Origin: Nonlabens xylanidelens
GTDB lineage: Bacteria; Bacteroidota; Bacteroidia; Flavobacteriales; Flavobacteriaceae
Assembly (NCBI RefSeq): GCF_002934445.1
Contig: NZ_PTJE01000003.1
Coordinates: 248,001-312,000 of the forward strand
Reading direction: 5' to 3'
Length of the DNA: 64,000 bases
Shown: positions 1-64,000 of the stretch, in pieces
Layout: each line of letters begins with the position of its first letter
How positions within the stretch are numbered: the stretch's first letter is position 1
Program-made: the position numbers and the translations under genes
The notes under the pieces: model-generated
Database searches by the model: none
The model's input: the letters and a program-made list of their open reading frames with translations, nothing else
What the model was told of the DNA's origin: nothing

Positions 1-423
1 AATAAGCGATATTAAATTATTCTCAAATTGATTTGCGTTGTAAAAAAACGGAGCATATTCTACATACTCAAAGGCGATATCATTATCCTTAAAATTGAAT
101 ATAGGGGTCGTATAAGAAGAATTATAAACTGGTCTAGAGACAGATATTTGAAAATTACCACTGAATCTATCGTTATCATAATTAGTAACAACAAAAACTA
201 GAGAAGCATTAATTTTTTCAATCTCCTTAAATTTTTGATCTGTCCACTTTGTATTATTTAAAAACTCTTGCATTGAAGTTTCTAAAGTCGTAAAAATAGT
301 TTGATTAGGCTGTGCCACATTCTGCGCATTTACCTGTACAGTAAAATTAAGTTCTTGAGCATTTACAGTTGACACTGCACAAAATAAAACAAGAAAACTA
401 TAAAATCTTTTTAATAATTTCAT
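1..423 (-). CDS. porD: PorD/DUF4835-family protein, type IX secretion (3' part missing)
   Basis: The minus strand reads from an ATG at 423-421 without a stop to the window edge, giving 141 N-terminal residues. Residues 1-19 form a signal peptide ending VNAQ, and the mature part starts ELNFTVQVNAQNV, followed by a TIFTTLETSMQEFLNNTKW segment and SRPVYNSSYTTPIFNF. This is the conserved start of the DUF4835/PorD family, which is needed for type IX secretion and gliding in Bacteroidota (family knowledge). It overlaps the end of coaBC by 26 bp in another frame, so it is probably translationally coupled to it. The order bamD-rpoZ-coaBC-porD is usual in Flavobacteria. The C-terminus lies outside the window. 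Confidence 0.88.
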   Translation of the reverse strand, partial: MKLLKRFYSFLVLFCAVSTVNAQELNFTVQVNAQNVAQPNQTIFTTLETSMQEFLNNTKWTDQKFKEIEKINASLVFVVTNYDNDRFSGNFQISVSRPVYNSSYTTPIFNFKDNDIAFEYVEYAPFFYNANQFENNLISLI

Positions 424-1606
424 CTACGATATCTTTTGCTACTTCGGTTTTCGGTTTAGTCTCAAATCTTGAAACATTTTTATTCTTATCTATAATCGCA
501 ATTTTATTAGTGTCTACACCAAATCCAGCACCTTTATCTCTCATAGAGTTTAATACTAGTAAATCGGTTTGCTTCTTTTCCGCTTTCGCGAAAGCGTGCT
601 CTAATTCATTCTCTGTTTCTAAAGCAAAACCTACTAAAAATGGTTTTTGAGTCATAGCTCCAACACTAGCTAAAATATCTGGATTCTTGACTAACTCAAT
701 AGTTAACGTATTAGACTTCTTTTTTATTTTTTGATCAACAGGATTTGCTGGTCTATAATCTGCTACAGCCGCACTAAATATAGCAACATCTGTAGTAGCA
801 ACCATGGAGTGTACTGCATCATACATTTGCTGTGCACTTTTAACGTCTACTCTATCTATGAGTTCATGATCTGTCTTAACATGACTAGGCCCCATAATTA
901 ATTTAACCGACGCACCTCGATTTGCTAATTCTAACGCAATTGCAGCGCCCATTTTACCACTACTATGATTACCTATAAAACGTACAGGATCGATAGGCTC
1001 ATATGTTGGACCAGCTGTAATTAGGCAAACTTTATCTTTTAATGGTAATTTACTAGAAATCTCTTTTTCAACAAAACTAACGATCTCTTCTGGCTCTGCC
1101 ATACGGCCTTTACCAGACAAACCACTAGCTAGCTCTCCATCACCTGCAGGAATCATAAGATTACCGTAAGCGTTGAGTTGATCAAAATTATTTTGTGTAG
1201 AAGGATGTTTATACATGTCCAGATCCATTGCTGGAGCATAATAAACAGGACATTTTGCACTACAGTAAACTGCTAGCAACAAATTATCTATAGTGCCATT
1301 TACCATTTTACTCATGGTATTTGCGGTAGCAGGCGCTATAATCATTAAGTCAGCCCAGAGACCTAATTCTACATGATTATTCCACGTATCATTATCATCT
1401 TCTTGATTTGTAAAATGACTTAAAACAGGGTTTTTAGAGAGAGTAGATAAAGTAAGTGGTGTCACAAACTCTCTGGCAGCTGGTGTCATAACCACCTTAA
1501 CAGCAGCGCCCGCTTTAACAAGCAGGCGCACTAGATAAGTAGTTTTATAAGCAGCTATACCACCGGTTACACCTAGCAATACATTCTTACCACTTAATAC
1601 AGACAT
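398..1606 (-). CDS. coaBC: Bifunctional phosphopantothenoylcysteine decarboxylase / phosphopantothenate-cysteine ligase
   Basis: CoaBC carries out two successive steps of coenzyme A synthesis: CTP-dependent coupling of cysteine to 4'-phosphopantothenate (CoaB) and FMN-dependent decarboxylation (CoaC). The 402 residues match the normal fused length. The CoaC flavoprotein half begins with GVTGGIAAYK (about 12-21) and contains PAMDLDMY. The CoaB half starts near residue 190 and has ITAGPTYEPIDPVRFI and NHSSGKMG. It lies 12 bp after rpoZ in the bamD operon. The iterated palindrome at 581-596 encodes AFAKA at about residues 337-342, in an Ala/Lys-rich helix of CoaB where homologues also have basic residues, so the enzyme is probably intact. 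Confidence 0.96.
   Translation of the reverse strand: MSVLSGKNVLLGVTGGIAAYKTTYLVRLLVKAGAAVKVVMTPAAREFVTPLTLSTLSKNPVLSHFTNQEDDNDTWNNHVELGLWADLMIIAPATANTMSKMVNGTIDNLLLAVYCSAKCPVYYAPAMDLDMYKHPSTQNNFDQLNAYGNLMIPAGDGELASGLSGKGRMAEPEEIVSFVEKEISSKLPLKDKVCLITAGPTYEPIDPVRFIGNHSSGKMGAAIALELANRGASVKLIMGPSHVKTDHELIDRVDVKSAQQMYDAVHSMVATTDVAIFSAAVADYRPANPVDQKIKKKSNTLTIELVKNPDILASVGAMTQKPFLVGFALETENELEHAFAKAEKKQTDLLVLNSMRDKGAGFGVDTNKIAIIDKNKNVSRFETKPKTEVAKDIVDEIIKKIL
581..596. repeat. Iterated palindrome copy 1 (CGCTTTCGCGAAAGCG), inside coaBC
   Basis: Exact 16-bp palindrome, read as AFAKA in CoaBC. It belongs to the family of 15 copies described in the findings. Confidence 0.95.
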
Positions 1607-1618
1607 AATTTTATTAAA

Positions 1619-1945
1619 TTAACTTTCAGTAGAACTTGTGTCTCTAAAATAGATTTTACCTTCTAACCATTCTTCAACTGCGATAGCAGCAGGTTTAGGT
1701 AAACGCTCATAAAATTTAGAAACTTCTATTTGTTCTTTATTTTCAAAAACCTCTTCTAGAGAGTCGTTGTAAGTAGCAAATTCTTCTAGTTTTTCAACAA
1801 GTTCTTCTCTTACATCAGTATTGATCTGTTCCGCACGTTTTGCGATAATAGAAATCGCCTCATACATATTACCTGTTGGAGCAGTTAATGCATCACGGTT
1901 ATAAGTAATAGTCGTGTTAGGAGCTGTTAGGTTTTTAGTATCCAT
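1619..1945 (-). CDS. rpoZ: DNA-directed RNA polymerase omega subunit (Bacteroidota type)
   Basis: A small 108-residue protein with the Rpb6/omega-like core: NMYEAISIIAKRAEQI followed by REELVEKLEEFATYND. Omega helps assemble and stabilise RNA polymerase by binding the beta' subunit. The Bacteroidota form is longer and more divergent than the enterobacterial one and has an acidic C-terminal half, as here. It starts 2 bp after the bamD stop and is followed by coaBC after 12 bp, so it is in the same transcript. The adjacency to coaBC is conserved in the phylum (family knowledge). Confidence 0.9.
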   Translation of the reverse strand: MDTKNLTAPNTTITYNRDALTAPTGNMYEAISIIAKRAEQINTDVREELVEKLEEFATYNDSLEEVFENKEQIEVSKFYERLPKPAAIAVEEWLEGKIYFRDTSSTES

Positions 1946-1947
1946 TG

Positions 1948-2760
1948 TTATATTTTACTTGTATTCTTAGAATTATAATCCTCTATTTTAGCGTGTATAT
2001 TGTCGGCATCTTCTTTATACTCACTATCAGGATAGCGTTTTGCAAAGGTATCATAATATTTCTTAGCAAGAGCTAGTCTTTCAGGAACTAAGTTAGAAAA
2101 ACTATTCATAGCATATTCATATTGAGATTCTAGCAGATAATACTGAGCATCATCTTGATATTCTGAACCTGGATGATCTACTATAAAATTCTCAAACGCA
2201 CTTATTGCTGAAATATAACCACCTCTAAAGTTACCAAAATGATGGTACTGTTTTGCCGTCTCGTATGCTTTTTTATCTAGCTTAGACCTTAATTCATCTA
2301 CCAGTAGGTTAGTCTCGTCAGCAAACTGACCAGAAGGATAAAGGTTAATATATTCCTGCAGTTTAGCAAGCGCTATATTCGTATCATTTTGATCTTTTGA
2401 ATATATAGGAGACATTTGATAATGACTCTTTGCAGCCATAAACAAAGCAAGTTCTGCATTAGGGTTTGCTGGGTGAGATTGTATAAAACGCTCATATTGA
2501 TAAGCACTATTTACATAACTTTTATCTTCATAAAGAGCCTTAGCATATTTAATAGCCATAGGCGCAGCACTATCTGTACCACGATAAACCGGTATAATTT
2601 GCTCAAAAAGCATTAAACTTTTTCCATACTTCCCTTTTGCAAACAATGTATCTATCATAGCTACTTTGACAGCGTTATCTTCTGACTTAAGAGCTTTTTG
2701 ATAAGAACTACAACTAGCAAGGGTTATGGCTACAATTAATACTACGACAAGGTTTTTCAT
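1948..2760 (-). CDS. bamD: Outer membrane assembly lipoprotein BamD
   Basis: A 270-residue protein starting with a lipoprotein signal whose lipobox LASC puts the lipidated cysteine at residue 17. The rest is helical with TPR-like units (MAIKYAKALYEDKSYVNSAYQYERFIQSHP; YLLESQYEYAMNSF; YPDSEYKEDA). BamD works with BamA to insert beta-barrel proteins into the outer membrane. It is the first gene of the minus-strand operon bamD-rpoZ-coaBC-porD and has its own TANNTTTG promoter at 2780-2787. The length is slightly above the E. coli protein and normal for Flavobacteria. Confidence 0.93.
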   Translation of the reverse strand: MKNLVVVLIVAITLASCSSYQKALKSEDNAVKVAMIDTLFAKGKYGKSLMLFEQIIPVYRGTDSAAPMAIKYAKALYEDKSYVNSAYQYERFIQSHPANPNAELALFMAAKSHYQMSPIYSKDQNDTNIALAKLQEYINLYPSGQFADETNLLVDELRSKLDKKAYETAKQYHHFGNFRGGYISAISAFENFIVDHPGSEYQDDAQYYLLESQYEYAMNSFSNLVPERLALAKKYYDTFAKRYPDSEYKEDADNIHAKIEDYNSKNTSKI

Positions 2761-2779
2761 ACTTAACTTTAATGGGCTG

Positions 2780-2787
2780 CAAATGTA
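2780..2787 (-). promoter_or_regulatory. -7 promoter element of the bamD operon
   Basis: TACATTTG on the minus strand matches the Bacteroidota -7 consensus TANNTTTG and ends 19 bp before the bamD ATG. Confidence 0.6.
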
Positions 2788-2838
2788 ACTTTTTCTATGG
2801 AAAAAGAAAGCCCGTTCACACTGCTTAACGTAATGATT

Positions 2839-3717
2839 TTAATTCTCGTATTGGTCTAAAAAAGATTTTAATCTTGAACTTAGGTCTTCATCTACTTTAA
2901 CTAACGGTAATCTTACACTGTCGTCACATAAACCTAGATGACGCAATAATGCTTTTATCCCACAAGGATTACCTTGTTCAAAAATCATATCTATGCTCGC
3001 CGCTATTTTATAATGCAACTCATAAGATTCTCCTACATCTCCATTTAAAGAATAACGTATCATGTCAGAAAAATCTTGTGCCATAGCCTGACCTATTACA
3101 GATATAACACCTGCTCCACCTGCTAGTGTCATTGCGTTTGCAATCATATCATCTCCAGATATCACAAGAAAATCTTTGGGAGTATATTGAATCATATTCA
3201 TAGCTTGTACCAGATCTCCTGCAGCCTCTTTTATAGCAACTACGTTGTCAAATTGAGACAATCTAACTACTGTTTCTACTGCCATATTAGAACCTGTTCT
3301 TCCTGGAACATTATACAAAATCACCGGTAAAGGACTAGCCTCAGATACAGCTTTAAAATGTTGGAAAATTCCTTCTTGAGTAGGTTTATTATATGCCGGC
3401 GACACAGATAACACTGCTACAAAACCTTCTAAATTTGCCGTTTTTAACTCATTAACTACCACAGCAGTATCATTGCCACCTACTCCTATAACTAGGGGTA
3501 AACGACCATCATTTGCCTTTTTAATAGTTTTAATTACTTCTTGCTTCTCTTCTTTAGAAAGCGTCACACTTTCTCCTGTAGTACCTAGCACTACTAAATA
3601 ATCTACACCATTATCTACTTGATGGTTAACAATACGAGACAACGCCTCGTGATCTATCGCTCCTTGAGCGTTAAAAGGCGTTACAAGCGCAACACCGGTA
3701 CCTATTAAATCTTGCAT
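2839..3717 (-). CDS. dapA: 4-hydroxy-tetrahydrodipicolinate synthase
   Basis: DapA condenses pyruvate with aspartate semialdehyde, the first committed step of lysine and meso-diaminopimelate synthesis. The 292 residues are full length for this class I aldolase. Visible motifs are GTTGES (the Thr-Thr pair), ILYNVPGRT (active-site Tyr) and [10 protein letters not shown] (Schiff-base Lys). A DUF6913 gene ends 1 bp upstream, so the two are probably cotranscribed. Product assignment is secure; the second partner's link to lysine metabolism is unknown. Confidence 0.96.
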
Positions 3718-3718
3718 G

Positions 3719-4231
3719 TCAATTATTAAGAATTTTTAAATATTTCGCAATTTCGGAGATAAATAGCTCTTGATTAGTTAATGGAACGTTAACTGCAAGA
3801 TCATAAGAACACTCTTCATGAGAAGGATAACCTACTTTAAAACCACTATTTAACTTTAAAGACACATACCTGGTCATTATACTAGGAGTTTCAAAATAGT
3901 TGATTTGTAAATCATAAGACGCACTCAAGATCTTTTTAAAATCTACTGATGAGATACCTCCACTCCATTTAACAAGGTTTTTATCAAACAAAACAGCTCC
4001 TTCTACACTATCATTCTTTGCGTCCTTAGCAAAACCTAGAAGTGTTAAATTTTCTATAGGAATATGTAAAGTTTGAGCCCACTTTTTAAAAAGCTTTATA
4101 TCAGACACTTGATTCACATCAAAAACTATTACTAGCGTTTTAGGCCAGTGTTGCCTGCGCTCCCTCAAACTATTTTCTAATTTACGGAACTCTTTACGTA
4201 ACCATCGCTTTTTTAAAACGTCAAAAATCAT
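3719..4231 (-). CDS. DUF6913-family protein of unknown function
   Basis: A 170-residue soluble protein without signal peptide, starting with a basic stretch ([26 protein letters not shown]). It resembles the DUF6913 proteins that precede dapA in many Flavobacteria. No catalytic motif is recognisable. The second half ([19 protein letters not shown]) is the best conserved part as I remember the family. It is expressed from a TANNTTTG promoter at 4258-4265 and is likely cotranscribed with dapA (1-bp gap). Function unknown. Confidence 0.72.
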
Positions 4232-4257
4232 GTACTTTTACTACTTATTCTACTTCA

Positions 4258-4265
4258 CAAAAGTA
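4258..4265 (-). promoter_or_regulatory. -7 promoter element of the DUF6913-dapA unit
   Basis: TACTTTTG on the minus strand fits TANNTTTG and lies 26 bp before the ATG at 4231. Confidence 0.55.
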
Positions 4266-4285
4266 GCACAATAGCACGAAGCTTT

Positions 4286-5083
4286 ATGAAAAAAAATAAG
4301 TTAGTAAACAGTAAGGTACTATTTAATTATTCCGCTTTCGCGAAAGCGGTATTATTATCCACCATCTTTCTAGTTTCCTGCAGTCAGAAAGGATACCAAC
4401 TTAACAAAGTCTCAGGAAATCAAACAGCCGTAGACTCAAATTTAAAAAGCACTGAAGAAATCGAGGCTTTTATTGCCCCTTTCAAAAAGTCTCTAGACGG
4501 ACAAATGAACGAGCAGATAAGCTACAACACTACTTCAATGCATAAGAATGACTATAAACTGAATACTCCTATAGGGAATATGATGGCAGCTATAGTCAGA
4601 ACACAAGGAGAACCTGTATATAATTCTAGAACCGGCAAAAACATAGATATAGTATTACTTAATCATGGCGGTATACGTGCAGGGTTAAACGCAGGACCAG
4701 TTACCATGCGCAATGCTTATGAAATCATGCCATTTGATAACGAAATAGTTGTTGCAGAATTAAGCGGTAAACAGGTCAATGAAATGATTAATTACCTAAT
4801 AGAACGTAAAAGCGCACATCCTATAGACGGTTTGCAAATTTTACTAAATACAGACGACTCCATCCATACCGTACTTATTAATAAAAAACCTCTAGACATT
4901 AATAAAATATACACCGTTGCTACTAACGATTATCTATATAGCGGTGGTGATAACATGAGTTTCTTTAAAGGAGCACCTATTACTAAAATAGATTATAAAA
5001 TAAGAAATGCCGTTATTGATTATTTTAAAAAGGTAGACACGTTAAAATTTGAGAGAGATAACAGGTTTGACATCTTAAAGTAA
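4286..5083 (+). CDS. Lipoprotein with 5'-nucleotidase C-terminal domain
   Basis: This 265-residue lipoprotein holds only the C-terminal, substrate-binding domain of UshA-type 5'-nucleotidases: LNHGGIRAGLNAGPVTMRNAYEIMPFDN and ATNDYLYSGGDNMSFF, the latter carrying the base-stacking region. The signal peptide ends at lipobox LVSC (Cys about 32). The metallophosphatase domain is encoded by the next gene, 21 bp downstream, so the two polypeptides probably act as a complex in the periplasm on nucleotides. The order is the reverse of the fused enzyme. The palindrome at 4333-4348 adds SAFAKA in the n-region of the signal peptide. Confidence 0.88.
   Translation: MKKNKLVNSKVLFNYSAFAKAVLLSTIFLVSCSQKGYQLNKVSGNQTAVDSNLKSTEEIEAFIAPFKKSLDGQMNEQISYNTTSMHKNDYKLNTPIGNMMAAIVRTQGEPVYNSRTGKNIDIVLLNHGGIRAGLNAGPVTMRNAYEIMPFDNEIVVAELSGKQVNEMINYLIERKSAHPIDGLQILLNTDDSIHTVLINKKPLDINKIYTVATNDYLYSGGDNMSFFKGAPITKIDYKIRNAVIDYFKKVDTLKFERDNRFDILK
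4333..4348. repeat. Iterated palindrome copy 2, in a lipoprotein signal peptide
   Basis: CGCTTTCGCGAAAGCG, extended by one matching base on each side. Read as AFAKA. Confidence 0.95.
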
Positions 5084-5104
5084 TTTTACCCCAAAGCAAA
5101 TAAA

Positions 5105-6031
5105 ATGGAAAGAAGGAAATTTATACGCAATACAAGCGCAGGAATTGTAGCAGGAACAGCTTTATGGTCTAATTATGCTCTTGCAAATGGCATTATTACA
5201 GGTCCAGAACTAGAAATAGGCACTAAAAAAATAACCATACTACATACTAACGACACTCACTCTCATATAGAACCTATCTCTGGCGGCCGTAACGATGGCC
5301 GTGGCGGCGTAGCCCGTAGAGCAGCTTTGATTAATACAGTAAGAGAAGAAAACCCCAATACACTACTTCTAGACTGCGGTGATATATTTCAAGGCACTCC
5401 ATATTTCAATTTCTATGGTGGTGAGCTTGAGATTAAATTGATGTCTATGATGGGATATGATGCCGCTACCATAGGTAACCACGATTTTGACAACAGTATA
5501 GACGGACTATACAAACAACTGCCTAACGCTTCTTTTGACTTTGTGATTTCTAACTATGATTTTTCTAACACCATAATGGACGGTCATATTAAATCGAGAA
5601 AGGTAATTGTAAAAGATGGCGTGCGTATAGGGTTATTCGGTGTGGGAATACAATTACAAGGTCTAGTAGATCCTAAAATGTATAAGGAAACGATCTATAA
5701 CGACCCTATAGAAATCGCAAAAGATCAGGCCAGGTTATTAAGAGAAGAAGATAACTGTGATTTAGTAATTTGCATGTCGCATTTAGGTTACTCTTATCGC
5801 GGTGATAAAGTATCTGACCTTGCTCTTGCTGCAGCTACATCTGGTATAGATTTAATTATAGGTGGTCATACACACACATTTTTAGACGCACCTGAAATTG
5901 TAAAAAATGCAATAGGAAAAGAAGTAATGGTAAATCAAGTCGGATGTTACGGTATCAACTTAGGACGTATTGATTTCTATTTAACAGAAGGAAAAATAGA
6001 TAAAGGTGTAGATGTGGTTTATGAGGTATAA
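5105..6031 (+). CDS. Secreted metallophosphatase, 5'-nucleotidase N-terminal domain
   Basis: A 308-residue calcineurin-like phosphatase with all metal-binding motifs of the UshA N-terminal domain: HTNDTHSHIEP, DCGDIFQGTPYF, GNHDFDNS, SHLGYSYRGD and GGHTHTF. The N-terminus MERRKFIRNTSAGIVAG looks like a twin-arginine (Tat) signal, so it may be exported folded with its metals. It lacks the C-terminal nucleotidase domain, which the preceding gene supplies. The likely role is periplasmic dephosphorylation of nucleotides for phosphate or nucleoside scavenging (inference from the family). Confidence 0.9.
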   Translation: MERRKFIRNTSAGIVAGTALWSNYALANGIITGPELEIGTKKITILHTNDTHSHIEPISGGRNDGRGGVARRAALINTVREENPNTLLLDCGDIFQGTPYFNFYGGELEIKLMSMMGYDAATIGNHDFDNSIDGLYKQLPNASFDFVISNYDFSNTIMDGHIKSRKVIVKDGVRIGLFGVGIQLQGLVDPKMYKETIYNDPIEIAKDQARLLREEDNCDLVICMSHLGYSYRGDKVSDLALAAATSGIDLIIGGHTHTFLDAPEIVKNAIGKEVMVNQVGCYGINLGRIDFYLTEGKIDKGVDVVYEV

Positions 6032-6168
6032 CGATACCTTTTTTTATCAATACCAAATCAGAAAACCAGAACACAATTAGCCCTAAATAACCTAAAATAA
6101 GATATTCACAATTCTACCCCTATAAAATTATCATATCATCACCTAAAAACGCACCTAAACAACCCTTT

Positions 6169-6187
6169 ACCCTACTTTAAATAGGGT
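6169..6187. promoter_or_regulatory. Candidate nitrogen-control operator upstream of amtB
   Basis: Near-palindrome ACCCTA-C-TTTAAA-TAGGGT. Its reverse complement shares ACCCTATTTAAA followed by two bases and AGGG with the site upstream of glnA at 52947-52966. The two genes are both classic nitrogen-assimilation genes. It lies 37 bp upstream of the -7 element. No regulator is identified. Confidence 0.5.
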
Positions 6188-6224
6188 TGTCAGCAATAAA
6201 ACTGAATATTTAAGACTGATGTTC

Positions 6225-6232
6225 TATATTTG
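6225..6232 (+). promoter_or_regulatory. -7 promoter element of amtB
   Basis: TATATTTG fits TANNTTTG and ends 24 bp before the amtB ATG. Confidence 0.6.
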
Positions 6233-6256
6233 AAAAAATAATCAACCGATTTCAAA

Positions 6257-7540
6257 ATGGGCAGAAAAGTCAATTTCATTATTCTTGCAGTATTAGTATT
6301 AATCAGTTTATTCTTCAGTAGTCCTTATACTGAAAACGGAGACATGAGCGCTATAGATAGCGGTGATACTGCGTGGATGTTAATCGCATCTGCATTTGTC
6401 CTATTAATGACACCAGGTCTAGCCTTTTTCTACGGTGGTATGGTGAATAAAAAATCGATGATCTCAACAATGTTGCAAAGTTTTGTAGCATTAGGTGTAG
6501 TGAGTATTCTATGGGTACTTGTAGGTTTCTCACTTGCTTTTGGAGAAAGCTGGCACGGAATCATAGGAAACCCTATGACTTTTTTCAACTTCAGAAACGT
6601 AGGGCTTGCGCCTAACCCAGACTTTGCGGGCACGGTTCCGTTTTTAGTATTTGCTTTGTTCCAACTCAAATTTGCTATCATAACACCAGCACTTATTACT
6701 GGTAGCTTTGCAGAGCGTGTGCGTTTTAGAAGCTACATATTATTCATGGTTCTATTCACCCTTTTCATATACACACCACTAGCTCATATGACATGGCATC
6801 CAGACGGTTTACTACGCAACTTAGGCGTTTTAGATTTTGCAGGTGGTACTGTTGTTCACATGAGCGCAGGATTTGCTGCCCTAGCAGGTGCTGTTTATTT
6901 AGGTAAACGTAAAAAAATAACACATGACCCTGCAAACGTTCCTTATATTATTTTAGGAACTGGCTTGCTATGGTTTGGTTGGTTTGGCTTTAATGCAGGT
7001 AGTGCGCTAGCTGCAAATGCAGATGCCGTTATCGCGTTTGCAAACACTAATATCGCCAGCGCAACAGCCATGATTACATGGATGTTTTACGAGAGATTCA
7101 GTAACCGTAAGATGAGCGCCTTAGGAGCCTGTATTGGTGCCATAGTTGGACTAGTCGCTATCACTCCTGCTGCAGGATTTGTAACTATATCCCAAAGTAT
7201 TTTCATAGGTTTCTTTGCAGCTATAACTAGTAATCTAGCTATTTCATGGTTTTCAAAAACAGGAATAGATGACACACTAGATGTTTTTCCTAGTCACGGT
7301 GTTGGAGGAATAGTAGGGATGATTCTTACCGCAGTATTTGCAAAAGAAGTAGGACTTACAAGCGGCGAAACAGACACTTTTATGTGGCACATCATTGCTT
7401 TAATAGGAGTTTCTATATTTACCTTTTTCGGCAGCCTTGCACTTTATAAAATTGTGGATCTATTAATTCCTATAAGAGTAAGAGACGATCAAGAAGAGCG
7501 TGGTCTGGACGCAAGTCAGCATGGAGAAGAAGTAAGTTAA
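6257..7540 (+). CDS. amtB: Ammonium transporter
   Basis: A 427-residue Amt/Rh-family membrane protein with about 11 transmembrane segments after an N-terminal hydrophobic leader. Recognisable are FVLLMTPGLAFFYGGMV, the first pore histidine in HMTWHPDG, GGTVVHMSAGFAAL, and the second pore histidine in FPSHGVGGIVGM. It imports ammonium under nitrogen limitation. No glnK/glnB gene is adjacent, unlike many bacteria. The upstream near-palindrome at 6169-6187 is shared with the glutamine synthetase gene of this window, which suggests common nitrogen control. It is convergent with ligA. Confidence 0.96.
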   Translation: MGRKVNFIILAVLVLISLFFSSPYTENGDMSAIDSGDTAWMLIASAFVLLMTPGLAFFYGGMVNKKSMISTMLQSFVALGVVSILWVLVGFSLAFGESWHGIIGNPMTFFNFRNVGLAPNPDFAGTVPFLVFALFQLKFAIITPALITGSFAERVRFRSYILFMVLFTLFIYTPLAHMTWHPDGLLRNLGVLDFAGGTVVHMSAGFAALAGAVYLGKRKKITHDPANVPYIILGTGLLWFGWFGFNAGSALAANADAVIAFANTNIASATAMITWMFYERFSNRKMSALGACIGAIVGLVAITPAAGFVTISQSIFIGFFAAITSNLAISWFSKTGIDDTLDVFPSHGVGGIVGMILTAVFAKEVGLTSGETDTFMWHIIALIGVSIFTFFGSLALYKIVDLLIPIRVRDDQEERGLDASQHGEEVS

Positions 7541-7555
7541 TTGATTATAAAAATA

Positions 7556-7589
7556 TTTTAATTCCGCTTTCGCGAAAGCGGAATTAAAA
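7556..7589. repeat. Iterated palindrome copy 3, extended to a 34-bp perfect palindrome
   Basis: The core lies at 7565-7580 and the symmetry runs outward to TTTT and AAAA ends, 34 bp in all. It is in the gap between the convergent amtB and ligA genes, where an RNA copy would fold into a hairpin usable as a terminator on both strands. Confidence 0.95.
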
Positions 7590-7621
7590 CAAAAAGATTT
7601 CTTTAAATCATTAAATAGAGA

Positions 7622-9736
<2,115 letters not shown>

Positions 9737-9783
9737 TTATTTATTAATTCTTTACGGTTTGATATCAACAATTTATTTAATTC

Positions 9784-10635
9784 TTAAAGCTCATTTTTAT
9801 GAGCCTTCATCATTCTATAATTACCGTTTAAATCTTTATAAATTTGAGATTCAAAACCTAATTCTGTTGCTAGATTTTTCATCTCTTCTGGTAGGTATTG
9901 ATTAATTTCAAAATAAAGGACACCATCTTTTTTCAAGGCTTTTTGAGCCAATTCCAATATTTTACGGTAAAAGATCAAAGCATCATGATCTTCTACAAAC
10001 AAAGCCAGATGCGGCTCGTTTTCTAGGACATTATCATGAATTTCTTGCTTTTCTAAATTCCTAACATACGGTGGATTACTAACTATAACATCATACTGTT
10101 CTGGTAATTCTTCTAAAGTTAGTACATCTTCTAGAATAGTTTTTACAGGTGTCTTAAGTCGAGCAGCATTTGCTTGTGCTGTTTCTAGTGCCTCACTAGA
10201 AACATCCATCAACGTCACACTACAACTAGACATAGCAGCCTTAAGAGACAAACCTACACAACCGGTTCCTGTACCTATATCAATCATGTTGAGATAGGTA
10301 TCTTTTTTATGATTCTCGATAATCATATGTACCAGCTCTTCCGTTTCCTGACGCGGTATTAAAGTAGCCGAATTCACCATAAACTCATGCCCGTAAAAAT
10401 GAGCTTTACCAGTTATGTACTGTACCGGCTTTGACGTATTCAATTCTTTCAAAGCATTTTGAAGCACCTCTTTTTGAATGTGACTCACCTCTTCTCTATC
10501 ATTAATTAAAAAGTCCGATCGAGACCAATTCAATAAATCTTCACAGACTATCTGTAAAATACTGTGAATTTCATTTTCTGGATATAATGGAGCGAGCTGC
10601 TCTTGATAAAGAAGCTTGAATTGATTTAAAGTCAT
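9784..10635 (-). CDS. prmC: Release factor glutamine N5-methyltransferase
   Basis: PrmC methylates the glutamine of the GGQ motif of release factors 1 and 2. The 283 residues include the N-terminal helical domain, TLIPRQETEELV, the SAM-binding IDIGTGTGCVGLSL and the catalytic NPPYV motif that binds the substrate glutamine. A likely substrate, prfA, is encoded in this window at 57.8 kb. The gene stands alone between ligA and a GNAT gene on the same strand. Confidence 0.95.
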   Translation of the reverse strand: MTLNQFKLLYQEQLAPLYPENEIHSILQIVCEDLLNWSRSDFLINDREEVSHIQKEVLQNALKELNTSKPVQYITGKAHFYGHEFMVNSATLIPRQETEELVHMIIENHKKDTYLNMIDIGTGTGCVGLSLKAAMSSCSVTLMDVSSEALETAQANAARLKTPVKTILEDVLTLEELPEQYDVIVSNPPYVRNLEKQEIHDNVLENEPHLALFVEDHDALIFYRKILELAQKALKKDGVLYFEINQYLPEEMKNLATELGFESQIYKDLNGNYRMMKAHKNEL

Positions 10636-10716
10636 TTTTTTTCAATTGAAATTGAATTCAAAAACTGAACTCAAAATGTAAATTTATAAGGATTAACTGT
10701 AAATAATTTAAATCAA

Positions 10717-11193
10717 CTAAAACCTCTTCAACATTTGCACTGGACATGAAAAATGCCCTGTATCACCTAGTGGCGCTTTTAATAACTCAAAACCTACATG
10801 CTTATATAAACCTTGTGCCTTATACATATTATCCATAGTCTCTAGATAAATACTTTCAAATTTCAAGCTAGCTGCATACTCTAGACAGGTCATCATCATT
10901 TTTTTACCATAGCCTTTTCCACGAGCTTCTGATTTAAAATACATTTTTTGCAACTCACACACATTCCCTTTGTAGTTATCTAAAGGAGCAACACCAGCGC
11001 CACCCAACACAACACCAGCTACCTCTAACACATAATATGCACTACGCGGTTGTTGGTACTGCTTATACATAGCTTGTGTAGCGGCATCACTGTAGGCAGT
11101 CCCTACTTTAGGCGCCCCATGTTCAAGGATGGATTCTTGAATTATATCTTTTATAGCCTGATTATCTTCAGGTAAAATTTTGCGAATTTTCAT
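10717..11193 (-). CDS. GNAT-family N-acetyltransferase
   Basis: A 158-residue protein with the GNAT fold: YYVLEVAGVVLGGAGVAPL (strands 2-4), LQKMYFKSEARGKGYGKKMM (acetyl-CoA pyrophosphate loop, R/Q-x-x-G-x-G/A) and a C-terminal YLETMDNMYKAQGLYKHVGFE. The acceptor substrate cannot be read from the sequence. It is a single-gene unit on the minus strand, divergent from ribD. Confidence 0.88.
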   Translation of the reverse strand: MKIRKILPEDNQAIKDIIQESILEHGAPKVGTAYSDAATQAMYKQYQQPRSAYYVLEVAGVVLGGAGVAPLDNYKGNVCELQKMYFKSEARGKGYGKKMMMTCLEYAASLKFESIYLETMDNMYKAQGLYKHVGFELLKAPLGDTGHFSCPVQMLKRF

Positions 11194-11335
11194 AATGCGA
11201 ATTTAAAGTTCCCTTTCCAAATAATATCTAGAGTTAGCAATATATTAGATTCTCTTCATTCACTCTTCATCCCACCGCTCGTTAAATTATTTTCTAATTT
11301 TAAAAGGATTTCTCTTTTTGATTTTAATTCAGCCT

Positions 11336-11343
11336 TACTTTTG
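11336..11343 (+). promoter_or_regulatory. -7 promoter element of ribD, placing the start site at the ATG
   Basis: TACTTTTG fits TANNTTTG and ends only 5 bp before the ATG at 11349, so the mRNA is predicted to be leaderless or nearly so. A TTG at 11318-11320 may serve as the -33 element. There is no room for an FMN riboswitch in the transcript. Confidence 0.55.
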
Positions 11344-11348
11344 TATCA

Positions 11349-12356
11349 ATGACTGTAGATGAGAAATACATGCAACGCTGCATACAACTAGCACAAAATG
11401 GATTAGGTACCACATATCCTAATCCGCTAGTGGGAAGTGTAATCGTTTCTGAAAACGACGAGATTCTTGGAGAAGGATGGCATAAAAAATCTGGTGAACC
11501 ACACGCTGAAGTTAACGCAGTGCTAGATGCTGAGAAAAATGGTTATGGTAAAGACGCTTTCGTGAAAGCGGTATTATACGTAAACCTAGAGCCTTGTTCT
11601 CACACCGGAAAAACTCCACCTTGCGCATCTATGATCGTAAAAAAAGGCTTTAAAAAAGTAGTCATAGGCTCTCTAGACCCACATGAAAAAGTAGCCGGCA
11701 AAGGTGTTGCTATATTAAAAGAAGTAGGCATAGACGTCACAGTGGGCGTCCTAGAAAAAGAATGCAATTTTCTTAACAAACGCTTTTTTACTTTTCATAG
11801 AAAAAAACGCCCTTATATTATTTTAAAATGGGCCGAAACTGCCGATGGTTTTATAGCGCCCGCAGAAAAAGACGAACAAAAACCAGTATGGATTACTAAC
11901 TCCTATTCTAGACAATTATCTCACCGATTAAGAGCTGAAGAAAATGCAATCCTTATAGGAGCACAAACCGTGATAGATGATAATCCATCATTAACTTGCA
12001 GGGACTGGCATGGAATAAACCCTACACGCATCGTTTTAGATTCTAGAAATACTCTAAATAAAAACTACGTTGTGTTCGATAATCAAGCACCTACTATTAC
12101 TATAGACTCTAACAATCCTGAAAACATAATTAAAGAACTCTATAACAACCAGATACAATCGGTTATTATAGAAGGTGGCTCCCGTACTATTCAACAATTT
12201 ATCGATGCTAATTTATGGGATGAAGCGATGCAATTTATGGGAACCGAAATTTTATTTTATAACGGACTGCCAGCGCCAAAAATAAATGGCTACCACACAA
12301 TTCTAGATAGAGTAACTATAAAGCAAGATGTTTTAAAAACATATCTTAACGCATGA
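11349..12356 (+). CDS. ribD: Bifunctional riboflavin biosynthesis deaminase/reductase
   Basis: RibD deaminates and then reduces the pyrimidine intermediate of riboflavin synthesis. The deaminase half has the zinc site HAEVNAV and PCSHTGKTPPC; the reductase half follows from about residue 145 (RPYIILKWAETADGFIA). The 335 residues are slightly short in the reductase C-terminus compared with E. coli. A degenerate copy of the palindrome at 11555-11570 encodes DAFVKA between the two zinc motifs, in a loop that is shorter in homologues I can recall. The stop overlaps the next gene's ATG by 4 bp, giving coupled translation. Confidence 0.94.
   Translation: MTVDEKYMQRCIQLAQNGLGTTYPNPLVGSVIVSENDEILGEGWHKKSGEPHAEVNAVLDAEKNGYGKDAFVKAVLYVNLEPCSHTGKTPPCASMIVKKGFKKVVIGSLDPHEKVAGKGVAILKEVGIDVTVGVLEKECNFLNKRFFTFHRKKRPYIILKWAETADGFIAPAEKDEQKPVWITNSYSRQLSHRLRAEENAILIGAQTVIDDNPSLTCRDWHGINPTRIVLDSRNTLNKNYVVFDNQAPTITIDSNNPENIIKELYNNQIQSVIIEGGSRTIQQFIDANLWDEAMQFMGTEILFYNGLPAPKINGYHTILDRVTIKQDVLKTYLNA
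11555..11570. repeat. Iterated palindrome copy 4, one-base variant (CGCTTTCGTGAAAGCG), in ribD
   Basis: Differs from the family at one central position (GCGC to GTGC context), so the symmetry is broken. It is read as AFVKA. Confidence 0.85.
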
Positions 12357-13219
12357 TCTGGTTATTCCTGAGTGTTATCACATCTAGTTTACTTTATGTA
12401 ATTTTCAAATATTTTGAAATTTTTAAAGTAAACACCTTACACGCTATCATCATTAATTACATTATCGCGTGCATCACAGGTTTAATATCCTATGGACAAG
12501 TACCTAATATGGAAAACATCTTACAGGCAAACTGGCTGTATTATTCGTTTTTTATAGGCGCACTTTTTATCTTTATCTTTAATATCATGGCACTTACCAG
12601 CCAGAAAAACGGTCTAACGGTAGCCGCTGTATCTGGGAAAATGTCACTTGTTATTCCTGTTGTCGCAGGAATATGGTTATATCAAGAATCTATAGGATGG
12701 ATGAAAATAGCAGGCATATTACTCGCTCTTGTTTCTGTATACCTTACTTCGGTTAAAAGTAAGGATGGACTTCAACTGGATAAAAGAACGCTTATTCTTC
12801 CTGTTATTTTATTTTTAGGAAGCGGTATCATAGACACCACTCTTAAATATGCCGAAATAAACTATGTCCCTATAGGAGAAGAATCCCTATTCAGCGCCAT
12901 GTGTTTTGCTACCGCTTTTATAATAGGTATCATCATTCTTTTGTACGAGGCGACACAAAAGCGTTTTATCAATTTAAGGTCTATAATTGCTGGTATCGCG
13001 CTAGGTATTCCTAATTATTTTTCAATTTACTTTATAATCAAATCTTTAAAAAACGGCATGGAAAGCAGTGTGGTTTACCCTATTAATAATGTGGCTACCG
13101 TTCTTTTCGCTTCTATTCTAGGCATTCTTATATTTAAAGAAAAACTTATCCCTAAGAATTACATAGGTATTATAGTGGCTATAGTTGCTATTCTTATGAT
13201 CGCTTTCGCGAAAGCGTAA
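12353..13219 (+). CDS. EamA/DMT-superfamily transporter
   Basis: A 288-residue integral membrane protein with ten predicted hydrophobic segments arranged as two EamA-like halves. The typical motif at the end of each half is present (GKMSLVIPVVAGIWLYQESIGWMKIAGILLALVSVYL; VVYPINNVATVLFASILGILIFKEKL). The transported metabolite is unknown. It overlaps ribD by 4 bp, so a link to riboflavin or a purine-derived compound is possible but unproven. The last codons are the palindrome at 13201-13216 (AFAKA) followed directly by the stop, so the C-terminal tail derives from the repeat. Confidence 0.85.
   Translation: MIWLFLSVITSSLLYVIFKYFEIFKVNTLHAIIINYIIACITGLISYGQVPNMENILQANWLYYSFFIGALFIFIFNIMALTSQKNGLTVAAVSGKMSLVIPVVAGIWLYQESIGWMKIAGILLALVSVYLTSVKSKDGLQLDKRTLILPVILFLGSGIIDTTLKYAEINYVPIGEESLFSAMCFATAFIIGIIILLYEATQKRFINLRSIIAGIALGIPNYFSIYFIIKSLKNGMESSVVYPINNVATVLFASILGILIFKEKLIPKNYIGIIVAIVAILMIAFAKA
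13201..13216. repeat. Iterated palindrome copy 5, forming the last codons of the EamA gene
   Basis: Exact copy read as AFAKA; the stop TAA follows at once. It is 12 bp from the downstream terminator. Confidence 0.95.
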
Positions 13220-13228
13220 CACAAAAAA

Positions 13229-13254
13229 AAAGCCTCTCTATTAAGAAAGGCTTT
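13229..13254. terminator. Bidirectional terminator
   Basis: AAAGCCTCTCT pairs with AGAAAGGCTTT (one mismatch) around a 4-base loop, preceded by an A-run, between two convergent genes. Confidence 0.75.
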
Positions 13255-13276
13255 GATTAATTTATAGGAATGCGTT

Positions 13277-13837
13277 TTATCTAGTAAAAGAAGCAAAACC
13301 TTCTATTTCTGTGCGCTGGCTAACACCACTTATTACCTGTGTCACATCTGAAGCCAAAGTAATTTCTAAATCTGTAGCAGTTAATTCTACGATGGTATAA
13401 ACCGCATTTGCATCAAAAACGGTTCCAGCTCCATTAGCTGCAAAGGTGATATTTGAACCATTAATGGTATAGGTACCAGACTCAGCTAGAGTACTAGTGC
13501 TTTGTCCCTGAGAAGCTCCTGCAAGAAAAGTCTCTATAGTTAAATCACCATCAACCGTATAAGTTCCATCTGTATTAAAAACTAAAACTGCATCAGAACT
13601 CACGAACTCAATATCTACAGTAAGCGATATCGTATTACCCATCACAACAGATGTCGTTGTCGATTCTGTTTCTGTGTCTGCATAATCCCAAGAGCCTACT
13701 ATCAAAGTAGTATCTACACTACCAGAGCCACTACCGCTACCTCCTGTAGCACCAGAATTTAAACTAGGGTCTAAAGGTTCGGTCTCACAACTAATTATTG
13801 CGGCTGATAAAAATAATAAGGCTAAGATCTTTTTCAT
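13277..13837 (-). CDS. Lipocalin-like lipoprotein
   Basis: A 186-residue protein with a lipoprotein signal (AAIISC, Cys 17), a Gly/Ser linker (GATGGSGSGSGS) and then a beta-rich domain starting IVGSWDYADTETES, ending with a repeated strand pattern. The opening G-S-W and the alternating strands fit the small lipocalin-like domain common in Bacteroidota lipoproteins (FNTDGTYTVDGDLTIET is the usual second strand pair). Ligand and role are unknown. It is convergent with the EamA gene. Confidence 0.65.
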   Translation of the reverse strand: MKKILALLFLSAAIISCETEPLDPSLNSGATGGSGSGSGSVDTTLIVGSWDYADTETESTTTSVVMGNTISLTVDIEFVSSDAVLVFNTDGTYTVDGDLTIETFLAGASQGQSTSTLAESGTYTINGSNITFAANGAGTVFDANAVYTIVELTATDLEITLASDVTQVISGVSQRTEIEGFASFTR

Positions 13838-13923
13838 TGGTTAAGTTTAATAGTTATTTTGCTAAAATATTCTAACTAATCGCTTTCACAAGTTCTTAAG
13901 ATTGCTTTAACATAATTTTATAA

Positions 13924-14529
13924 TTGGCAGATTCCTACAAAACAATAACAAAACCTACCACAGAGATCTTATATAAGGACAGAGGTAGTAAATTTTACGG
14001 CTATGCTTTTCCTATTACTAGTGATGAAGAGGTGAATGATTTAATAGCTCCATTGCGTAATAGACATCCTAAAGCTGGACACCATTGCTATGCATGGAAA
14101 CTGGGCGCAGACGATAATAACTATAGAGCAAATGATGATGGAGAACCCAGCCACAGTGCAGGTGACCCAATATTAGGGCAAATTAATTCTTATGAATTGA
14201 GTGATGTTCTAGTTGTAGTTTCTAGAATATTTGGAGGTACTAAACTAGGTGTAGGTGGCTTAATAAGCGCTTATCGTGAGGCTGCAAAAATAAGTTTAGA
14301 AACCGCTCAAATAAAAGTACGCACCATCACCGCATCTATTGAGATAAAATTTGAATACCCACAAATGAGTCAGGTAATGAGATTTATAGATGAAAATAAT
14401 TTTAAAATAGGAAAACAAGAATTAACTGCTAGCTGTGTTATCAACATTGATGTTCCAGCATCACGACAAGAAGCCGTCACCGCTCAAATCAATAAAATGT
14501 ACCCTATAAAAGCAAAAACCATAGAATAA
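13924..14529 (+). CDS. YigZ/IMPACT-family protein
   Basis: A 201-residue protein of the UPF0029/IMPACT family: KDRGSKFYGYAFPI, RHPKAGHHCYAWKLG, NDDGEPSHSAGDPILGQI and RIFGGTKLGVGGLISAYR are the family signatures, followed by the C-terminal DUF1949-like domain. The biochemical role is uncertain; relatives are linked to translation control. The start is TTG at 13924: the codon directly before it is an in-frame TAA and no ATG occurs before the conserved core, so a non-ATG start is required. Confidence 0.88.
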   Translation: MADSYKTITKPTTEILYKDRGSKFYGYAFPITSDEEVNDLIAPLRNRHPKAGHHCYAWKLGADDNNYRANDDGEPSHSAGDPILGQINSYELSDVLVVVSRIFGGTKLGVGGLISAYREAAKISLETAQIKVRTITASIEIKFEYPQMSQVMRFIDENNFKIGKQELTASCVINIDVPASRQEAVTAQINKMYPIKAKTIE

Positions 14530-14619
14530 ATGATTGTATGATTATCATCATTGATTTTATAAAACAAAAAGGAAAATACAGCGTTATTAACTAACAGAAA
14601 TTGTTAAGAACCTACATAA

Positions 14620-15024
14620 TTAGAATAATTGCTCACAAGCTTTAAGGAATTCTGGAATAGGTTTTCTAGGCCTAAAGGTTTTTGCATCGGTAAATACTAA
14701 TGTTAGATCACATATTGCACAGAGAACACCACTGTTGTTAACTATTTCATACTCAAAAACAACCCTTGTGGTAGGCAGTGATTTCAGTCTGATTTTGACA
14801 GAAATTTCCTCCCCAAATTTGATCGGATTTTTGTACTTAATATCGATATTATATACAGGTAACAACACACCATTTTTTTCCATTTTAACATAGGAAAAAC
14901 CTAATTGATTCAACCACTCTAACCTTGCTTGTTCTAAGTAAATCAAATAGTTAGCATGATGAATAATTCCCATTTGATCAGTTTCTGAATATCTAGGCTT
15001 TATGTTAATTGTGATAGTATCCAT
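14620..15024 (-). CDS. YbgC-type acyl-CoA thioesterase
   Basis: A 134-residue hot-dog-fold thioesterase of the 4-hydroxybenzoyl-CoA thioesterase family. The active-site segment YSETDQMGIIHHANYLIYLEQARLEW contains the catalytic Asp in TDQMG. It hydrolyses acyl-CoA thioesters; the physiological substrate is not determined by sequence. It is divergent from dnaA, and the two share the 190-bp intergenic region that carries a DnaA box. Confidence 0.87.
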   Translation of the reverse strand: MDTITINIKPRYSETDQMGIIHHANYLIYLEQARLEWLNQLGFSYVKMEKNGVLLPVYNIDIKYKNPIKFGEEISVKIRLKSLPTTRVVFEYEIVNNSGVLCAICDLTLVFTDAKTFRPRKPIPEFLKACEQLF

Positions 15025-15121
15025 AATAATTTATAGTTATTAATTAGGTTTTAAAAAAAGAAATATCCTTGCGACTTTTTTTTCAGAAATCAAACCTGAA
15101 ATAAATTTTTTTTAAGGTTTT

Positions 15122-15130
15122 TTATACACA
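15122..15130 (+). promoter_or_regulatory. DnaA box upstream of dnaA
   Basis: TTATACACA matches the consensus TTATNCACA, 87 bp before the dnaA ATG. A single box fits autoregulation rather than an origin. Confidence 0.55.
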
Positions 15131-15216
15131 TATTTGTCATCGATTTTAACAACCGGATTTCTTTGTGATTTTTAGTTCTTAATCGACCCAACTCTAACTT
15201 GAAAAAAGTAATATAT

Positions 15217-16644
15217 ATGACACTGACTGCAGAATCGGTATGGGACAATTGTCTAGCTTTTATAAAGGATAATATTGCACCCCAAGCTTACAAAACTTGG
15301 TTTGCACCTATTAAGCCGGTAAAGCTAACAGATACTGCCTTAAGTATTCAAGTACCTAGTCGTTTTTTTTATGAATGGCTAGAAGAACATTATATAAAAT
15401 TATTAAAAACTGCCTTAACACGTGAACTAGGCGAGGGAGCAAAATTGATCTATGCGATCAAGATGGAGAACCCTACAAAAGGTATGGAAGCCTTTACTGA
15501 AAAAATACCTAGTAGTAACCGCTCTATTAATAACTCGCAGTCTGTAGATGCGCCAGTTAGAAGTAAAAGTCCAGAGCTTAAGAATCCATTTATTATTCCT
15601 GGAATAAGAAATGTAAAGATCGAGTCTCAACTTAATCCTTCTTATAACTTTGAAACTTTCTTAGAAGGTGATTCTAACAGACTAGCACGTAGTGCTGGTA
15701 TGGCTGTTTCTAACAAACCTGGTGGAACTAGTTTTAATCCTCTATTAATATTCGGTGGTGTAGGTTTAGGAAAAACACATCTTGCACATGCGATAGGTGT
15801 AGGTATCAAAGAAAACTACCCTGACAAAACAGTTCTCTATATAAGTGCTGAAAAATTCACACAACAATATATTGAATCTGTACGTAAGAATAATAGAAAT
15901 GATTTTATTCACTTCTATCAAATTGTAGACGTTCTTATTGTTGATGACATTCAGTTCTTTGCAGGTAAAGCGAGTACACAAGATGTATTCTTCCACATAT
16001 TTAATCACTTGCACCAAAATGGTAAACAAGTGATTCTTACAAGTGATAAGAAACCTGTAGACATGCAGGATATTGAACAACGCTTACTTTCTCGTTTTAA
16101 ATGGGGACTTAGTGCAGAGTTGAATCATCCTGACTATGAAACTCGTGTTTCTATAATCAAGAACAAACTATATCGTGATGGTGTAGAAATGGATGATGAT
16201 GTAATTCATTATCTAGCAGACAACATTAAGACCAACATTAGAGAATTAGAAGGAGCTATTATTTCGTTAATCGCACACTCTTCTTTTAACCGCAAAGACA
16301 TTACTATAGATCTTGCTCGCAAGATTGTAGAGAACTATGTAAAGAACACAAAACGTGAGATTTCTATAGATCAAATACAACAAGTAGTAAGTGACTATTT
16401 CTCAATGGATGTAGAAACACTACAGTCAAAGACACGTAAACGTCATATCGTACAAGCGAGACAACTAGCTATGTATTTTTCTAAGAAACTTACTAAGGCA
16501 TCTCTAGCAAGTATAGGTACTCAAATAGGTAAGCGTGATCATGCTACTGTTTTACATGCTTGTAAGACTGTTGATAATCTTGCTTCTACCGATAAGCAAT
16601 TCAGTAAATATGTTGAAGATTTACATAAAAAACTTTCTAACTAG
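15217..16644 (+). CDS. dnaA: Chromosomal replication initiator DnaA
   Basis: DnaA binds DnaA boxes and opens the origin. The protein of 475 residues has the N-terminal domain I (SVWDNCLAFIKDNIAPQAYKTWFAPI), a linker, the AAA+ domain with Walker A GGVGLGKTH and Walker B VLIVDDIQFF, and the DNA-binding domain IV with RDHATVLHACKTV. The ATG at 15217 is chosen over an in-frame TTG at 15199 because homologues start at MTLTAESVW-like sequence. The neighbours are not dnaN, recF or gyrB, as is usual for Flavobacteria. A phosphatase gene follows after 8 bp. Confidence 0.97.
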   Translation: MTLTAESVWDNCLAFIKDNIAPQAYKTWFAPIKPVKLTDTALSIQVPSRFFYEWLEEHYIKLLKTALTRELGEGAKLIYAIKMENPTKGMEAFTEKIPSSNRSINNSQSVDAPVRSKSPELKNPFIIPGIRNVKIESQLNPSYNFETFLEGDSNRLARSAGMAVSNKPGGTSFNPLLIFGGVGLGKTHLAHAIGVGIKENYPDKTVLYISAEKFTQQYIESVRKNNRNDFIHFYQIVDVLIVDDIQFFAGKASTQDVFFHIFNHLHQNGKQVILTSDKKPVDMQDIEQRLLSRFKWGLSAELNHPDYETRVSIIKNKLYRDGVEMDDDVIHYLADNIKTNIRELEGAIISLIAHSSFNRKDITIDLARKIVENYVKNTKREISIDQIQQVVSDYFSMDVETLQSKTRKRHIVQARQLAMYFSKKLTKASLASIGTQIGKRDHATVLHACKTVDNLASTDKQFSKYVEDLHKKLSN

Positions 16645-16652
16645 AAGCTATT

Positions 16653-17117
16653 ATGACTAACATATTAATGATATGTTTAGGTAATATTTGTAGATCTCCT
16701 CTTGCTGAAGGCTTGATGAGATCTAAATTAAATTTTACAAAATTTAAGGTAGATAGCGCTGGTACTAGCGGTGGTCATAAAGGGCAAGCGCCTGATAAAA
16801 GATCCATTGCTATAGCAAAGAAAAACGGACTGGATATAACAAATCAAAAAAGTCGCAAACTCTTAAAAGAGGACTTTCAGAAATTTGATTATATCTATGT
16901 AATGGATCAGTCTAATTATGATGATGTAACCTCACTTGCTTCTACAGAAGAAGAAAAGAAAAAGGTTATCAAAATATTAGACGAAGCTTTTCCAGATGAA
17001 AATCTAGATGTACCAGACCCTTATTATGGCGGCACACAAGGTTTTGAAAGCGTATATCGTATGCTCGATAGAGCTACAGATGTTATTGCTAAAAGAATAG
17101 ACAATACAAGAGAATAA
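16653..17117 (+). CDS. Low-molecular-weight protein-tyrosine phosphatase
   Basis: A 154-residue cytoplasmic phosphatase with the P-loop CLGNICRS (nucleophile Cys 8, Arg 14) and the general acid in VPDPYYGG. It dephosphorylates phosphotyrosine; substrates are unknown. It lies 8 bp behind dnaA on the same strand and is followed by a strong terminator, so the two form one transcription unit. This adjacency is common in Flavobacteria as I recall. Confidence 0.92.
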   Translation: MTNILMICLGNICRSPLAEGLMRSKLNFTKFKVDSAGTSGGHKGQAPDKRSIAIAKKNGLDITNQKSRKLLKEDFQKFDYIYVMDQSNYDDVTSLASTEEEKKKVIKILDEAFPDENLDVPDPYYGGTQGFESVYRMLDRATDVIAKRIDNTRE

Positions 17118-17120
17118 AAA

Positions 17121-17153
17121 AAAGCCTTTAATACAACCAGTATTAAAGGCTTT
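17121..17153. terminator. Bidirectional terminator after the dnaA unit
   Basis: A 14-bp perfect stem (AAAGCCTTTAATAC / GTATTAAAGGCTTT) with a 5-base loop, A-run before and T-run after, between convergent genes. Confidence 0.9.
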
Positions 17154-17178
17154 TTACTTTTAAGGCTCCTATGAGTCT

Positions 17179-18234
17179 TTATCTATTATCTGAAAATAGT
17201 TTTTCTAAAACTACTCTCTTATCTATTTTACCAGTGTGTGTTAAAGCAAACTCTTTTAGAAAGTAAATTTCCTTAGGCACTTCAAATTTATCTAGCTTTT
17301 TAAAAGCTGGTTTTAGATCTCTTTTTTCGCCTTGAATTACAAGAATAACTTTTTGACCTAATTCTTCATCTTCCCTAGCAGATAAAAAGAAAGGTTCTAG
17401 AATATGTATTGACAACTTCTGTTCTACTTGTACTGGATGTACTTTTACAGATCCTGTATTAATAACATCATCTACCCTACCCAGTATTTTAAATTCCTTT
17501 TCGTTTATTAAATCTACTAGATCGTTTGTAACTAAAGATGTTCTCGCCAGTTCTGGAGCATGAATAACTAGCTTACCTTCATGATCTTTCTCAATAGTTA
17601 CATTTTCTACAACAGAGTAATTCTCTTCATAAATAGGATACAATTGTCTAACTGCTATATGAGAAGCTGTTTCTGTCATTCCATAGGTATGAAATGCTTG
17701 CGTGTGCTTTCCATTTAATCTCTGTATTAAACCTTGAGAGACAGCACCACCACCTATAATTACTTTACGCACTTTATGAATATCGTCGAGAGATTTAGAA
17801 ACTTGCAACGGTGACATGGCCGTAAAATCATATCGCTTTTCTACTTTCTTTAAAGGCGTAGTACTAGGTTGTACTAGATCTATGTGCCAGCCTAAAGTCA
17901 TGGCACGCACAAGCATCATTTTACCAGCTATATAACTTAAAGGCAAACAACATAGCACATCTTTTTCTATTCCTATATCAAAGCGTTTACCTGTCATAAC
18001 AGCACTGTTAATCATATGCTGTTTTTTTAGTTTATACTCTTTGGGAATACCAGTAGAACCACTAGTTTTAACCGTAACTACATCAAAGTCATCTAACCAG
18101 CTCAGTAAAAAATCACCTACTTGCTTTTCCCATTCTTCTCCTTCTTTAACATAACTGTAAGCTACAGTCATGATTCCTTCATAATTTAAAGAATGCCCAT
18201 TTAATTTAAAACTGGGATGTATCTTGGGTATCAT
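17179..18234 (-). CDS. menE: O-succinylbenzoate-CoA ligase
   Basis: An acyl-CoA synthetase of 351 residues, about 100 shorter than the E. coli or Bacillus enzyme, as is normal for the Bacteroidota form. Motifs: KTSGSTGIPKEYKLKK (P-loop), YGMTETASHI, GRVDDVINTGSVKVHP (hinge) and HTGKIDKR with the C-terminal catalytic Lys. It activates o-succinylbenzoate in menaquinone synthesis. The two genes upstream, CPBP protease and menC, are within 3 bp of each other, so they form one operon, and menC makes the substrate of MenE. Confidence 0.9.
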   Translation of the reverse strand: MIPKIHPSFKLNGHSLNYEGIMTVAYSYVKEGEEWEKQVGDFLLSWLDDFDVVTVKTSGSTGIPKEYKLKKQHMINSAVMTGKRFDIGIEKDVLCCLPLSYIAGKMMLVRAMTLGWHIDLVQPSTTPLKKVEKRYDFTAMSPLQVSKSLDDIHKVRKVIIGGGAVSQGLIQRLNGKHTQAFHTYGMTETASHIAVRQLYPIYEENYSVVENVTIEKDHEGKLVIHAPELARTSLVTNDLVDLINEKEFKILGRVDDVINTGSVKVHPVQVEQKLSIHILEPFFLSAREDEELGQKVILVIQGEKRDLKPAFKKLDKFEVPKEIYFLKEFALTHTGKIDKRVVLEKLFSDNR

Positions 18235-18237
18235 AGA

Positions 18238-19206
18238 TTAATAGTTCTGAAATTGATCTACTTCAATCCTATTTTCTTCTAAAGCAAAAAATTCTTCTTT
18301 ACTCATTACTCTGCCAAATAATTTTTCTTTCCAATCTTTCCATTTATAGATTTTACCTAAAATTATTAAAAGGATAGGATATCCTATAAAAATGGGTAAT
18401 GTATCCATAATTCCAAATTCAGGAACTACAGATGTGTCTAAATAAACAGAGTCTGTCTGTATTGCTGTCCATGTTGAAGTCATTAGTAGAGCTGCTAAAA
18501 TATTATTTGCAGCATGAAAACCTAATGCTAATTCTAATCCTTCATCAAGTAATGTCATAGCACCTAGAACAAGTCCTGTACCTATGTAAAAAATCATAAT
18601 AATCGGACCTAACTTTTCAACCTCTGGATTTGCAGCATGCATTACACCAAATAATATTGAAGTAACAATCCATGAAACAGCTCTACTTTTAGTAACTATA
18701 CCAAGACCTTGTAATAATTGCCCTCTAAAAAGATATTCTTCAAAACTGGTTTGAAAAGGAAACATCAATAGAGAAATTATTAATAATGGTAAAAACTTAG
18801 TCCAGTTAAATTGTAATTCAAAATTATCTGGTGCAACATATACAGCCAATAGAATTGTTATAGTAGAGTAAGTTCCCCAAAGAAAAAACATAGTAAAAAT
18901 CCTTTTCCAGTCTATTTTTTTACGAGAAGTGGTAAAATTAGTAAGTGACTGTTGGTGAACAAATTTCACCCAAAAAAATATTACTAATAAACCTACTACA
19001 AAAACTAATAAGTTTATAACTAGAAAAATATTTTTCCCCATCATATCTATAAAACGACTCATCATCAACTCAACAGACTCTCCACTTTCTTCTACCATTA
19101 TTTTTGTTGAGATGTAATTAAAAATCATAAGTAAAATAAACAATCCTGGAATTACAAAATAATTCCAAGCACCCAATTTACCTTTATAACCCTGTTCGAT
19201 ATACAT
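18238..19206 (-). CDS. CPBP-family intramembrane metalloprotease
   Basis: A 322-residue membrane protein of the CPBP (Abi/CAAX protease) family. The catalytic motifs are present: FEEYLFRG (EExxxR), FGVMHAAN (FxxxH) and GFHAANN (HxxxN). About eight hydrophobic segments are visible. Its substrate is unknown. It sits between menC and menE with gaps of 2-3 bp, an arrangement I recall in many Bacteroidota, which hints at a membrane function tied to quinone synthesis but does not prove it. Confidence 0.87.
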   Translation of the reverse strand: MYIEQGYKGKLGAWNYFVIPGLFILLMIFNYISTKIMVEESGESVELMMSRFIDMMGKNIFLVINLLVFVVGLLVIFFWVKFVHQQSLTNFTTSRKKIDWKRIFTMFFLWGTYSTITILLAVYVAPDNFELQFNWTKFLPLLIISLLMFPFQTSFEEYLFRGQLLQGLGIVTKSRAVSWIVTSILFGVMHAANPEVEKLGPIIMIFYIGTGLVLGAMTLLDEGLELALGFHAANNILAALLMTSTWTAIQTDSVYLDTSVVPEFGIMDTLPIFIGYPILLIILGKIYKWKDWKEKLFGRVMSKEEFFALEENRIEVDQFQNY

Positions 19207-19208
19207 AT

Positions 19209-20252
19209 TTAAAATTTTAATTTATTAGTATCCCAATTGCCCGATGTGTTACACCACAACTGTCCATTTTTAATCTCTAGTGGCGCCTCGATATTATTAG
19301 TATATAGAGAACCTGTACCTAGACCTTGTGGCATTTTATTACCTAGCGTATACGTAAATTGTGCTATAGCATTAAGGCCTATGTTAGATTCTAGTGCACT
19401 AGTAATCCACCAGTCTATATTTCTTTCTGTAGCGAGATTTATCCATTCTCTACTACTTTGAAAACCACCTACTAGAGCAGGTTTTAAGATAATGTATTGC
19501 GGTTTAATAACATCTAGACAGGCTATCTTTTCTTCTATATTATAAAGACCTATTAATTCTTCATCTAGCGCAATATCTAGCGGTGTTTGCTCACACAGTC
19601 TTGCCATATCACCCCATTGGCCTTGTTTAATAGGCTGCTCGATGCTGTGTACATCGTACTTTGCAATTTCTTCTAGTTTACCCAATGCATTTTGAGGTGT
19701 AAAAGCTCCATTTGCATCAACTCTTATAGTAATCTCGCTTTCGCGAAAGCGAGAACGTATCAATTTTAATAGACTCATTTCTGCTTCAAAATCGATAGCA
19801 CCTATCTTCATTTTAATGCAATCAAATCCAGCTGTTAGTTTTTCTTCTAGCTGTTGCATCATAAAATCTTGGTTTCCCATCCACACGAGCCCGTTGATAG
19901 AAATAGCATCTTGTCCTTCTGTAAACATAGACGGAAACAATGTAAAGGGATCGCTGGATTGCAAGGACCTCATCGCCATTTCATAACCGAATAAAATAGA
20001 AGGCCATTTTTTTAAAGCCTCCATCATCTCTACCGGTGATAAATTAATATGATCACAAGTCCATTGCAGTTGTTTTTCAAATTCTGGTCTGTCATCTATA
20101 GAAAGACCAGAAAACATATTCACCTCTCCTACACCTTGTTTATCACCATTATCGATAATAAGAAACCAAGTGTTTTTGGTTTTTAAAATACCACGAGAAG
20201 TTCCTGCCGGTTGTTTAAATTCTAAAACGTATTTCTGGAAATGTGCTTTCAT
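19209..20252 (-). CDS. menC: O-succinylbenzoate synthase
   Basis: A 347-residue enolase-superfamily enzyme that dehydrates SHCHC to o-succinylbenzoate in menaquinone synthesis. The catalytic Lys pair is in DCIKMKIGA, metal ligands are in RVDANGAF, SIEQP and ALDEEL, and the second Lys in IILKPALVGG. It heads the menC-CPBP-menE operon. The palindrome at 19736-19751 is read here in the third frame as RFRES, directly before the conserved strand ITIRVDANG, in a segment where homologues also carry charged residues, so function is probably kept. Confidence 0.92.
   Translation of the reverse strand: MKAHFQKYVLEFKQPAGTSRGILKTKNTWFLIIDNGDKQGVGEVNMFSGLSIDDRPEFEKQLQWTCDHINLSPVEMMEALKKWPSILFGYEMAMRSLQSSDPFTLFPSMFTEGQDAISINGLVWMGNQDFMMQQLEEKLTAGFDCIKMKIGAIDFEAEMSLLKLIRSRFRESEITIRVDANGAFTPQNALGKLEEIAKYDVHSIEQPIKQGQWGDMARLCEQTPLDIALDEELIGLYNIEEKIACLDVIKPQYIILKPALVGGFQSSREWINLATERNIDWWITSALESNIGLNAIAQFTYTLGNKMPQGLGTGSLYTNNIEAPLEIKNGQLWCNTSGNWDTNKLKF
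19736..19751. repeat. Iterated palindrome copy 6, inside menC
   Basis: Exact copy, symmetry extended to TCTC...GAGA (19733-19754). This is the only copy read as RFRES. Confidence 0.95.
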
Positions 20253-20330
20253 GAAGTAAAAATAGAGAATAGAACCATTAAGGTAGGTATAAGTATGAAA
20301 ACTTTACTAACTCCGAGAAATTTCCAGCAG

Positions 20331-20455
20331 ATCCCAGATAAATTTGGAACTGACTATTTCTTTAAATCAACTAGACTCAAGCCAAATTTTCTGGGATGGT
20401 CAGAGTGAATAAACTACATGAGACAGCGCACAAATCAACCTGTCTACTGCTCACT
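20331..20455. repeat. Two inverted repeats in the menC-DUF4442 gap
   Basis: ATCCCAGATAAATTTGG (20331-20347) pairs with CCAAATTTTCTGGGAT (20382-20397), with one base missing. A second nested pair follows: AGTGA/TCACT (20404-20408, 20451-20455) around AGACAG/CTGTCT (20421-20426, 20440-20445). Together they could form structured RNA, the terminator region of the DUF4442 gene, or the remains of an element. No coding potential is seen. Confidence 0.5.
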
Positions 20456-20466
20456 GAGACTATAAA

Positions 20467-20916
20467 CTACTTTCTCTTCACAGTCCACTCAAATTGAAAT
20501 TCACTCACTTGTACACCGTCTTCATTTACACCTTGAGACGTCATCCATACCGTCTGTCCCTCGCCAGTTGCGACAGTTTTTTCTATCGCCTCTTTAATAG
20601 CAAGTCCATCGTGACATTTAAAGGTAATGCGGCCGGTAGCTTTTTTAGTAAAAGTTGCTTTATTATTAGCTACTAGCATAGAGACGCGAGCATCGCTTTT
20701 TTGAATATAAGACATAACCAGCGCACCTGTGGAAAGTTCGGCAGCCATGGCTTGTACAGCAAAATACATACTTTTAAATGGATTCTGATTGAACCATTTA
20801 TGCTTTACGGTTACCGTACAGTTCTCTGCATCTATTTCTTTACACCTCACACCACTCCACCAGCAACTAGGTAATTTTAAAAATGTAAAGGCATTAATTT
20901 TCTTGGGCGTGATCAT
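20467..20916 (-). CDS. DUF4442 hot-dog-fold protein, putative thioesterase
   Basis: A 149-residue protein with the DUF4442 pattern: LPSCWWSGVRCKEIDAENCTVTVKHKWFNQNPFKSMYFAVQAMAAELSTGALV and a second half of beta strands ending FQFEWTVKR. The family has the thioesterase hot-dog fold. The substrate is unknown. Its position just upstream of the men operon on the same strand allows a role on an acyl-CoA of menaquinone synthesis, but a 214-bp gap with inverted repeats separates them, so this is only a suggestion. Confidence 0.78.
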   Translation of the reverse strand: MITPKKINAFTFLKLPSCWWSGVRCKEIDAENCTVTVKHKWFNQNPFKSMYFAVQAMAAELSTGALVMSYIQKSDARVSMLVANNKATFTKKATGRITFKCHDGLAIKEAIEKTVATGEGQTVWMTSQGVNEDGVQVSEFQFEWTVKRK

Positions 20917-21112
20917 AAGATGGTGTTTAAATCGTGTTCGGGAATTTAATAATTAAATCGCTTTTTCAAGTTAAAAACCGAATTCTATTTACATTTTTTT
21001 GTATGCAATGAATAAGAAATCACTTCAAACAAACTAAATATTTAAAAAACAAAAACGAATTTTAAAAAATAAATTAAGATTACAAAAACTCTGAAAAGCC
21101 TTGTAATCATTA

Positions 21113-21128
21113 CGCTTTCGCGAAAGCG
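21113..21128. repeat. Iterated palindrome copy 7, intergenic
   Basis: Exact 16-bp copy about 30 bp upstream of the left operator arm of the PadR cluster. Confidence 0.95.
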
Positions 21129-21156
21129 GAACTTTAAAAATCAATAGGTTACAAAA

Positions 21157-21206
21157 AAATATATGGTACTTTGTATTGCATAATACTATCTTTTAACCAT
21201 ATATTT
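21157..21206. promoter_or_regulatory. Candidate PadR operator: 11-bp inverted repeat around the cluster promoter
   Basis: AAATATATGGT and ACCATATATTT are perfect inverted arms 28 bp apart. The right arm overlaps the -7 element and the left arm lies upstream of the -33 TTG (21176-21178), so a bound dimer pair or loop would block RNA polymerase. Autoregulation by the PadR gene of the cluster is the simplest reading (inference). Confidence 0.5.
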
Positions 21207-21207
21207 G
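21200..21207 (+). promoter_or_regulatory. -7 promoter element of the DUF4870-PadR-PspC cluster
   Basis: TATATTTG fits TANNTTTG; TTG at 21176-21178 lies 21 bp upstream. The ATG is 19 bp downstream. Confidence 0.65.
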
Positions 21208-21226
21208 CATAAGAAAATAATAGGCT

Positions 21227-21727
21227 ATGGAATCAACGAACCAAAACAACCACAATAATATTGCTACCGGAATTCATTTATTGACATTCGGTAAATGGCT
21301 TTTCCCCTTAGGTAATTTTATTCTACCCATTCTTTTATGGATGATAAATTCTAAGAAATCTGATTTTATCGATAGACATGGTAAACAGGCCATCAACTTT
21401 CAAATAAGTATCACACTTTATACTATCGTACTGGCTTTTATAGGTGGCGGTATTATAATAGGATCTATGATTTCTGGCGGCCCTAGTTTATGGGAAGCAA
21501 TGAATCATGGTCATGATTTTCCATTTTGGGATGATATGGGAATTTTTAGCACCGTAATAGCTAGTGGATTTATATGCGGTACTTTAATATTAATACTGGC
21601 AGTAATAGATCTAGTATGTACGATCAAAGCTGCTATAAAAGCGCATGATGGTCATGATTACAATTATCCTTTAACGATTAACTTCATACCTCATCATACT
21701 GAGGTAGAAGTACCTAATAATAACTAA
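21227..21727 (+). CDS. DUF4870-domain membrane protein
   Basis: A 166-residue membrane protein: after a short polar head come LTFGKWLFPLGNFILPILLWMIN, the conserved DRHGKQAINFQIS motif and two further hydrophobic segments. These are the marks of DUF4870, a small integral membrane family of unknown function. It is the first gene of a cluster with PadR and PspC genes, the next start being 1 bp after its stop, so it is likely under the same PadR control and part of an envelope-stress response. Confidence 0.88.
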   Translation: MESTNQNNHNNIATGIHLLTFGKWLFPLGNFILPILLWMINSKKSDFIDRHGKQAINFQISITLYTIVLAFIGGGIIIGSMISGGPSLWEAMNHGHDFPFWDDMGIFSTVIASGFICGTLILILAVIDLVCTIKAAIKAHDGHDYNYPLTINFIPHHTEVEVPNNN

Positions 21728-21728
21728 T

Positions 21729-22070
21729 ATGAAGATAGAAAACACAAAAGCGCAAATGCGTAAAGGCGTACTGGAGTACTGCATTCTATCCATCTTAAAA
21801 GAAGATGACGCCTACGTGGCTGAGATTCTAGGAACTTTAAAAGATGCTAAAATGCTGGTGGTAGAAGGAACTATTTATCCATTACTCACGAGACTTAAAA
21901 ATGCTGGATTGCTTAATTATCGCTGGGAAGAAAGCACCAGTGGACCACCACGTAAGTATTACGGACTTACTGAAACTGGTAAAATTTTCCTTACAGAACT
22001 GACCACAACCTGGGACGATCTTAAAAATGCAGTTAACCTAGTGACCATACCTAAAACTAAAAAATCATGA
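21729..22070 (+). CDS. PadR-family transcriptional regulator
   Basis: A 113-residue winged-helix repressor: MRKGVLEYCILSILKEDDAYVAEILGTL, VVEGTIYPLLTRLKNAGLL and GPPRKYYGLTETGK are the PadR signatures. PadR proteins bind operators as dimers and release them on binding hydrophobic ligands. The gene starts 1 bp behind DUF4870 and overlaps the PspC gene by 4 bp. The long inverted repeat at the cluster promoter (21157-21206) is a natural candidate operator. Confidence 0.93.
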   Translation: MKIENTKAQMRKGVLEYCILSILKEDDAYVAEILGTLKDAKMLVVEGTIYPLLTRLKNAGLLNYRWEESTSGPPRKYYGLTETGKIFLTELTTTWDDLKNAVNLVTIPKTKKS

Positions 22071-23842
22071 ACAAGACCATCAATATAAACCTAGCTGGGC
22101 TGTTCTTCCATATAGACGAAGATGCCTATCAAAGACTGCAACGTTATGTGGCAGCGGTACGTAAATCATTTGCCGGTACTAGCGGCGCAGACGAGATAAT
22201 GAGCGATATAGAATCGCGCATTGCCGAGCTTTTTCTAGAAAAAAGGGCTAATGAACAACAAGTAATCTCTATTCAACACGTCGAAGAAGTGATTAACATC
22301 ATGGGACAACCTGAAGATTATGAGGTTGATGAAGAAATATTTGAAGAGCAAACTTCCAGAAGTAAATTCAGAACTCCTGGTAGAAACAAACAACTTTTTA
22401 GAGATACACAAAACGGTTATGTAGGTGGTGTTTCTGGAGGTATGGGATATTATCTCGGTATAGATGCTGTATGGATAAGAGTTGCTTGGGTTTTACTTGT
22501 ATTCTTTAGTGTAGGATGGGCGATACCTATATATATATTGCTATGGATTCTTGTACCTGATGCGGTAACTACTAACCAGCGTCTAACCATGATGGGAAAG
22601 GAAGTAAACATCTCTAATATAGAAGAGAATTTTAAGCAGGGTTTTGAGCCCGTGGTCGATGGGCAGACTGACGCCGACCACCATATTGTAGGTCAAAAAG
22701 GTAAACGTGGTTCTATTAAATTCTTCGGTTTTTTGGGGAAATTAATCAAAGGCTTTTTTAAAGCTCTAGTTAAAATTATAGGGCTTATAGTTTTCTTAAG
22801 TGCTACTACTGCTCTTATAGGTCTTGTTGTTTCTTTAATTACGGCTAGCTTTATTGATGTAGATGGACAGAATTTAATTCACTTCTTTGATGTCGTGATA
22901 CCCAACCATCAGGCTTCATGGATTTTATTAACGGCTATTATTTTTGCTGTCGGTATTCCTTTACTAGTACTCGCTATTTTAGGTCTTAAATTATTAGTAA
23001 ATAATTTGAAATCTATCGGTATGCCAGCAAAAATCATTCTTGTGGTGCTGTGGATCATTTCTGTAATTGTACTTAGTGTTTCTGTTGCAAGAATAGCTGC
23101 GACACAAGCTTATGACGGTAATGTTATAGAGGTTCAAGAATTTTCTATCGATAAAGAAAAGGTGTTTGAATTGCAGTTATTGAAAGACGGTAATCTAGGA
23201 GACCAGACTTATGTAACTAGCAATGGTTTAAAAGTTGTTGATTATAATGGAGAAAAAGCCGTTCGAAAAAATAACGTTTATATAGCATTTGCTACGAGTA
23301 GAGATAGTCTAGCACGAGTGAGTGTTAATTTTAAGGCCAAAGGAGACTCTTTTGACACCGCAAAATTAAATGCAGAATCACTGGTCTATGATTATGAGAT
23401 TACAGATTCTTCCTTTACTGCTCCTAGTTACTTGATTGTTCCTAAAGGTTCGGGCGTGTTCGGTCAACGAGTGAATGTAACCATCTATTTACCTAAAGGA
23501 ACTAAAGTTAAGTTTAACAATAGCTTTAAAGACCGTTATGATTCCTGGATGACTGACGAAGCTTTAAGAATAGAAAAACGCTATGACGGTTCTTATGAGT
23601 ATGAGATAAGTGATGGAAAAACAATATGTCTAGAATGTCCTAAAGATGGTAGTTTTAGATCTAGACACAATAATTCAAATGAAAACGACGCTCTAGATAC
23701 TAATAGAATTATCGATTCTACAACTACAACAGATGGAAAATGGAAATATGAAGATGACGATGTAGAAAACGATGACAAAATTACAGTGACAACCAAACTA
23801 GATCTAGGCGGTATAACTATGGAGACCACAGATACTTATTAG
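22067..23842 (+). CDS. PspC-domain membrane protein
   Basis: A 591-residue protein. The N-terminal part (MNKTININLAGLFFHIDEDAYQRL, IMSDIESRIAELF) is an extension typical of the Bacteroidota members; a PspC domain follows at about 105-165 (KQLFRDTQNGYVGGVSGGMGYYLGIDAVWIRVAWVLLVF). Further membrane segments lie near residues 220-345, and a beta-rich outer domain forms the C-terminal third. PspC relatives sense membrane stress. It overlaps the PadR gene by 4 bp. The C-terminal domain resembles the adhesin-like DUF2807 fold encoded next door, so both may act at the same envelope site (inference). Confidence 0.88.
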   Translation: MNKTININLAGLFFHIDEDAYQRLQRYVAAVRKSFAGTSGADEIMSDIESRIAELFLEKRANEQQVISIQHVEEVINIMGQPEDYEVDEEIFEEQTSRSKFRTPGRNKQLFRDTQNGYVGGVSGGMGYYLGIDAVWIRVAWVLLVFFSVGWAIPIYILLWILVPDAVTTNQRLTMMGKEVNISNIEENFKQGFEPVVDGQTDADHHIVGQKGKRGSIKFFGFLGKLIKGFFKALVKIIGLIVFLSATTALIGLVVSLITASFIDVDGQNLIHFFDVVIPNHQASWILLTAIIFAVGIPLLVLAILGLKLLVNNLKSIGMPAKIILVVLWIISVIVLSVSVARIAATQAYDGNVIEVQEFSIDKEKVFELQLLKDGNLGDQTYVTSNGLKVVDYNGEKAVRKNNVYIAFATSRDSLARVSVNFKAKGDSFDTAKLNAESLVYDYEITDSSFTAPSYLIVPKGSGVFGQRVNVTIYLPKGTKVKFNNSFKDRYDSWMTDEALRIEKRYDGSYEYEISDGKTICLECPKDGSFRSRHNNSNENDALDTNRIIDSTTTTDGKWKYEDDDVENDDKITVTTKLDLGGITMETTDTY

Positions 23843-23896
23843 ATTATAATTTTCAGTTGACGTTCTACCCTTGTGATTGAGATGTAGAACTCTTAG

Positions 23897-23925
23897 CCGC
23901 TCCAATTCATGTTGGAGCGGTTTTT
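23897..23925 (+). terminator. Rho-independent terminator after the PspC gene
   Basis: CCGCTCCAA pairs with TTGGAGCGG around a 6-base loop, followed by TTTTTG. A second hairpin (GTTCTAC/GTAGAAC, 23862-23890) precedes it. Confidence 0.8.
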
Positions 23926-23954
23926 GTTTTACCTTTACCAAATAAATTAATACA

Positions 23955-24779
23955 ATGAAAAAATTACTACTATTTGTGTTTGCATTAAGCACTACTATAA
24001 TGAGTGCTCAAGATCTTATTAAGGTAAAAGGAAACCGTGAGGTTACTACCGAGATAAGCCCTATCGATCCCTTTGAGGCCTTAGAGATTAATGGTGATTA
24101 TGAAATAGAAATTATTCCTGGAGCTTCTCCTCAAGTAGAGATCACGACAGATTCTAATCTACACCAGTATCTTGCTGCAAGAGTTATAGATGGTAAACTT
24201 GTGGTTACTACTACGGCTAAAATACGCTCTAAGAAAGAGATGAAATTCAGAATTATTTACGGTCCAGAATTAAATAAAATCACTGTAACTGATGACGCAC
24301 AACTATCGTCTGTAACTAGTCTTCTTTTTGAAGATCTAGAATTGAACATAGAAAAAGATGCCGAAGTTTATTTAACCGCAACTGTAGAAAGATTAACTCT
24401 TAATGCAGAGCGTAGTACAGAGGCAGAATTGAACCTTACTGGTAAAAGAGCTGTTGTAAATCTAGACAACAACACGACTGTAAAAGCACTAATTAAATAT
24501 GACGACCTAGAGTTAAACATGAAAGATCGTGCAGATGCAACCATAGAAGGTGATATTAAAACTGGTTATATACAGTTAAAGAGTAAAAGTAACTTTAAAG
24601 GAGAAAATTTAATCTTTAATAAATTAGATCTAAATATCACTGATAACGCAGACGCTGTTATTAATGTAAAAAACCAATTGAATCTTGAGTCTAGTGGAGA
24701 TGCTAAAGTAGAGTTGCACAACTCTCCTAAAATCGATTTAAATAAATTTGCTGGTAAGTCTGTTCTTAGTAGAGAATAA
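23955..24779 (+). CDS. Secreted DUF2807 (head GIN domain) protein
   Basis: A 274-residue protein with a Sec signal peptide (cleavage after IMSAQ region, about residue 19) and the DUF2807 repeat fold: FEALEINGDYEIEIIPG, then short repeating strands such as LELNIEKDAEVYLTA, LTLNAERSTEAEL, LELNMKDRADATIEG and LDLNITDNADAVIN. This right-handed beta-helix-like fold is thought to be an adhesin-like or structural envelope domain. It follows the PspC gene after a terminator, so it may have its own promoter (TACCTTTA at 23932-23939 is close to the -7 consensus). Confidence 0.88.
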   Translation: MKKLLLFVFALSTTIMSAQDLIKVKGNREVTTEISPIDPFEALEINGDYEIEIIPGASPQVEITTDSNLHQYLAARVIDGKLVVTTTAKIRSKKEMKFRIIYGPELNKITVTDDAQLSSVTSLLFEDLELNIEKDAEVYLTATVERLTLNAERSTEAELNLTGKRAVVNLDNNTTVKALIKYDDLELNMKDRADATIEGDIKTGYIQLKSKSNFKGENLIFNKLDLNITDNADAVINVKNQLNLESSGDAKVELHNSPKIDLNKFAGKSVLSRE

Positions 24780-24796
24780 AGATTCTTATTAAAATT

Positions 24797-24836
24797 AAAA
24801 ATCCCCATTGAAACTTTAGTTTCAATGGGGATTTTT
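24797..24836. terminator. Bidirectional terminator between the DUF2807 gene and trxB
   Basis: A 19-bp perfect stem with a 2-base loop (core ATCCCCATTGAAACT), A-run before and long T-run after. Confidence 0.92.
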
Positions 24837-24858
24837 TTTTGCTTTATTGCAAGTCGAT

Positions 24859-25845
24859 TTACTCTACGTAGTAATCACCAGCTTTAACCTCATCTACTAC
24901 ACCTACTTCAGCAAGGTAACGCTCTGCATCTAGTGCAGCCATACATCCTGTACCAGCAGCTGTAATAGCCTGTCTGTATATTTTATCTTGTACATCTCCA
25001 GATGCAAATACACCAGGCATGTTAGTCTTTGTAGAACCTGGAATAGTTTTTAAATAACCATCTTCACCCATGTCTAGCTGCCCTTTAAAGATATCAGTAT
25101 TAGGTTTGTGCCCTATCGCGATAAAAATACCAGTGATAGCTATCTCGTGCTTTTCTTGAGTTTGATTATTTACAATACGTAAACCTTCTACTACCGTATC
25201 ACCTAGAACTTCATCCACTTCAGAATTATAAAGTACCGTAATATTCTCTAAACTATTTACTCTATGTTGCATAGCTTTTGATGCGCGCATATGATCTTTA
25301 CGCACTAGCATCGTTACACTCTTACAAATGTTTGCAAGGTAAGAAGCCTCTTCTGCAGCCGTATCACCAGCACCTACTATCGCAACATCTTGATTTCTAT
25401 AAAAGAAACCATCACATACTGCACATGCACTTACACCACCACCACGTAATCTTTGCTCACTCTCTAAGCCTAAATATTTTGCCGTTGCACCGGTAGAAAT
25501 AATTACCGTATTTGCTTCTATTTTAGTTTTACCATCTACAACAGCTGTGTGAATACCACCTTCTTCAGTAGCAAATTTCACCTCTGTTATCATTCCTATA
25601 CGTACTTGTGTACCGAAACGCTCTGCTTGTTTCTGTAAATCTACCATCATTGACGGTCCATCTATTCCTTCTGGATAACCAGGGAAATTATCAACCTCAG
25701 TAGTTGTAGTAAGTTGTCCACCAGGCTCCATACCTGTATAAACTACAGGTTTCATATCTGCACGAGCGGCATATATAGCTGCAGTATATCCTGCAGGTCC
25801 TGAACCTATGATCAAACATTTTATTCTTTCTATCTTCTCTGACAT
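24859..25845 (-). CDS. trxB: Thioredoxin-disulfide reductase
   Basis: A 328-residue flavoprotein that transfers electrons from NADPH to thioredoxin. It has the FAD motif IIGSGPAGYTAAIYAARA, the redox-active ACAVCDGFF (CxxC), the NADPH motif IVGAGDTAAEEASYLA and the C-terminal ASGDVQD. A thioredoxin and a peroxiredoxin are encoded 5-7 kb downstream in separate units and are likely partners. Expression is from a TANNTTTG element at 25865-25872. Confidence 0.97.
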   Translation of the reverse strand: MSEKIERIKCLIIGSGPAGYTAAIYAARADMKPVVYTGMEPGGQLTTTTEVDNFPGYPEGIDGPSMMVDLQKQAERFGTQVRIGMITEVKFATEEGGIHTAVVDGKTKIEANTVIISTGATAKYLGLESEQRLRGGGVSACAVCDGFFYRNQDVAIVGAGDTAAEEASYLANICKSVTMLVRKDHMRASKAMQHRVNSLENITVLYNSEVDEVLGDTVVEGLRIVNNQTQEKHEIAITGIFIAIGHKPNTDIFKGQLDMGEDGYLKTIPGSTKTNMPGVFASGDVQDKIYRQAITAAGTGCMAALDAERYLAEVGVVDEVKAGDYYVE

Positions 25846-25864
25846 AATTGTAAACTTTGAAATA

Positions 25865-25872
25865 CAAATGTA
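25865..25872 (-). promoter_or_regulatory. -7 promoter element of trxB
   Basis: TACATTTG on the minus strand, 19 bp before the ATG at 25845. Confidence 0.6.
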
Positions 25873-25986
25873 ATAGGATGCCGTCTCAATACCTTGATTT
25901 AATGATCACTATTTGTTATCAATTTATTAAGGATATACATGGTTGCTACTTTTTTGATAACACAAATGAATAGAATTTTTAGGTAG

Positions 25987-25994
25987 TACCTTTG
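25987..25994 (+). promoter_or_regulatory. -7 promoter element of the cupin gene, leaderless layout
   Basis: TACCTTTG fits TANNTTTG and ends 4 bp before the ATG at 25999, so transcription should start at or next to the start codon. No convincing -33 TTG is present. Confidence 0.5.
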
Positions 25995-25998
25995 ACCT

Positions 25999-26547
25999 AT
26001 GCCACAAGTATATTTAAATCCTGTTACCAAAGAAAAAGCTACTATACTCAAAACTAGCGCACAAACTAACGGCGCTTACACGCTTATAGAGGTAGAGTTA
26101 CAACCGGGCGGCGGTAATCCTATTCATTTTCACGAGCAATTTACGGAGGATTTTTATCCAGTAATAGGTACTTTAGGCGTTCATTATTTAGGAAAAGAAA
26201 TTTTATTAAAACCTAATAAAAATTTTAAAGTCCCTTTATTAGATACACATCGATTTTACAATCCTACTGATGAAATTATCGTGTTTAGAGCTCGATTAGA
26301 ACCAGGACAGCCCAATTTTGAAAATTTTATGGCAGTTCTTTTTGGACTAGTCAGCGATGGTAAAACCTTTGGAAAGAACCAGATGCCGTACAATCCTTTT
26401 CACGCTATTTTATTACTCCACTGGGGTGATACTCAGGTAGATCATTTTCTATTTAGATGGATAAAACCACTGTTGTCTGTTATGGTTACGCTTTCGCGAA
26501 AGCTAGGATATGAAAAACATCTTCTCAAAAAATATAAAACGGTTTAA
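25999..26547 (+). CDS. Cupin-domain protein
   Basis: A 182-residue single-domain cupin: GGGNPIHFHEQFTEDFYPVIG is the first metal-binding motif (G-x5-H-x-H-x4-E pattern), and VPLLDTHRFYNPTDEIIVFRARL the second. The substrate is not evident. The C-terminal 60 residues are helical. The palindrome at 26489-26504 is read as TLSRKLG near the C-terminus. It stands alone between trxB (divergent) and nhaC. Confidence 0.82.
   Translation: MPQVYLNPVTKEKATILKTSAQTNGAYTLIEVELQPGGGNPIHFHEQFTEDFYPVIGTLGVHYLGKEILLKPNKNFKVPLLDTHRFYNPTDEIIVFRARLEPGQPNFENFMAVLFGLVSDGKTFGKNQMPYNPFHAILLLHWGDTQVDHFLFRWIKPLLSVMVTLSRKLGYEKHLLKKYKTV
26489..26504. repeat. Iterated palindrome copy 8, inside the cupin gene
   Basis: Exact GCTTTCGCGAAAGC core at 26490-26503; the outermost base on the right is T instead of G. 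Read as LSRK. Confidence 0.93.
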
Positions 26548-26605
26548 AATACAGTTTGCAACTCGTTTCACAAAATCGTAACATTACAGTTCATCAATTA
26601 CCCTT

Positions 26606-28138
26606 ATGGAAAGTCAAAATATCAACCAAGAAGACGAAAAAATCATTGAAAACAGAGAACTAAGTATTTGGGAAGCCTTAATTCCTGTATTTGCTCTAGT
26701 TGCAATGCTAGCGATAAATGTATACATTTTTGGTGATGACTCTTTAAGTGGTTCTAACCAATTTGTACTTCTATTAGGAGCTACTGTTGCTGGTATAGTG
26801 GGCTATTTTAATAAAGTGACTTATAAATCTATGGTAGAAGAAGTGGCTCAAAACCTTAAATCTACTACAGGTGCTATCTTGATTTTATTAATGGTAGGTG
26901 CTCTAGCCGGTACCTGGTTATTAAGCGGTATTATCCCAACGATGATTTATTACGGTCTAGATATCTTAAACCCTTCTATATTTTTAGCTGCTTGTGTAAT
27001 TATATGTGCCGTCATCTCTGTTGCTACAGGAAGCAGCTGGACCACTAGTGCTACAGTAGGTATTGCGTTAATAGGTATAGCTGGTGCTCTAGATATAAGC
27101 GCAGGTATGACTGCTGGTGCGGTTTTAAGTGGTGCTTACTTTGGTGATAAATTAAGCCCATTAAGTGACACGACTAACCTTGCTCCTGCTATGGCTGGTA
27201 CTGATTTATTTACTCATATTAAATACATGACCATTACTACTGTGCCTACTATTCTAATTACCCTTTTGGTTTTCATAATTATAGGTTTTAGTATAGACAC
27301 TACAGGTGTAGCAGATGTTTCTCAATATCAAACAGCCATAGACGCTACTTTTAATACCAGCCCTATTCTATTTATTGTACCAGTGGTAGTTATTGCTATG
27401 ATTGTTAAAAAAGTATCTCCATTAATAGCTTTATTGATAGGTACTTTATTAGCTGGTGGGTTTGCTTTAATATTTCAACCAGAATTAGTGCATGCTATAT
27501 CTGGACTAGAAGAATACAATGCTAGTGCTATGTACAAAGGTGTTATGAATGCCATCACTGTAAAAACAGTTGTTGTACCAGTTACTGATAACCCAGAGAT
27601 TGCAGAAAAACTCGCTGGACTTTTTGAAGGAAAAGGAATGGAATCTATGCTAGGGACTATATGGTTAATAATCTGTGCGATGGTCTTTGGTGGTATTATG
27701 GATGCAATAGGTGCTTTATCTCGTATAAGTCGTGCGTTACTTAACTTATTTGATTCTGTATTTGGGCTTTTTGCAAGTACGGTTGTGAGTTGTCTTGCTA
27801 TTAATGTAACGGCAAGTGATCAATACCTAGCTCTAGTAGTACCTGGTAAAATGTATGCTAAGGCGTATAAAGAAAAAGGACTGGCTCCAGAAAATTTATC
27901 TAGAACGCTAGAAGATTCTGGTACAGTAACCAGCGCATTAATTCCATGGAATACTTGTGGTGCATATCAAAGTACTACACTAGGTGTAGATGTAAAAGAT
28001 TACTTTATCTATGCGATCTTCAACTGGTTATCTCCTTTTATGACTTTAATTTTTGCTGCTTTTAGAATTAAAATAAAACAACTTGCAGCACCTAAACCTA
28101 CCATGAGTACGATAGGTGAAGAGCCATCAGAGTTTTAA
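26606..28138 (+). CDS. nhaC: Na+/H+ antiporter, NhaC family
   Basis: A 510-residue membrane protein of the NhaC family with about twelve hydrophobic segments. Signatures include ILILLMVGALAGTWLLSGIIPTMIYYG, GSSWTTSATVGIALIGIAGAL, GAYFGDKLSPLSDTTNLAP and LEDSGTVTSALIPWNTCGAY. It exports sodium in exchange for protons, which suits a marine habitat. It is followed by an MBL-fold gene after 54 bp. Confidence 0.93.
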   Translation: MESQNINQEDEKIIENRELSIWEALIPVFALVAMLAINVYIFGDDSLSGSNQFVLLLGATVAGIVGYFNKVTYKSMVEEVAQNLKSTTGAILILLMVGALAGTWLLSGIIPTMIYYGLDILNPSIFLAACVIICAVISVATGSSWTTSATVGIALIGIAGALDISAGMTAGAVLSGAYFGDKLSPLSDTTNLAPAMAGTDLFTHIKYMTITTVPTILITLLVFIIIGFSIDTTGVADVSQYQTAIDATFNTSPILFIVPVVVIAMIVKKVSPLIALLIGTLLAGGFALIFQPELVHAISGLEEYNASAMYKGVMNAITVKTVVVPVTDNPEIAEKLAGLFEGKGMESMLGTIWLIICAMVFGGIMDAIGALSRISRALLNLFDSVFGLFASTVVSCLAINVTASDQYLALVVPGKMYAKAYKEKGLAPENLSRTLEDSGTVTSALIPWNTCGAYQSTTLGVDVKDYFIYAIFNWLSPFMTLIFAAFRIKIKQLAAPKPTMSTIGEEPSEF

Positions 28139-28192
28139 ATGTTGATTCTTTTGTGATCTCTATAGTATAAATTCACTGCCAAATAAACAAAA

Positions 28193-29068
28193 ATGAAAAA
28201 ATTACTTTTTGCTATAAGCCTATTCACTGTATTAGGTACTAGCGCACAGAATAGATTTGACAAAGTAGAAATTAAAACACATGAGGTCACTGACAATGTG
28301 TATATGCTAGAAGGTGCTGGTGGTAACATCTTAATTCAAGTTCTTGAAAAAGAAGTGGTCATGATAGACTCTCAATTTGCACCATTAAGTGACAAATTAA
28401 TGACTGCCATTAAAAAAATCACAGAAAAACCTATCTCTTTTCTTATCAATACCCACCACCATGGAGACCATACCGGTGGAAATGAAAATTTCAATTCAGA
28501 TCAAGTAACTGTTATTGCACATGAAAATGTATTGAAGAGATTACAAGCCAGTGATAAAAACGAAGGTTTTTTACCAGAAAAAACCATAGAAGAGAAATTT
28601 GAATTAGTGCTAGATGATCACAATAACATGATTATCCATGTACATAACGCACACACAGACGGTGATAGCTTTGTCTATTTGTTAAATAGCAATGTCGTAC
28701 ATATGGGTGATGTCATGTTTAACGGTGGTTATCCATTTATCGATCTTAAATCTGGAGGTTCTATTACCGGTTATATAGCTGCACAAAAGCAAATATTAAC
28801 TACTATCAATGAAGATACTAAAGTGGTACCTGGTCATGGACCACTAGGTAATTACCATGACGTAGAAAAATCTATTGCTATGCTAGACGATTTAAGAACA
28901 CAAATTAGCGAAGCTATAACATCTGGTATCTCTCGTGAAGAAGTAGAAAAAGATGCAACCATCACTGAGAAATATGAAAAGGCAGGTTATGGAAATGGTT
29001 TTATCAATTCTGAGAAGATAAGAACTACTATCTACGATAGCTTATTACTAGAAGCAAACAAAGAATAA
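28193..29068 (+). CDS. Secreted MBL-fold metallohydrolase
   Basis: A 291-residue protein with a Sec signal peptide (cleavage near residue 18, SAQN) and the metallo-beta-lactamase motif THHHGDHTGG, followed by HTDGDSFVYL, HMGDVMFN and VPGHGPLG as the further metal ligands. The family includes lactamases, lactonases and other hydrolases; the lack of a resistance-type neighbour and the wide spread of this form in Bacteroidota favour a housekeeping role, but the substrate is unknown. Confidence 0.87.
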   Translation: MKKLLFAISLFTVLGTSAQNRFDKVEIKTHEVTDNVYMLEGAGGNILIQVLEKEVVMIDSQFAPLSDKLMTAIKKITEKPISFLINTHHHGDHTGGNENFNSDQVTVIAHENVLKRLQASDKNEGFLPEKTIEEKFELVLDDHNNMIIHVHNAHTDGDSFVYLLNSNVVHMGDVMFNGGYPFIDLKSGGSITGYIAAQKQILTTINEDTKVVPGHGPLGNYHDVEKSIAMLDDLRTQISEAITSGISREEVEKDATITEKYEKAGYGNGFINSEKIRTTIYDSLLLEANKE

Positions 29069-29077
29069 CACCTATTT

Positions 29078-29989
29078 ATGAGGGCATTAGTAATATCTGG
29101 TGGTGGTAGTAAAGGTGCCTTCGGTGGTGGCGTGGCTCAATACCTTAAAGAAGAATTAGGCTATGAGTATGATTTATACATAGGTACGTCTACTGGTAGT
29201 TTATTGATCTCACATCTTGCTCTAGATAAAATAGAGAAGATCAAAGAAATTTATACCAGTGTTAATCAATCTTCTATATTTAATAGACGCCCTTTTTTAG
29301 TCAAGAAAGATAAATTTGGCCAGGATCAAATAAGCATCAATCACTGGAATGTTTTAAAAAATTTCTATCGAGGTTCAAAAACATTTGGTGAGAGTAAAAA
29401 CCTGAGAAAACTCATAAAGAAAACACTTTCTATAGAAGAGTTCAACGAATTAAAACAAAGTGCCAAAGATGTAGTCGTTACGGTATCTAATATTTCATTA
29501 AATGAAACCGAGTATAAATCGATCAATGATTTTGACTACGAAGACTTTGTAGACTGGATATGGATTTCTTGCAATTACATCCCTTTTATGAGCCTTGTTA
29601 GAAAAAACGGCTGCGAGTATGCAGACGGTGGTTTTGGTAGTATGGTGCCTATTAAAGAAGCTATAGATCGTGGTGCTACAGAGGTAGATGTAATCATTCT
29701 AGAGACTGAAGTAGCTTATTATAACAACTTACCTTCTAAAAACGTATTCTCCTTACTTTCCAACCTACACGGTTTTATGATGGACCGCATAGAAAAACAA
29801 AACATAACCATAGGTAAATATGTAGCAAATAAGAATGATGCTATTATCAACTTATACTACACTCCTACTGTACTGACTACCAACTCACTCATCTTTAAAA
29901 AACAAAAAATGAAACAATGGTGGGAAAGCGGTTATCAATATGCCGCGAGTAAAAATGTCGAGTTGAACGAGATTAAGCCTGAGGAATAA
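29078..29989 (+). CDS. Patatin-like phospholipase
   Basis: A 303-residue cytoplasmic protein with the patatin signatures: oxyanion loop SGGGSKGAFGGG (about 7-18), nucleophile elbow GTSTGS with Ser 38, and the catalytic Asp in EYADGGFGSMVP. It is predicted to hydrolyse phospholipid or lipid esters. It starts 9 bp behind the MBL gene, so the two are probably cotranscribed. No secretion signal is present. Confidence 0.9.
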   Translation: MRALVISGGGSKGAFGGGVAQYLKEELGYEYDLYIGTSTGSLLISHLALDKIEKIKEIYTSVNQSSIFNRRPFLVKKDKFGQDQISINHWNVLKNFYRGSKTFGESKNLRKLIKKTLSIEEFNELKQSAKDVVVTVSNISLNETEYKSINDFDYEDFVDWIWISCNYIPFMSLVRKNGCEYADGGFGSMVPIKEAIDRGATEVDVIILETEVAYYNNLPSKNVFSLLSNLHGFMMDRIEKQNITIGKYVANKNDAIINLYYTPTVLTTNSLIFKKQKMKQWWESGYQYAASKNVELNEIKPEE

Positions 29990-30112
29990 GGATTGATATT
30001 TTGATAGGAAAAAGCCTATCTAAGTGATAATAGATCGTAAATTATCCTATGAATGTTAAAACAAGTTTAATATTACAATGGTTGAACTAAAAACGAAATT
30101 CATAAATCACAA

Positions 30113-30967
30113 TCACTCATAACTAAAAAGCTGTAATTTTATTCTAGGTATATATTCAGATTTGCTTGTACTAATAAATGGTTTTCGAAATTCATAAAAC
30201 ATAAGAAATGCTGAATTCAAATCTTTATTCTTATTTACTTTATTTTGGGAAATATTCAAAGATCCATTTACACATTGTAATCCATACATGATATATCCTT
30301 TTTCTGGAATTTTTATTTCTAATTCTGATAAATCCACATCTAGCCAGCCTCTACCTCTAAAATCAACTACATGACTTGTATTGTCATTGACTAGTTGAGT
30401 CATTTTCTCAAAATTAGAATCTAAAGAATGATATATGAGCACTTTAAACTGGGCTTCATAACTTTTTGTGGAGATAAAAAGACCTGCACCTCTAAAATGA
30501 AATTTTATTTGATCGACATTCATTCCCGAGCTCAAACTATCAATTTGGAAACTTAGAACACTAATCTGATTGTTACCTAAAGTATGAGGAATAGTCTTCC
30601 CCTTAGCTGGTCCGATTTCTGTGTAATACTTTTTAGAGTTTAAAACGATCTCATCTAACTCTGATTCAGTTTTAAACGGCAATGGTTTTGAAAAATTAAA
30701 ATCCTTATTTAAAATTTGCTTTTTAAACTTATGATGAACAATAATTGAATCCGCTTTAGAAAATAATATTACTGGAATACATATTTCACCAGTGTCGTTA
30801 TCATAAAGAACAATGGTTTTTGACTTATCATAAATTTTAATATAAAAATCCGTAATCTTTTCACCTTCCTGAAAAGAAACCATTGAGAATTTATCACAAG
30901 CCTCTTGTGCATAACAAACACTTGAAAACATCACAACAAAAAACAATAAAACTGACTTAAACATCAT
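30113..30967 (-). CDS. Secreted protein of unknown function
   Basis: A 284-residue protein with a Sec signal peptide (MFKSVLLFFVVMFSSVCYAQE, cleavage near residue 21). The N-terminal part looks like a small Ig-like domain (EKITDFYIKIYDKSKTIVLYDNDTGEICIPV) and is followed by LDEIVLNSKK, which resembles the end of the carboxypeptidase-regulatory-like domain found before the plug of TonB-dependent receptors. The second half is beta-rich with FHFRGAG and FRGRGWLDVDLS. No enzyme motif is visible. I do not recognise the family beyond this; it may be an outer-membrane or surface accessory protein. Confidence 0.7.
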   Translation of the reverse strand: MMFKSVLLFFVVMFSSVCYAQEACDKFSMVSFQEGEKITDFYIKIYDKSKTIVLYDNDTGEICIPVILFSKADSIIVHHKFKKQILNKDFNFSKPLPFKTESELDEIVLNSKKYYTEIGPAKGKTIPHTLGNNQISVLSFQIDSLSSGMNVDQIKFHFRGAGLFISTKSYEAQFKVLIYHSLDSNFEKMTQLVNDNTSHVVDFRGRGWLDVDLSELEIKIPEKGYIMYGLQCVNGSLNISQNKVNKNKDLNSAFLMFYEFRKPFISTSKSEYIPRIKLQLFSYE

Positions 30968-31130
30968 ACGCTTTACCTTGAAGAGGGAAGATACTTGATT
31001 AGAATAAATTTTTAAGTAATTATAGAAGTTAAAATAACTTAGGATTACCAGCTATCATATTACCTTATTCAAATCTGCTATTTTAATAGTCAAAATCTAT
31101 TATTATATTTATTAATGAGATGGAAATTAT

Positions 31131-31150
31131 TCCGCTTTCGCGAAAGCGGA
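31131..31150. repeat. Iterated palindrome copy 9, in the peroxiredoxin promoter
   Basis: Perfect 20-bp palindrome (core CGCTTTCGCGAAAGCG at 31133-31148) ending 3 bp before the -7 element, where the spacer and -33 region would lie. Confidence 0.95.
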
Positions 31151-31153
31151 CAC

Positions 31154-31161
31154 TACATTTG
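31154..31161 (+). promoter_or_regulatory. -7 promoter element of the peroxiredoxin operon
   Basis: TACATTTG fits TANNTTTG; the ATG is 38 bp downstream. The palindrome fills the upstream spacer. Confidence 0.55.
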
Positions 31162-31199
31162 CACCTTGAAAAAACAGACTAATTTTTAAATATTAAATC

Positions 31200-31835
31200 A
31201 TGGCTATAGTAGGCAAACAATTTCCAAATCTAGATGTGGATGCAATGAATGAAATGGGAGATACATTCAAATTAAATGTATTTGAAGAGGCTAAAAATAA
31301 AGGTAAGAAAGTACTTTTATTTTGGTACCCAAAGGATTTCACTTTTGTATGTCCAACAGAATTACACGCTTTTCAAGAAGCGCTAGGTGAATTTGAAAAA
31401 AGAAACACTATCGTAATAGGTGCTTCTTGTGATACTCCAGAGGTGCATTTTGCATGGTTAAACACTCCTAAGGATAATGGTGGTATAGAAGGTGTTACTT
31501 ATGACATTCTTGCAGATTCTAACCGTAATCTTTCTGGTACTCTAGATATTCTAGATGTAGAGGTAGAATACAACGAAGAGATCGATGATAGCGTTCTTGT
31601 AGGTGATAATGTTACTTATAGAGCTACTTACCTTATCGATGAAGAAGGTACTGTATTTCATGAAGGTGTTAACCACATGCCTGTAGGTAGAAATGTAAAC
31701 GAATTCTTAAGAATGATAGACGCATATACTCACGTACAGAAAAATGGTGAGGTATGTCCTGCAAACTGGGAAGAAGGTAAAGATGCTATGGGTGCAAACC
31801 GTAACGCTACTGCTGAGTACCTTTCTAAAAACTAA
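31200..31835 (+). CDS. 2-Cys peroxiredoxin (AhpC/TSA family)
   Basis: A 211-residue peroxidase that reduces hydrogen peroxide and organic peroxides. The peroxidatic Cys 51 is in FTFVCPTELHAF and the resolving Cys in EVCPANWEEG near the C-terminus, so it is a typical 2-Cys enzyme. It is followed by a thioredoxin and a DUF6952 gene, probably cotranscribed past a hairpin; the thioredoxin is a likely reductant. Promoter spacing is affected by the palindrome at 31131-31150. Confidence 0.95.
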   Translation: MAIVGKQFPNLDVDAMNEMGDTFKLNVFEEAKNKGKKVLLFWYPKDFTFVCPTELHAFQEALGEFEKRNTIVIGASCDTPEVHFAWLNTPKDNGGIEGVTYDILADSNRNLSGTLDILDVEVEYNEEIDDSVLVGDNVTYRATYLIDEEGTVFHEGVNHMPVGRNVNEFLRMIDAYTHVQKNGEVCPANWEEGKDAMGANRNATAEYLSKN

Positions 31836-31852
31836 TTAGAAGTCACTTATTA

Positions 31853-31886
31853 ATGGAGAAAGTAGACTTTGATCTACTTTCTCCAT
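31853..31886 (+). terminator. Hairpin between peroxiredoxin and thioredoxin genes
   Basis: A 14-bp perfect stem (left arm 31853-31866, right arm 31873-31886, loop of 6 bases) with only a short T-stretch after it. It may attenuate or process the transcript so that the first gene is expressed most. Confidence 0.7.
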
Positions 31887-31904
31887 TCTTTTAAAAAAAT
31901 TATT

Positions 31905-32216
31905 ATGCAAACATTAGATCAAGATAATTTACAGGAAATCGTTGCTGGAAATGATACTGTAGTAGTACAATATATGGCGTCATGGTGCGGTAACTGCCGT
32001 GTGATGAAACCGAAGTTTAAAAAACTAGCTGGTGAGAATGAGAATACTGTCTTCATTCTAGCTGATGCTGAAAAGTTTCCTGAATCTCGTAAAATGGCTA
32101 CGGTAGATAACTTACCTACGTTTGCTACTTTTAAAAATGGGACTTTTGTAAACCAGGTACAGACTAATAAATTTGAGAACCTTAAAGACTTAGTAAATGA
32201 AGTTACCAGTAATTAG
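31905..32216 (+). CDS. Thioredoxin-family protein
   Basis: A 103-residue thioredoxin fold with active site WCGNC (Cys 28 and Cys 31) instead of the common WCGPC, a change expected to shift the redox potential. The cis-Pro loop is in VDNLPTFATF. The ATG at 31905 is preferred to an upstream in-frame TTG at 31869, because that codon lies inside the hairpin of the preceding gene. It overlaps the DUF6952 gene by 20 bp and follows a peroxiredoxin, its likely client. Confidence 0.92.
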   Translation: MQTLDQDNLQEIVAGNDTVVVQYMASWCGNCRVMKPKFKKLAGENENTVFILADAEKFPESRKMATVDNLPTFATFKNGTFVNQVQTNKFENLKDLVNEVTSN

Positions 32217-32445
32217 ACACCTGCAAAAAAATACTACTCCAGAGGCGCTAGAAGCTACTCTAGAAGTATTAGAAAGTTTTTCTGAACACAGATCTGTAAC
32301 TGAAGAAGAGATGGATGTGGTAGGAGAATTAATCACAAACATATGTGGTGCTCTTGAAGTACATAACAATGTTGCTCAAGGCATGAGTGGTGTGGAAGCG
32401 GCAAATGCTTTTGCACAAAAAGTAATGGGTTCTATAGATAAGTAA
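32197..32445 (+). CDS. DUF6952-family small protein
   Basis: An 82-residue acidic soluble protein starting MKLPVIRHLQKN and containing EMDVVGELITNICGALEVHNNV. It matches the DUF6952 proteins that follow thioredoxins in Flavobacteria. It has a single Cys and no known catalytic motif. Its start overlaps the end of the thioredoxin gene by 20 bp, so translation is coupled. It is the last gene of the peroxiredoxin unit and is followed by a strong terminator. Confidence 0.82.
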   Translation: MKLPVIRHLQKNTTPEALEATLEVLESFSEHRSVTEEEMDVVGELITNICGALEVHNNVAQGMSGVEAANAFAQKVMGSIDK

Positions 32446-32463
32446 AACCCTTTCTTAGAAATT

Positions 32464-32505
32464 AAAAAAGCAGGAATATCTCAGGTAGATGATTCCTGCT
32501 TTTTT
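32464..32505. terminator. Terminator of the peroxiredoxin-thioredoxin unit
   Basis: Stem AAAAAAGCAGGAAT / ATTCCTGCTTTTTT around a 14-base loop; it can also end the convergent lipoprotein gene. Confidence 0.85.
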
Positions 32506-32516
32506 AGTTTATAGTT

Positions 32517-33074
32517 TTATTGAAAAGAGGTTTTGGCAGGTCGCGTGTCGCCTAGCCTCATGTAGGTTGCGGTAACTGTACCATCTTTATCACCTATTTG
32601 ATCTTCTAGCAACATGGTGTTACTGGAATATCCTTGAGCAAGAATTAAATCTGCATTGGCATCATTTCCTAATATAGTTTTCTTACTTACTTTATTAGTA
32701 ATTAATAGAATGGTAAAAAAAGAACTGCCTCTTCTTATAGTAAAATAATTGTCTTTGGGTGTGCCTTTTAAAGTCATCGTATCGATGAGTCTGCCGAATT
32801 GATAAAGCTCTGCCGTGATGGTTTTATCTTCTCTGTACTCTATATAGACTTGATTACCTTCTAGTACATCATGTGACTTTTTAGGAAAATGTAGGCAGAG
32901 GTCATTCCACAGACTATTTTCCTGATCATCTGGGATTTTATTTTCATATAATCCGGTAAGCATGGTTTTAGTAAGAACTACAGGTTCTGATTCTACTCTA
33001 TTGGCTAGACTTTGTGTAGTGTAACAACTCGTTAAAAGAAACGAGGCGACTAGCAGCGTTAAAAAATGTTTCAT
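32517..33074 (-). CDS. Lipoprotein of unknown function
   Basis: A 185-residue protein with a lipoprotein signal ending LLTSC (Cys 17). The rest is beta-rich (NQVYIEYREDKTITAELYQFG, DNYFTIRRGSSFFTILLITNK). No family is recognised with certainty. It is likely anchored in the outer membrane facing the periplasm. It is convergent with the DUF6952 gene and divergent from the DUF4197 lipoprotein gene. Confidence 0.72.
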   Translation of the reverse strand: MKHFLTLLVASFLLTSCYTTQSLANRVESEPVVLTKTMLTGLYENKIPDDQENSLWNDLCLHFPKKSHDVLEGNQVYIEYREDKTITAELYQFGRLIDTMTLKGTPKDNYFTIRRGSSFFTILLITNKVSKKTILGNDANADLILAQGYSSNTMLLEDQIGDKDGTVTATYMRLGDTRPAKTSFQ

Positions 33075-33151
33075 AAGATTGGTTTAGTTAATTTATCAAA
33101 TTTTATACCATGATCAAACTATTGTTAATTCTTGCAGTCATAGTTTTAATA

Positions 33152-33159
33152 TATCTTTG
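33152..33159 (+). promoter_or_regulatory. -7 promoter element of the DUF4197 gene
   Basis: TATCTTTG with a TTG 17 bp upstream (33132-33134). It overlaps a possible TTG start at 33157, which supports the ATG at 33175 as the true start. Confidence 0.65.
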
Positions 33160-33174
33160 AACAAAATTAAACTC

Positions 33175-33885
33175 ATGAAAAAAATTGCCTTTATTCTAGT
33201 TGCCATGATCACATTAAGTAGCTGTGGTAGCTTACAAGAAATCGTAAATAACTTACCACAAGGTACTGGTAGTGTACTATCACAAGCTGACATAGGTAAC
33301 GGACTAAGACAGGCTCTAGATCAAGGTATAGATAAAGAGGTATCAAAATTAATGGGTACTGATGGTTTTTATAAAAATGATCTAGTTAAGATTTTATTAC
33401 CAGAAGAACTTCAAAAAGTAGATGATGGTCTTAGAAAAATAGGTCTAAGCAGTGTTGCAGACGAAGGTCTTAAATTATTAAACCGCGCTGCCGAAGATGC
33501 TACAAAAGAGGCTTTACCTATTTTTGTAAACGCTGTTAAGGACATTACTTTTAATGATGCAAAAGATATTCTTTTAGGTGACCAAAGAGCTGCCACTGCA
33601 TATCTAGAAGGTAGAACACAAGAAGAACTTTATACTAAGTTCTCTCCAGTTATTCAAAATAGTCTTGGTAAAGTAGGTGCTACAGATTTATGGAGCAATG
33701 CTATTACTAAATATAACACGATTCCTTTTACTAATAGTGTTAACCCAGATCTAACAGATTATGTTACTCAAAAAGCACTAGAAGGTGTTTTTAAGGTAAT
33801 TGCTCAGGAAGAAATACAAATACGTGAGAACGTAAGTTCAAGAAGCACAGACCTATTAGTAAAAGTTTTTGCTTTACAGGATTAA
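33175..33885 (+). CDS. DUF4197-domain lipoprotein
   Basis: A 236-residue lipoprotein (lipobox LSSC near residue 17) followed by an all-helical domain with ADIGNGLRQALDQGIDKEVSKL, ILLPEELQKVDDGLRKIGLSSVADEG and a long C-terminal helical part. This is the DUF4197 family, widespread in Gram-negative bacteria and of unknown function. The start at ATG 33175 is preferred over TTG 33157, which lies in the promoter. A hairpin cluster and terminator follow. Confidence 0.88.
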   Translation: MKKIAFILVAMITLSSCGSLQEIVNNLPQGTGSVLSQADIGNGLRQALDQGIDKEVSKLMGTDGFYKNDLVKILLPEELQKVDDGLRKIGLSSVADEGLKLLNRAAEDATKEALPIFVNAVKDITFNDAKDILLGDQRAATAYLEGRTQEELYTKFSPVIQNSLGKVGATDLWSNAITKYNTIPFTNSVNPDLTDYVTQKALEGVFKVIAQEEIQIRENVSSRSTDLLVKVFALQD

Positions 33886-33899
33886 TTAATCATTTTTTC

Positions 33900-33948
33900 A
33901 CGCAACCTATTTGCGTTTTAAGAGTCTTATAAATGTCCATATGGACAT
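33900..33948. repeat. Hairpin and 16-bp palindrome downstream of the DUF4197 gene
   Basis: ACGCAA/TTGCGT with a 5-base loop and a T-run (33900-33919) is followed by the perfect palindrome ATGTCCATATGGACAT (33933-33948), which could be a protein-binding site. Confidence 0.55.
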
Positions 33949-33960
33949 ATTTAAGGGGTA

Positions 33961-33992
33961 AAAGCTATGGATGTTTACATTCATAGCTTTTT
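33961..33992 (+). terminator. Rho-independent terminator of the DUF4197 gene
   Basis: AAAAGCTATGGATG pairs with CATTCATAGCTTTT (one G-T pair) around 4 bases, followed by a T-rich stretch. Confidence 0.82.
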
Positions 33993-34133
33993 GTTTTTAA
34001 AGACAACTACGTATCAATGCTCTTTAAAAACCAATCTGTGTTATAAAAAAGCAACTAACTTCTTTAATATTACTTTAACCTAAGTCATCTGAAACTTAAC
34101 AATTTACTAGAATAAAATAATTAGAGACTCTCT

Positions 34134-34141
34134 TAATTTTG
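34134..34141 (+). promoter_or_regulatory. -7 promoter element of the small-protein gene
   Basis: TAATTTTG fits TANNTTTG, 19 bp before the ATG at 34161. Confidence 0.55.
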
Positions 34142-34160
34142 TACACTAGAAAATTATGAA

Positions 34161-34355
34161 ATGGAAAAAGATATCAAATCTTATGAAAGCAAGATAAAGG
34201 AGCTGCGTAGGTTAGAAAAACGATACAGCTGTTTAATGAAGCAAGCTTTTGAGGCTGGTGTAAATGATAGAGCTTATAGTGATAAGTTAAATCAAATAGC
34301 CTTAAAGATAAAACAACAAATAATGTTACTGCGCTCTAATTTACAAACGCATTAA
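34161..34355 (+). CDS. Small Lacal_2735-like protein
   Basis: A 64-residue highly charged, helical protein (KIKELRRLEKRYSCLMKQAFEAG...DRAYSDKLNQIALKIKQQI). It resembles the Lacal_2735 family of small Flavobacteria proteins, which have the pattern LEKxYxxLMxEAxxLSxxNRxxSD. It is predicted to be a coiled-coil protein. The promoter element at 34134-34141 and the imperfect terminator at 34382-34418 support it as a real gene. Function unknown. Confidence 0.65.
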   Translation: MEKDIKSYESKIKELRRLEKRYSCLMKQAFEAGVNDRAYSDKLNQIALKIKQQIMLLRSNLQTH

Positions 34356-34381
34356 GAAACTGTACTTTTAAAAAATATAAG

Positions 34382-34418
34382 AATGCTAAATCTAGTTATA
34401 AGGTTTAAGCATTTTTTT
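34382..34418 (+). terminator. Probable terminator of the small-protein gene
   Basis: AATGCT pairs with AGCATT, extended with a bulge by AAA/TTT, and the stem is followed by seven T. Confidence 0.55.
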
Positions 34419-34510
34419 ATGCTCCAACATTTCTTGATCAATGCGAATAAAACTTTAGACATACTTATGCGGTAAACAGTCGTTTTTATTAACACACAGC
34501 TTACTAAGTT

Positions 34511-35845
34511 TTATAAAAGTCCACGAGCTTTAATCTCTAGGTATTTATTTATGGTATTTACCGTCAGGTTTTGAGGTTCGGTAAGTATGGTTTGAATACC
34601 ATATTTATTAAGTTCGTTAACGATTAAACGCTTTTCATAGATAAACTTCTCGGCAATGGTTTGTTGATAAATCTCATGTGTGGTGGTAGCAGGCTTTTTA
34701 ACCAACTCTTTTAATTCTGTATTATCAAAAAATATAACCACTAATAAATGATTCTTTGCGATAGCCTGCAAGTATGGAAGCTGCCTGTGCAACGCATCCA
34801 TAGTTTCAAAATTAGTATATAAAAGCAATAAACTACGTTGCGTTATCGTACGTTTGATATCTATGTAGAGTCTACCAAAATCACTTTCCTTAAAATCGGT
34901 ATCTAGATTGTACAGCGTCTCTAGAATTAGATTCATTTGAGAGGCTCTTTTTTGCGCCATTACCTGATTAGATAATTTATCTGAATAACTAAACATACCA
35001 GCCTTATCGCCTTTTTTTAAGGCAATATTTGAAATAACTAGCGTAGCATTAATTGCATAATCGACTAATTTTAATTCTTCAAAAGGCATTTTCATTACAC
35101 GACCTTTATCTATAACAGAGTAAACCGGCTGTGACTTTTCATCCTGAAATTGATTGATCATTAACTGGTTGCGTTTTGCACTCGCTTTCCAGTTGATATT
35201 GCGCACATCGTCTCCTTGAACATAATCTTTAATTTGTTCAAATTCCATGGTATGCCCTATTCTTCTTATTTTTTTAAGTCCAAAGTCTCTAAGCTTGTTA
35301 GTAAATGCCATTAATTCATACTTGCGCAACTGCAAGAATGATGGATAATTAGGCACCATAGCATCTTGATTAAAAGAAAATTTGCGCTGTGCTAGACCTA
35401 ATGGACTACCTACAAATACCTGTAAGCCACCATAATGATACTCACCTCTTTCTGTAGGACGCACGGTATAAGAAAACGTCTTAGACTTACCTGCATCTAC
35501 CTCATCTATGATTCTAAAATCACGCTCTTGAAACTGTATAGGTAACTCATCAATAATATTAAGAAATATCTTAGAGTTGTATTGATTTGTTATTAAAATC
35601 TCTACAGGATTCTTATCTCCATTAGATAACTTATCTGGTAAAACACGGCTTGCTTTTATAGCATCTCTGGTTCTATATAGTAATAAGATATCTATTAAAA
35701 GCAACCCTATTATTATAAATAAACCTATTTTAAGGTAATCTATCAATCGTTCAAAAAAGAACGCAAACACAAATAGCACCACTAGAATACCTAGTGCTAT
35801 AAAGAAGCGTTTTTGCAAATAGAGGCTTTTAAAAAATTTCTTCAC
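34511..35845 (-). CDS. DUF58-domain protein of the MoxR operon
   Basis: A 444-residue protein with two N-terminal membrane segments (ALGILVVLFVFAFFF; IGLFIIIGLLLIDILLLY) and a DUF58 domain: MEFEQIKDYVQGDDVRNINWKASAK is the family signature, followed by a von Willebrand A-like region. DUF58 proteins work with MoxR AAA+ ATPases. The start is GTG at 35845, which overlaps the MoxR stop (TAGTG), so translation is coupled. Confidence 0.92.
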   Translation of the reverse strand: MKKFFKSLYLQKRFFIALGILVVLFVFAFFFERLIDYLKIGLFIIIGLLLIDILLLYRTRDAIKASRVLPDKLSNGDKNPVEILITNQYNSKIFLNIIDELPIQFQERDFRIIDEVDAGKSKTFSYTVRPTERGEYHYGGLQVFVGSPLGLAQRKFSFNQDAMVPNYPSFLQLRKYELMAFTNKLRDFGLKKIRRIGHTMEFEQIKDYVQGDDVRNINWKASAKRNQLMINQFQDEKSQPVYSVIDKGRVMKMPFEELKLVDYAINATLVISNIALKKGDKAGMFSYSDKLSNQVMAQKRASQMNLILETLYNLDTDFKESDFGRLYIDIKRTITQRSLLLLYTNFETMDALHRQLPYLQAIAKNHLLVVIFFDNTELKELVKKPATTTHEIYQQTIAEKFIYEKRLIVNELNKYGIQTILTEPQNLTVNTINKYLEIKARGLL

Positions 35846-37005
35846 TATCTAGGGATCTCTATGTTTTCTAATATTTGTGCCACAGCTCTATCTGCTGTTA
35901 AGCCTTCCATTTCTCTCTCTGGGGTTAATATAATTCTATGACGCATTACCGCAGTAGCGATATACTTAATATCATCTGGCGTTACAAAATCACGTCCCAT
36001 GATAGCCGCATATGCTTTAGAACCATTCATAATCGCAATAGATGCACGAGGTGAAGCACCTAGATATAGATTAGGATTATTACGCGTGTCTAAAATAATC
36101 TTTGCGATGTACTTTATAAGGTTATCTTCTATGACGATCTCCTTTACTGTTTTTTGATACTTTTCAATTTCGCTTGCAGACAGTATACCATTTACAGAAG
36201 ATTCTGCATTTACATTTTTACGTGCGTGATGGTCAGTTAAAATCTGTATTTCTTCTTCTAGATTAGGATAACCTACATTAATCTTAAATAAGAAACGGTC
36301 TAATTGTGCTTCTGGCAGTCTATAAGTACCTTCTTGCTCTACAGGGTTTTGTGTTGCAAATACTAGAAACGGTGCGTTGAGATGGTATTCTTTACCATCT
36401 ATAGTCACCTGACGCTCTGCCATTGCTTCAAATAATGCCGCTTGTGTTTTTGCAGGTGCTCTGTTAATCTCATCAATTAATATGATGTTAGAAAAAATAG
36501 GACCAGGTTTAAATTCAAACTCATTGTTTTTCATAGAAAAAACTGAAGTTCCTAAAATATCTGATGGCATTAAATCTGGCGTAAATTGTATACGCGAGAA
36601 TTCTACTTGCATGGTTTTTGCAAGCAACTTTGCTGTTACCGTTTTTGCAACACCAGGCACACCTTCTATTAAAGAATGACCGTTTGCAAGAATAGACACG
36701 ATTAATAAATCGATCATTTCTTCTTGTCCCACGATTACTTTGCGCAATTCTGTTTTGATTTTATAAACTGCCGCACTTAAATGATTCAAATCCAGTCTAT
36801 TTTTAAATTGTAAAGAAGTAGCTGGATCTTCTACCTGTGGCTGTTGTGGATCTGGAATAGATGGTGGTTGTTCCGCTTTCGCGAAAGCGTTACCATCATT
36901 AACTTCTTCACCCTTATGAACATATTGCTCTTGCGCAGGCTGCTGTGGTTGCTGGCTAGGGTTATTATCTTGAGGAATCTGTGAGTGATTATTAGTATCT
37001 TCCAT
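35845..37005 (-). CDS. MoxR-family AAA+ ATPase
   Basis: A 386-residue protein whose last 320 residues are a MoxR ATPase: EGVPGVAKTVTAKLLA (Walker A), NIILIDEINRAPAKTQAALFEAMAE (Walker B) and ATQNPVEQEGTYRLPEAQLDRF (sensor 1 region). MoxR acts as a chaperone with vWA/DUF58 partners. The first 65 residues form a Pro/Gln-rich disordered tail, unusual for the family; the palindrome at 36874-36889 falls in this tail and encodes AFAKA. It overlaps the DUF58 gene by one base. Confidence 0.95.
   Translation of the reverse strand: MEDTNNHSQIPQDNNPSQQPQQPAQEQYVHKGEEVNDGNAFAKAEQPPSIPDPQQPQVEDPATSLQFKNRLDLNHLSAAVYKIKTELRKVIVGQEEMIDLLIVSILANGHSLIEGVPGVAKTVTAKLLAKTMQVEFSRIQFTPDLMPSDILGTSVFSMKNNEFEFKPGPIFSNIILIDEINRAPAKTQAALFEAMAERQVTIDGKEYHLNAPFLVFATQNPVEQEGTYRLPEAQLDRFLFKINVGYPNLEEEIQILTDHHARKNVNAESSVNGILSASEIEKYQKTVKEIVIEDNLIKYIAKIILDTRNNPNLYLGASPRASIAIMNGSKAYAAIMGRDFVTPDDIKYIATAVMRHRIILTPEREMEGLTADRAVAQILENIEIPR
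36874..36889. repeat. Iterated palindrome copy 10, in the disordered tail of MoxR
   Basis: Exact copy read as AFAKA; flanked by TTC on the left. Confidence 0.95.
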
Positions 37006-37008
37006 TTC

Positions 37009-38298
37009 TTAATCTTTAAAAAAGGCGTCTATCCTTTTATTGAGTTGTTTTAATTCATGCTCACTGTGCACTGGTTTACTGCGCAAGTGATTTATGTATT
37101 CTATAATTTCTTGAGTCTGGTCGTGTGAAACACCTGCTTTTACTGCTAGTCGTTTTATAAAAACATCATCCAGTTGTTGAGTGTTTACAAAGTATTTAGT
37201 TCTTAATTTTTCTAAGAAAAAATTGATTTTCTTGTTAATAATACCAGATACATCACCACTTTGATAATACAAATTACCTATAGTTTTAGTAAACTCTACG
37301 GTACTGTTTGCAAGTGGTTTAACGACTGGTATAGCACGTTGTTCTCTTTTTGCTTTAAATATAAAATATAATAAAATAGTCCCTAGTGTAATATACCACG
37401 CCCATTTTAAAGCGCCATTAGTGAGTATAAATCGCATAGGAGATGCTACAACTCTCCTACCAGACTTTCCATAATCATCAAAGTAAACTGGTCCATCATT
37501 AAGGTAAGAAAACATCTCAGTAACATACTGCTTTTTACCTTCTTCTAGCATGTAATAATTAGTGAATGCTATAGGATTAAGGTGGTAATAGATAGCACCA
37601 TCACCTACTTTAAGTTCTATAAAATTAGCCTGCGGTACCTGTCTAGATTTAGATTTTTCAATGGCTTTTTCGATAATAGTTTTAGTAGAATCTGCCTGAT
37701 CACCAAAGTCTTCTCCCAGGATATTTTTAAGATATCCCTTTACCGGTTCAAAAGGTAAAACCTCTCCTAGAACCGTTGTTCTCGTGGTATCATAACTTGT
37801 AAAATGACGGTAACTGCTCCCTTTTTGATAAATATAGCTGCGGTTTTCAAATACGGGATTATTTAAACGCACCCTTACCGTATCCTGCTCATAATAGCTA
37901 TAAAAACGATTAGAATCTACTTTAAGAGAGTCTCCTAATGCACCGGTAACACTTTCTGTAGAAACAAAAACTTTATTACCACGCTCTGCAAATTCCATTA
38001 AATATCTCAGCTCTGTTCTATCAAAACCCAAGTAATTATTTATAAAGATATAGTTAGCATTTTCTACGTCTTCATGCTCTTTTAAAAAAGAGACAGGATC
38101 TATTTTAATGCTTTCTACATCATCTTCAAATAAATCGTCTAGTTGATCATAAAGTATGTAAGCACCAAAGGGTATTTTATCTCCACTGGTGTAACTCTCT
38201 TCCCAACTTAAGGGTTGCGGCGTTATTAATTCTAAGAATAATAAAATAGCTACAACACCGAATATGATATAGAGGTATATTTTTGATTTCTTATCCAT
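37009..38298 (-). CDS. DUF4350-domain membrane protein of the MoxR operon
   Basis: A 429-residue protein with one N-terminal membrane anchor (IYLYIIFGVVAILLFLELI), a periplasmic DUF4350-like domain (PFGAYILYDQLDDLF; ANYIFINNYLGFDRTELRYLMEFAERGNKVFVS) and a second membrane segment near residue 295 (WAWYITLGTILLYFIFKA), ending in a cytoplasmic helical part. It overlaps the preceding gene's stop by one base (TAATG). Function in the operon is unknown. Confidence 0.87.
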   Translation of the reverse strand: MDKKSKIYLYIIFGVVAILLFLELITPQPLSWEESYTSGDKIPFGAYILYDQLDDLFEDDVESIKIDPVSFLKEHEDVENANYIFINNYLGFDRTELRYLMEFAERGNKVFVSTESVTGALGDSLKVDSNRFYSYYEQDTVRVRLNNPVFENRSYIYQKGSSYRHFTSYDTTRTTVLGEVLPFEPVKGYLKNILGEDFGDQADSTKTIIEKAIEKSKSRQVPQANFIELKVGDGAIYYHLNPIAFTNYYMLEEGKKQYVTEMFSYLNDGPVYFDDYGKSGRRVVASPMRFILTNGALKWAWYITLGTILLYFIFKAKREQRAIPVVKPLANSTVEFTKTIGNLYYQSGDVSGIINKKINFFLEKLRTKYFVNTQQLDDVFIKRLAVKAGVSHDQTQEIIEYINHLRSKPVHSEHELKQLNKRIDAFFKD

Positions 38299-39068
38299 TA
38301 GGCAGCTCTATTTTTGAGTGATTGGAACTCGGTTACTGCTTGTTTGTAGGTCTCTTCATCAATAGGAAACTCTCCATACCAAACATGATCGTATAGGTAA
38401 GATACTTTTTTAAAGTTTTCTCTAGTTTCTGGATTTTTAAGTTCGTGTTGGTAATCAGAATTGGTTTTTTGAAAATCCCAATCGATTAACTTTTTTGCAC
38501 TCAGGCTTTTTAAAAGTGATAGGTATTGATAACGTATCGCGTTTCTATAACTACCTTCTCGCTCGCTATTTTCTATTAGTGTAGCAAAATCTATTTCTTC
38601 AATATGAGTATCTGCTATTTCTACATTACTCGATTTCTTTGCTGTTTTACCAAATAATTTTGAAGCGCTCTCATTACCTACTAATCTTACTATCATAAAA
38701 ATAACCGCAGCACCTATGATAAAATAAAATAGATAGGTAAGGATTTTTATGGTTAATGGTGATAGTTGAAAACCAAAAACTCTTTGTAATCCATCCATCA
38801 TCCAACTGAAGAATCTTGCAAATAAGTTCTGACTCGTTGCCGTGGTGCGTTCATAATTAAACTCGCCACCAGAATATTCTTCTTTAAGATCTTTATCGAT
38901 CTTACGTACCGTTAATTCTCGAGTGTCGTATTTTCTATTTAATGTATCTACTATCTCTACAGGCTGTTCTTCAATATCTTGAATCACATTCTCTAGTATC
39001 TGGGCATTTCCTACATAAGAGAAAAGAATCCAAAAGCATATATGTAATAGATAGGTTTTACTCCTCAT
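38298..39068 (-). CDS. DUF4129-domain membrane protein of the MoxR operon
   Basis: A 256-residue protein with a signal peptide, a periplasmic stretch, one membrane segment near 110-130 (IKILTYLFYFIIGAAVIFMIVRLV) and a cytoplasmic DUF4129 domain with REGSYRNAIRYQYLSLLKSLSAKKLIDW and YLYDHVWYGEFPIDEETY. In other bacteria DUF4129 is fused to transglutaminase-like proteins near MoxR. It overlaps both neighbours (11 bp and 1 bp). Confidence 0.87.
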   Translation of the reverse strand: MRSKTYLLHICFWILFSYVGNAQILENVIQDIEEQPVEIVDTLNRKYDTRELTVRKIDKDLKEEYSGGEFNYERTTATSQNLFARFFSWMMDGLQRVFGFQLSPLTIKILTYLFYFIIGAAVIFMIVRLVGNESASKLFGKTAKKSSNVEIADTHIEEIDFATLIENSEREGSYRNAIRYQYLSLLKSLSAKKLIDWDFQKTNSDYQHELKNPETRENFKKVSYLYDHVWYGEFPIDEETYKQAVTEFQSLKNRAA

Positions 39069-39987
39069 CTCTAACTCCTAATTTTGCAATACGATTCTTT
39101 AAAAACACATTATACTTCGTCTCATGGAGGTTAAAATATAAATACCCCATGACTAACATGATAAGAAAAAAGGTTAACGAACCAAGGATACTATTTATAG
39201 CATAAAAGAAAAACTCTACCGCTTTGATAAAAATATTGCTTTCTAGTTCCACATTATCCTCGGCACTGTTATAACCATAAAAGGTAACTATTAAAACAGG
39301 TAACAATTGAAAAAGTGTAGATGCTAAATAAATAAGAATAGAAGTCACAAAAGAAACACCTACCGCTTTCCAGAATTTAGAAAAAAGCATTTCCCAACCT
39401 TTACCTAGTGCAGCAACGGCATCCATGTGCTCATCATAAGCAAATGCAAACATGCTCAATCCTACCCAAGTAGCATATGCAATAAGAATAAGTGGTATTG
39501 CTATTATTCCGACAACCGTAATAGCACAAATAACAATAACAATCCATATTGGGATAAAAGCAATTCCACCTATTAAAACAATTAAGAACATACCTCCTAA
39601 TTTCTTTTTGGCATAATGAAATACCTCTTTGTAATTAGGATTTCCTTCTCTATCTCTTTCATAGAGTCTTAAATATACACCAGCTAGAGATGCGTTTAAT
39701 AAGATAACTATAATATTAATTACAATACCTATACCGCTGGCTATATAACTGGTTTCTAAAGAGCCATCCATAGCCTGGTCCATATAAGTACCATTTGCTA
39801 ATGCAACAACACTGGACAGTCCAGAGTTTGCGATATAATTAGTTATAAAAAGAATGATTATAAAAATAAAATTATAGGTAAGAAACACCTTAAATAAATT
39901 TTTATGATCGCCTTTTAAAAAATCAAAATAGGCAGTTATAACACCACCAAAGTCCCTACGTAATCTAGGCTCTATATAATTGTTCAT
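39058..39987 (-). CDS. Multi-pass membrane protein of the MoxR operon
   Basis: A 309-residue protein with about six hydrophobic segments (FIFIIILFITNYI; IGIVINIIVILLNASLAGVYL; GGMFLIVLIGGIAFIPIWIVIVICAITVVGIIAIPLILIAYATWVGLSMFAFAY and others). It has no enzymatic motif. It resembles the glycerophosphoryl-diester-like or DUF-type membrane proteins that sit between SpoIIM and DUF4129 genes in Bacteroidota. Overlap with both neighbours (23 bp and 11 bp) indicates tight coupling. Confidence 0.8.
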   Translation of the reverse strand: MNNYIEPRLRRDFGGVITAYFDFLKGDHKNLFKVFLTYNFIFIIILFITNYIANSGLSSVVALANGTYMDQAMDGSLETSYIASGIGIVINIIVILLNASLAGVYLRLYERDREGNPNYKEVFHYAKKKLGGMFLIVLIGGIAFIPIWIVIVICAITVVGIIAIPLILIAYATWVGLSMFAFAYDEHMDAVAALGKGWEMLFSKFWKAVGVSFVTSILIYLASTLFQLLPVLIVTFYGYNSAEDNVELESNIFIKAVEFFFYAINSILGSLTFFLIMLVMGYLYFNLHETKYNVFLKNRIAKLGVRDEE

Positions 39988-40936
39988 GTCTCTTCTTTAC
40001 TATTCTAGGATAAATTCCATAATACCATATAATTAATGCAGCACTTCCTAGTACTATAATCCAGTTTAATAGCGCTGGCATAAATGCATACCTGGTAATA
40101 AATCCTTCTATAAAACCTGCAAGTATAAATAAAGGTATGGTACTCACCATAACTTTTAAACCTGCTTTGGCACTTTTTATAAAAGAATATTTACGTTGAT
40201 ACGTTCCAGGAAATAAAATACCGTTACCTAATATAATTCCTGCAGCACCACATACTACTATTATAGAAAGCTCTACCGTACCGTGTAACATGATAACACG
40301 CCATGCTTCTATGGTGACACCTTCTCTATAAAACATGGTAAAAAATGCTCCTACCATAATACCATTATTAAAAATAATATATAACGAGCCTATAGAGGTA
40401 AGTAGACCGAAAGCAAAACACATCATACCTACTCTTATATTATTGATCGTAATACCTAGAAACATACCTCCTTGCCCACTATCTTGATATATAGCAGTAG
40501 GATTACCATTTGCTATATTTTCAAGTGTCATGTTTACATAGTAATCACCTAGTATTAACCTAACAAAGCTGTCGTCATACAAAGTGCTTATGGTACCTAT
40601 AAATATCGCTACAAAAAATGCAAGGATGGCATAAAGAAATTCTTTTTGATATCCCGAGAAAAATAATGGAAAGTCGGTTTTAAAGAATTCTACTATACTG
40701 TTTTTGCTTTCTTTCTTATTGACATAAATTTTTTGATGTGCCTGACTAGCAAGAGAGTTTAAATACTTTAATGTATTAGAATTCTCATAGTAAGTCTGTG
40801 CATAAGACAGGTCATTAGTAAGATGAATATATAAATCAGATAGGTGATCTGGATTAATTTTCACATTAGCGTCCAGTGCTCTTTCAAAAGCTATCCATTT
40901 TTCCTTATTTTGCTTCACAAAAGCAGCTTCACGCAT
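39965..40936 (-). CDS. SpoIIM-like membrane protein (stage II sporulation protein M family)
   Basis: A 323-residue protein with an N-terminal helical domain (WIAFERALDANVKINPDHLSDLYIHLTNDLSYAQTYY) and five membrane segments including GGMFLGITINNIRVGMMCFAFGLL and FYREGVTIEAWRVIMLHGTVELSIIVVCGAAGIILG, the SpoIIM signatures. The organism does not sporulate; the family is common in MoxR clusters. It is the first gene of the six-gene minus-strand operon and lies 39 bp from the divergent RDD gene. Confidence 0.9.
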   Translation of the reverse strand: MREAAFVKQNKEKWIAFERALDANVKINPDHLSDLYIHLTNDLSYAQTYYENSNTLKYLNSLASQAHQKIYVNKKESKNSIVEFFKTDFPLFFSGYQKEFLYAILAFFVAIFIGTISTLYDDSFVRLILGDYYVNMTLENIANGNPTAIYQDSGQGGMFLGITINNIRVGMMCFAFGLLTSIGSLYIIFNNGIMVGAFFTMFYREGVTIEAWRVIMLHGTVELSIIVVCGAAGIILGNGILFPGTYQRKYSFIKSAKAGLKVMVSTIPLFILAGFIEGFITRYAFMPALLNWIIVLGSAALIIWYYGIYPRIVKKRHEQLYRA

Positions 40937-40975
40937 GGGCTATTTTTTTTTATAAAGATATAAACTTACAACTGT

Positions 40976-41698
40976 ATGTCAAATACTGCAATTAACACAG
41001 CACAAAATGTAAACATAGAATATGAATTTGCCGGTGTTGGTAAACGCATGTTAGCCTTCTTATTAGACTTAGTTATATTTGCTATTTATCTGATTACCAT
41101 GTCTCTTACTATATACAGAGCGGTAGGATTATTTGACGATAATAATACATTAGGAATTCAAGAACTTTCTATGCTTCCTATTTTTTGCTACTCTCTATTA
41201 ATGCATCTTATCTTTAATGGACGTACGGTAGGTAAATTTATTATGGGTATTAAAGTGGTAAGAGAAGACGGATCACCTGCTCGTTTATCAGATTATTTAG
41301 TGCGATGGATATTCAGATTAGTAGATATTGTAATCTTTTTTGGTACCGTAGGTGTAGTTTCTATTCTATTTTCAGAAAAAAAACAACGCTTAGGTGATCT
41401 AGCTGCAAAAACCATAGTCATTAACACTAAGAAAAGCACAAAAATATCGCATACCATTCTAGAAGATCTAGACCCTAATTATCAGACTCAATTTCAAAAT
41501 GCTTATCTATTAACAGATGCAGATGTTAATGAGATAAAAGATATTTACCGCCTTGCTGGAGAAAGTCGTGATTATATGACTCTAAGAGAATTGCGTATAA
41601 AAGTAGAATCTCTTTTAAATATCAATTCAGATTTGAGAGATGGAGTCTTCATACGCACTGTGCTCAAAGACTACACTTACCTAACTCAAGGACGATGA
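40976..41698 (+). CDS. RDD-family membrane protein
   Basis: A 240-residue protein with an RDD domain of three membrane segments: YEFAGVGKRMLAFLLDLVIFAIYL (start with the Arg-Asp pattern), TVGKFIMGIKVVREDGSPARLSDYLVRWIFRLVDI and QRLGDLAAKTIVI. The C-terminal 80 residues are soluble. RDD proteins are usual partners of SpoIIM in MoxR clusters. It is divergent from that operon and overlaps the next gene by 4 bp. Confidence 0.92.
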   Translation: MSNTAINTAQNVNIEYEFAGVGKRMLAFLLDLVIFAIYLITMSLTIYRAVGLFDDNNTLGIQELSMLPIFCYSLLMHLIFNGRTVGKFIMGIKVVREDGSPARLSDYLVRWIFRLVDIVIFFGTVGVVSILFSEKKQRLGDLAAKTIVINTKKSTKISHTILEDLDPNYQTQFQNAYLLTDADVNEIKDIYRLAGESRDYMTLRELRIKVESLLNINSDLRDGVFIRTVLKDYTYLTQGR

Positions 41699-42321
41699 AT
41701 TTTATAGAAATTATTGATTTTCTAGGGATTATTGCCTTTGCCATTTCTGGTGCACTCGCAGCTTTTTCTAAAAAACTAGATCCATTTGGGATAGTCATCA
41801 TAGCCTTTGTCACAGCCGCTGGTGGTGGTACTTTAAGAGATGTTCTTATAGGAGTGCAACCCATCTCGTGGATGCGTAACATGAACTTGATCTACACCAT
41901 ACTAGCTTGTGTGGTCATCACTTTTATCTTCAGGGCCCAACTAGCAAAACTGCGTAAAACTCTCTTTTTATTTGACGCTATCGGTATAGGTCTATATACA
42001 GTAGTAGGTCTAGAAATGGGACTGGCCGCTGGTTTACATCCATTAATCTGTATTATTATAGGGTGTATCACTGCTTGTTTTGGTGGTGTGCTCAGAGATA
42101 TTTTGATTAATGAAATTCCCGTTATTTTCAGGAAGAATATCTATGCTACGGCTTGTATTATAGGTGGTATGGTATACTTTATACTTTTAAAGTTCAACTT
42201 ACCTAACAATATTGTTTTTACAGCATCTGCAGTGACGGTAATATTAACACGTGTGCTTGCCGTGGTCTTTAAAATAAAACTACCATCGCCTTACTCTAAA
42301 AATGAAATTATAAATAAGTGA
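41695..42321 (+). CDS. TRIC/UPF0126-family cation channel-like protein
   Basis: A 208-residue membrane protein with seven hydrophobic segments and an internal duplication: VTAAGGGTLRDVLIG in the first half and TACFGGVLRDILINE in the second. Bacterial members of this family form trimeric cation channels. Its physiological role is unclear. Its start overlaps the RDD stop by 4 bp, so the two are cotranscribed. It is convergent with a rhomboid gene, with a palindrome copy in the gap. Confidence 0.92.
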   Translation: MNFIEIIDFLGIIAFAISGALAAFSKKLDPFGIVIIAFVTAAGGGTLRDVLIGVQPISWMRNMNLIYTILACVVITFIFRAQLAKLRKTLFLFDAIGIGLYTVVGLEMGLAAGLHPLICIIIGCITACFGGVLRDILINEIPVIFRKNIYATACIIGGMVYFILLKFNLPNNIVFTASAVTVILTRVLAVVFKIKLPSPYSKNEIINK

Positions 42322-42329
42322 TTTCATTA

Positions 42330-42351
42330 TTCCGCTTTCGCGAAAGCGGAA
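42330..42351. repeat. Iterated palindrome copy 11, intergenic
   Basis: Perfect 22-bp palindrome (core CGCTTTCGCGAAAGCG at 42333-42348) between the stops of two convergent genes. No other terminator is seen there. Confidence 0.95.
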
Positions 42352-42378
42352 CCAATTATCCAACTATAAAGAAATAAA

Positions 42379-43254
42379 CTAGTCTTTTCCTGCTTTAAAC
42401 AAGTAATCTTTTTCTGCTTTTGATAAAGATTCATAACCACTCGCCGAAATTTTATCAAGAATAGCATCTACCTTTTTCTGATCTGTAGATTTTACTTTAC
42501 TAGCTGTTTTTGAAGATGCTGTTTTCCCTTTATAAACTGTTTTCATTTTTGCTTTACGCTCTGACTTAGGTTTCTTAACGGTAGGTTTAAAAAGGTTTAA
42601 AAAGAAGTCTCCTATTCTAGCAAAAAACTCTAGAATATCATCTCCTTCTTTCATGCGTACAGCAGCAAAATAACCTACTGCAGCACCAGCAAGATGAGCA
42701 AGACTACCGCCTGTATTTTCTTGTACCGCAACCATTACTATGTTTATCGTTAAAAAAAAGTAAGCAAAATATTTAAGCTTAATATTTACAAATACGAGTC
42801 GGTATTCAGACTCTGGAAAATAAGTGCATGCAAAAAAAATCAATGCAAAGACTCCAGCACTAGCACCTAAAATACTAGTCCCTCTAAAAAAATCAGGAAG
42901 CAATCCTGTTGCTAAAACAAATGAAATTGCGCCTGCCAAGACACCTAAAAAGAATAAAGTAAGAAATTGCCTTCCTTTAAAAATATTCAAAATAAATCCG
43001 CCAGAAATATAAATACCTAATCCATTACCTATGAAGTGCCATATATCTAGATGAAGAAAACCGTATGTAAACCAGCACCATGGTTCTAACAGTGCTGGCA
43101 AAAATCCGTTAGATAAAGTTAAAAAACCAAAAGCTGGACTATAAATACGTATTAAAAGCCAACTTAAAAAAGAAGTGAAAAACAATACTGTTATAAGTTG
43201 ACCACTAGTATCAATCGTCGCAAATTTTGCTCTAAATTTATCCCAAACATTCAT
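42379..43254 (-). CDS. Rhomboid-family intramembrane serine protease
   Basis: A 291-residue rhomboid: HFIGNGLGIYISGG (first loop), SILGASAGVFALIFF with the catalytic Ser in GASAG, and SLAHLAGAAVGYFAA with the catalytic His. A basic C-terminal tail of about 85 residues (KKPKSERKAKMKTVYKGKTASSK) is cytoplasmic and disordered. The substrate is unknown. It lies 2 bp downstream of a second rhomboid gene, a tandem pair I recall in Flavobacteria next to mutL. Confidence 0.92.
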   Translation of the reverse strand: MNVWDKFRAKFATIDTSGQLITVLFFTSFLSWLLIRIYSPAFGFLTLSNGFLPALLEPWCWFTYGFLHLDIWHFIGNGLGIYISGGFILNIFKGRQFLTLFFLGVLAGAISFVLATGLLPDFFRGTSILGASAGVFALIFFACTYFPESEYRLVFVNIKLKYFAYFFLTINIVMVAVQENTGGSLAHLAGAAVGYFAAVRMKEGDDILEFFARIGDFFLNLFKPTVKKPKSERKAKMKTVYKGKTASSKTASKVKSTDQKKVDAILDKISASGYESLSKAEKDYLFKAGKD

Positions 43255-43256
43255 AT

Positions 43257-43913
43257 TTAATAGATTCTATATTTATCCATATCGTTTTTCTTCCAGTACC
43301 ATATCATGATAAAACCAAATATAGCACCACCTATATGAGCTAGATGCGCCACATTTGCAGATGATGCAATGTAGCCTAATGTAGCAAGTAATTCTTTGAT
43401 CATATAGAACCCTATCAAATATTTAACTTTTATAGGTATAGGAATTGGGAATAAGATCAACTTTTCATTTGGGTACAACCATAAAAAAGCGGCTAGAATA
43501 CCATAGATCGCACCACTAGCACCTACAGAAGGCACATTGTAATCTGTCGCCATGAAATGAGCATAATCAAAGGTGAAGTTATAATAATTAACCGCAGCTA
43601 CTGTAAGGAAAGCACCGATACCACAAGCTAAATAAAAGAAAAGAAAACGGTTAGAATCCATCCATCTTTCAATTGCAGGACCTAAAAAAACCAATGCCAG
43701 CATATTGTACAATATATGCGTATAGTCATACTGACTGTGCATAAACATATGAGTAAGCGGTTGCCAAATTCTAAAATTAGGGTTTTGAAATGGCCACAAT
43801 GCAAAGGTGCTGAACAACGGCCCTGCATTAGGAATAAACATAAACCCAAGGTAAATCACCACATTTAAAATGAGGAGATTCTTAACCATAGGTGATAAAT
43901 TGAAATTAAACAT
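43257..43913 (-). CDS. Rhomboid-family intramembrane serine protease
   Basis: A 218-residue rhomboid of six membrane segments: THILYNMLALVFLGPAIE (first loop), VGASGAIYGILAAFLWL with catalytic Ser 133 and VAHLAHIGGAIFGF with catalytic His 193. It is a minimal form without extra domains. It is 2 bp from both neighbours in the mutL-rhomboid-rhomboid unit, so expressed together with mismatch repair without an obvious functional link. Confidence 0.93.
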   Translation of the reverse strand: MFNFNLSPMVKNLLILNVVIYLGFMFIPNAGPLFSTFALWPFQNPNFRIWQPLTHMFMHSQYDYTHILYNMLALVFLGPAIERWMDSNRFLFFYLACGIGAFLTVAAVNYYNFTFDYAHFMATDYNVPSVGASGAIYGILAAFLWLYPNEKLILFPIPIPIKVKYLIGFYMIKELLATLGYIASSANVAHLAHIGGAIFGFIMIWYWKKNDMDKYRIY

Positions 43914-43915
43914 CT

Positions 43916-45748
43916 TTAGTTAAATTTTGAATTAAGACTATCGCCAGATAGATTTATAAATATTTTCTTTCCTGAAGAGGTGATCTCAGGTTCTTTACAT
44001 GCAAATAATTCATCCACTAGATTCTCCATCGCCTCGCTGTTCAACACCTCACCTGTTTTAATAGACATGCTGGTCGCCATGGTTTGTGCTAGTCTGTCTG
44101 CAGGAGAATAGGTGTTTTCTGGTAAATCATGTTGCTCTTTTGCAATAACTGCTTCTAGAACGCCAGGCACATCTTTTTCTTTTAATTCTAGCGGTAAGCC
44201 TTCTATCTCTACCACATTATTTTCTAGACTTTTAAATAAAAAACCAGTATGCTCTAACTCTTCTTGTAAAGCAATAAGTATCGCAACCTCTTCTACAGGT
44301 AAGTTAATCTTGATAGGAAAAAGCAATTGCTGGCTCACTCCATTTTGCACGGTAAGTTGTCTTAATAGTTTTTCATAAAGAATGCGCTCATGCGCTCTTT
44401 GCTGATTGATAACTAACAGTCCACTTTTTAAAGTACTGATTATAAACTTGCGTTGTAATTGAAAAATATTGCGCTGTTCTACCTCATGTTGTTGAAACAT
44501 AGAAGAAGTAGACTCTTCTGTATGCGTTTCATCAATTAACTGCGTGGTTTCTTCTATACCTGCATAAAGTGATTCCCATGGTTGAGACGGTGGCTTTTGA
44601 AACGTAGGCGCTTGGTATGATTTTTCTGGTTTTGAATCTTGTTGAAACGGATTAAAATCAGGATCTACCTCTATCTTAGGCGCTTGTGTAAAGCCATTTT
44701 TTGCCACATCATAAGGCACTTCATATTGTTTCTCTTGTTGAAAATCAATAGAATTCACAGAAAACTGACCTAATGCATGCTTTACACTTGCTCTAAGGAT
44801 AGCATATAGACTATGCTCATCGTCAAATTTCACCTCCGTTTTTGTAGGGTGGATATTTATATCAACACTATCAGTCGGTACGGTTAAATAAAGAAAGTAC
44901 GACGGATTTGATTTGTCCTTTAACAATCCTTCAAAAGCACTTGCTACCGCGTGATTTAAATAATTATGTTTTATAAATCTATTGTTTACAAAGAAGTATT
45001 GAAGTCCTCGAGTTTTTCTAGCAAATTCTGGTTTACCTATAAAACCTCTTATAGACATCAATTCTGTTTCTTCTTCTACAGGAACTAATTTTTCATTAGT
45101 TTTTGCTCCCATAATACCTACTATACGCTGTCGGTAGGTACTCTTAACAAGATTAAAAAGTGAAGTATCATTATGGGTGAAACTTATTGCTACTTCTGGA
45201 TGTACCATTGCCACACGATGGAACTCGTCTGTAATGTTACGCAATTCTACCTGATCAGATTTAAGGAATTTTCTTCTTGCTGGCACATTGTAAAACAAAT
45301 TACGTACACTTATCATTGTACCTTTAGAAGTAACCACAGGTTCTTGCTTTGTGATTTTACTTCCTTCTATTGCTAACAATGTACCTAGATCGTCTTCTTC
45401 TCTTTTAGATTTTACAGAGATTTGGGCAATAGCCGCAACAGAGGCAAGTGCCTCACCTCTAAAACCTTTGGTATGGAGATTAAAAAGGTCATCGGCAGTA
45501 GAGATTTTTGAGGTCGCATGACGTTCAAAAGCCATACGAGCATCTGTCATGCTCATACCCTTACCGTTATCAATAACTTGTATTAAAGTTTTACCAGCAT
45601 CTTTTATGATCATCTGGATTTGTGTCGCTCCTGCGTCTATAGCATTTTCTAGCAACTCTTTTACCACACTGGCAGGTCGTTGTACTACTTCTCCGGCAGC
45701 GATTTGATTTGCAACGTGATCTGGTAATAATTTTATAATGTCTGACAT
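43916..45748 (-). CDS. mutL: DNA mismatch repair protein MutL
   Basis: MutL links mismatch recognition by MutS to strand removal. The 610-residue protein has the GHKL ATPase domain (IAAGEVVQRPASVVKELLENAIDAGA; VIDNGKGM; TKGFRGEALASVA) and a C-terminal dimerisation domain. At the position of the endonuclease motif DQHA(x)2E(x)4E it reads NQQRAHERILYE: Asp is Asn and His is Gln. No CPHGRPT motif is visible. The nuclease site is therefore probably degenerate. The N-terminus and length are otherwise normal. Confidence 0.96.
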   Translation of the reverse strand: MSDIIKLLPDHVANQIAAGEVVQRPASVVKELLENAIDAGATQIQMIIKDAGKTLIQVIDNGKGMSMTDARMAFERHATSKISTADDLFNLHTKGFRGEALASVAAIAQISVKSKREEDDLGTLLAIEGSKITKQEPVVTSKGTMISVRNLFYNVPARRKFLKSDQVELRNITDEFHRVAMVHPEVAISFTHNDTSLFNLVKSTYRQRIVGIMGAKTNEKLVPVEEETELMSIRGFIGKPEFARKTRGLQYFFVNNRFIKHNYLNHAVASAFEGLLKDKSNPSYFLYLTVPTDSVDINIHPTKTEVKFDDEHSLYAILRASVKHALGQFSVNSIDFQQEKQYEVPYDVAKNGFTQAPKIEVDPDFNPFQQDSKPEKSYQAPTFQKPPSQPWESLYAGIEETTQLIDETHTEESTSSMFQQHEVEQRNIFQLQRKFIISTLKSGLLVINQQRAHERILYEKLLRQLTVQNGVSQQLLFPIKINLPVEEVAILIALQEELEHTGFLFKSLENNVVEIEGLPLELKEKDVPGVLEAVIAKEQHDLPENTYSPADRLAQTMATSMSIKTGEVLNSEAMENLVDELFACKEPEITSSGKKIFINLSGDSLNSKFN

Positions 45749-45756
45749 GAAGTCAA

Positions 45757-46038
45757 TTAGAATCTAAAGATGGATAAATCAAAGTCAATAATCCAAAGAA
45801 AAATGAGAACAAGAATCGAGATAATAATTAAGAGTCTTCTCTTAACCAGCACATCTGCTCCTTGTTTTAAATCTTGTATCGCATTACCGAATTTGCCCTT
45901 GAGCCCTACATTTTGTACTGTAGAACGTTGATCATCAAACTTATGTTTGATCTCAAAGGGTTTACCGCCGGTACTATTTTTATAGTAACGTGGCTCATAA
46001 TCGTATTTCTTATTCTTTCTGCGACCTATAATTCCCAT
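45757..46038 (-). CDS. Small membrane protein upstream of mutL
   Basis: A 93-residue protein: a basic soluble part (MGIIGRRKNKKYDYEPRYYKNSTGGKPFEIKHKFDD) followed by a helix and one C-terminal membrane segment (RRLLIIISILVLIFLWIIDF). Homologues in Flavobacteria are often labelled riboflavin synthase subunit beta, apparently because ribH is nearby in other genomes; nothing in the sequence supports that. It starts from a TAAATTTG element at 46055-46062 and is followed by mutL after 8 bp. Function unknown. Confidence 0.8.
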   Translation of the reverse strand: MGIIGRRKNKKYDYEPRYYKNSTGGKPFEIKHKFDDQRSTVQNVGLKGKFGNAIQDLKQGADVLVKRRLLIIISILVLIFLWIIDFDLSIFRF

Positions 46039-46054
46039 AACCTCTGGTATTTTA

Positions 46055-46062
46055 CAAATTTA
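46055..46062 (-). promoter_or_regulatory. -7 promoter element of the mutL-rhomboid unit
   Basis: TAAATTTG on the minus strand, 16 bp before the ATG at 46038. Confidence 0.6.
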
Positions 46063-46176
46063 ACGAATACTCGATAGACAATGAACAAAGATGATGCCTA
46101 GTTATTAAGACAGTGCAATTAAGTTGCTCTAGATCTTCTTATCTCATGACAAATGCTTTTTAATTATCTCTTAAGC

Positions 46177-46209
46177 AAAAAAAATGCGGGCTTTGCCCGC
46201 ATTTTTTTT
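46177..46209 (-). terminator. Terminator of the ABC-F gene
   Basis: ATGCGGGC/GCCCGCAT with a 3-base loop, inside an A-run/T-run; symmetric, so usable on both strands. Confidence 0.92.
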
Positions 46210-46233
46210 TACTCTTATTTTATAAAATAAAGA

Positions 46234-47850
46234 CTAAGAATACATCTTATCTCTCAATTCTTTAATTTTCTTATCGTCCATATACTCTTCAAAAGTGGTG
46301 TAGCGATCTATAACTCCTTTAGGCGTTAACTCTATCACACGATTACCTACTGTCTGAGCAAACTCATGATCATGCGTAGTAAGCAACACGGTACCTTTAA
46401 AGTTTTTTAAACTGTTGTTTAAAGCTTGTATAGATTCTAGGTCTAGGTGGTTAGTAGGCTCATCTACTACAAGAACGTTTGCTCTTTTCATCATCATGCG
46501 AGATAACATACATCGTACTTTCTCACCTCCAGAAAGTACACGTGCACTCTTAAGAGCTTCTTCTCCAGAAAAAATCATCTTACCTAAGAAACCTCTTATG
46601 TGTACTTCTTCTCTCTCTTCTTCAGTTTGTGCATACTGTCTTAACCAGTCTACCAGATCTAGATCTACATCAAAGAATTCAGAATTATCAACTGGTAAAT
46701 AACTTTGCACTGTGGTAACACCCCAAGCAAATTTACCAGCGTCTGCAGTAGCGCGATCGTTTATGATATCATAAAATAAAGAGGTGGCACGACTGTCCTT
46801 AGAAAACAAAACAACTTTATCACCTTTGGCTAGATTAATATCTACATCCTTAAAAAGTACTTCACCGTCTACAGATCCTGCTAGTTTTTCAACATTTAAG
46901 ATTTGGTCACCTGCCTCGCGATCTCTTTCAAAAATAATTGCAGGATAACGTCTAGAAGATGGTTTTATCTCAGATATATCTAGTTTATCAATCATCTTCT
47001 TACGAGAAGTTGCCTGTTTAGACTTTGCCATGTTTGCGCTAAAACGAGCAATAAATTCTTGAAGTTCTTTCTTCTTCTCTTCGGCCTTTTTATTTGCTTG
47101 CTGGCGCTGTCTCGCTGCTAGTTGAGAAGACTCATACCAGAAGGTATAGTTACCAGAGTACTGGTTAATTTTACCGAAATCAATATCGGCTATATTCGTA
47201 CATACCGCATCCAGAAAGTGCCTATCGTGAGATACTACTATTACCGTATTTTCATAATTAGCAAGAAAATGCTCTAACCATGAGATAGTTTCATAATCCA
47301 GGTCGTTAGTAGGCTCATCCATTACTAACACGTCTGGAGTTCCAAAAAGCGCTTGTGTTAAAAGAACACGCACCTTTAATTTGTTATCCATATCTCCCAT
47401 AAGGGTATAATGATACTCCTCACCTATACCTAAATTAGAAAGCAAAGATGCTGCAGAGCTGTCTGCATTCCATCCATCCATTTCTTCAAAGGCAACTTGT
47501 AACTCACCTATTTTCTCGGCATTCTCGTCAGTATAATCGGCATAAAGAGCATCGATTTGAGTCTTTAAATCATAAAGAGGCTTATTACCTTTAAGTACTG
47601 TTTCTAGTACGGTATCTTCGTCATGAGCGTTGTGATCTTGTTCTAGAACAGACATTCTTTTTCCTGCCTCTAGACTAACATGACCGCTAGTAGGCTCCAT
47701 TTTTCCTGTAAGAATTTTTAGAAAAGTAGATTTTCCAGCACCATTTGCTCCAATGATACCATAGCAGTTACTACCGCCAAATTTTGCATTTACTTCATCA
47801 AATAATACACGCTTACCGAATTGAACCGATAAATTAGAAACAGTTAACAT
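46234..47850 (-). CDS. ABC-F ATPase, YbiT-like
   Basis: A 538-residue cytoplasmic protein with two ATP-binding domains and the YbiT layout. Domain 1 has Walker A GANGAGKST and Walker B LVMDEPTNDLD, but its signature is degenerate (GDMDNKLKVR). Domain 2 has signature LSGGEK and Walker B VVDEPTNHLD, but its Walker A is replaced by FSKDSRATSLFY. The linker is the usual charged helix (ARQRQQANKKAEEKKKE). ABC-F proteins act on the ribosome in translation. Only one composite ATP site seems usable. It is a single-gene unit with promoter and terminator. Confidence 0.93.
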   Translation of the reverse strand: MLTVSNLSVQFGKRVLFDEVNAKFGGSNCYGIIGANGAGKSTFLKILTGKMEPTSGHVSLEAGKRMSVLEQDHNAHDEDTVLETVLKGNKPLYDLKTQIDALYADYTDENAEKIGELQVAFEEMDGWNADSSAASLLSNLGIGEEYHYTLMGDMDNKLKVRVLLTQALFGTPDVLVMDEPTNDLDYETISWLEHFLANYENTVIVVSHDRHFLDAVCTNIADIDFGKINQYSGNYTFWYESSQLAARQRQQANKKAEEKKKELQEFIARFSANMAKSKQATSRKKMIDKLDISEIKPSSRRYPAIIFERDREAGDQILNVEKLAGSVDGEVLFKDVDINLAKGDKVVLFSKDSRATSLFYDIINDRATADAGKFAWGVTTVQSYLPVDNSEFFDVDLDLVDWLRQYAQTEEEREEVHIRGFLGKMIFSGEEALKSARVLSGGEKVRCMLSRMMMKRANVLVVDEPTNHLDLESIQALNNSLKNFKGTVLLTTHDHEFAQTVGNRVIELTPKGVIDRYTTFEEYMDDKKIKELRDKMYS

Positions 47851-47869
47851 AGATTGATTTTTGAATTTG

Positions 47870-47877
47870 CAAAAATA
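47870..47877 (-). promoter_or_regulatory. -7 promoter element of the ABC-F gene
   Basis: TATTTTTG on the minus strand, 19 bp before the ATG at 47850. Confidence 0.55.
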
Positions 47878-47990
47878 CTCATTCTATTCAGTTTAAAAAG
47901 AACTCTTTGACATCATTTTAACAATGCATTAACGCCACATGTAAATCAATAAGTCTTTTTTTGTGGCTATCTCTATTATATAGTGCCTTT

Positions 47991-49451
47991 ATGATTGATT
48001 ATATCTCGCTTTCGCGAAAGCGAAACTATAAAATTCTTTACATCGCTTTACTGGCGGTGTCTCTAGCAGCTTTAATAAGTTGTGAAGAAGAAAATAGTGG
48101 CGAGACTTCTATTGTATTAACTGGAAAAATTATAAATCCTAAGGCCGATTTTATCGTTCTAAGAAACTATTCTGGAGTTAGAGACACGATTAAACTAAAT
48201 AAAAAAGGTGTGTTTCTCAAGGAATATGAATCTATAACGCCTGGATTATACACTTTTGCACACCCCTCTGAATACCAATCTATTTATATAGGTTATGGGG
48301 ATACCTTAAGGTTAAGATTAAACACAAAAGCATTTGATGAGTCTCTTGCTTTTACTGGTGCCGCTGCAAAGGAGAATAACTATTTGATCAATTTATTTCT
48401 AGAAATTGAAAAAACAAATAGAAATTTAATGAGTGAGTACCATCGTGAGCCTAGTGACTTTAAAAAAATGATCGATGAGCTGACTGCAAAGCGAATCAAA
48501 TCATTAAAGAAAACAGCAAAGAAAAATGGTTTTCAAACCAACTTTGTGGAGAACACAGAGAAGATTATCAGATTTAGCTCTTGGTCTACACTAGAGCGAT
48601 ATGCCTTCACACATTATGGCAAAGGTGATATTTTAAAGAGTGATGTATTACCGTCTAATTTTTATTCTTACAGACAGCATCTAGAAATATGTGACACAAA
48701 ATTACTTAACAACTATGCTTATAGACCTTATGTAACCTCATTAGTTTCTAATGTTGCTTTATATAACTGCGCTCGTAAACATGGGTCTGGTGAGGCTGTA
48801 GATAGACATGGTTATGAATACCGTAAAGAGAAATTACATGTTATAGATAGCCTTTTTACTAATGAAGAATTAAAAGGTTTATTTGCAGGTATCGAGACTA
48901 GAAACTTTATTAGAAGTAGAAAAAATGCAGGAGAAATTAATGATCTGGTTGCAGAGTTTCTAGAAATATCACAAGACGAGCAACTCAATAATCAAATTAC
49001 TAAAATAGCTGCAACTTATATTAATCTAGATCCAGGAAATAAATTACCTGATTTTAAGATTTATGACGACCATAAGAATATCACTCAACTATCTTCTAAC
49101 ATAAATGGTTTATCTGTTCTTTTTTATTGGTCTAATAAAAATGAATCTTATGCTTTAAGGGTGCATAGAAAGGTGAATGAGTTGCGATATAAATATCCAG
49201 AGATTAAATTTATAGGTATTAATCTAGATAACCCTGAGAGCGACGCCTGGAAAGATGCTAGAGAACAATTTGGTTTTAATATGGCAACCGAATTCCAACT
49301 GGTAAACAGTCAGTCCATAAGCAAGCAACTCGCTTTGAGAAATGATAATAGAAGTATGGTTATAGCACCAGGACTTACTATTCTAGACCCTAACATTAAC
49401 CTGTTTCATTATAAAATAGAAACTACTTTATTAGGTTATTTAAGTAGATAA
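47991..49451 (+). CDS. TlpA-like lipoprotein without a CxxC active site
   Basis: A 486-residue lipoprotein (lipobox ALISC). The N-terminal part is a DUF4369-like beta domain (IVLTGKIINPKADFIVLRNYSG), the middle is helical and the C-terminal 130 residues form a thioredoxin fold: LDPGNKLPDFKIYDDHKN and LSVLFYWSNKNESYALRVHRKV. Where TlpA proteins have WCxxC this one has WSNKNE, so it cannot act as a disulfide reductase. The ATG at 47991 is used; an upstream TTG at 47961 would place a hydrophobic stretch before the signal. The palindrome at 48007-48022 lies in the n-region (SLSRKRN). Confidence 0.82.
   Translation: MIDYISLSRKRNYKILYIALLAVSLAALISCEEENSGETSIVLTGKIINPKADFIVLRNYSGVRDTIKLNKKGVFLKEYESITPGLYTFAHPSEYQSIYIGYGDTLRLRLNTKAFDESLAFTGAAAKENNYLINLFLEIEKTNRNLMSEYHREPSDFKKMIDELTAKRIKSLKKTAKKNGFQTNFVENTEKIIRFSSWSTLERYAFTHYGKGDILKSDVLPSNFYSYRQHLEICDTKLLNNYAYRPYVTSLVSNVALYNCARKHGSGEAVDRHGYEYRKEKLHVIDSLFTNEELKGLFAGIETRNFIRSRKNAGEINDLVAEFLEISQDEQLNNQITKIAATYINLDPGNKLPDFKIYDDHKNITQLSSNINGLSVLFYWSNKNESYALRVHRKVNELRYKYPEIKFIGINLDNPESDAWKDAREQFGFNMATEFQLVNSQSISKQLALRNDNRSMVIAPGLTILDPNINLFHYKIETTLLGYLSR
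48007..48022. repeat. Iterated palindrome copy 12, in a lipoprotein signal peptide
   Basis: Exact copy read as LSRK, 5 codons after the start. It supplies the positive charges of the signal n-region. Confidence 0.95.
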
Positions 49452-49471
49452 GCTAGTTACATAAAACGTAA

Positions 49472-49509
49472 AAAAAAGGTGCTTAGTAATATTACTAAGC
49501 ACCTTTTTT
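49472..49509. terminator. Bidirectional terminator, 38-bp perfect palindrome
   Basis: Two 19-base arms without spacer (core GGTGCTTAGTAAT / ATTACTAAGCACC) with A6 and T6 ends, between the convergent lipoprotein and transaldolase genes. Confidence 0.93.
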
Positions 49510-49528
49510 ATGTTTAACTAGATAAAGA

Positions 49529-50185
49529 TTAAGCGTTTCCTTTATTGTAATCTTCTAGAAATTTTGCAAGACCTATATCTGTTAATGGGTGTTTTAATAA
49601 ACCTTCTATAGAAGAAAGAGGTCCAGTCATTACGTCTGCTCCTAATTTTGCACAATCAATAACATGCATAGTATGTCTTACTGAGGCAGCAAGAATCTCT
49701 GTATCAAAACCATAGTTATCGTAGATCATTCTAATTTCGGCAATTAGGTTAAGACCGTCAGTACTTATGTCATCTAGTCTACCTATAAATGGAGATACAT
49801 AAGTAGCACCTGCCTTAGCAGCAAGTAACGCCTGTCCCGAACTAAAAACTAAGGTCATGTTAGTTTTAATACCTTTATCTGTAAAATACTTACATGCTTT
49901 TACACCATCTTTGATCATGGGTAATTTTACAACTATCTGGTCATTAAGAGCTGCAAGCGCCTCTCCTTCTTTTACCATTCCTTCATAGTCAGTAGAAATA
50001 ACCTCTGCACTGACGTCTCCATCAACTAGTTCACAGATTTTTTTATAGTGATTGATAATATTCTCTTGACCAGTTATTCCTTCTTTAGCCATAAGAGAAG
50101 GGTTTGTAGTCACTCCATCCAGGATTCCCATATCCTGAGCATCAGCTATTTGGTCTAAGTTTGCGGTATCAATAAAAAATTTCAT
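49529..50185 (-). CDS. Transaldolase / fructose-6-phosphate aldolase family
   Basis: A 218-residue small transaldolase: KFFIDTANLDQI, GVTTNPSLMAKEG, IVVKLPMIKDGVKA (Schiff-base Lys in VKLP), TNMTLVFSSGQALLAAKAGATYVSPFIGRLDD and ADVMTGPLSSIEGLLKHPLT. The length fits the FSA/TalC group, which transfers dihydroxyacetone units in the pentose phosphate pathway or cleaves fructose 6-phosphate. The sequence alone does not decide between the two activities. Confidence 0.93.
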   Translation of the reverse strand: MKFFIDTANLDQIADAQDMGILDGVTTNPSLMAKEGITGQENIINHYKKICELVDGDVSAEVISTDYEGMVKEGEALAALNDQIVVKLPMIKDGVKACKYFTDKGIKTNMTLVFSSGQALLAAKAGATYVSPFIGRLDDISTDGLNLIAEIRMIYDNYGFDTEILAASVRHTMHVIDCAKLGADVMTGPLSSIEGLLKHPLTDIGLAKFLEDYNKGNA

Positions 50186-50298
50186 CGTTGTGTATTTAGA
50201 TGTTAAATATAAATCTAGTACAAAAATGGAGATTCCCTTTATTAAATAAGTATTTTTGGATCATTAAATATGATTATTTTTTAACAAGCTTAAATATT

Positions 50299-51117
50299 AT
50301 GAATAAAATTACAAAGCACTCATTTGTAGCACTCTGTATTTTAATAATTACCACCAGTTGCAGTGTTTTTCAACCTGTAGATACTAATGATCCTTTAGTA
50401 ACAGACCCATCTACTCCACCTGGCACGATACAACTTACAGAAAATTTATACATAGACAGAGTTCCAGTAACAAATCTCATGTACAAAGAGTTTCTAGATA
50501 ACTTGAGTAACTACTGGTCTATGAAGAAGCATGAAGAACTTAAAACATTCCCTAGATTTAATCTAGATGCAGATAGTGTTTTTATACCATGGACTGGTAA
50601 CACGAGACTTTTAATGTCTGCAACGCACAGCAACCCACAGGAAATGATCACTTCTAAACTGAGTACTGGTAACTATTCTAGTAGTCCTTTTTTTCAATGG
50701 CACCCTGTAGTAAATATTAATAAGGAACAAGCAGAATTATTTTGTCTGTGGAGAACTGACCTAGCAAATGCTGTGTATGCAATTAAAAGTAAAAACGAGA
50801 GTAAGAGAGCTCGTTTTCCATATAAAGTAAAGTACAGATTACCTACCGAAAAGGAAATGATTGCTGCACAGAATAAATTAGAACGTGAGTTTAAGCTGAC
50901 TAAATATCAAAATCAAATTTTTGCGTACACTGGTGATTTTGGTTTATTTAGAAGAATGCAAAATGAAACCGAGCAATTAACCATAACTGAAATTAAGGAA
51001 ATAGGAAAAGATAAAACTTATAACGCCATGCTAGATAGAAATCTTTCTTACTACCAGCAAAGTGAGCTAAAGACTGGTTTCCGTTGTATTTGTGAAATAA
51101 TAGAAGAAGATGAATAA
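50299..51117 (+). CDS. FGE/SUMF1-domain lipoprotein, GldJ/GldK-like
   Basis: A 272-residue lipoprotein (lipobox TTSC near residue 19) with a formylglycine-generating-enzyme-like fold: ENLYIDRVPVTNLMYKEFLDNL, PVVNINKEQAELFCLWRT, KYRLPTEKEMIAAQ and ELKTGFRCICE at the end. The same fold is used, without catalysis, by the gliding and type IX secretion lipoproteins GldJ and GldK. This protein is shorter and is not next to gld genes, so a role in that machinery is only possible. The ATG at 50299 is chosen; an upstream in-frame TTG lies 99 bp earlier without signal character. Confidence 0.82.
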   Translation: MNKITKHSFVALCILIITTSCSVFQPVDTNDPLVTDPSTPPGTIQLTENLYIDRVPVTNLMYKEFLDNLSNYWSMKKHEELKTFPRFNLDADSVFIPWTGNTRLLMSATHSNPQEMITSKLSTGNYSSSPFFQWHPVVNINKEQAELFCLWRTDLANAVYAIKSKNESKRARFPYKVKYRLPTEKEMIAAQNKLEREFKLTKYQNQIFAYTGDFGLFRRMQNETEQLTITEIKEIGKDKTYNAMLDRNLSYYQQSELKTGFRCICEIIEEDE

Positions 51118-51334
51118 TCTTTATCTCAATTTATAAGTAATTTCTAGTTAAAACAGAATTCACTTTTTAAGCTCTATAAGTATCTATAAAAAAAGATCTT
51201 GTAGAGCTTTTATTTTTTACTCTATATTCTATTCGCACATATTTTTAAGCATTTTCATAAAACCTTATCTTCTTAAATCTTTCAAAACAACTCGTCTAGT
51301 CCCTATTTTAATATGTATTTTAAGAAGAAAAACT

Positions 51335-51855
51335 ATGGAAATTAATTGGGATCATTTCACTAAAAATTTAGACATTATGCCAGAGATACTAGTAGGAACT
51401 GTTATCATCTATGCACTTATAATTATATATACTAGAATTTTTGGATTAAAGAGTTTTAGTAAAATGACTGGTTTTGATTTCATAAATACTGTAGCAATAG
51501 GTAACCTACTTGCCATGAGTGCAGCTACTAGCTCACCATCCTTACTTGTAGGAGCTTTATTGATAGGTATCTTCTACTTAATTAATTACCTCATTACATG
51601 GTTCACTTTCAATAGCGAAACCGTTGAAGATCTCCTATGCTTTTGATGAAAGATGGTAAAGTATTACATGATAATCTAGAAAAAACTAAGGTCACCGAAA
51701 ACGAACTAAGAGGTAAACTAAGAGAAGCAAATGTTTTAAGATTAAGCGAGGTAAGAGCTGTGGTACTGGAAACTACAGGTGATGTAAGTGTCATTCATAC
51801 ATCTGGTGATGAAGAATTAGAAGATTATATAATGAAGGATGTAAGACGGTCTTAA
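51335..51855 (+). pseudogene. DUF421 (YetF-like) gene with frameshift
   Basis: Two overlapping reading frames together make one DUF421 protein. The first (51335-51646) has the three N-terminal membrane segments and GLKSFSKMTGFDFINTVAIGNLLA, and then reads ETVEDLLCF and stops. The second frame resumes at about 51632 with PMLLMKDGKVLHDNLEKTKVTENELRGKLREANV and AVVLETTGDVSVIH, the cytoplasmic domain. Where homologues have a short linker with Pro (as in DNxP or DGEP), this copy appears to have lost 3n+1 bases. It is a pseudogene, a recent mutation or a sequencing error. Confidence 0.82.
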
Positions 51856-51926
51856 TTCATGAAGAAAGGACAAACAACTTTCTCAACTAGATAGAAATTC
51901 ATTAATACAACGATTTTCTTTTGTAG

Positions 51927-51934
51927 TACATTTG
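51927..51934 (+). promoter_or_regulatory. -7 promoter element of the exchanger gene
   Basis: TACATTTG, 17 bp before the ATG at 51952. Confidence 0.6.
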
Positions 51935-51951
51935 TTCACTAAATTGAATTA

Positions 51952-52905
51952 ATGAGTTTATTATATTTATTTCTAGGTTTTATATTATTAGTAGTAGGCG
52001 GTGAGTTTTTAGTTAGATCTTCTGTAGGACTATCTCTTAAACTTAGTTTATCTAGAATGATCATAGGTCTAACTGTTGTCTCATTTGCCACTAGTGCTCC
52101 TGAGCTTATCGTCAGCATACAGGCAGCAATGGACGGCTCTTCTGGAATTGCACTCGGTAATGTAATCGGTTCTAACATTGCAAACATAGGACTGGTATTA
52201 GGTGTAACAGCATTAATCGCCCCACTTGCCATCGATAAAGACTTTTTTAAATTCAACTGGCCTTGGATGATTGTTTTCAGTCTATTATTATTTGTATTCT
52301 TATTTTTTAATCACGATATCAATAGATTTGAAGGTGCCGCACTATTATTATTATTAATAGTTTTCTTAGTTCTACTAATAAGAAGAGCTCGTAAAATGCC
52401 AGAAGCCGTTGCCGTAGATGATGATCTTAAAGAATCTAAATGGTGGAAAATATTTCTATTCCTAAGTTTAGGTGGTGCTGCATTATGGATAGGATCTGAA
52501 TTGCTAGTAAAAGGAGCTGTTGATATAGCAGAGAGTCTAGAAATTCCAGAAAGTATTATCGCAGTTTCTATGGTTGCCATAGGTACGTCAGTTCCAGAAT
52601 TAGCAGCATCTGTAATAGCCGCACTTAAAAAAGAAAAAGCAATATCTTTAGGTAACTTAATAGGTTCTAATATTTTCAATATAGCATCTGTATTAGGTAT
52701 CACCTCCCTTATACAACCTATCACGATAAGCGGTGAGAATTCTGGACTTATAAGTAATGACATCTTTTGGATGCTAGGTTTTGCATTCATTATGCTTCCA
52801 CTAGCATTTATACCTAAGACATATTCTATAGGCAGGTTTAAAGGTATCTTTTTAATGGCTTCTTACGTTCTTTTTGTTTACTTGATATTTACGACCCTAG
52901 CATAA
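51952..52905 (+). CDS. Calcium/sodium antiporter (CaCA family)
   Basis: A 317-residue membrane protein with ten hydrophobic segments in two inverted halves, each with an alpha repeat: GLTVVSFATSAPELIVSIQA with GNVIGSNIANIG, and AVSMVAIGTSVPELAASVIAA with GNLIGSNIFNIAS. These glutamate-containing repeats form the ion site of YrbG-like exchangers. It likely exports calcium using the sodium gradient. It stands alone upstream of glnA. Confidence 0.95.
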   Translation: MSLLYLFLGFILLVVGGEFLVRSSVGLSLKLSLSRMIIGLTVVSFATSAPELIVSIQAAMDGSSGIALGNVIGSNIANIGLVLGVTALIAPLAIDKDFFKFNWPWMIVFSLLLFVFLFFNHDINRFEGAALLLLLIVFLVLLIRRARKMPEAVAVDDDLKESKWWKIFLFLSLGGAALWIGSELLVKGAVDIAESLEIPESIIAVSMVAIGTSVPELAASVIAALKKEKAISLGNLIGSNIFNIASVLGITSLIQPITISGENSGLISNDIFWMLGFAFIMLPLAFIPKTYSIGRFKGIFLMASYVLFVYLIFTTLA

Positions 52906-52946
52906 CAAGGGATATTCACACAATTTAACTATTATTTTATATCAAT

Positions 52947-52966
52947 ACCCTATTTAAATCAGGGGT
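52947..52966. promoter_or_regulatory. Candidate nitrogen-control operator upstream of glnA
   Basis: Near-palindrome ACCCTA-TTTAAA-TC-AGGGGT, matching the reverse complement of the amtB site (6169-6187) at ACCCTATTTAAA and AGGG. It ends 17 bp before the -7 element, so it covers the -33 position. Confidence 0.5.
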
Positions 52967-52983
52967 GTATTAATTATTATACT

Positions 52984-52991
52984 TATTTTTG
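52984..52991 (+). promoter_or_regulatory. -7 promoter element of glnA
   Basis: TATTTTTG fits TANNTTTG, 30 bp before the ATG at 53022. No TTG lies at -33, which suggests dependence on an activator. Confidence 0.6.
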
Positions 52992-53021
52992 CGGTGTATT
53001 TTATTAAAATAACACCACATC

Positions 53022-55208
53022 ATGTCTACATTAAGATTTAATGCCTTAAAAGAAACACTCAATCGCCAGCCTATTGAAGTGAATGAACCAAAACGTCGTA
53101 GCGATATATTCGGAAAGAATGTATTCAACAAATATGCGATGCGCCAGCACTTAACTAAGCAAGCTTACAAAAGTGTCATAGACGCTATGGAAAACGGCAC
53201 TAAAATAAGCCGTGAAGTAGCAGATCATATTTCTACAGGTATGAAAGAATGGTCTATCCAGAATGGTGCAACACACTATACTCACTGGTTCCAACCACTT
53301 ACTGGTGGTACTGCAGAGAAGCATGATGCTTTCTTTGAACTAGAAATGGATGGTGAAGTAATAGAAAAATTTGGTGGTGGACAGTTAGTTCAACAAGAAC
53401 CAGATGCATCTTCTTTCCCTAATGGTGGAATAAGAAACACATTTGAAGCTCGTGGTTACACAGCTTGGGATCCTACATCACCTGCATTTATTATGGGAAC
53501 TACATTATGTATTCCTACTGTATTTATAGCTTACACAGGAGAAGCTCTAGATTACAAAACACCTTTACTACGTTCTTTACAGGTAGTAGATCAAGCAGCA
53601 ACAGATGTATGTAAATACTTTGATAAAAACGTTTCTAAAGTAGTTGCTACCTTAGGATGGGAACAAGAATATTTCTTAATAGATGCTGCTCTTGCAGACT
53701 CACGTCCAGATTTACAAATGGCTGGTCGTACTTTATTAGGACACTCCTCTGCAAAAGGACAACAACTAGACGATCATTACTTCGGTTCTATACCATCTAG
53801 AGTATTGAACTACATGCGTGACATGGAAACAGAATGTATGCTTTTAGGTATACCTGTTAAAACACGTCACAATGAGGTTGCTCCTAACCAGTTTGAGCTT
53901 GCTCCTATATTTGAAGAAGCAAACCTTGCGGTAGATCACAACTCTTTATTAATGGATGTGATGAGAAAAGTAGCTTCACGTCACAACTTTAAAGTATTAT
54001 TCCATGAAAAGCCATTTGCAGGAGTAAACGGTTCTGGAAAACACAATAACTGGTCACTTGCGACTAACACTGGTGTAAATTTACTTTCTCCAGGTAGTAC
54101 ACCTATGAAGAACTTACAGTTCTTAACTTTCTTTGTGAACACTATTAAAGCTGTACACGATAACGAAGAGTTAGTTAGAGCAACTATCGCTAGTGCCTCA
54201 AACGACCACCGTTTAGGAGCAAATGAAGCGCCACCAGCAATTATTTCTGTATTTATAGGCTCTCAATTAACTAAGGTTCTTGACGAATTAGAGAAAGTAA
54301 CTGATGGAAAACTTTCTCCAGAAGAAAAAACAGATCTTAAACTTAATGTAGTAGGTAAAATTCCAGAAGTAATTCTTGATAACACAGACCGTAACCGTAC
54401 GTCACCATTTGCATTTACAGGTAATAAGTTTGAATTACGTGCCGTAGGTTCTACAGCAAACTGTGCAAATCCTATGACCGTTCTTAACGCGATAGTTGCA
54501 AAACAATTAATCGAGTTTAAAGAAGAAGTAGACGCACTTATTAAGGACAAAAAACTTAAGAAAGACGAGGCTATTTTTAATGTATTGCGTGAGTACATCA
54601 AGCAATCTAAGAAGATACGTTTTGAAGGTGATGGTTATGGAGAAGCATGGGAAAAAGAAGCTAAAAAACGTGGACTAAGCAATAACAAAACAACTCCTAC
54701 TGCTCTTAAAGCAAAAGTTTCTAAGAAAACGATAAAGCTTTATGAAGACCTAAACATCATGAGTAAGGTCGAGACAGAATCTCGTTATGAAATTGAGGTA
54801 GAAGAATATGCAATGCGCATCCAGATTGAGGGACGTATCCTAGGTGACATCGCACGTAATCATGTGATTCCTACAGCAGTTAAGTATCAAAACAGATTGA
54901 TAGAAAACGTAGTAGGATTAAAAGAAATCTACGGTAAAGACTTTAAAAAGTATGCCAAAGAGCAAATGATTCTTATTGAAGATATCTCAGAACACATTGA
55001 GAAAATCAACAAGGGAATTACAGAAATGACTGATGCTCGTAAAAAAGCAAACAAAGCTAAAAACGCTGAAGAAACTGCTGCTCAATACTGCGATAACGTA
55101 AAACCTTACTTTGATGTGATACGTTACAGCTGTGATAAATTAGAATTATTAGTAGATGATGAATTATGGCCACTTACTAAGTACCGTGAGTTATTATTTA
55201 CTCGTTAA
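53022..55208 (+). CDS. glnN: Glutamine synthetase type III
   Basis: A 728-residue GSIII enzyme, the long form found in Bacteroidota and cyanobacteria, which makes glutamine from glutamate, ammonium and ATP. Motifs include WFQPLTGGTAEKHDAF, GGGQLVQQEPDASSFPNGGIRNTFEARGYTAWDP, ATLGWEQEYFLID, KTRHNEVAPNQFELAPIFE and HEKPFAGVNGSGKHNNWSL (catalytic and metal sites), and NRTSPFAFTGNKFELRAVGS. A site shared with amtB lies upstream. It has a terminator at 55231-55262. Confidence 0.97.
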   Translation: MSTLRFNALKETLNRQPIEVNEPKRRSDIFGKNVFNKYAMRQHLTKQAYKSVIDAMENGTKISREVADHISTGMKEWSIQNGATHYTHWFQPLTGGTAEKHDAFFELEMDGEVIEKFGGGQLVQQEPDASSFPNGGIRNTFEARGYTAWDPTSPAFIMGTTLCIPTVFIAYTGEALDYKTPLLRSLQVVDQAATDVCKYFDKNVSKVVATLGWEQEYFLIDAALADSRPDLQMAGRTLLGHSSAKGQQLDDHYFGSIPSRVLNYMRDMETECMLLGIPVKTRHNEVAPNQFELAPIFEEANLAVDHNSLLMDVMRKVASRHNFKVLFHEKPFAGVNGSGKHNNWSLATNTGVNLLSPGSTPMKNLQFLTFFVNTIKAVHDNEELVRATIASASNDHRLGANEAPPAIISVFIGSQLTKVLDELEKVTDGKLSPEEKTDLKLNVVGKIPEVILDNTDRNRTSPFAFTGNKFELRAVGSTANCANPMTVLNAIVAKQLIEFKEEVDALIKDKKLKKDEAIFNVLREYIKQSKKIRFEGDGYGEAWEKEAKKRGLSNNKTTPTALKAKVSKKTIKLYEDLNIMSKVETESRYEIEVEEYAMRIQIEGRILGDIARNHVIPTAVKYQNRLIENVVGLKEIYGKDFKKYAKEQMILIEDISEHIEKINKGITEMTDARKKANKAKNAEETAAQYCDNVKPYFDVIRYSCDKLELLVDDELWPLTKYRELLFTR

Positions 55209-55230
55209 TCAACTAGTTAATAAATGATTT

Positions 55231-55262
55231 AAAAGCCTCTAATTTTATTATTAGAGGCTTTT
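55231..55262 (+). terminator. Rho-independent terminator of glnN
   Basis: AAAAGCCTCTAAT pairs perfectly with ATTAGAGGCTTTT around a 6-base loop, followed by T-rich sequence. Confidence 0.9.
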
Positions 55263-55270
55263 TTATGTTT

Positions 55271-55286
55271 CGCTTTCGCGAAAGCG
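55271..55286. repeat. Iterated palindrome copy 13, intergenic
   Basis: Exact copy, extended to TTTCGC...GCGGAAA with one break in symmetry, 8 bp after the glnN terminator. Confidence 0.95.
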
Positions 55287-55527
55287 GAAACGAAAAAACA
55301 ATAATCAAAATAAGTAGTCAGACCATAAAACCAGACTATATATACGATAGAAAAAGGTGAAGTATGTCTCATCTACTTTGTTAGCTTTAAAAATAGCAGC
55401 GATATTTTAAGTGGATGTTCTTTAAATTTTTGAAAGAGAACCATCTGATTGGGATATTTCTTAACAACCTATTCATACTTTTTACTTAATACTTAAAAGT
55501 TAATAGCTCTTAATTGCTTGTAAATAT

Positions 55528-55535
55528 TAAATTTG
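55528..55535 (+). promoter_or_regulatory. -7 promoter element of purM, leaderless layout
   Basis: TAAATTTG fits TANNTTTG and ends 4 bp before the ATG at 55540, so the mRNA is predicted to begin at or next to the start codon. Confidence 0.5.
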
Positions 55536-55539
55536 CCAT

Positions 55540-56718
55540 ATGAGCCAAGACATTTCCAAAAGATATGCGCAGCGTGGTGTAAGCGCTGGCAAAGAAGACG
55601 TACATAACGCGATAAAAAACGTAGATAAAGGACTGTTTCCACAGGCTTTTTGTAAAATAGTACCAGATTCTCTAACAGGATCTGAAGATCACTGCCTTAT
55701 TATGCATGCAGACGGTGCTGGGACAAAGTCTAGTCTAGCCTACATGTACTGGAAAGAAACTGGAGACATATCGGTCTGGAAAGGAATCGCTCAAGATGCT
55801 TTAATAATGAATGTAGACGACTTACTTTGTGTAGGCGCAACAGATAACATTCTACTTTCTAGCACTATAGGAAGAAATAAAAACCTCATTACAGGAGAAG
55901 TAATCAGTGCTATTATCAACGGTACAGAAGAACTTATCGCAGATTTAAAATCACACGGCGTAGAAATTATTTCTACCGGTGGAGAAACGGCCGATGTTGG
56001 TGATCTAGTAAGAACCATTATCGTAGACTCTACCGTTACCGCACGTATGAAACGCAGTGATGTAGTAGACAATGCAAACATAAAAGCTGGTGACGTAATA
56101 GTAGGTCTTTCTAGCTCTGGACAGGCCACTTATGAAACAGAATATAACGGTGGTATGGGATCTAATGGTCTTACCAGCGCTAGACACGATGTTTTTAATA
56201 AGAGCCTAAAAGAAAAATTCCCTGCGAGTTATGATCCAGCAGTACCAGAAGATCTAGTTTATTCCGGTTCAAAAAACCTAACTGACGCTGTAGAAGGCAG
56301 CCCGCTAGATGCAGGTAAATTAGTCCTTTCTCCTACTCGTACCTATGCACCTATCATTAAAAAGATATTGAGCAATGTAAATCGTGCAGATTTGCACGGT
56401 ATGGTTCACTGCTCTGGTGGTGCACAAACTAAAATTTTACACTTTGTAAAAGACCTGCACATCATCAAAGACAACATGTTTGAATTGCCACCACTTTTCA
56501 AAATGATACAAGAAGAATCTGGTACCGACTGGAAAGAAATGTATCAGGTTTTCAACATGGGACATCGCATGGAACTTTATGTAAATGAATCTATAGCACA
56601 AGAAATTATAGAGATTTCTAAGTCATTTAATGTAGATGCAAAAATCATAGGTCGTGTAGAAGCTGCAAGCTCTAAGAAACTTACTATCGATAGTGAGTTT
56701 GGTGTTTTTGAGTATTAG
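55540..56718 (+). CDS. purM: Phosphoribosylformylglycinamidine cyclo-ligase (AIR synthetase)
   Basis: PurM closes the imidazole ring in purine synthesis using ATP. The 392-residue Bacteroidota-type protein is longer than the 345-residue E. coli form. Recognisable are RYAQRGVSAGKEDVHNAIK, IMHADGAGTKSSLAYMYW, DALIMNVDDLLCVGATDNILLSS, GGETADVGDLVRTIIVDSTVTARM, GDVIVGLSSSGQATYETEYNGGMGSNGLT and the late HGMVHCSGGAQTKILHF and FNMGHRMELYV segments. It is a single-gene unit. Confidence 0.92.
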   Translation: MSQDISKRYAQRGVSAGKEDVHNAIKNVDKGLFPQAFCKIVPDSLTGSEDHCLIMHADGAGTKSSLAYMYWKETGDISVWKGIAQDALIMNVDDLLCVGATDNILLSSTIGRNKNLITGEVISAIINGTEELIADLKSHGVEIISTGGETADVGDLVRTIIVDSTVTARMKRSDVVDNANIKAGDVIVGLSSSGQATYETEYNGGMGSNGLTSARHDVFNKSLKEKFPASYDPAVPEDLVYSGSKNLTDAVEGSPLDAGKLVLSPTRTYAPIIKKILSNVNRADLHGMVHCSGGAQTKILHFVKDLHIIKDNMFELPPLFKMIQEESGTDWKEMYQVFNMGHRMELYVNESIAQEIIEISKSFNVDAKIIGRVEAASSKKLTIDSEFGVFEY

Positions 56719-56763
56719 ATTATAAAAGTATCTAGGGTAATTACAAGGTATACTCAAAATTAA

Positions 56764-56820
56764 TTCAGTGTGACAAGTTATGTTTTCCTGTCACGCTGAA
56801 TTTATTTCAGCGTCTTATCG
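56764..56820. repeat. REP-like hairpin array, left of the GIY-YIG gene
   Basis: TTCAGTGTGACA (56764-56775) faces its near complement TGTCACGCTGAA (56789-56800), and the latter runs into a second hairpin, CGCTGAA/TTCAGCG (56794-56812). The minus-strand reading CGATAAG...GCTGAAA...TTCAGC.TGACAG is repeated right of the gene in inverted orientation. Confidence 0.72.
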
Positions 56821-56837
56821 ATAGGAACTCAAAAAGA

Positions 56838-57146
56838 TTATTCTAGCACCCAACCTGCCGCAAGATCCTGCCATTCAGGATTTTCTTCTTCGATCAAATT
56901 TATTTTCCATTCTCGATGCCAATTCTTCAATTGCTTTTCTCTCGCAATGGCATCATTGATATACTGAAATTCTTCGAAGTAGATTAATTTATGAGCGTTG
57001 TACTTTTTAGTAAAAGCAGATCCTTCTCCTAATCGGTGTCTTCTTAACCTATCGTCAATTCCACCGGTAACACCGATGTATAGAACACCGCCTTTCTTAT
57101 TTGTAAGAATATAAATCCAATAAAGGTGTAGTGATCTTATTGCCAT
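56838..57146 (-). CDS. GIY-YIG nuclease-domain protein
   Basis: A 102-residue single-domain protein of the UvrC-like/URI group: YWIYILTNKKGGVLYIGVTGGIDDRLRRHRLGEG carries the GIY-YIG motif (YIL...YIG) with the catalytic Arg, and FEEFQYINDAIAREKQLKNWHREWK the Glu and Asn region. Such proteins are scattered widely in Bacteroidota, often between short palindromic repeats. Here inverted hairpin repeats flank the gene on both sides (56764-56820 and 57187-57213). A role in repeat spread or DNA repair is possible but unproven. Confidence 0.9.
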   Translation of the reverse strand: MAIRSLHLYWIYILTNKKGGVLYIGVTGGIDDRLRRHRLGEGSAFTKKYNAHKLIYFEEFQYINDAIAREKQLKNWHREWKINLIEEENPEWQDLAAGWVLE

Positions 57147-57186
57147 GGAAGTAAGATAACTTAAAATCCTCGATAAGTTCCAACAG

Positions 57187-57213
57187 ATGCTGAAACGAGT
57201 TCAGCATGACAGT
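57187..57213. repeat. REP-like hairpin, right of the GIY-YIG gene
   Basis: ATGCTGAA-ACGAG-TTCAGCAT followed by GACAG. It matches the left copy in inverted orientation, including an upstream CGATAAG (57172-57178 region). Confidence 0.72.
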
Positions 57214-57231
57214 CTCTTTTCTTTTTTTTTG

Positions 57232-57735
57232 TTACGCTCTATTTATTTGCGCATCCCCATAATCCTTCAACATTTCCTTCACAACCTCCAACTTCGGCTC
57301 AATATATCGTTTACAAAACGGTGCTTCTGGTCTTGTCTTGTAATAATTTTGTATCGATTCTCGCGATGCTTCAAAAGATGAAAACGGAATGATATGAGTG
57401 ATGTATTTTTCGTTCCGCTTTCGCGAAAGCGAGAACACAATATCCTCTATCCTACTTTTCATTTCTTCATCAAAATAATAAATAGCACTGCGGTAATCCT
57501 CACGCCTGCTGTGTTCCTTAGTCGAAGAATGTGTCTGCAAATGAATATCGATTAATTTTTCTAGATTCATAGAATCAGTAAGATGGACGATTACGGCCTC
57601 ACTTCTAGTTTCAAATGGTGTGACACTAGAGACATAACCTTGTTCTACTCTCACCACACCGGTAATCGACTGAAATACAGCTTCTGTACACCAATGACAG
57701 CCACCTCCTAAGCCTAGTTTCAAATCTGTTTTCAT
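57232..57735 (-). CDS. msrA: Peptide-methionine (S)-S-oxide reductase (MsrA family)
   Basis: A 167-residue MsrA: GLGGGCHWCTEAVFQSITGVVRVEQGYV is the active-site region with Cys 13, where most enzymes have GCFWC and this one has GCHWC. TRSEAVIVHL and THSSTKEHSRREDYRSAIYYFDEE follow as the substrate-binding part (the family usually reads DPTTxNRQGNDxGxQYRS). The palindrome at 57416-57431 is read as LSRK. The ATG at 57735 is chosen over an upstream TTG. The altered motifs suggest a divergent paralogue. Confidence 0.85.
   Translation of the reverse strand: MKTDLKLGLGGGCHWCTEAVFQSITGVVRVEQGYVSSVTPFETRSEAVIVHLTDSMNLEKLIDIHLQTHSSTKEHSRREDYRSAIYYFDEEMKSRIEDIVFSLSRKRNEKYITHIIPFSSFEASRESIQNYYKTRPEAPFCKRYIEPKLEVVKEMLKDYGDAQINRA
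57416..57431. repeat. Iterated palindrome copy 14, inside msrA
   Basis: Exact copy read as LSRK in the msrA frame. Confidence 0.95.
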
Positions 57736-57798
57736 AAGCAAGATTATAGTTTAAAATTAGAAGCAAATTCCGTATTTTCGCAACACTTGATATAGACC

Positions 57799-58875
57799 AT
57801 GATAGATAAATTAAATATTGTAAAAAATCGTTTTGACGAGGTAAACGACCTAATCATTCAACCAGATATTATATCTGATCAAAAACGATACGTACAACTG
57901 ACCAAAGAATATAAAGATCTTAAAAATCTCATGGATAAACGTGAGATTTATATAGAATTAACTGCAAATCTTGATGAGGCAAAAGAAATCATAGCAGACG
58001 GTAGCGATGCTGATATGGTTGAGATGGCTCAAATGCAACTAGATGAAGCTAAAGAGGCTATTCCTGCTCTTGAAGAAGAGATACGCATGATGCTGGTTCC
58101 TAAAGATCCAGAAGATGCAAAGAATGCTGTAATGGAAATACGTGCTGGTGCAGGTGGTGACGAGGCGAGTATTTTTGCTGGTGATTTATTTAGAATGTAT
58201 GAAAAATACTGTTCTAGTAAAGGCTGGAGTACGAGTGTTGTTGATACCAGTCATGGTACTAGTGGTGGTTATAAAGAAATTATTCTAGAAGTAAATGGTG
58301 AAGATGTGTATGGAACACTCAAGTTTGAAGCTGGAGTGCACCGTGTACAACGTGTACCCCAAACTGAAACTCAAGGTCGTGTGCACACGAGTGCCGCTAC
58401 GGTAATGGTACTTCCTGAGGCCGAAGAATTTGACGTAGAACTGGACATGACAGAAGTACGCATAGAACGTACTACTTCTACAGGTCCTGGTGGACAGTCG
58501 GTAAACACTACTTATAGTGCGATAAAATTACACCACGAGCCTACTGGTATGATCGTGAGTTGTCAAGATCAAAAATCGTCGCATAAAAACTTAGAAAAAG
58601 CTTTAAAGGTTTTACGTTCTCGTTTATATGAAATGGAGCTTGCTAAGAAAATGGAAGCCGATTCTGAAAAGCGTAAAAGTATGGTAAGTTCTGGTGACCG
58701 TAGTGCCAAAATTAGAACTTATAACTACTCACAAGGACGTGTTACAGATCACCGTATCAACCTTACTTTATATGATCTAGATAACATTATCAATGGTGAT
58801 ATTCAAAAAATCATCGACGAGCTTCAACTGGTAGATAATACCGAGAAGTTGAAAATGACGGATGAAGGTTTATAA
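57799..58875 (+). CDS. prfA: Peptide chain release factor 1
   Basis: RF1 ends translation at UAA and UAG. The 358-residue protein has the coiled N-terminal domain, [18 protein letters not shown], the codon-recognition motif PxT (here PQT in [10 protein letters not shown]), the catalytic GGQ in [16 protein letters not shown] and RIRTYNY-like [19 protein letters not shown]. PrmC, which methylates the GGQ glutamine, is encoded at 9.8 kb. A GC-rich hairpin array follows before pyrF. Confidence 0.96.
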
Positions 58876-58973
58876 CGGCGCATGCCATGTGCCGAAACAT
58901 ATTTTCAGTTCATATATACCAATATTGACGCATCGCATCCATCAAACTCAGTAAAGGGCGGATCGCATCCGCC
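58876..58973. repeat. GC-rich hairpin array between prfA and pyrF
   Basis: First hairpin 58876-58894 (CGGCGCAT-GCC-ATGTGCCG, one G-T pair), second 58957-58973 (GGCGGAT-CGC-ATCCGCC), and a related unpaired copy between them (CGCATCGCATCC, about 58929-58940). Both hairpins are followed by GAAA. The base composition contrasts strongly with the AT-rich surroundings. Confidence 0.72.
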
Positions 58974-58988
58974 GAAATAACTACCTCT

Positions 58989-59798
58989 ATGACCTTAGAA
59001 AAACTTTACTCTCAAATACAAGAAAAAAAATCCTTCCTATGCGTAGGATTGGATGTTGATCTAGAAAAAATACCTGCTCAGTTATTACAGGAAGAAGATC
59101 CTATTTTTGCATTTTCAAAAGCTATTATTGATGCAACTCATGATCTATGTGTAGCTTATAAACCTAATACGGCTTTTTTTGAAGCTTATGGTGTAAAAGG
59201 CTGGATGGCTTTAGAAAAAACGATCAATTACCTCAACGAGAATTATCCAGATCATTTCACTATAGCCGATGCTAAACGTGGCGATATAGGAAATACGTCA
59301 ACAAGATATGCCAAGGCTTTTTATGAAGACTTGAATTTTGATAGCGTAACGATTGCTCCATATATGGGAAAAGACTCTGTGGAGCCGTTTCTTGCATTTG
59401 AAGATAAGTTTGCCATTTTACTAGCACTTACTTCTAATCAAGGTGCCTTTGATTTTCAGACTAAAACTGTAGATGGAAAACCTCTATATCAAGAAGTTCT
59501 TAAAACAGCTTCTCAATATGAGAATAGTGATAGATTAATGTATGTAGTAGGTGCTACAAAAGCAGAATATCTAGCTGATATTAGAAAAATAGTTCCAAAA
59601 TCTTTTTTACTAGTCCCTGGAGTTGGTGCTCAAGGTGGCTCACTTGAAGAAGTAGTAAAATATGGAAAGAATGATCAAATAGGATTGTTAGTAAACTCTT
59701 CACGTGGTATTATCTATGCATCTAATGGTAGTGACTTTGCAGAGGCTGCAAGAGCAAAAGCTCTCGATTTACAGCAACAAATGGCCGACTTGATCTAG
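58989..59798 (+). CDS. pyrF: Orotidine 5'-phosphate decarboxylase (type 2)
   Basis: PyrF decarboxylates OMP to UMP, the last step of pyrimidine synthesis. The 269 residues fit the longer type 2 form. Key motifs are [27 protein letters not shown], the catalytic [11 protein letters not shown] (Lys and Asp pair) and [16 protein letters not shown] with [13 protein letters not shown]. It is separated from prfA by the hairpin array and ends at a long hairpin shared with the convergent methyltransferase gene. Confidence 0.96.
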
Positions 59799-59828
59799 GT
59801 AACGGTCATTTAAAAATTTTATCCAATA

Positions 59829-59880
59829 TTTCATAATCCCTTATCTAATTCGTTTAAGAATTAAATAAGGGATTATGAAA
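59829..59880. terminator. Long hairpin between convergent pyrF and methyltransferase genes
   Basis: A 16-bp perfect stem (TTTCATAATCCCTTAT / ATAAGGGATTATGAAA) continued by TAATTC/GAATTA after one mismatch. It lacks a strong T-run, so it may act as a processing or stabilising structure as well as a terminator. Confidence 0.7.
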
Positions 59881-59909
59881 TTATAATTGAATTAACCTTT
59901 ACGGCTATT

Positions 59910-60710
59910 TTAATTTTTAAAAATCATGATCAAACGATCTGAAGTTTCTTGATCGTAATCTTCTAACTGGTAATTACCATAAACATCTATTAACTCTACT
60001 CCTGCTGCTGCAAAATAACTTTGAAAATCTTCTAAAGTTAATGCACTTACACGCTCAGTAAAATGGTAATCATGATCGTTATCTCTAAATTTTATGTCTT
60101 TGTAGATAAAGCCGTTTTCAAAACGTCGTGAGTTATGAAAGGTGATTCCTTCTTCTGTTTTAGAGTTTTCTTTTACTAGGTTTTCAACTACATAATGTGC
60201 GTTCATAAAATCTATAACCGCATATCCACCTGGTTTTAAGTTTGACTTAATCGCCTCGATCGTTTTTAGATTATCTGCAGCATCATCAAAATATCCAAAA
60301 CTGGTAAATAGATTAAAAACAGCATCAAAAGTCTGGTCATAAGGAACGGTCATGTTGTGCACATGAAACTCTATTCGAGAAGCATCTATAGGATTTAAAT
60401 CTTTAATTCCTTCATTAATAGAAGGTGTAGAAGTGGTTTTTCTTAATTCCGCTTTCGCGAAAGCGATACTACTATCACTCAAATCAACACCAGTTACACG
60501 ATATCCTAATTTATTAAGATACATACTATGTCGTCCACGACCACAGGCTAAGTCCATGATATGAGAGTCTTTACTCAACTTTAAACGTTGTGTAAGTCGT
60601 TGCATAAACTGTCCAGCCTCTGTGTAATCACGATCTCTATATAAGATGTGATAATACGGTGTGTCGAACCAACTAGCGAACCATTGATCTGATGTGTTTA
60701 CATTGCTCAT
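59910..60710 (-). CDS. Class I SAM-dependent methyltransferase
   Basis: A 266-residue methyltransferase of unknown substrate: MDLACGRGRHSMYLNKLGYRVTGVDLSDSSIAFAKAE holds the SAM-binding motif I and the acidic end of strand 2, and FDAVFNLFTSFGYFDD and LKPGGYAVIDFMN follow as motifs II and III. The start at ATG 60710 (MSNVNTSDQW) is preferred to an upstream ATG, because a -7 element (60717-60724) lies between them. The palindrome at 60450-60465 encodes AFAKA directly after the SAM loop, a position where homologues also have A-K residues. Confidence 0.88.
   Translation of the reverse strand: MSNVNTSDQWFASWFDTPYYHILYRDRDYTEAGQFMQRLTQRLKLSKDSHIMDLACGRGRHSMYLNKLGYRVTGVDLSDSSIAFAKAELRKTTSTPSINEGIKDLNPIDASRIEFHVHNMTVPYDQTFDAVFNLFTSFGYFDDAADNLKTIEAIKSNLKPGGYAVIDFMNAHYVVENLVKENSKTEEGITFHNSRRFENGFIYKDIKFRDNDHDYHFTERVSALTLEDFQSYFAAAGVELIDVYGNYQLEDYDQETSDRLIMIFKN
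60450..60465. repeat. Iterated palindrome copy 15, inside the methyltransferase gene
   Basis: Exact copy read as AFAKA, preceded by AATTC. Confidence 0.95.
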
Positions 60711-60716
60711 AGACCG

Positions 60717-60724
60717 CAAAAATA
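60717..60724 (-). promoter_or_regulatory. -7 promoter element of the methyltransferase gene, leaderless layout
   Basis: TATTTTTG on the minus strand, 6 bp before the ATG at 60710, with TTTG 16 bp upstream. It is 3 bp from the divergent -7 element. Confidence 0.55.
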
Positions 60725-60727
60725 CCT

Positions 60728-60735
60728 TAATTTTG
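60728..60735 (+). promoter_or_regulatory. -7 promoter element of the RNA methyltransferase gene
   Basis: TAATTTTG, 19 bp before the ATG at 60755, with TTG 22 bp upstream (60703-60705). Confidence 0.55.
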
Positions 60736-60754
60736 CCGTTCAAATCTCACGAAA

Positions 60755-61924
60755 ATGTCTCAAAATTTTAAGATGATTGCCAAAACGCTTTTTGGCCTAG
60801 AAGAAGTACTTGAAAAAGAGTTGCGTCAACTAGGTGCCATGAATATAAAGCGTGGTGTCCGTATGGTAGAATTCACTGGTGACCAAGGCTTTATGTACAA
60901 AGCAAACATGATGTTGCGTACCGCTATTAGAATCTTAAAACCTATTTATAGTTTTAGAGCGCGTAACGAGGTGGATCTTTATGACGGAATTTATCAATAT
61001 GACTGGTCTAAACATTTAACACATCATGACACGATTGCTGTTCATGGTACGATAGCGTCACAGTATTTTAACCACAGTCAGTATGTGGCTTTAAAGACTA
61101 AAGATGCTATAGTAGATCAAATACGTCGCAATACAGGACAACGTCCAGATGTGGATACTAAACATCCTGACTTGAGAATATCGGTACATATAAATGACCA
61201 AAATGTAGATGTATCTCTAGATACAAGTGGCGATCCTTTATACAAGCGTGGTTATAGAAATATGACTAACGAGGCACCGATTAATGAAGTGCTTGCTGCT
61301 GGTATTATTCTTTTGAGTAATTGGGACCAACGTTCTACGTTTATAGATCCTATGTGTGGTAGTGGTACGATAGCTATCGAGGCAGCTATGATAGGTGCTA
61401 ACATTGCGCCTAATATAAACCGTCCTGAATTTGGTTTTGAAAAATGGCCAGATTATGATAATCAGTTGTTTGAGAATATTCAAGAGAGTTGTTTGAAAAA
61501 GATGCGCGAGTTTGATGGTAAAATAATCGCACGTGACGCAGATGGTTACACGGTAGAAAAAGCTATAGAGAACGTAAAGAATGCCAATCTAAGTGATTTT
61601 ATAACGGTAGAAAAGGGAGACTTTTTTAGAGATCATCAAAGTGCGAGTGCTTTTATTTTGTTTAACCCACCGTATGATGAGCGTATATCTGTAGATGTTG
61701 AGGAGTTTTACAAAGAAATAGGTGATACTTTAAAGCAACGCTATGCTGGGTCTACCGCATGGATGATTACTGGTAATATGGGGGCGCTTAAATTTGTAGG
61801 CCTGCGTCCATCTCGTAAAATCCAATTATATAACGGTAAAATCGAGGCGAGACTAGTTAAATATGAGATGTACAAAGGGACTAAAAAAATACATAAATTA
61901 GTAGATAAAGAAGAAGAGGAATAG
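60755..61924 (+). CDS. THUMP-domain RNA methyltransferase (RlmL N-terminal type)
   Basis: A 389-residue enzyme: an N-terminal ferredoxin-like part (MIAKTLFGLEEVLEKELRQLGA), a THUMP domain up to about residue 165, and a methyltransferase domain with FIDPMCGSGTIAIEAAMIGANIAPN (SAM motif) and the catalytic LFNPPYDERI (NPPY). It matches the half of E. coli RlmKL that makes m2G2445 in 23S rRNA, without the RlmK part, as usual in Bacteroidota. The rRNA position is inferred from the family only. Confidence 0.93.
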   Translation: MSQNFKMIAKTLFGLEEVLEKELRQLGAMNIKRGVRMVEFTGDQGFMYKANMMLRTAIRILKPIYSFRARNEVDLYDGIYQYDWSKHLTHHDTIAVHGTIASQYFNHSQYVALKTKDAIVDQIRRNTGQRPDVDTKHPDLRISVHINDQNVDVSLDTSGDPLYKRGYRNMTNEAPINEVLAAGIILLSNWDQRSTFIDPMCGSGTIAIEAAMIGANIAPNINRPEFGFEKWPDYDNQLFENIQESCLKKMREFDGKIIARDADGYTVEKAIENVKNANLSDFITVEKGDFFRDHQSASAFILFNPPYDERISVDVEEFYKEIGDTLKQRYAGSTAWMITGNMGALKFVGLRPSRKIQLYNGKIEARLVKYEMYKGTKKIHKLVDKEEEE

Positions 61925-62004
61925 GTTTAAAACCTCTATAGCTTTAATTATTTAAGTTGATACAGTAATTAAAACTGTATTTCAATTTGCTTTGTAAAAA
62001 TATA

Positions 62005-62673
62005 ATGAATTTACTTTTACCTTTTCTCGGTGTATTAATCGGTTTTGTGGCTGCTTTATTAATAAAAGCAAAGTCTAGAAATCGCATGAAATTACTTCTC
62101 GCTTTTTCTGGAGCGTTTTTATTAAGTGCTGTAGCTAGCGAGTTTTTACCTGATATTTATGAAGGTGGTAATAGCAGGTATGGTGCCTATCTATTAGGTG
62201 GTGTGTTTTTACAAATTATTTTAGAATTCTTTTCTAAAGGTGCAGAGCATGGCCATTTACATATAAACAAAGAAATGCCGGTGTTTCCTTATTTGCTTTT
62301 CGGTAGTTTATGTTTGCACGCATTTCTAGAAGGCATGCCTTTACAAGGAGAGAATAGTATGATATATGGTATTTCTATTCATAAAATACCGATTGCTTTT
62401 ATTTTTACTTCATTTCTATTATCTAGTAATTATAATAAAGTCAAAGCTGTAATTATTCTATTATTCTTTGCAGCAATGTCTCCATTAGGAAGTATTACTG
62501 CTGGAAATATAGATTTTCTACAAGATATTATGTTACCTATAAAAGCGATAGTTGCTGGTATTGTACTTCATGTTTCTACTACTCTTATTCTAGAGGCTAG
62601 TGAAGCACACAAATTTAATCTAGCAAAAATAGTAGTGATGCTAATAGGTGCGGTTCTAGGTTTTTTACTTTAA
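62005..62673 (+). CDS. ZIP-family metal transporter
   Basis: A 222-residue membrane protein of eight hydrophobic segments. The metal-binding features are the loop GAEHGHLHINKEMP and the motif LHAFLEGMPLQG in segment 4, with HKIPIAFIF in segment 5. ZIP proteins import zinc or other divalent metals. The ATG at 62005 is preferred to the TTG at 61987. It is convergent with manA and ends 5 bp from it; no terminator is visible. Confidence 0.88.
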   Translation: MNLLLPFLGVLIGFVAALLIKAKSRNRMKLLLAFSGAFLLSAVASEFLPDIYEGGNSRYGAYLLGGVFLQIILEFFSKGAEHGHLHINKEMPVFPYLLFGSLCLHAFLEGMPLQGENSMIYGISIHKIPIAFIFTSFLLSSNYNKVKAVIILLFFAAMSPLGSITAGNIDFLQDIMLPIKAIVAGIVLHVSTTLILEASEAHKFNLAKIVVMLIGAVLGFLL

Positions 62674-62678
62674 GGTAA

Positions 62679-63644
62679 TTATTTGATATAGACTTCTATA
62701 ATTTTTGCAGCCTCTGTGTCTACAGATACATTTGTTGAATTTGCAGGGATTAAAACCGTTTCTCCTACACTTATCATTTCTGTATGGTTATTTATAGTAA
62801 TCTCAAATGAACCTTCTACACACATATAAATCACAAACGAGTCCTTGTTAGTATAATCCATTTGCATCGCTCTGTCTACGTCTAAAATAGTAGATGTAAA
62901 ATAGGTACAGTCTGCTAATACGTTTGTGTCAGATTGAAATTCTATGTTATTACTTAAAGTAGTATTACTTCTTTTTACAGCTCTCATAGATTGATCCATG
63001 TGTAGTTCTCTTTCCTTCCCAAAATTATCTACTCGATCCCAATCATAAACTCTGTATGTGATATCAGACGTTTGTTGAATCTCTGCAGCTAGAACACCTG
63101 CTCCTATAGCATGTACCTTACCAGCTGGTATAAAGAAAGAATCACCTTTACTTACTTTCTCAGTATTCAATATTTCTTCTACATTATTTATAGTAATTTC
63201 TTGAAGTGAGGAAGTCGTTACTTTATCATCTTTAAATCCATTAATAACACAAGCGTCTTCTTCATGATCCATGATGTACCACATTTCAGTTTTACCCTTA
63301 GAATCGTGCTCTGCCTTTGCCATTTGATCATCTGGATGCACTTGAACAGATAGATTTGTTCTTGCATCTAGATATTTAATTAATAGTGGAAATTCATTAC
63401 CAAAGTGACGGTAATTTTTCATTCCTACAAATTGTTCTTTATGATTTTTTATAAGATCTACTATAGAGAGACCTTTATACATTCCATTACTTACTACAGA
63501 TATGTTATCCTGTACACCAGATATTTCCCAGCTTTCTCCTGTAGAATCACTGATAGCTTTTTTGTTTAAAACTGTTCTTAGTTTAGAACCGCCCCATATT
63601 TTTTCTTGAAGTATAGGCTCGAATTTGATAGGATATGCTTTCAT
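62679..63644 (-). CDS. manA: Mannose-6-phosphate isomerase, class I
   Basis: A 321-residue cupin-type isomerase that interconverts mannose 6-phosphate and fructose 6-phosphate. The zinc ligands are in LSVQVHPDDQMA, GKTEMWYIMD and GKVHAIGAGVLAAEIQQTSD, and the segment TYRVYDWDRVD is characteristic. It supplies precursors for mannose-containing glycans. It is followed at the window edge by a glycosyltransferase on the same strand, 26 bp upstream, which may use the sugar pathway it feeds. Confidence 0.95.
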   Translation of the reverse strand: MKAYPIKFEPILQEKIWGGSKLRTVLNKKAISDSTGESWEISGVQDNISVVSNGMYKGLSIVDLIKNHKEQFVGMKNYRHFGNEFPLLIKYLDARTNLSVQVHPDDQMAKAEHDSKGKTEMWYIMDHEEDACVINGFKDDKVTTSSLQEITINNVEEILNTEKVSKGDSFFIPAGKVHAIGAGVLAAEIQQTSDITYRVYDWDRVDNFGKERELHMDQSMRAVKRSNTTLSNNIEFQSDTNVLADCTYFTSTILDVDRAMQMDYTNKDSFVIYMCVEGSFEITINNHTEMISVGETVLIPANSTNVSVDTEAAKIIEVYIK

Positions 63645-63670
63645 AATAAATAATTTTAAAGAGTAGAAAT

Positions 63671-64000
63671 TTATGCTGCTATAGAATATTCAGTTGATGC
63701 GGTGTTCATTTCAAAAGAGCCACCGTATATTTCACGTACTGAGTTATCTGTGTTCAATAAATTATAGTTGAACCATATTTGAGTTAATTTACTAGGGATA
63801 ATTAAAGCATCTTTAGTACCTAATTTAGAGTCATCTACATGTACCCATCTCATTAATGGTTGCTCTGTAATTCTCTTCATAACATTATCCTTACCTAGGT
63901 GTTTTTTAAGTCTTAAAAAGATCTCTACATCAAACAACCACTTACTTAAAAAAGCTTCTTGATATACAACAGGCACTATATCTCTAGTAAAAACTTTTGC
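63671..64000 (-). CDS. Glycosyltransferase family 2, C-terminal part (gene runs off the window)
   Basis: The minus-strand frame is open to the window edge and gives the last 109 residues of a glycosyltransferase: AKVFTRDIVPVVYQEAFLSKW, LFDVEIFLRLKKHLG and IIPSKLTQIWFNYN. This is the end of the dolichyl-phosphate-glucosyltransferase-like (DPG synthase) family of GT2 enzymes, where FDVEIFLR is conserved. The donor and acceptor are unknown. The N-terminal catalytic part lies outside. Confidence 0.78.
   Translation of the reverse strand, partial: AKVFTRDIVPVVYQEAFLSKWLFDVEIFLRLKKHLGKDNVMKRITEQPLMRWVHVDDSKLGTKDALIIPSKLTQIWFNYNLLNTDNSVREIYGGSFEMNTASTEYSIAA

Follow-up and report, generated by a model that had tools for sequence, protein, structure and literature searches.

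Palindrome Copies in the Window

The window, a 64-kb stretch of the Nonlabens xylanidelens genome (labelled G000) with a GC content of 0.32–0.37 per 4 kb, carries the palindrome GCTTTCGCGAAAGC as 14 exact 14-mers and one copy with a single mismatch (GCTTTCGTGAAAGC at 11556). By chance, a mean of 0.07 matches at up to two mismatches is expected in the window, and none of 100 dinucleotide shuffles reached 15. Direct search reproduced the 14 exact copies and one variant of the original prediction, whose coordinates are lower by one than the core starts used here because they were given as starts of the 16-mer CGCTTTCGCGAAAGCG; this longer form is inexact at some sites, e.g., a T follows the core at 26490.

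With ORFs of 100 aa or more counted as genes, ten copies are genic and five intergenic, a split that had been proposed before and holds for ORFs of this size; a stricter gene caller moves the copy at 57417 outside genes. Exact cores within ORFs are found in CoaBC (582–595; ORF 398–1606, minus strand), close to the 5′ end of an ORF with a 5′-nucleotidase C-terminal domain (4334–4347; ORF 4286–5083), in the final codons of an EamA-type transporter gene (13202–13215; ORF 12353–13219), in a MenC-like gene (19737–19750; ORF 19209–20252, minus strand), close to the 3′ end of a cupin-like gene (26490–26503; ORF 25999–26547), in a MoxR-type AAA ATPase gene (36875–36888; ORF 35845–37005, minus strand), close to the 5′ end of ORF 47961–49451, whose TTG start is uncertain (48008–48021), in an ORF of the PMSR family (57417–57430; ORF 57232–57741, minus strand), and in a methyltransferase-domain gene (60451–60464; ORF 59910–60743, minus strand). 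The intergenic cores, all exact, are located at 7566–7579, 21114–21127, 31134–31147, 42334–42347, and 55272–55285. The one-mismatch copy (11556–11569) lies in a RibD-like gene (ORF 11349–12356), and its aligned place holds the exact palindrome in G005, G009, G022, and G003.

The motif reaches about 18 bp beyond the core on each side, and its grammar is strand-asymmetric: the sequence is T-rich ahead of the core and A-rich behind it, the 5′ side being C-poor and the 3′ side G-poor. Flank statistics over many copies suggest a full footprint of about 50 bp, exemplified by positions 42316–42365. This flank grammar is common to Nonlabens and the genus g225 and also recurs in copies located on islands; the flanks in G234 are weaker. 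The core is not surrounded by a halo of shorter forms in the window genome, as 88 of the 94 occurrences of TTCGCGAA in 400 kb of G000 are full 14-mers. The numbers of exact, one-off, and two-off copies were 76, 19, and 27 in G494 and 50, 15, and 20 in G234.

Abundance among Flavobacteriaceae

The whole genome contains 664 copies of the palindrome and none of a backward-read control pattern, so the repeat is not rare outside the window. All 23 Nonlabens genomes searched carry 288–857 copies. In the family outside Nonlabens, the palindrome is abundant only in g225 (369–905 copies in 9 of 9 genomes) and in G234 (408 copies), and each of the remaining 391 family genomes has 0–19. Genomes rich in the palindrome are called HIP-rich below. 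No comparable motif was seen in other genera in 75 loci of 5–21 kb around CoaBC, a small sample and a weak test; the only palindromic 10-mers present at three or more places in those loci were AT-rich, for instance TTTTATAAAA, which occurs five times in L143. In the open-licence PMC text searched, neither the 14-mer nor its inner 12-mer occurs in unbroken form (sequences split by spaces would escape such a search), and none of the papers there that touch on both Nonlabens and palindromes deals with this repeat, as judged by titles and the beginnings of abstracts.

Spacing and Chromosomal Placement

The mean spacing of copies is 4.45 kb with a CV of 0.44. None of 99 gaps is shorter than 1,268 bp, compared with 24 expected, which indicates that copies repel each other; this short-range repulsion stands against null models that preserve the gene/intergenic preference, and together with a low CV it is seen in three lineages. 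In 20-kb bins, the dispersion is 0.20 in G000 and 0.79 in G019, the latter being only slightly evener than random. Among the listed copies, G000 shows gaps of 10 kb and other genomes show gaps that reach 22 kb, so short copy-free stretches prove little.

Intergenic copies are in excess (51 of 105 vs. 11.1 expected), and about half of the copies in Nonlabens and g225 lie between genes; G234 has no such excess (4 of 50 vs. 5.8 expected). Placement in G000 is independent of gene orientation, with similar densities in tandem, divergent, and convergent gaps (0.96, 1.16, and 1.10 copies per kb, respectively). Convergent gaps are mildly denser in G019 (1.81 per kb vs. 1.25–1.29) and G494 (0.97 vs. 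0.49–0.73). Copies are not under-represented near the terminus in G019, whose origin and terminus halves both hold 4.70 copies per 20 kb (20 sampled stretches, Spearman 0.01); the difference in G234 (3.00 vs. 2.00) is not significant.

Conservation and Origin of Copies

Single copies are conserved among related genomes. For six distinct in-gene copies compared in six species, 25 of 27 site-by-species comparisons were exact, against 1.6–3.7% for control coding windows; for three distinct other copies, also in six species, 8 of 9 were exact. A genome-wide role at the DNA level and a distribution like that of highly iterated palindromes, both put forward in the original prediction, are supported by the 664 evenly spaced copies, their abundance throughout the genus, and their conservation. 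The codon alignment of CoaBC, the one locus followed in depth, demonstrates that the copy there arose by substitution, with the aligned residues replaced without an indel. No insertion origin, such as a transposon end, is therefore seen at this locus.

Neither of the Nonlabens phages P12024S and P12024L, two closely related genomes examined on their own, contains a copy at up to two mismatches. Visual inspection of two stretches of G019 likewise fits an absence from phage or recently acquired DNA, but islands in other genera do carry copies, at positions that are homologous. The island efflux gene has only distant matches (60–80% identity) in nine plasmid records. A viral scan gave at least 120 stretches with the palindrome. 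Among the 80 listed, most have one copy, L029, L043, L060, and L083 have two or three, and three contigs recur in more than one stretch.

Search for the Reader Protein

A panel of 21 genomes, 11 of them HIP-rich, was analysed for ParB, three methylase families (C5, N6/N4, and D12), and RecC (PF04257). Each of the 11 HIP-rich genomes encodes one chromosomal-type ParB and, therefore, no Noc-like paralogue of that family; G019 encodes an additional 616-aa protein with a ParB domain. A ParB of altered specificity was considered and rejected: Nonlabens has GKSRSAI where GKNRSTI or GKKRSTI is found elsewhere, and this change does not track the palindrome, as g225 and G234 retain the usual residues.

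The C5 family is absent from 7 of the 11 HIP-rich genomes and D12 from 8, and N6/N4 has no match in 4 and a match below the cut-off in 2. No family of the three is shared by all 11, and G000, G009, and G494 have no above-cut-off match to any of them. These results, along with the missing short-core halo in the window genome, unlike HIP1, do not support the methylation mark raised in the original prediction. RecC is absent from all 21 panel genomes, HIP-rich or not, hence RecBCD does not co-occur with the palindrome. Protein outliers shared by the Nonlabens, g225, and G234 samples, as judged by eye from at most the 22 best rows per comparison, were only conserved proteins of housekeeping type and the metal island. 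No candidate reader thus emerged among ParB, the three methylase families, RecC, or the shared outliers in the fractions of genomes compared, a coverage at which a reader gene is easily missed.

Possible Functions of the Palindrome

The leading explanation, reached only by analogy with the uptake sequences known from Neisseria (DUS) and Haemophilus (USS), is that the palindrome is a self-DNA recognition sequence; we give this reading a probability of about 0.42. A two-fold symmetric DNA-binding protein, presumably common to the three lineages, would read about 50 bp, i.e., the 16-bp core with its flanks. DNA with one copy per few kb would be preferentially taken up and recombined, so that new copies would spread by biased conversion to about one per exchanged fragment, even at the cost of a protein residue. 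The even spacing, intergenic excess, conservation, substitution in CoaBC, absence from the two phages, shared flanks, and island copies count in favour of the uptake or recombination of self DNA as the outcome, and so does the strong over-representation (664 copies vs. 0 for the control, and 23 of 23 Nonlabens genomes). Counted against it are the perfect 14-bp palindromy where the known uptake sequences are non-palindromic and asymmetric, the lower density, the lack of a receptor among our findings, the 75 loci of other genera without a comparable motif, the G234 pattern, and the G019 bins. We know of no palindromic uptake sequence, of no competence in Nonlabens, and of no proven DUS in Bacteroidota.

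The likeness to DUS and USS lies in hundreds of copies, intergenic excess, conserved single copies, and a core with informative flanks, as far as these are described in the cited accounts (PMC2397512, PMC7811141). Neisseria DUS are reported there as highly conserved, in majority intergenic, absent from recently acquired genes, and spaced like conversion fragments (PMC2397512), and the H. influenzae uptake sequence as having a density of about one per kb (PMC7811141). The Nonlabens motif differs in being palindromic, about 4–5 times sparser than USS, and located in Bacteroidota. Riemerella columbina, assigned to Flavobacteriaceae in its own paper, is described as preferring its own DNA in transformation (PMC7965970).

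The main rival of the uptake reading is a chromosome-organising lattice, in which a dimeric nucleoid protein would bind every 4–5 kb or so to hold loops, anchor DNA, or load another complex; even spacing would then be the function itself. We regard it as rather unlikely. It is favoured by the low CV and the repulsion at short range in all three lineages, by the symmetry of the extended motif (about 50 bp), by the orientation-independent placement in G000, and by the absence from the two phages. Noc and SlmA sites are likewise short palindromes dispersed over the chromosome, and the Noc consensus also measures 14 bp according to the cited text (PMC4726725). However, Noc sites number roughly 70, about a tenth of the copies of the Nonlabens palindrome, G019 lacks the origin-terminus bias and terminus depletion of Noc and SlmA sites, and the 11 HIP-rich genomes encode no second chromosomal-type ParB that could serve as the Noc-like paralogue. 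Moreover, selection at a single site among 660 would hardly seem strong enough to displace residues in an essential enzyme.

It is improbable that the palindrome is a Chi-like site, read in either direction by an AddAB-type helicase-nuclease and marking self DNA for repair. Its density is near that of Chi in E. coli, it is missing from the two phages, C is scarce on the 5′ side of either strand, and palindromy would make a strand bias unnecessary. Nevertheless, known Chi sites are asymmetric and 5–8 nt long, a motif as long as this palindrome of 14–16 bp is unexpected, and the panel has no RecC and thus no co-occurring RecBCD.

A HIP1-type element maintained by an orphan DNA methyltransferase with linked repair, as proposed for cyanobacteria, is still far less probable. 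The palindrome resembles HIP1 (GCGATCGC) as a highly iterated palindrome occurring genome-wide in and between genes, to the extent that the source describes it (PMC4390886), and G494 and G234 have relatively more near-matches; the core, however, spans 14–16 bp plus flanks instead of 8, 88 of 94 short cores in G000 are full 14-mers, and no methylase of the three families is shared. That the copies stem from the multiplication of a mobile palindrome of the REP or MITE type, or of a bidirectional terminator, is scarcely credible: palindromy, hundreds of copies, intergenic excess, and the somewhat denser convergent gaps in G019 and G494 would fit, but the CoaBC copy arose without insertion, gap classes in G000 are alike, about half of the G000 copies lie within genes, and the T-rich to A-rich order runs opposite to that of an intrinsic terminator, in which a T-run follows the hairpin at gene ends.

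A broader proposal, which we hold tentatively and at less than even odds, is that a DNA-binding system whose symmetric footprint measures about 50 bp is common to the three separate flavobacterial lineages, probably as a result of horizontal transfer. Under this system the genome, conserved protein residues included, would have been recast as a lattice with one site per 4–7 kb. It would be the first code of its kind, palindromic and serving self-recognition or organisation.

Only a few examples are known of sequence motifs upheld throughout a bacterial genome. An uptake role would make this palindrome an unusual, palindromic member of its class in a phylum without a known proven case, and its copies could then serve as a barcode by which DNA leaving Nonlabens is traced. 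An organising role would mean a nearly regular chromosomal lattice and make the origin of domains on the 5-kb scale testable in a culturable marine genus. Either reading predicts a strong sequence-specific binding protein. A conserved, evenly spaced genome-wide palindrome, kept even inside genes, points to a protein that reads it, perhaps for recognising the cell's own DNA.

Occurrence and Anatomy of the Palindrome

The original prediction of a palindrome iterated along the window was borne out: the 14-bp core GCTTTCGCGAAAGC occurs 14 times exactly and once with one mismatch, against 0.07 expected. The genome holding the window (G000; 3.28 Mb, 21 contigs) carries 664 copies and no copy of the control, the same pattern read backwards; a half-swapped control palindrome was likewise absent from a 400-kb part of it. 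A 484-kb portion contained 105 exact copies, 13 with one mismatch and 4 with two. Since 88 of the 94 TTCGCGAA words in 400 kb belong to complete 14-mers, the site is all-or-none in G000. Near-matches are commoner in two rich genomes of other lineages, with 19 one-off and 27 two-off against 76 exact copies in G494, and 15 and 20, respectively, against 50 in G234.

The motif is about 50 bp long and symmetric, with a strand-specific preference. In G000, flank position 1 is C in 93% of copies, T is favoured at positions 3, 4, 10 and 13, and the 5' flank is poor in C (0.056 at positions 4–18 vs. a background of 0.18), the 3' flank being its mirror image; the signal dies away at about positions 19 to 30. 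It is seen in genic and intergenic copies, somewhat more strongly in the latter. This flank grammar is common to G494 and G019 (another genome of the window's genus), with differing details, and is weak in G234.

A gene identified by eye as dnaA is located within the window at 15199–16644 (tblastn match 15217–16626), so the replication origin is probably close by. The gene falls inside the gap separating the palindromes at 13202 and 19737.

Distribution and Origin of the Copies

All 23 genomes searched from the window's genus carry 288–857 copies, while among 36 other genomes in the same search 35 had none and one had 6. A survey of 397 genomes of the family, four of them from the window's genus, revealed two further rich genomes, G250 (857 copies) and G234 (408); the other 391 had no copy (317) or 1–19 copies (74). 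All 9 genomes searched from the genus of G250 (g225) are rich (369–905 copies), and the 12 genomes compared around G234 all lack the palindrome. Among 50 named genomes, the five Nonlabens, including strain BBFL7, have 487–611 copies, nine others 1–13 and 36 none. In a 51-row CoaBC tree, the palindrome-rich label requires three changes, and the rich rows form one group in 0 of 200 bootstraps, although only one change is forced when strongly supported branches alone are counted.

The CoaBC gene (window 398–1606; palindrome at 582–595) shares 96% identity with its counterpart in an uncultured Nonlabens and 76–80% with those of N. ulvanivorans, N. tegetincola, N. antarcticus and BBFL7, which places the window's genome in Nonlabens (Flavobacteriaceae). 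At the place of the palindrome, the protein is roughly NAKGKLKRKNL in relatives from outside Nonlabens and AFAKA, with no indel, in all 21 genomes compared from the window's genus; the alignment lists 41 other rows, including G250 and G234, minus-strand rows being comparable by residues only. This copy therefore arose via substitutions that sacrificed conserved residues. The exact 14-mer is present at the locus in 20 of the 21 genomes, G005 being one base off, and is absent there from the aligned rows of G250 and G234. Across six species (72–76% nucleotide identity), scored on aligned copies only (fewer than half of 17), copies were exact in 25/27 site-by-species comparisons within genes (6 distinct copies) and 8/9 outside them (3 distinct copies); control 14-mers were exact in 1.6–3.7% of coding and 3.3–9.3% of non-coding windows. 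The close relative G013 (89% identity), kept out of these sums, gave 10/11 exact and controls of 28–31%.

Spacing and Gene Context

Across the first 100 copies of G000 contig C1, spacing averages 4,455 bp with a CV of 0.44, compared with 0.98 for random placement (minimum over 20,000 simulations, 0.68), and no gap is shorter than 1,268 bp, where about 24 were expected. In 400 kb of G000 the short-gap deficit stands against two nulls: 23 such gaps were expected with the gene/intergenic preference preserved, and 17 when each gene or intergenic gap could hold one copy. Among the first copies listed for other genomes, gaps below 1 kb numbered 2 vs. 20.3 expected in G250 and 1 vs. 9.8 in G494 (both of g225), 0 vs. 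12.5 in G234 and 4 vs. 14.5 in G004, of the window's genus; the deficit in BBFL7 (21 gaps) is only suggestive. The dispersion of copies in 20-kb bins was 0.20 in G000 and 0.79 in G019. One 20-kb stretch of G019 (C1:290001–310000), which by eye seems to carry histidine and tryptophan biosynthesis genes, holds 10 palindromes, double the average of the sampled stretches.

By the simple ORF caller written for this analysis, intergenic copies are in excess in G000 (51/105 vs. 11.1 expected), G019 (48/94 vs. 14.2) and G494 (42/76 vs. 14.0), but not in G234 (4/50 vs. 5.8). Tandem, divergent and convergent gaps held 0.96, 1.16 and 1.10 copies per kb, respectively, in G000, 1.29, 1.25 and 1.81 in G019, and 0.73, 0.49 and 0.97 in G494. 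Within genes, the commonest reading frame of the palindrome is Ala-Phe-Ala-Lys (27/54 in G000).

Possible Function

We consider an uptake-type recognition sequence, with a probability of roughly four in ten, the best reading of the palindrome, uptake sequences being its closest functional analogue. A Neisseria study describes DNA uptake sequences (DUS) with many of the traits found for the palindrome (PMC2397512), and Riemerella columbina is reported to favour its own DNA (PMC7965970). The motif itself predicts a sequence-specific reader of the long palindrome. A local drive, e.g., biased conversion, would also explain how about 660 separate sites could become fixed, each despite some protein cost; weak selection on chromosome-wide structure would probably explain this less easily. 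A chromosome-organising lattice is the main rival and is considered less likely than uptake. Even spacing and symmetry fit it at least as well.

The other readings tested against were methylation, ParB or its paralogue Noc, terminus exclusion, RecBCD, terminator, promoter and transposon origin. G019 shows no terminus exclusion, with 4.70 copies per 20 kb in both the origin and terminus halves (origin set by dnaA). The corresponding values in G234, 3.00 vs. 2.00, do not differ significantly; in G494, whose dnaA lies outside the sample, four adjacent sampled stretches (2.36–2.88 Mb) hold 7 copies vs. about 15 expected.

Foreign DNA and Islands in Low-Copy Genomes

P12024S and P12024L, two closely related Nonlabens phages of 35.7 kb each that we take to be lytic, contain no copy at up to two mismatches, where about seven each were expected at G000 density. 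Both lack any TCGCGA, and each has one annotated DNA methyltransferase gene. No copies were found in about 13.5 kb of phage-like and 12 kb of surface-sugar-like genes of G019 (both by eye), which is weak evidence, since gaps of similar size exist in some listed genomes. Several 12-mers occur four times each in 21 kb of Ulvibacter antarcticus, suggesting a separate interspersed repeat in that genome.

In the low-copy genomes looked at, copies are often clustered. Twelve cluster stretches from nine such genomes can each be aligned to others across kilobases at about 67–97% identity, and ORFs of five of them (three genomes) encode what by eye are P-type ATPases and proteins of heavy-metal efflux. 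These stretches and Nonlabens G019 share copies at homologous places, among them a pair separated by 933 bp, and one site is also shared by G234. Of 231 directed pairwise comparisons, 150 gave an exact match, 20 were off by one base, 18 by two and 43 by more, so some places have decayed; the flanks of island copies keep to the grammar, with C at 0.076 in positions 4–18. The simplest reading is that the islands matured in palindrome-rich hosts and then spread. G019 and three island-bearing low-copy genomes (G145, G259, G033) encode ParB-domain proteins about 600 aa long, which presumably belong to mobile elements. The metal-efflux islands, assigned by eye, were seen in G019, in G234 (one aligned stretch) and in nine low-copy genomes that together represent eight or more genera. 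This island family could act as a tracer for DNA exported from palindrome-rich hosts.
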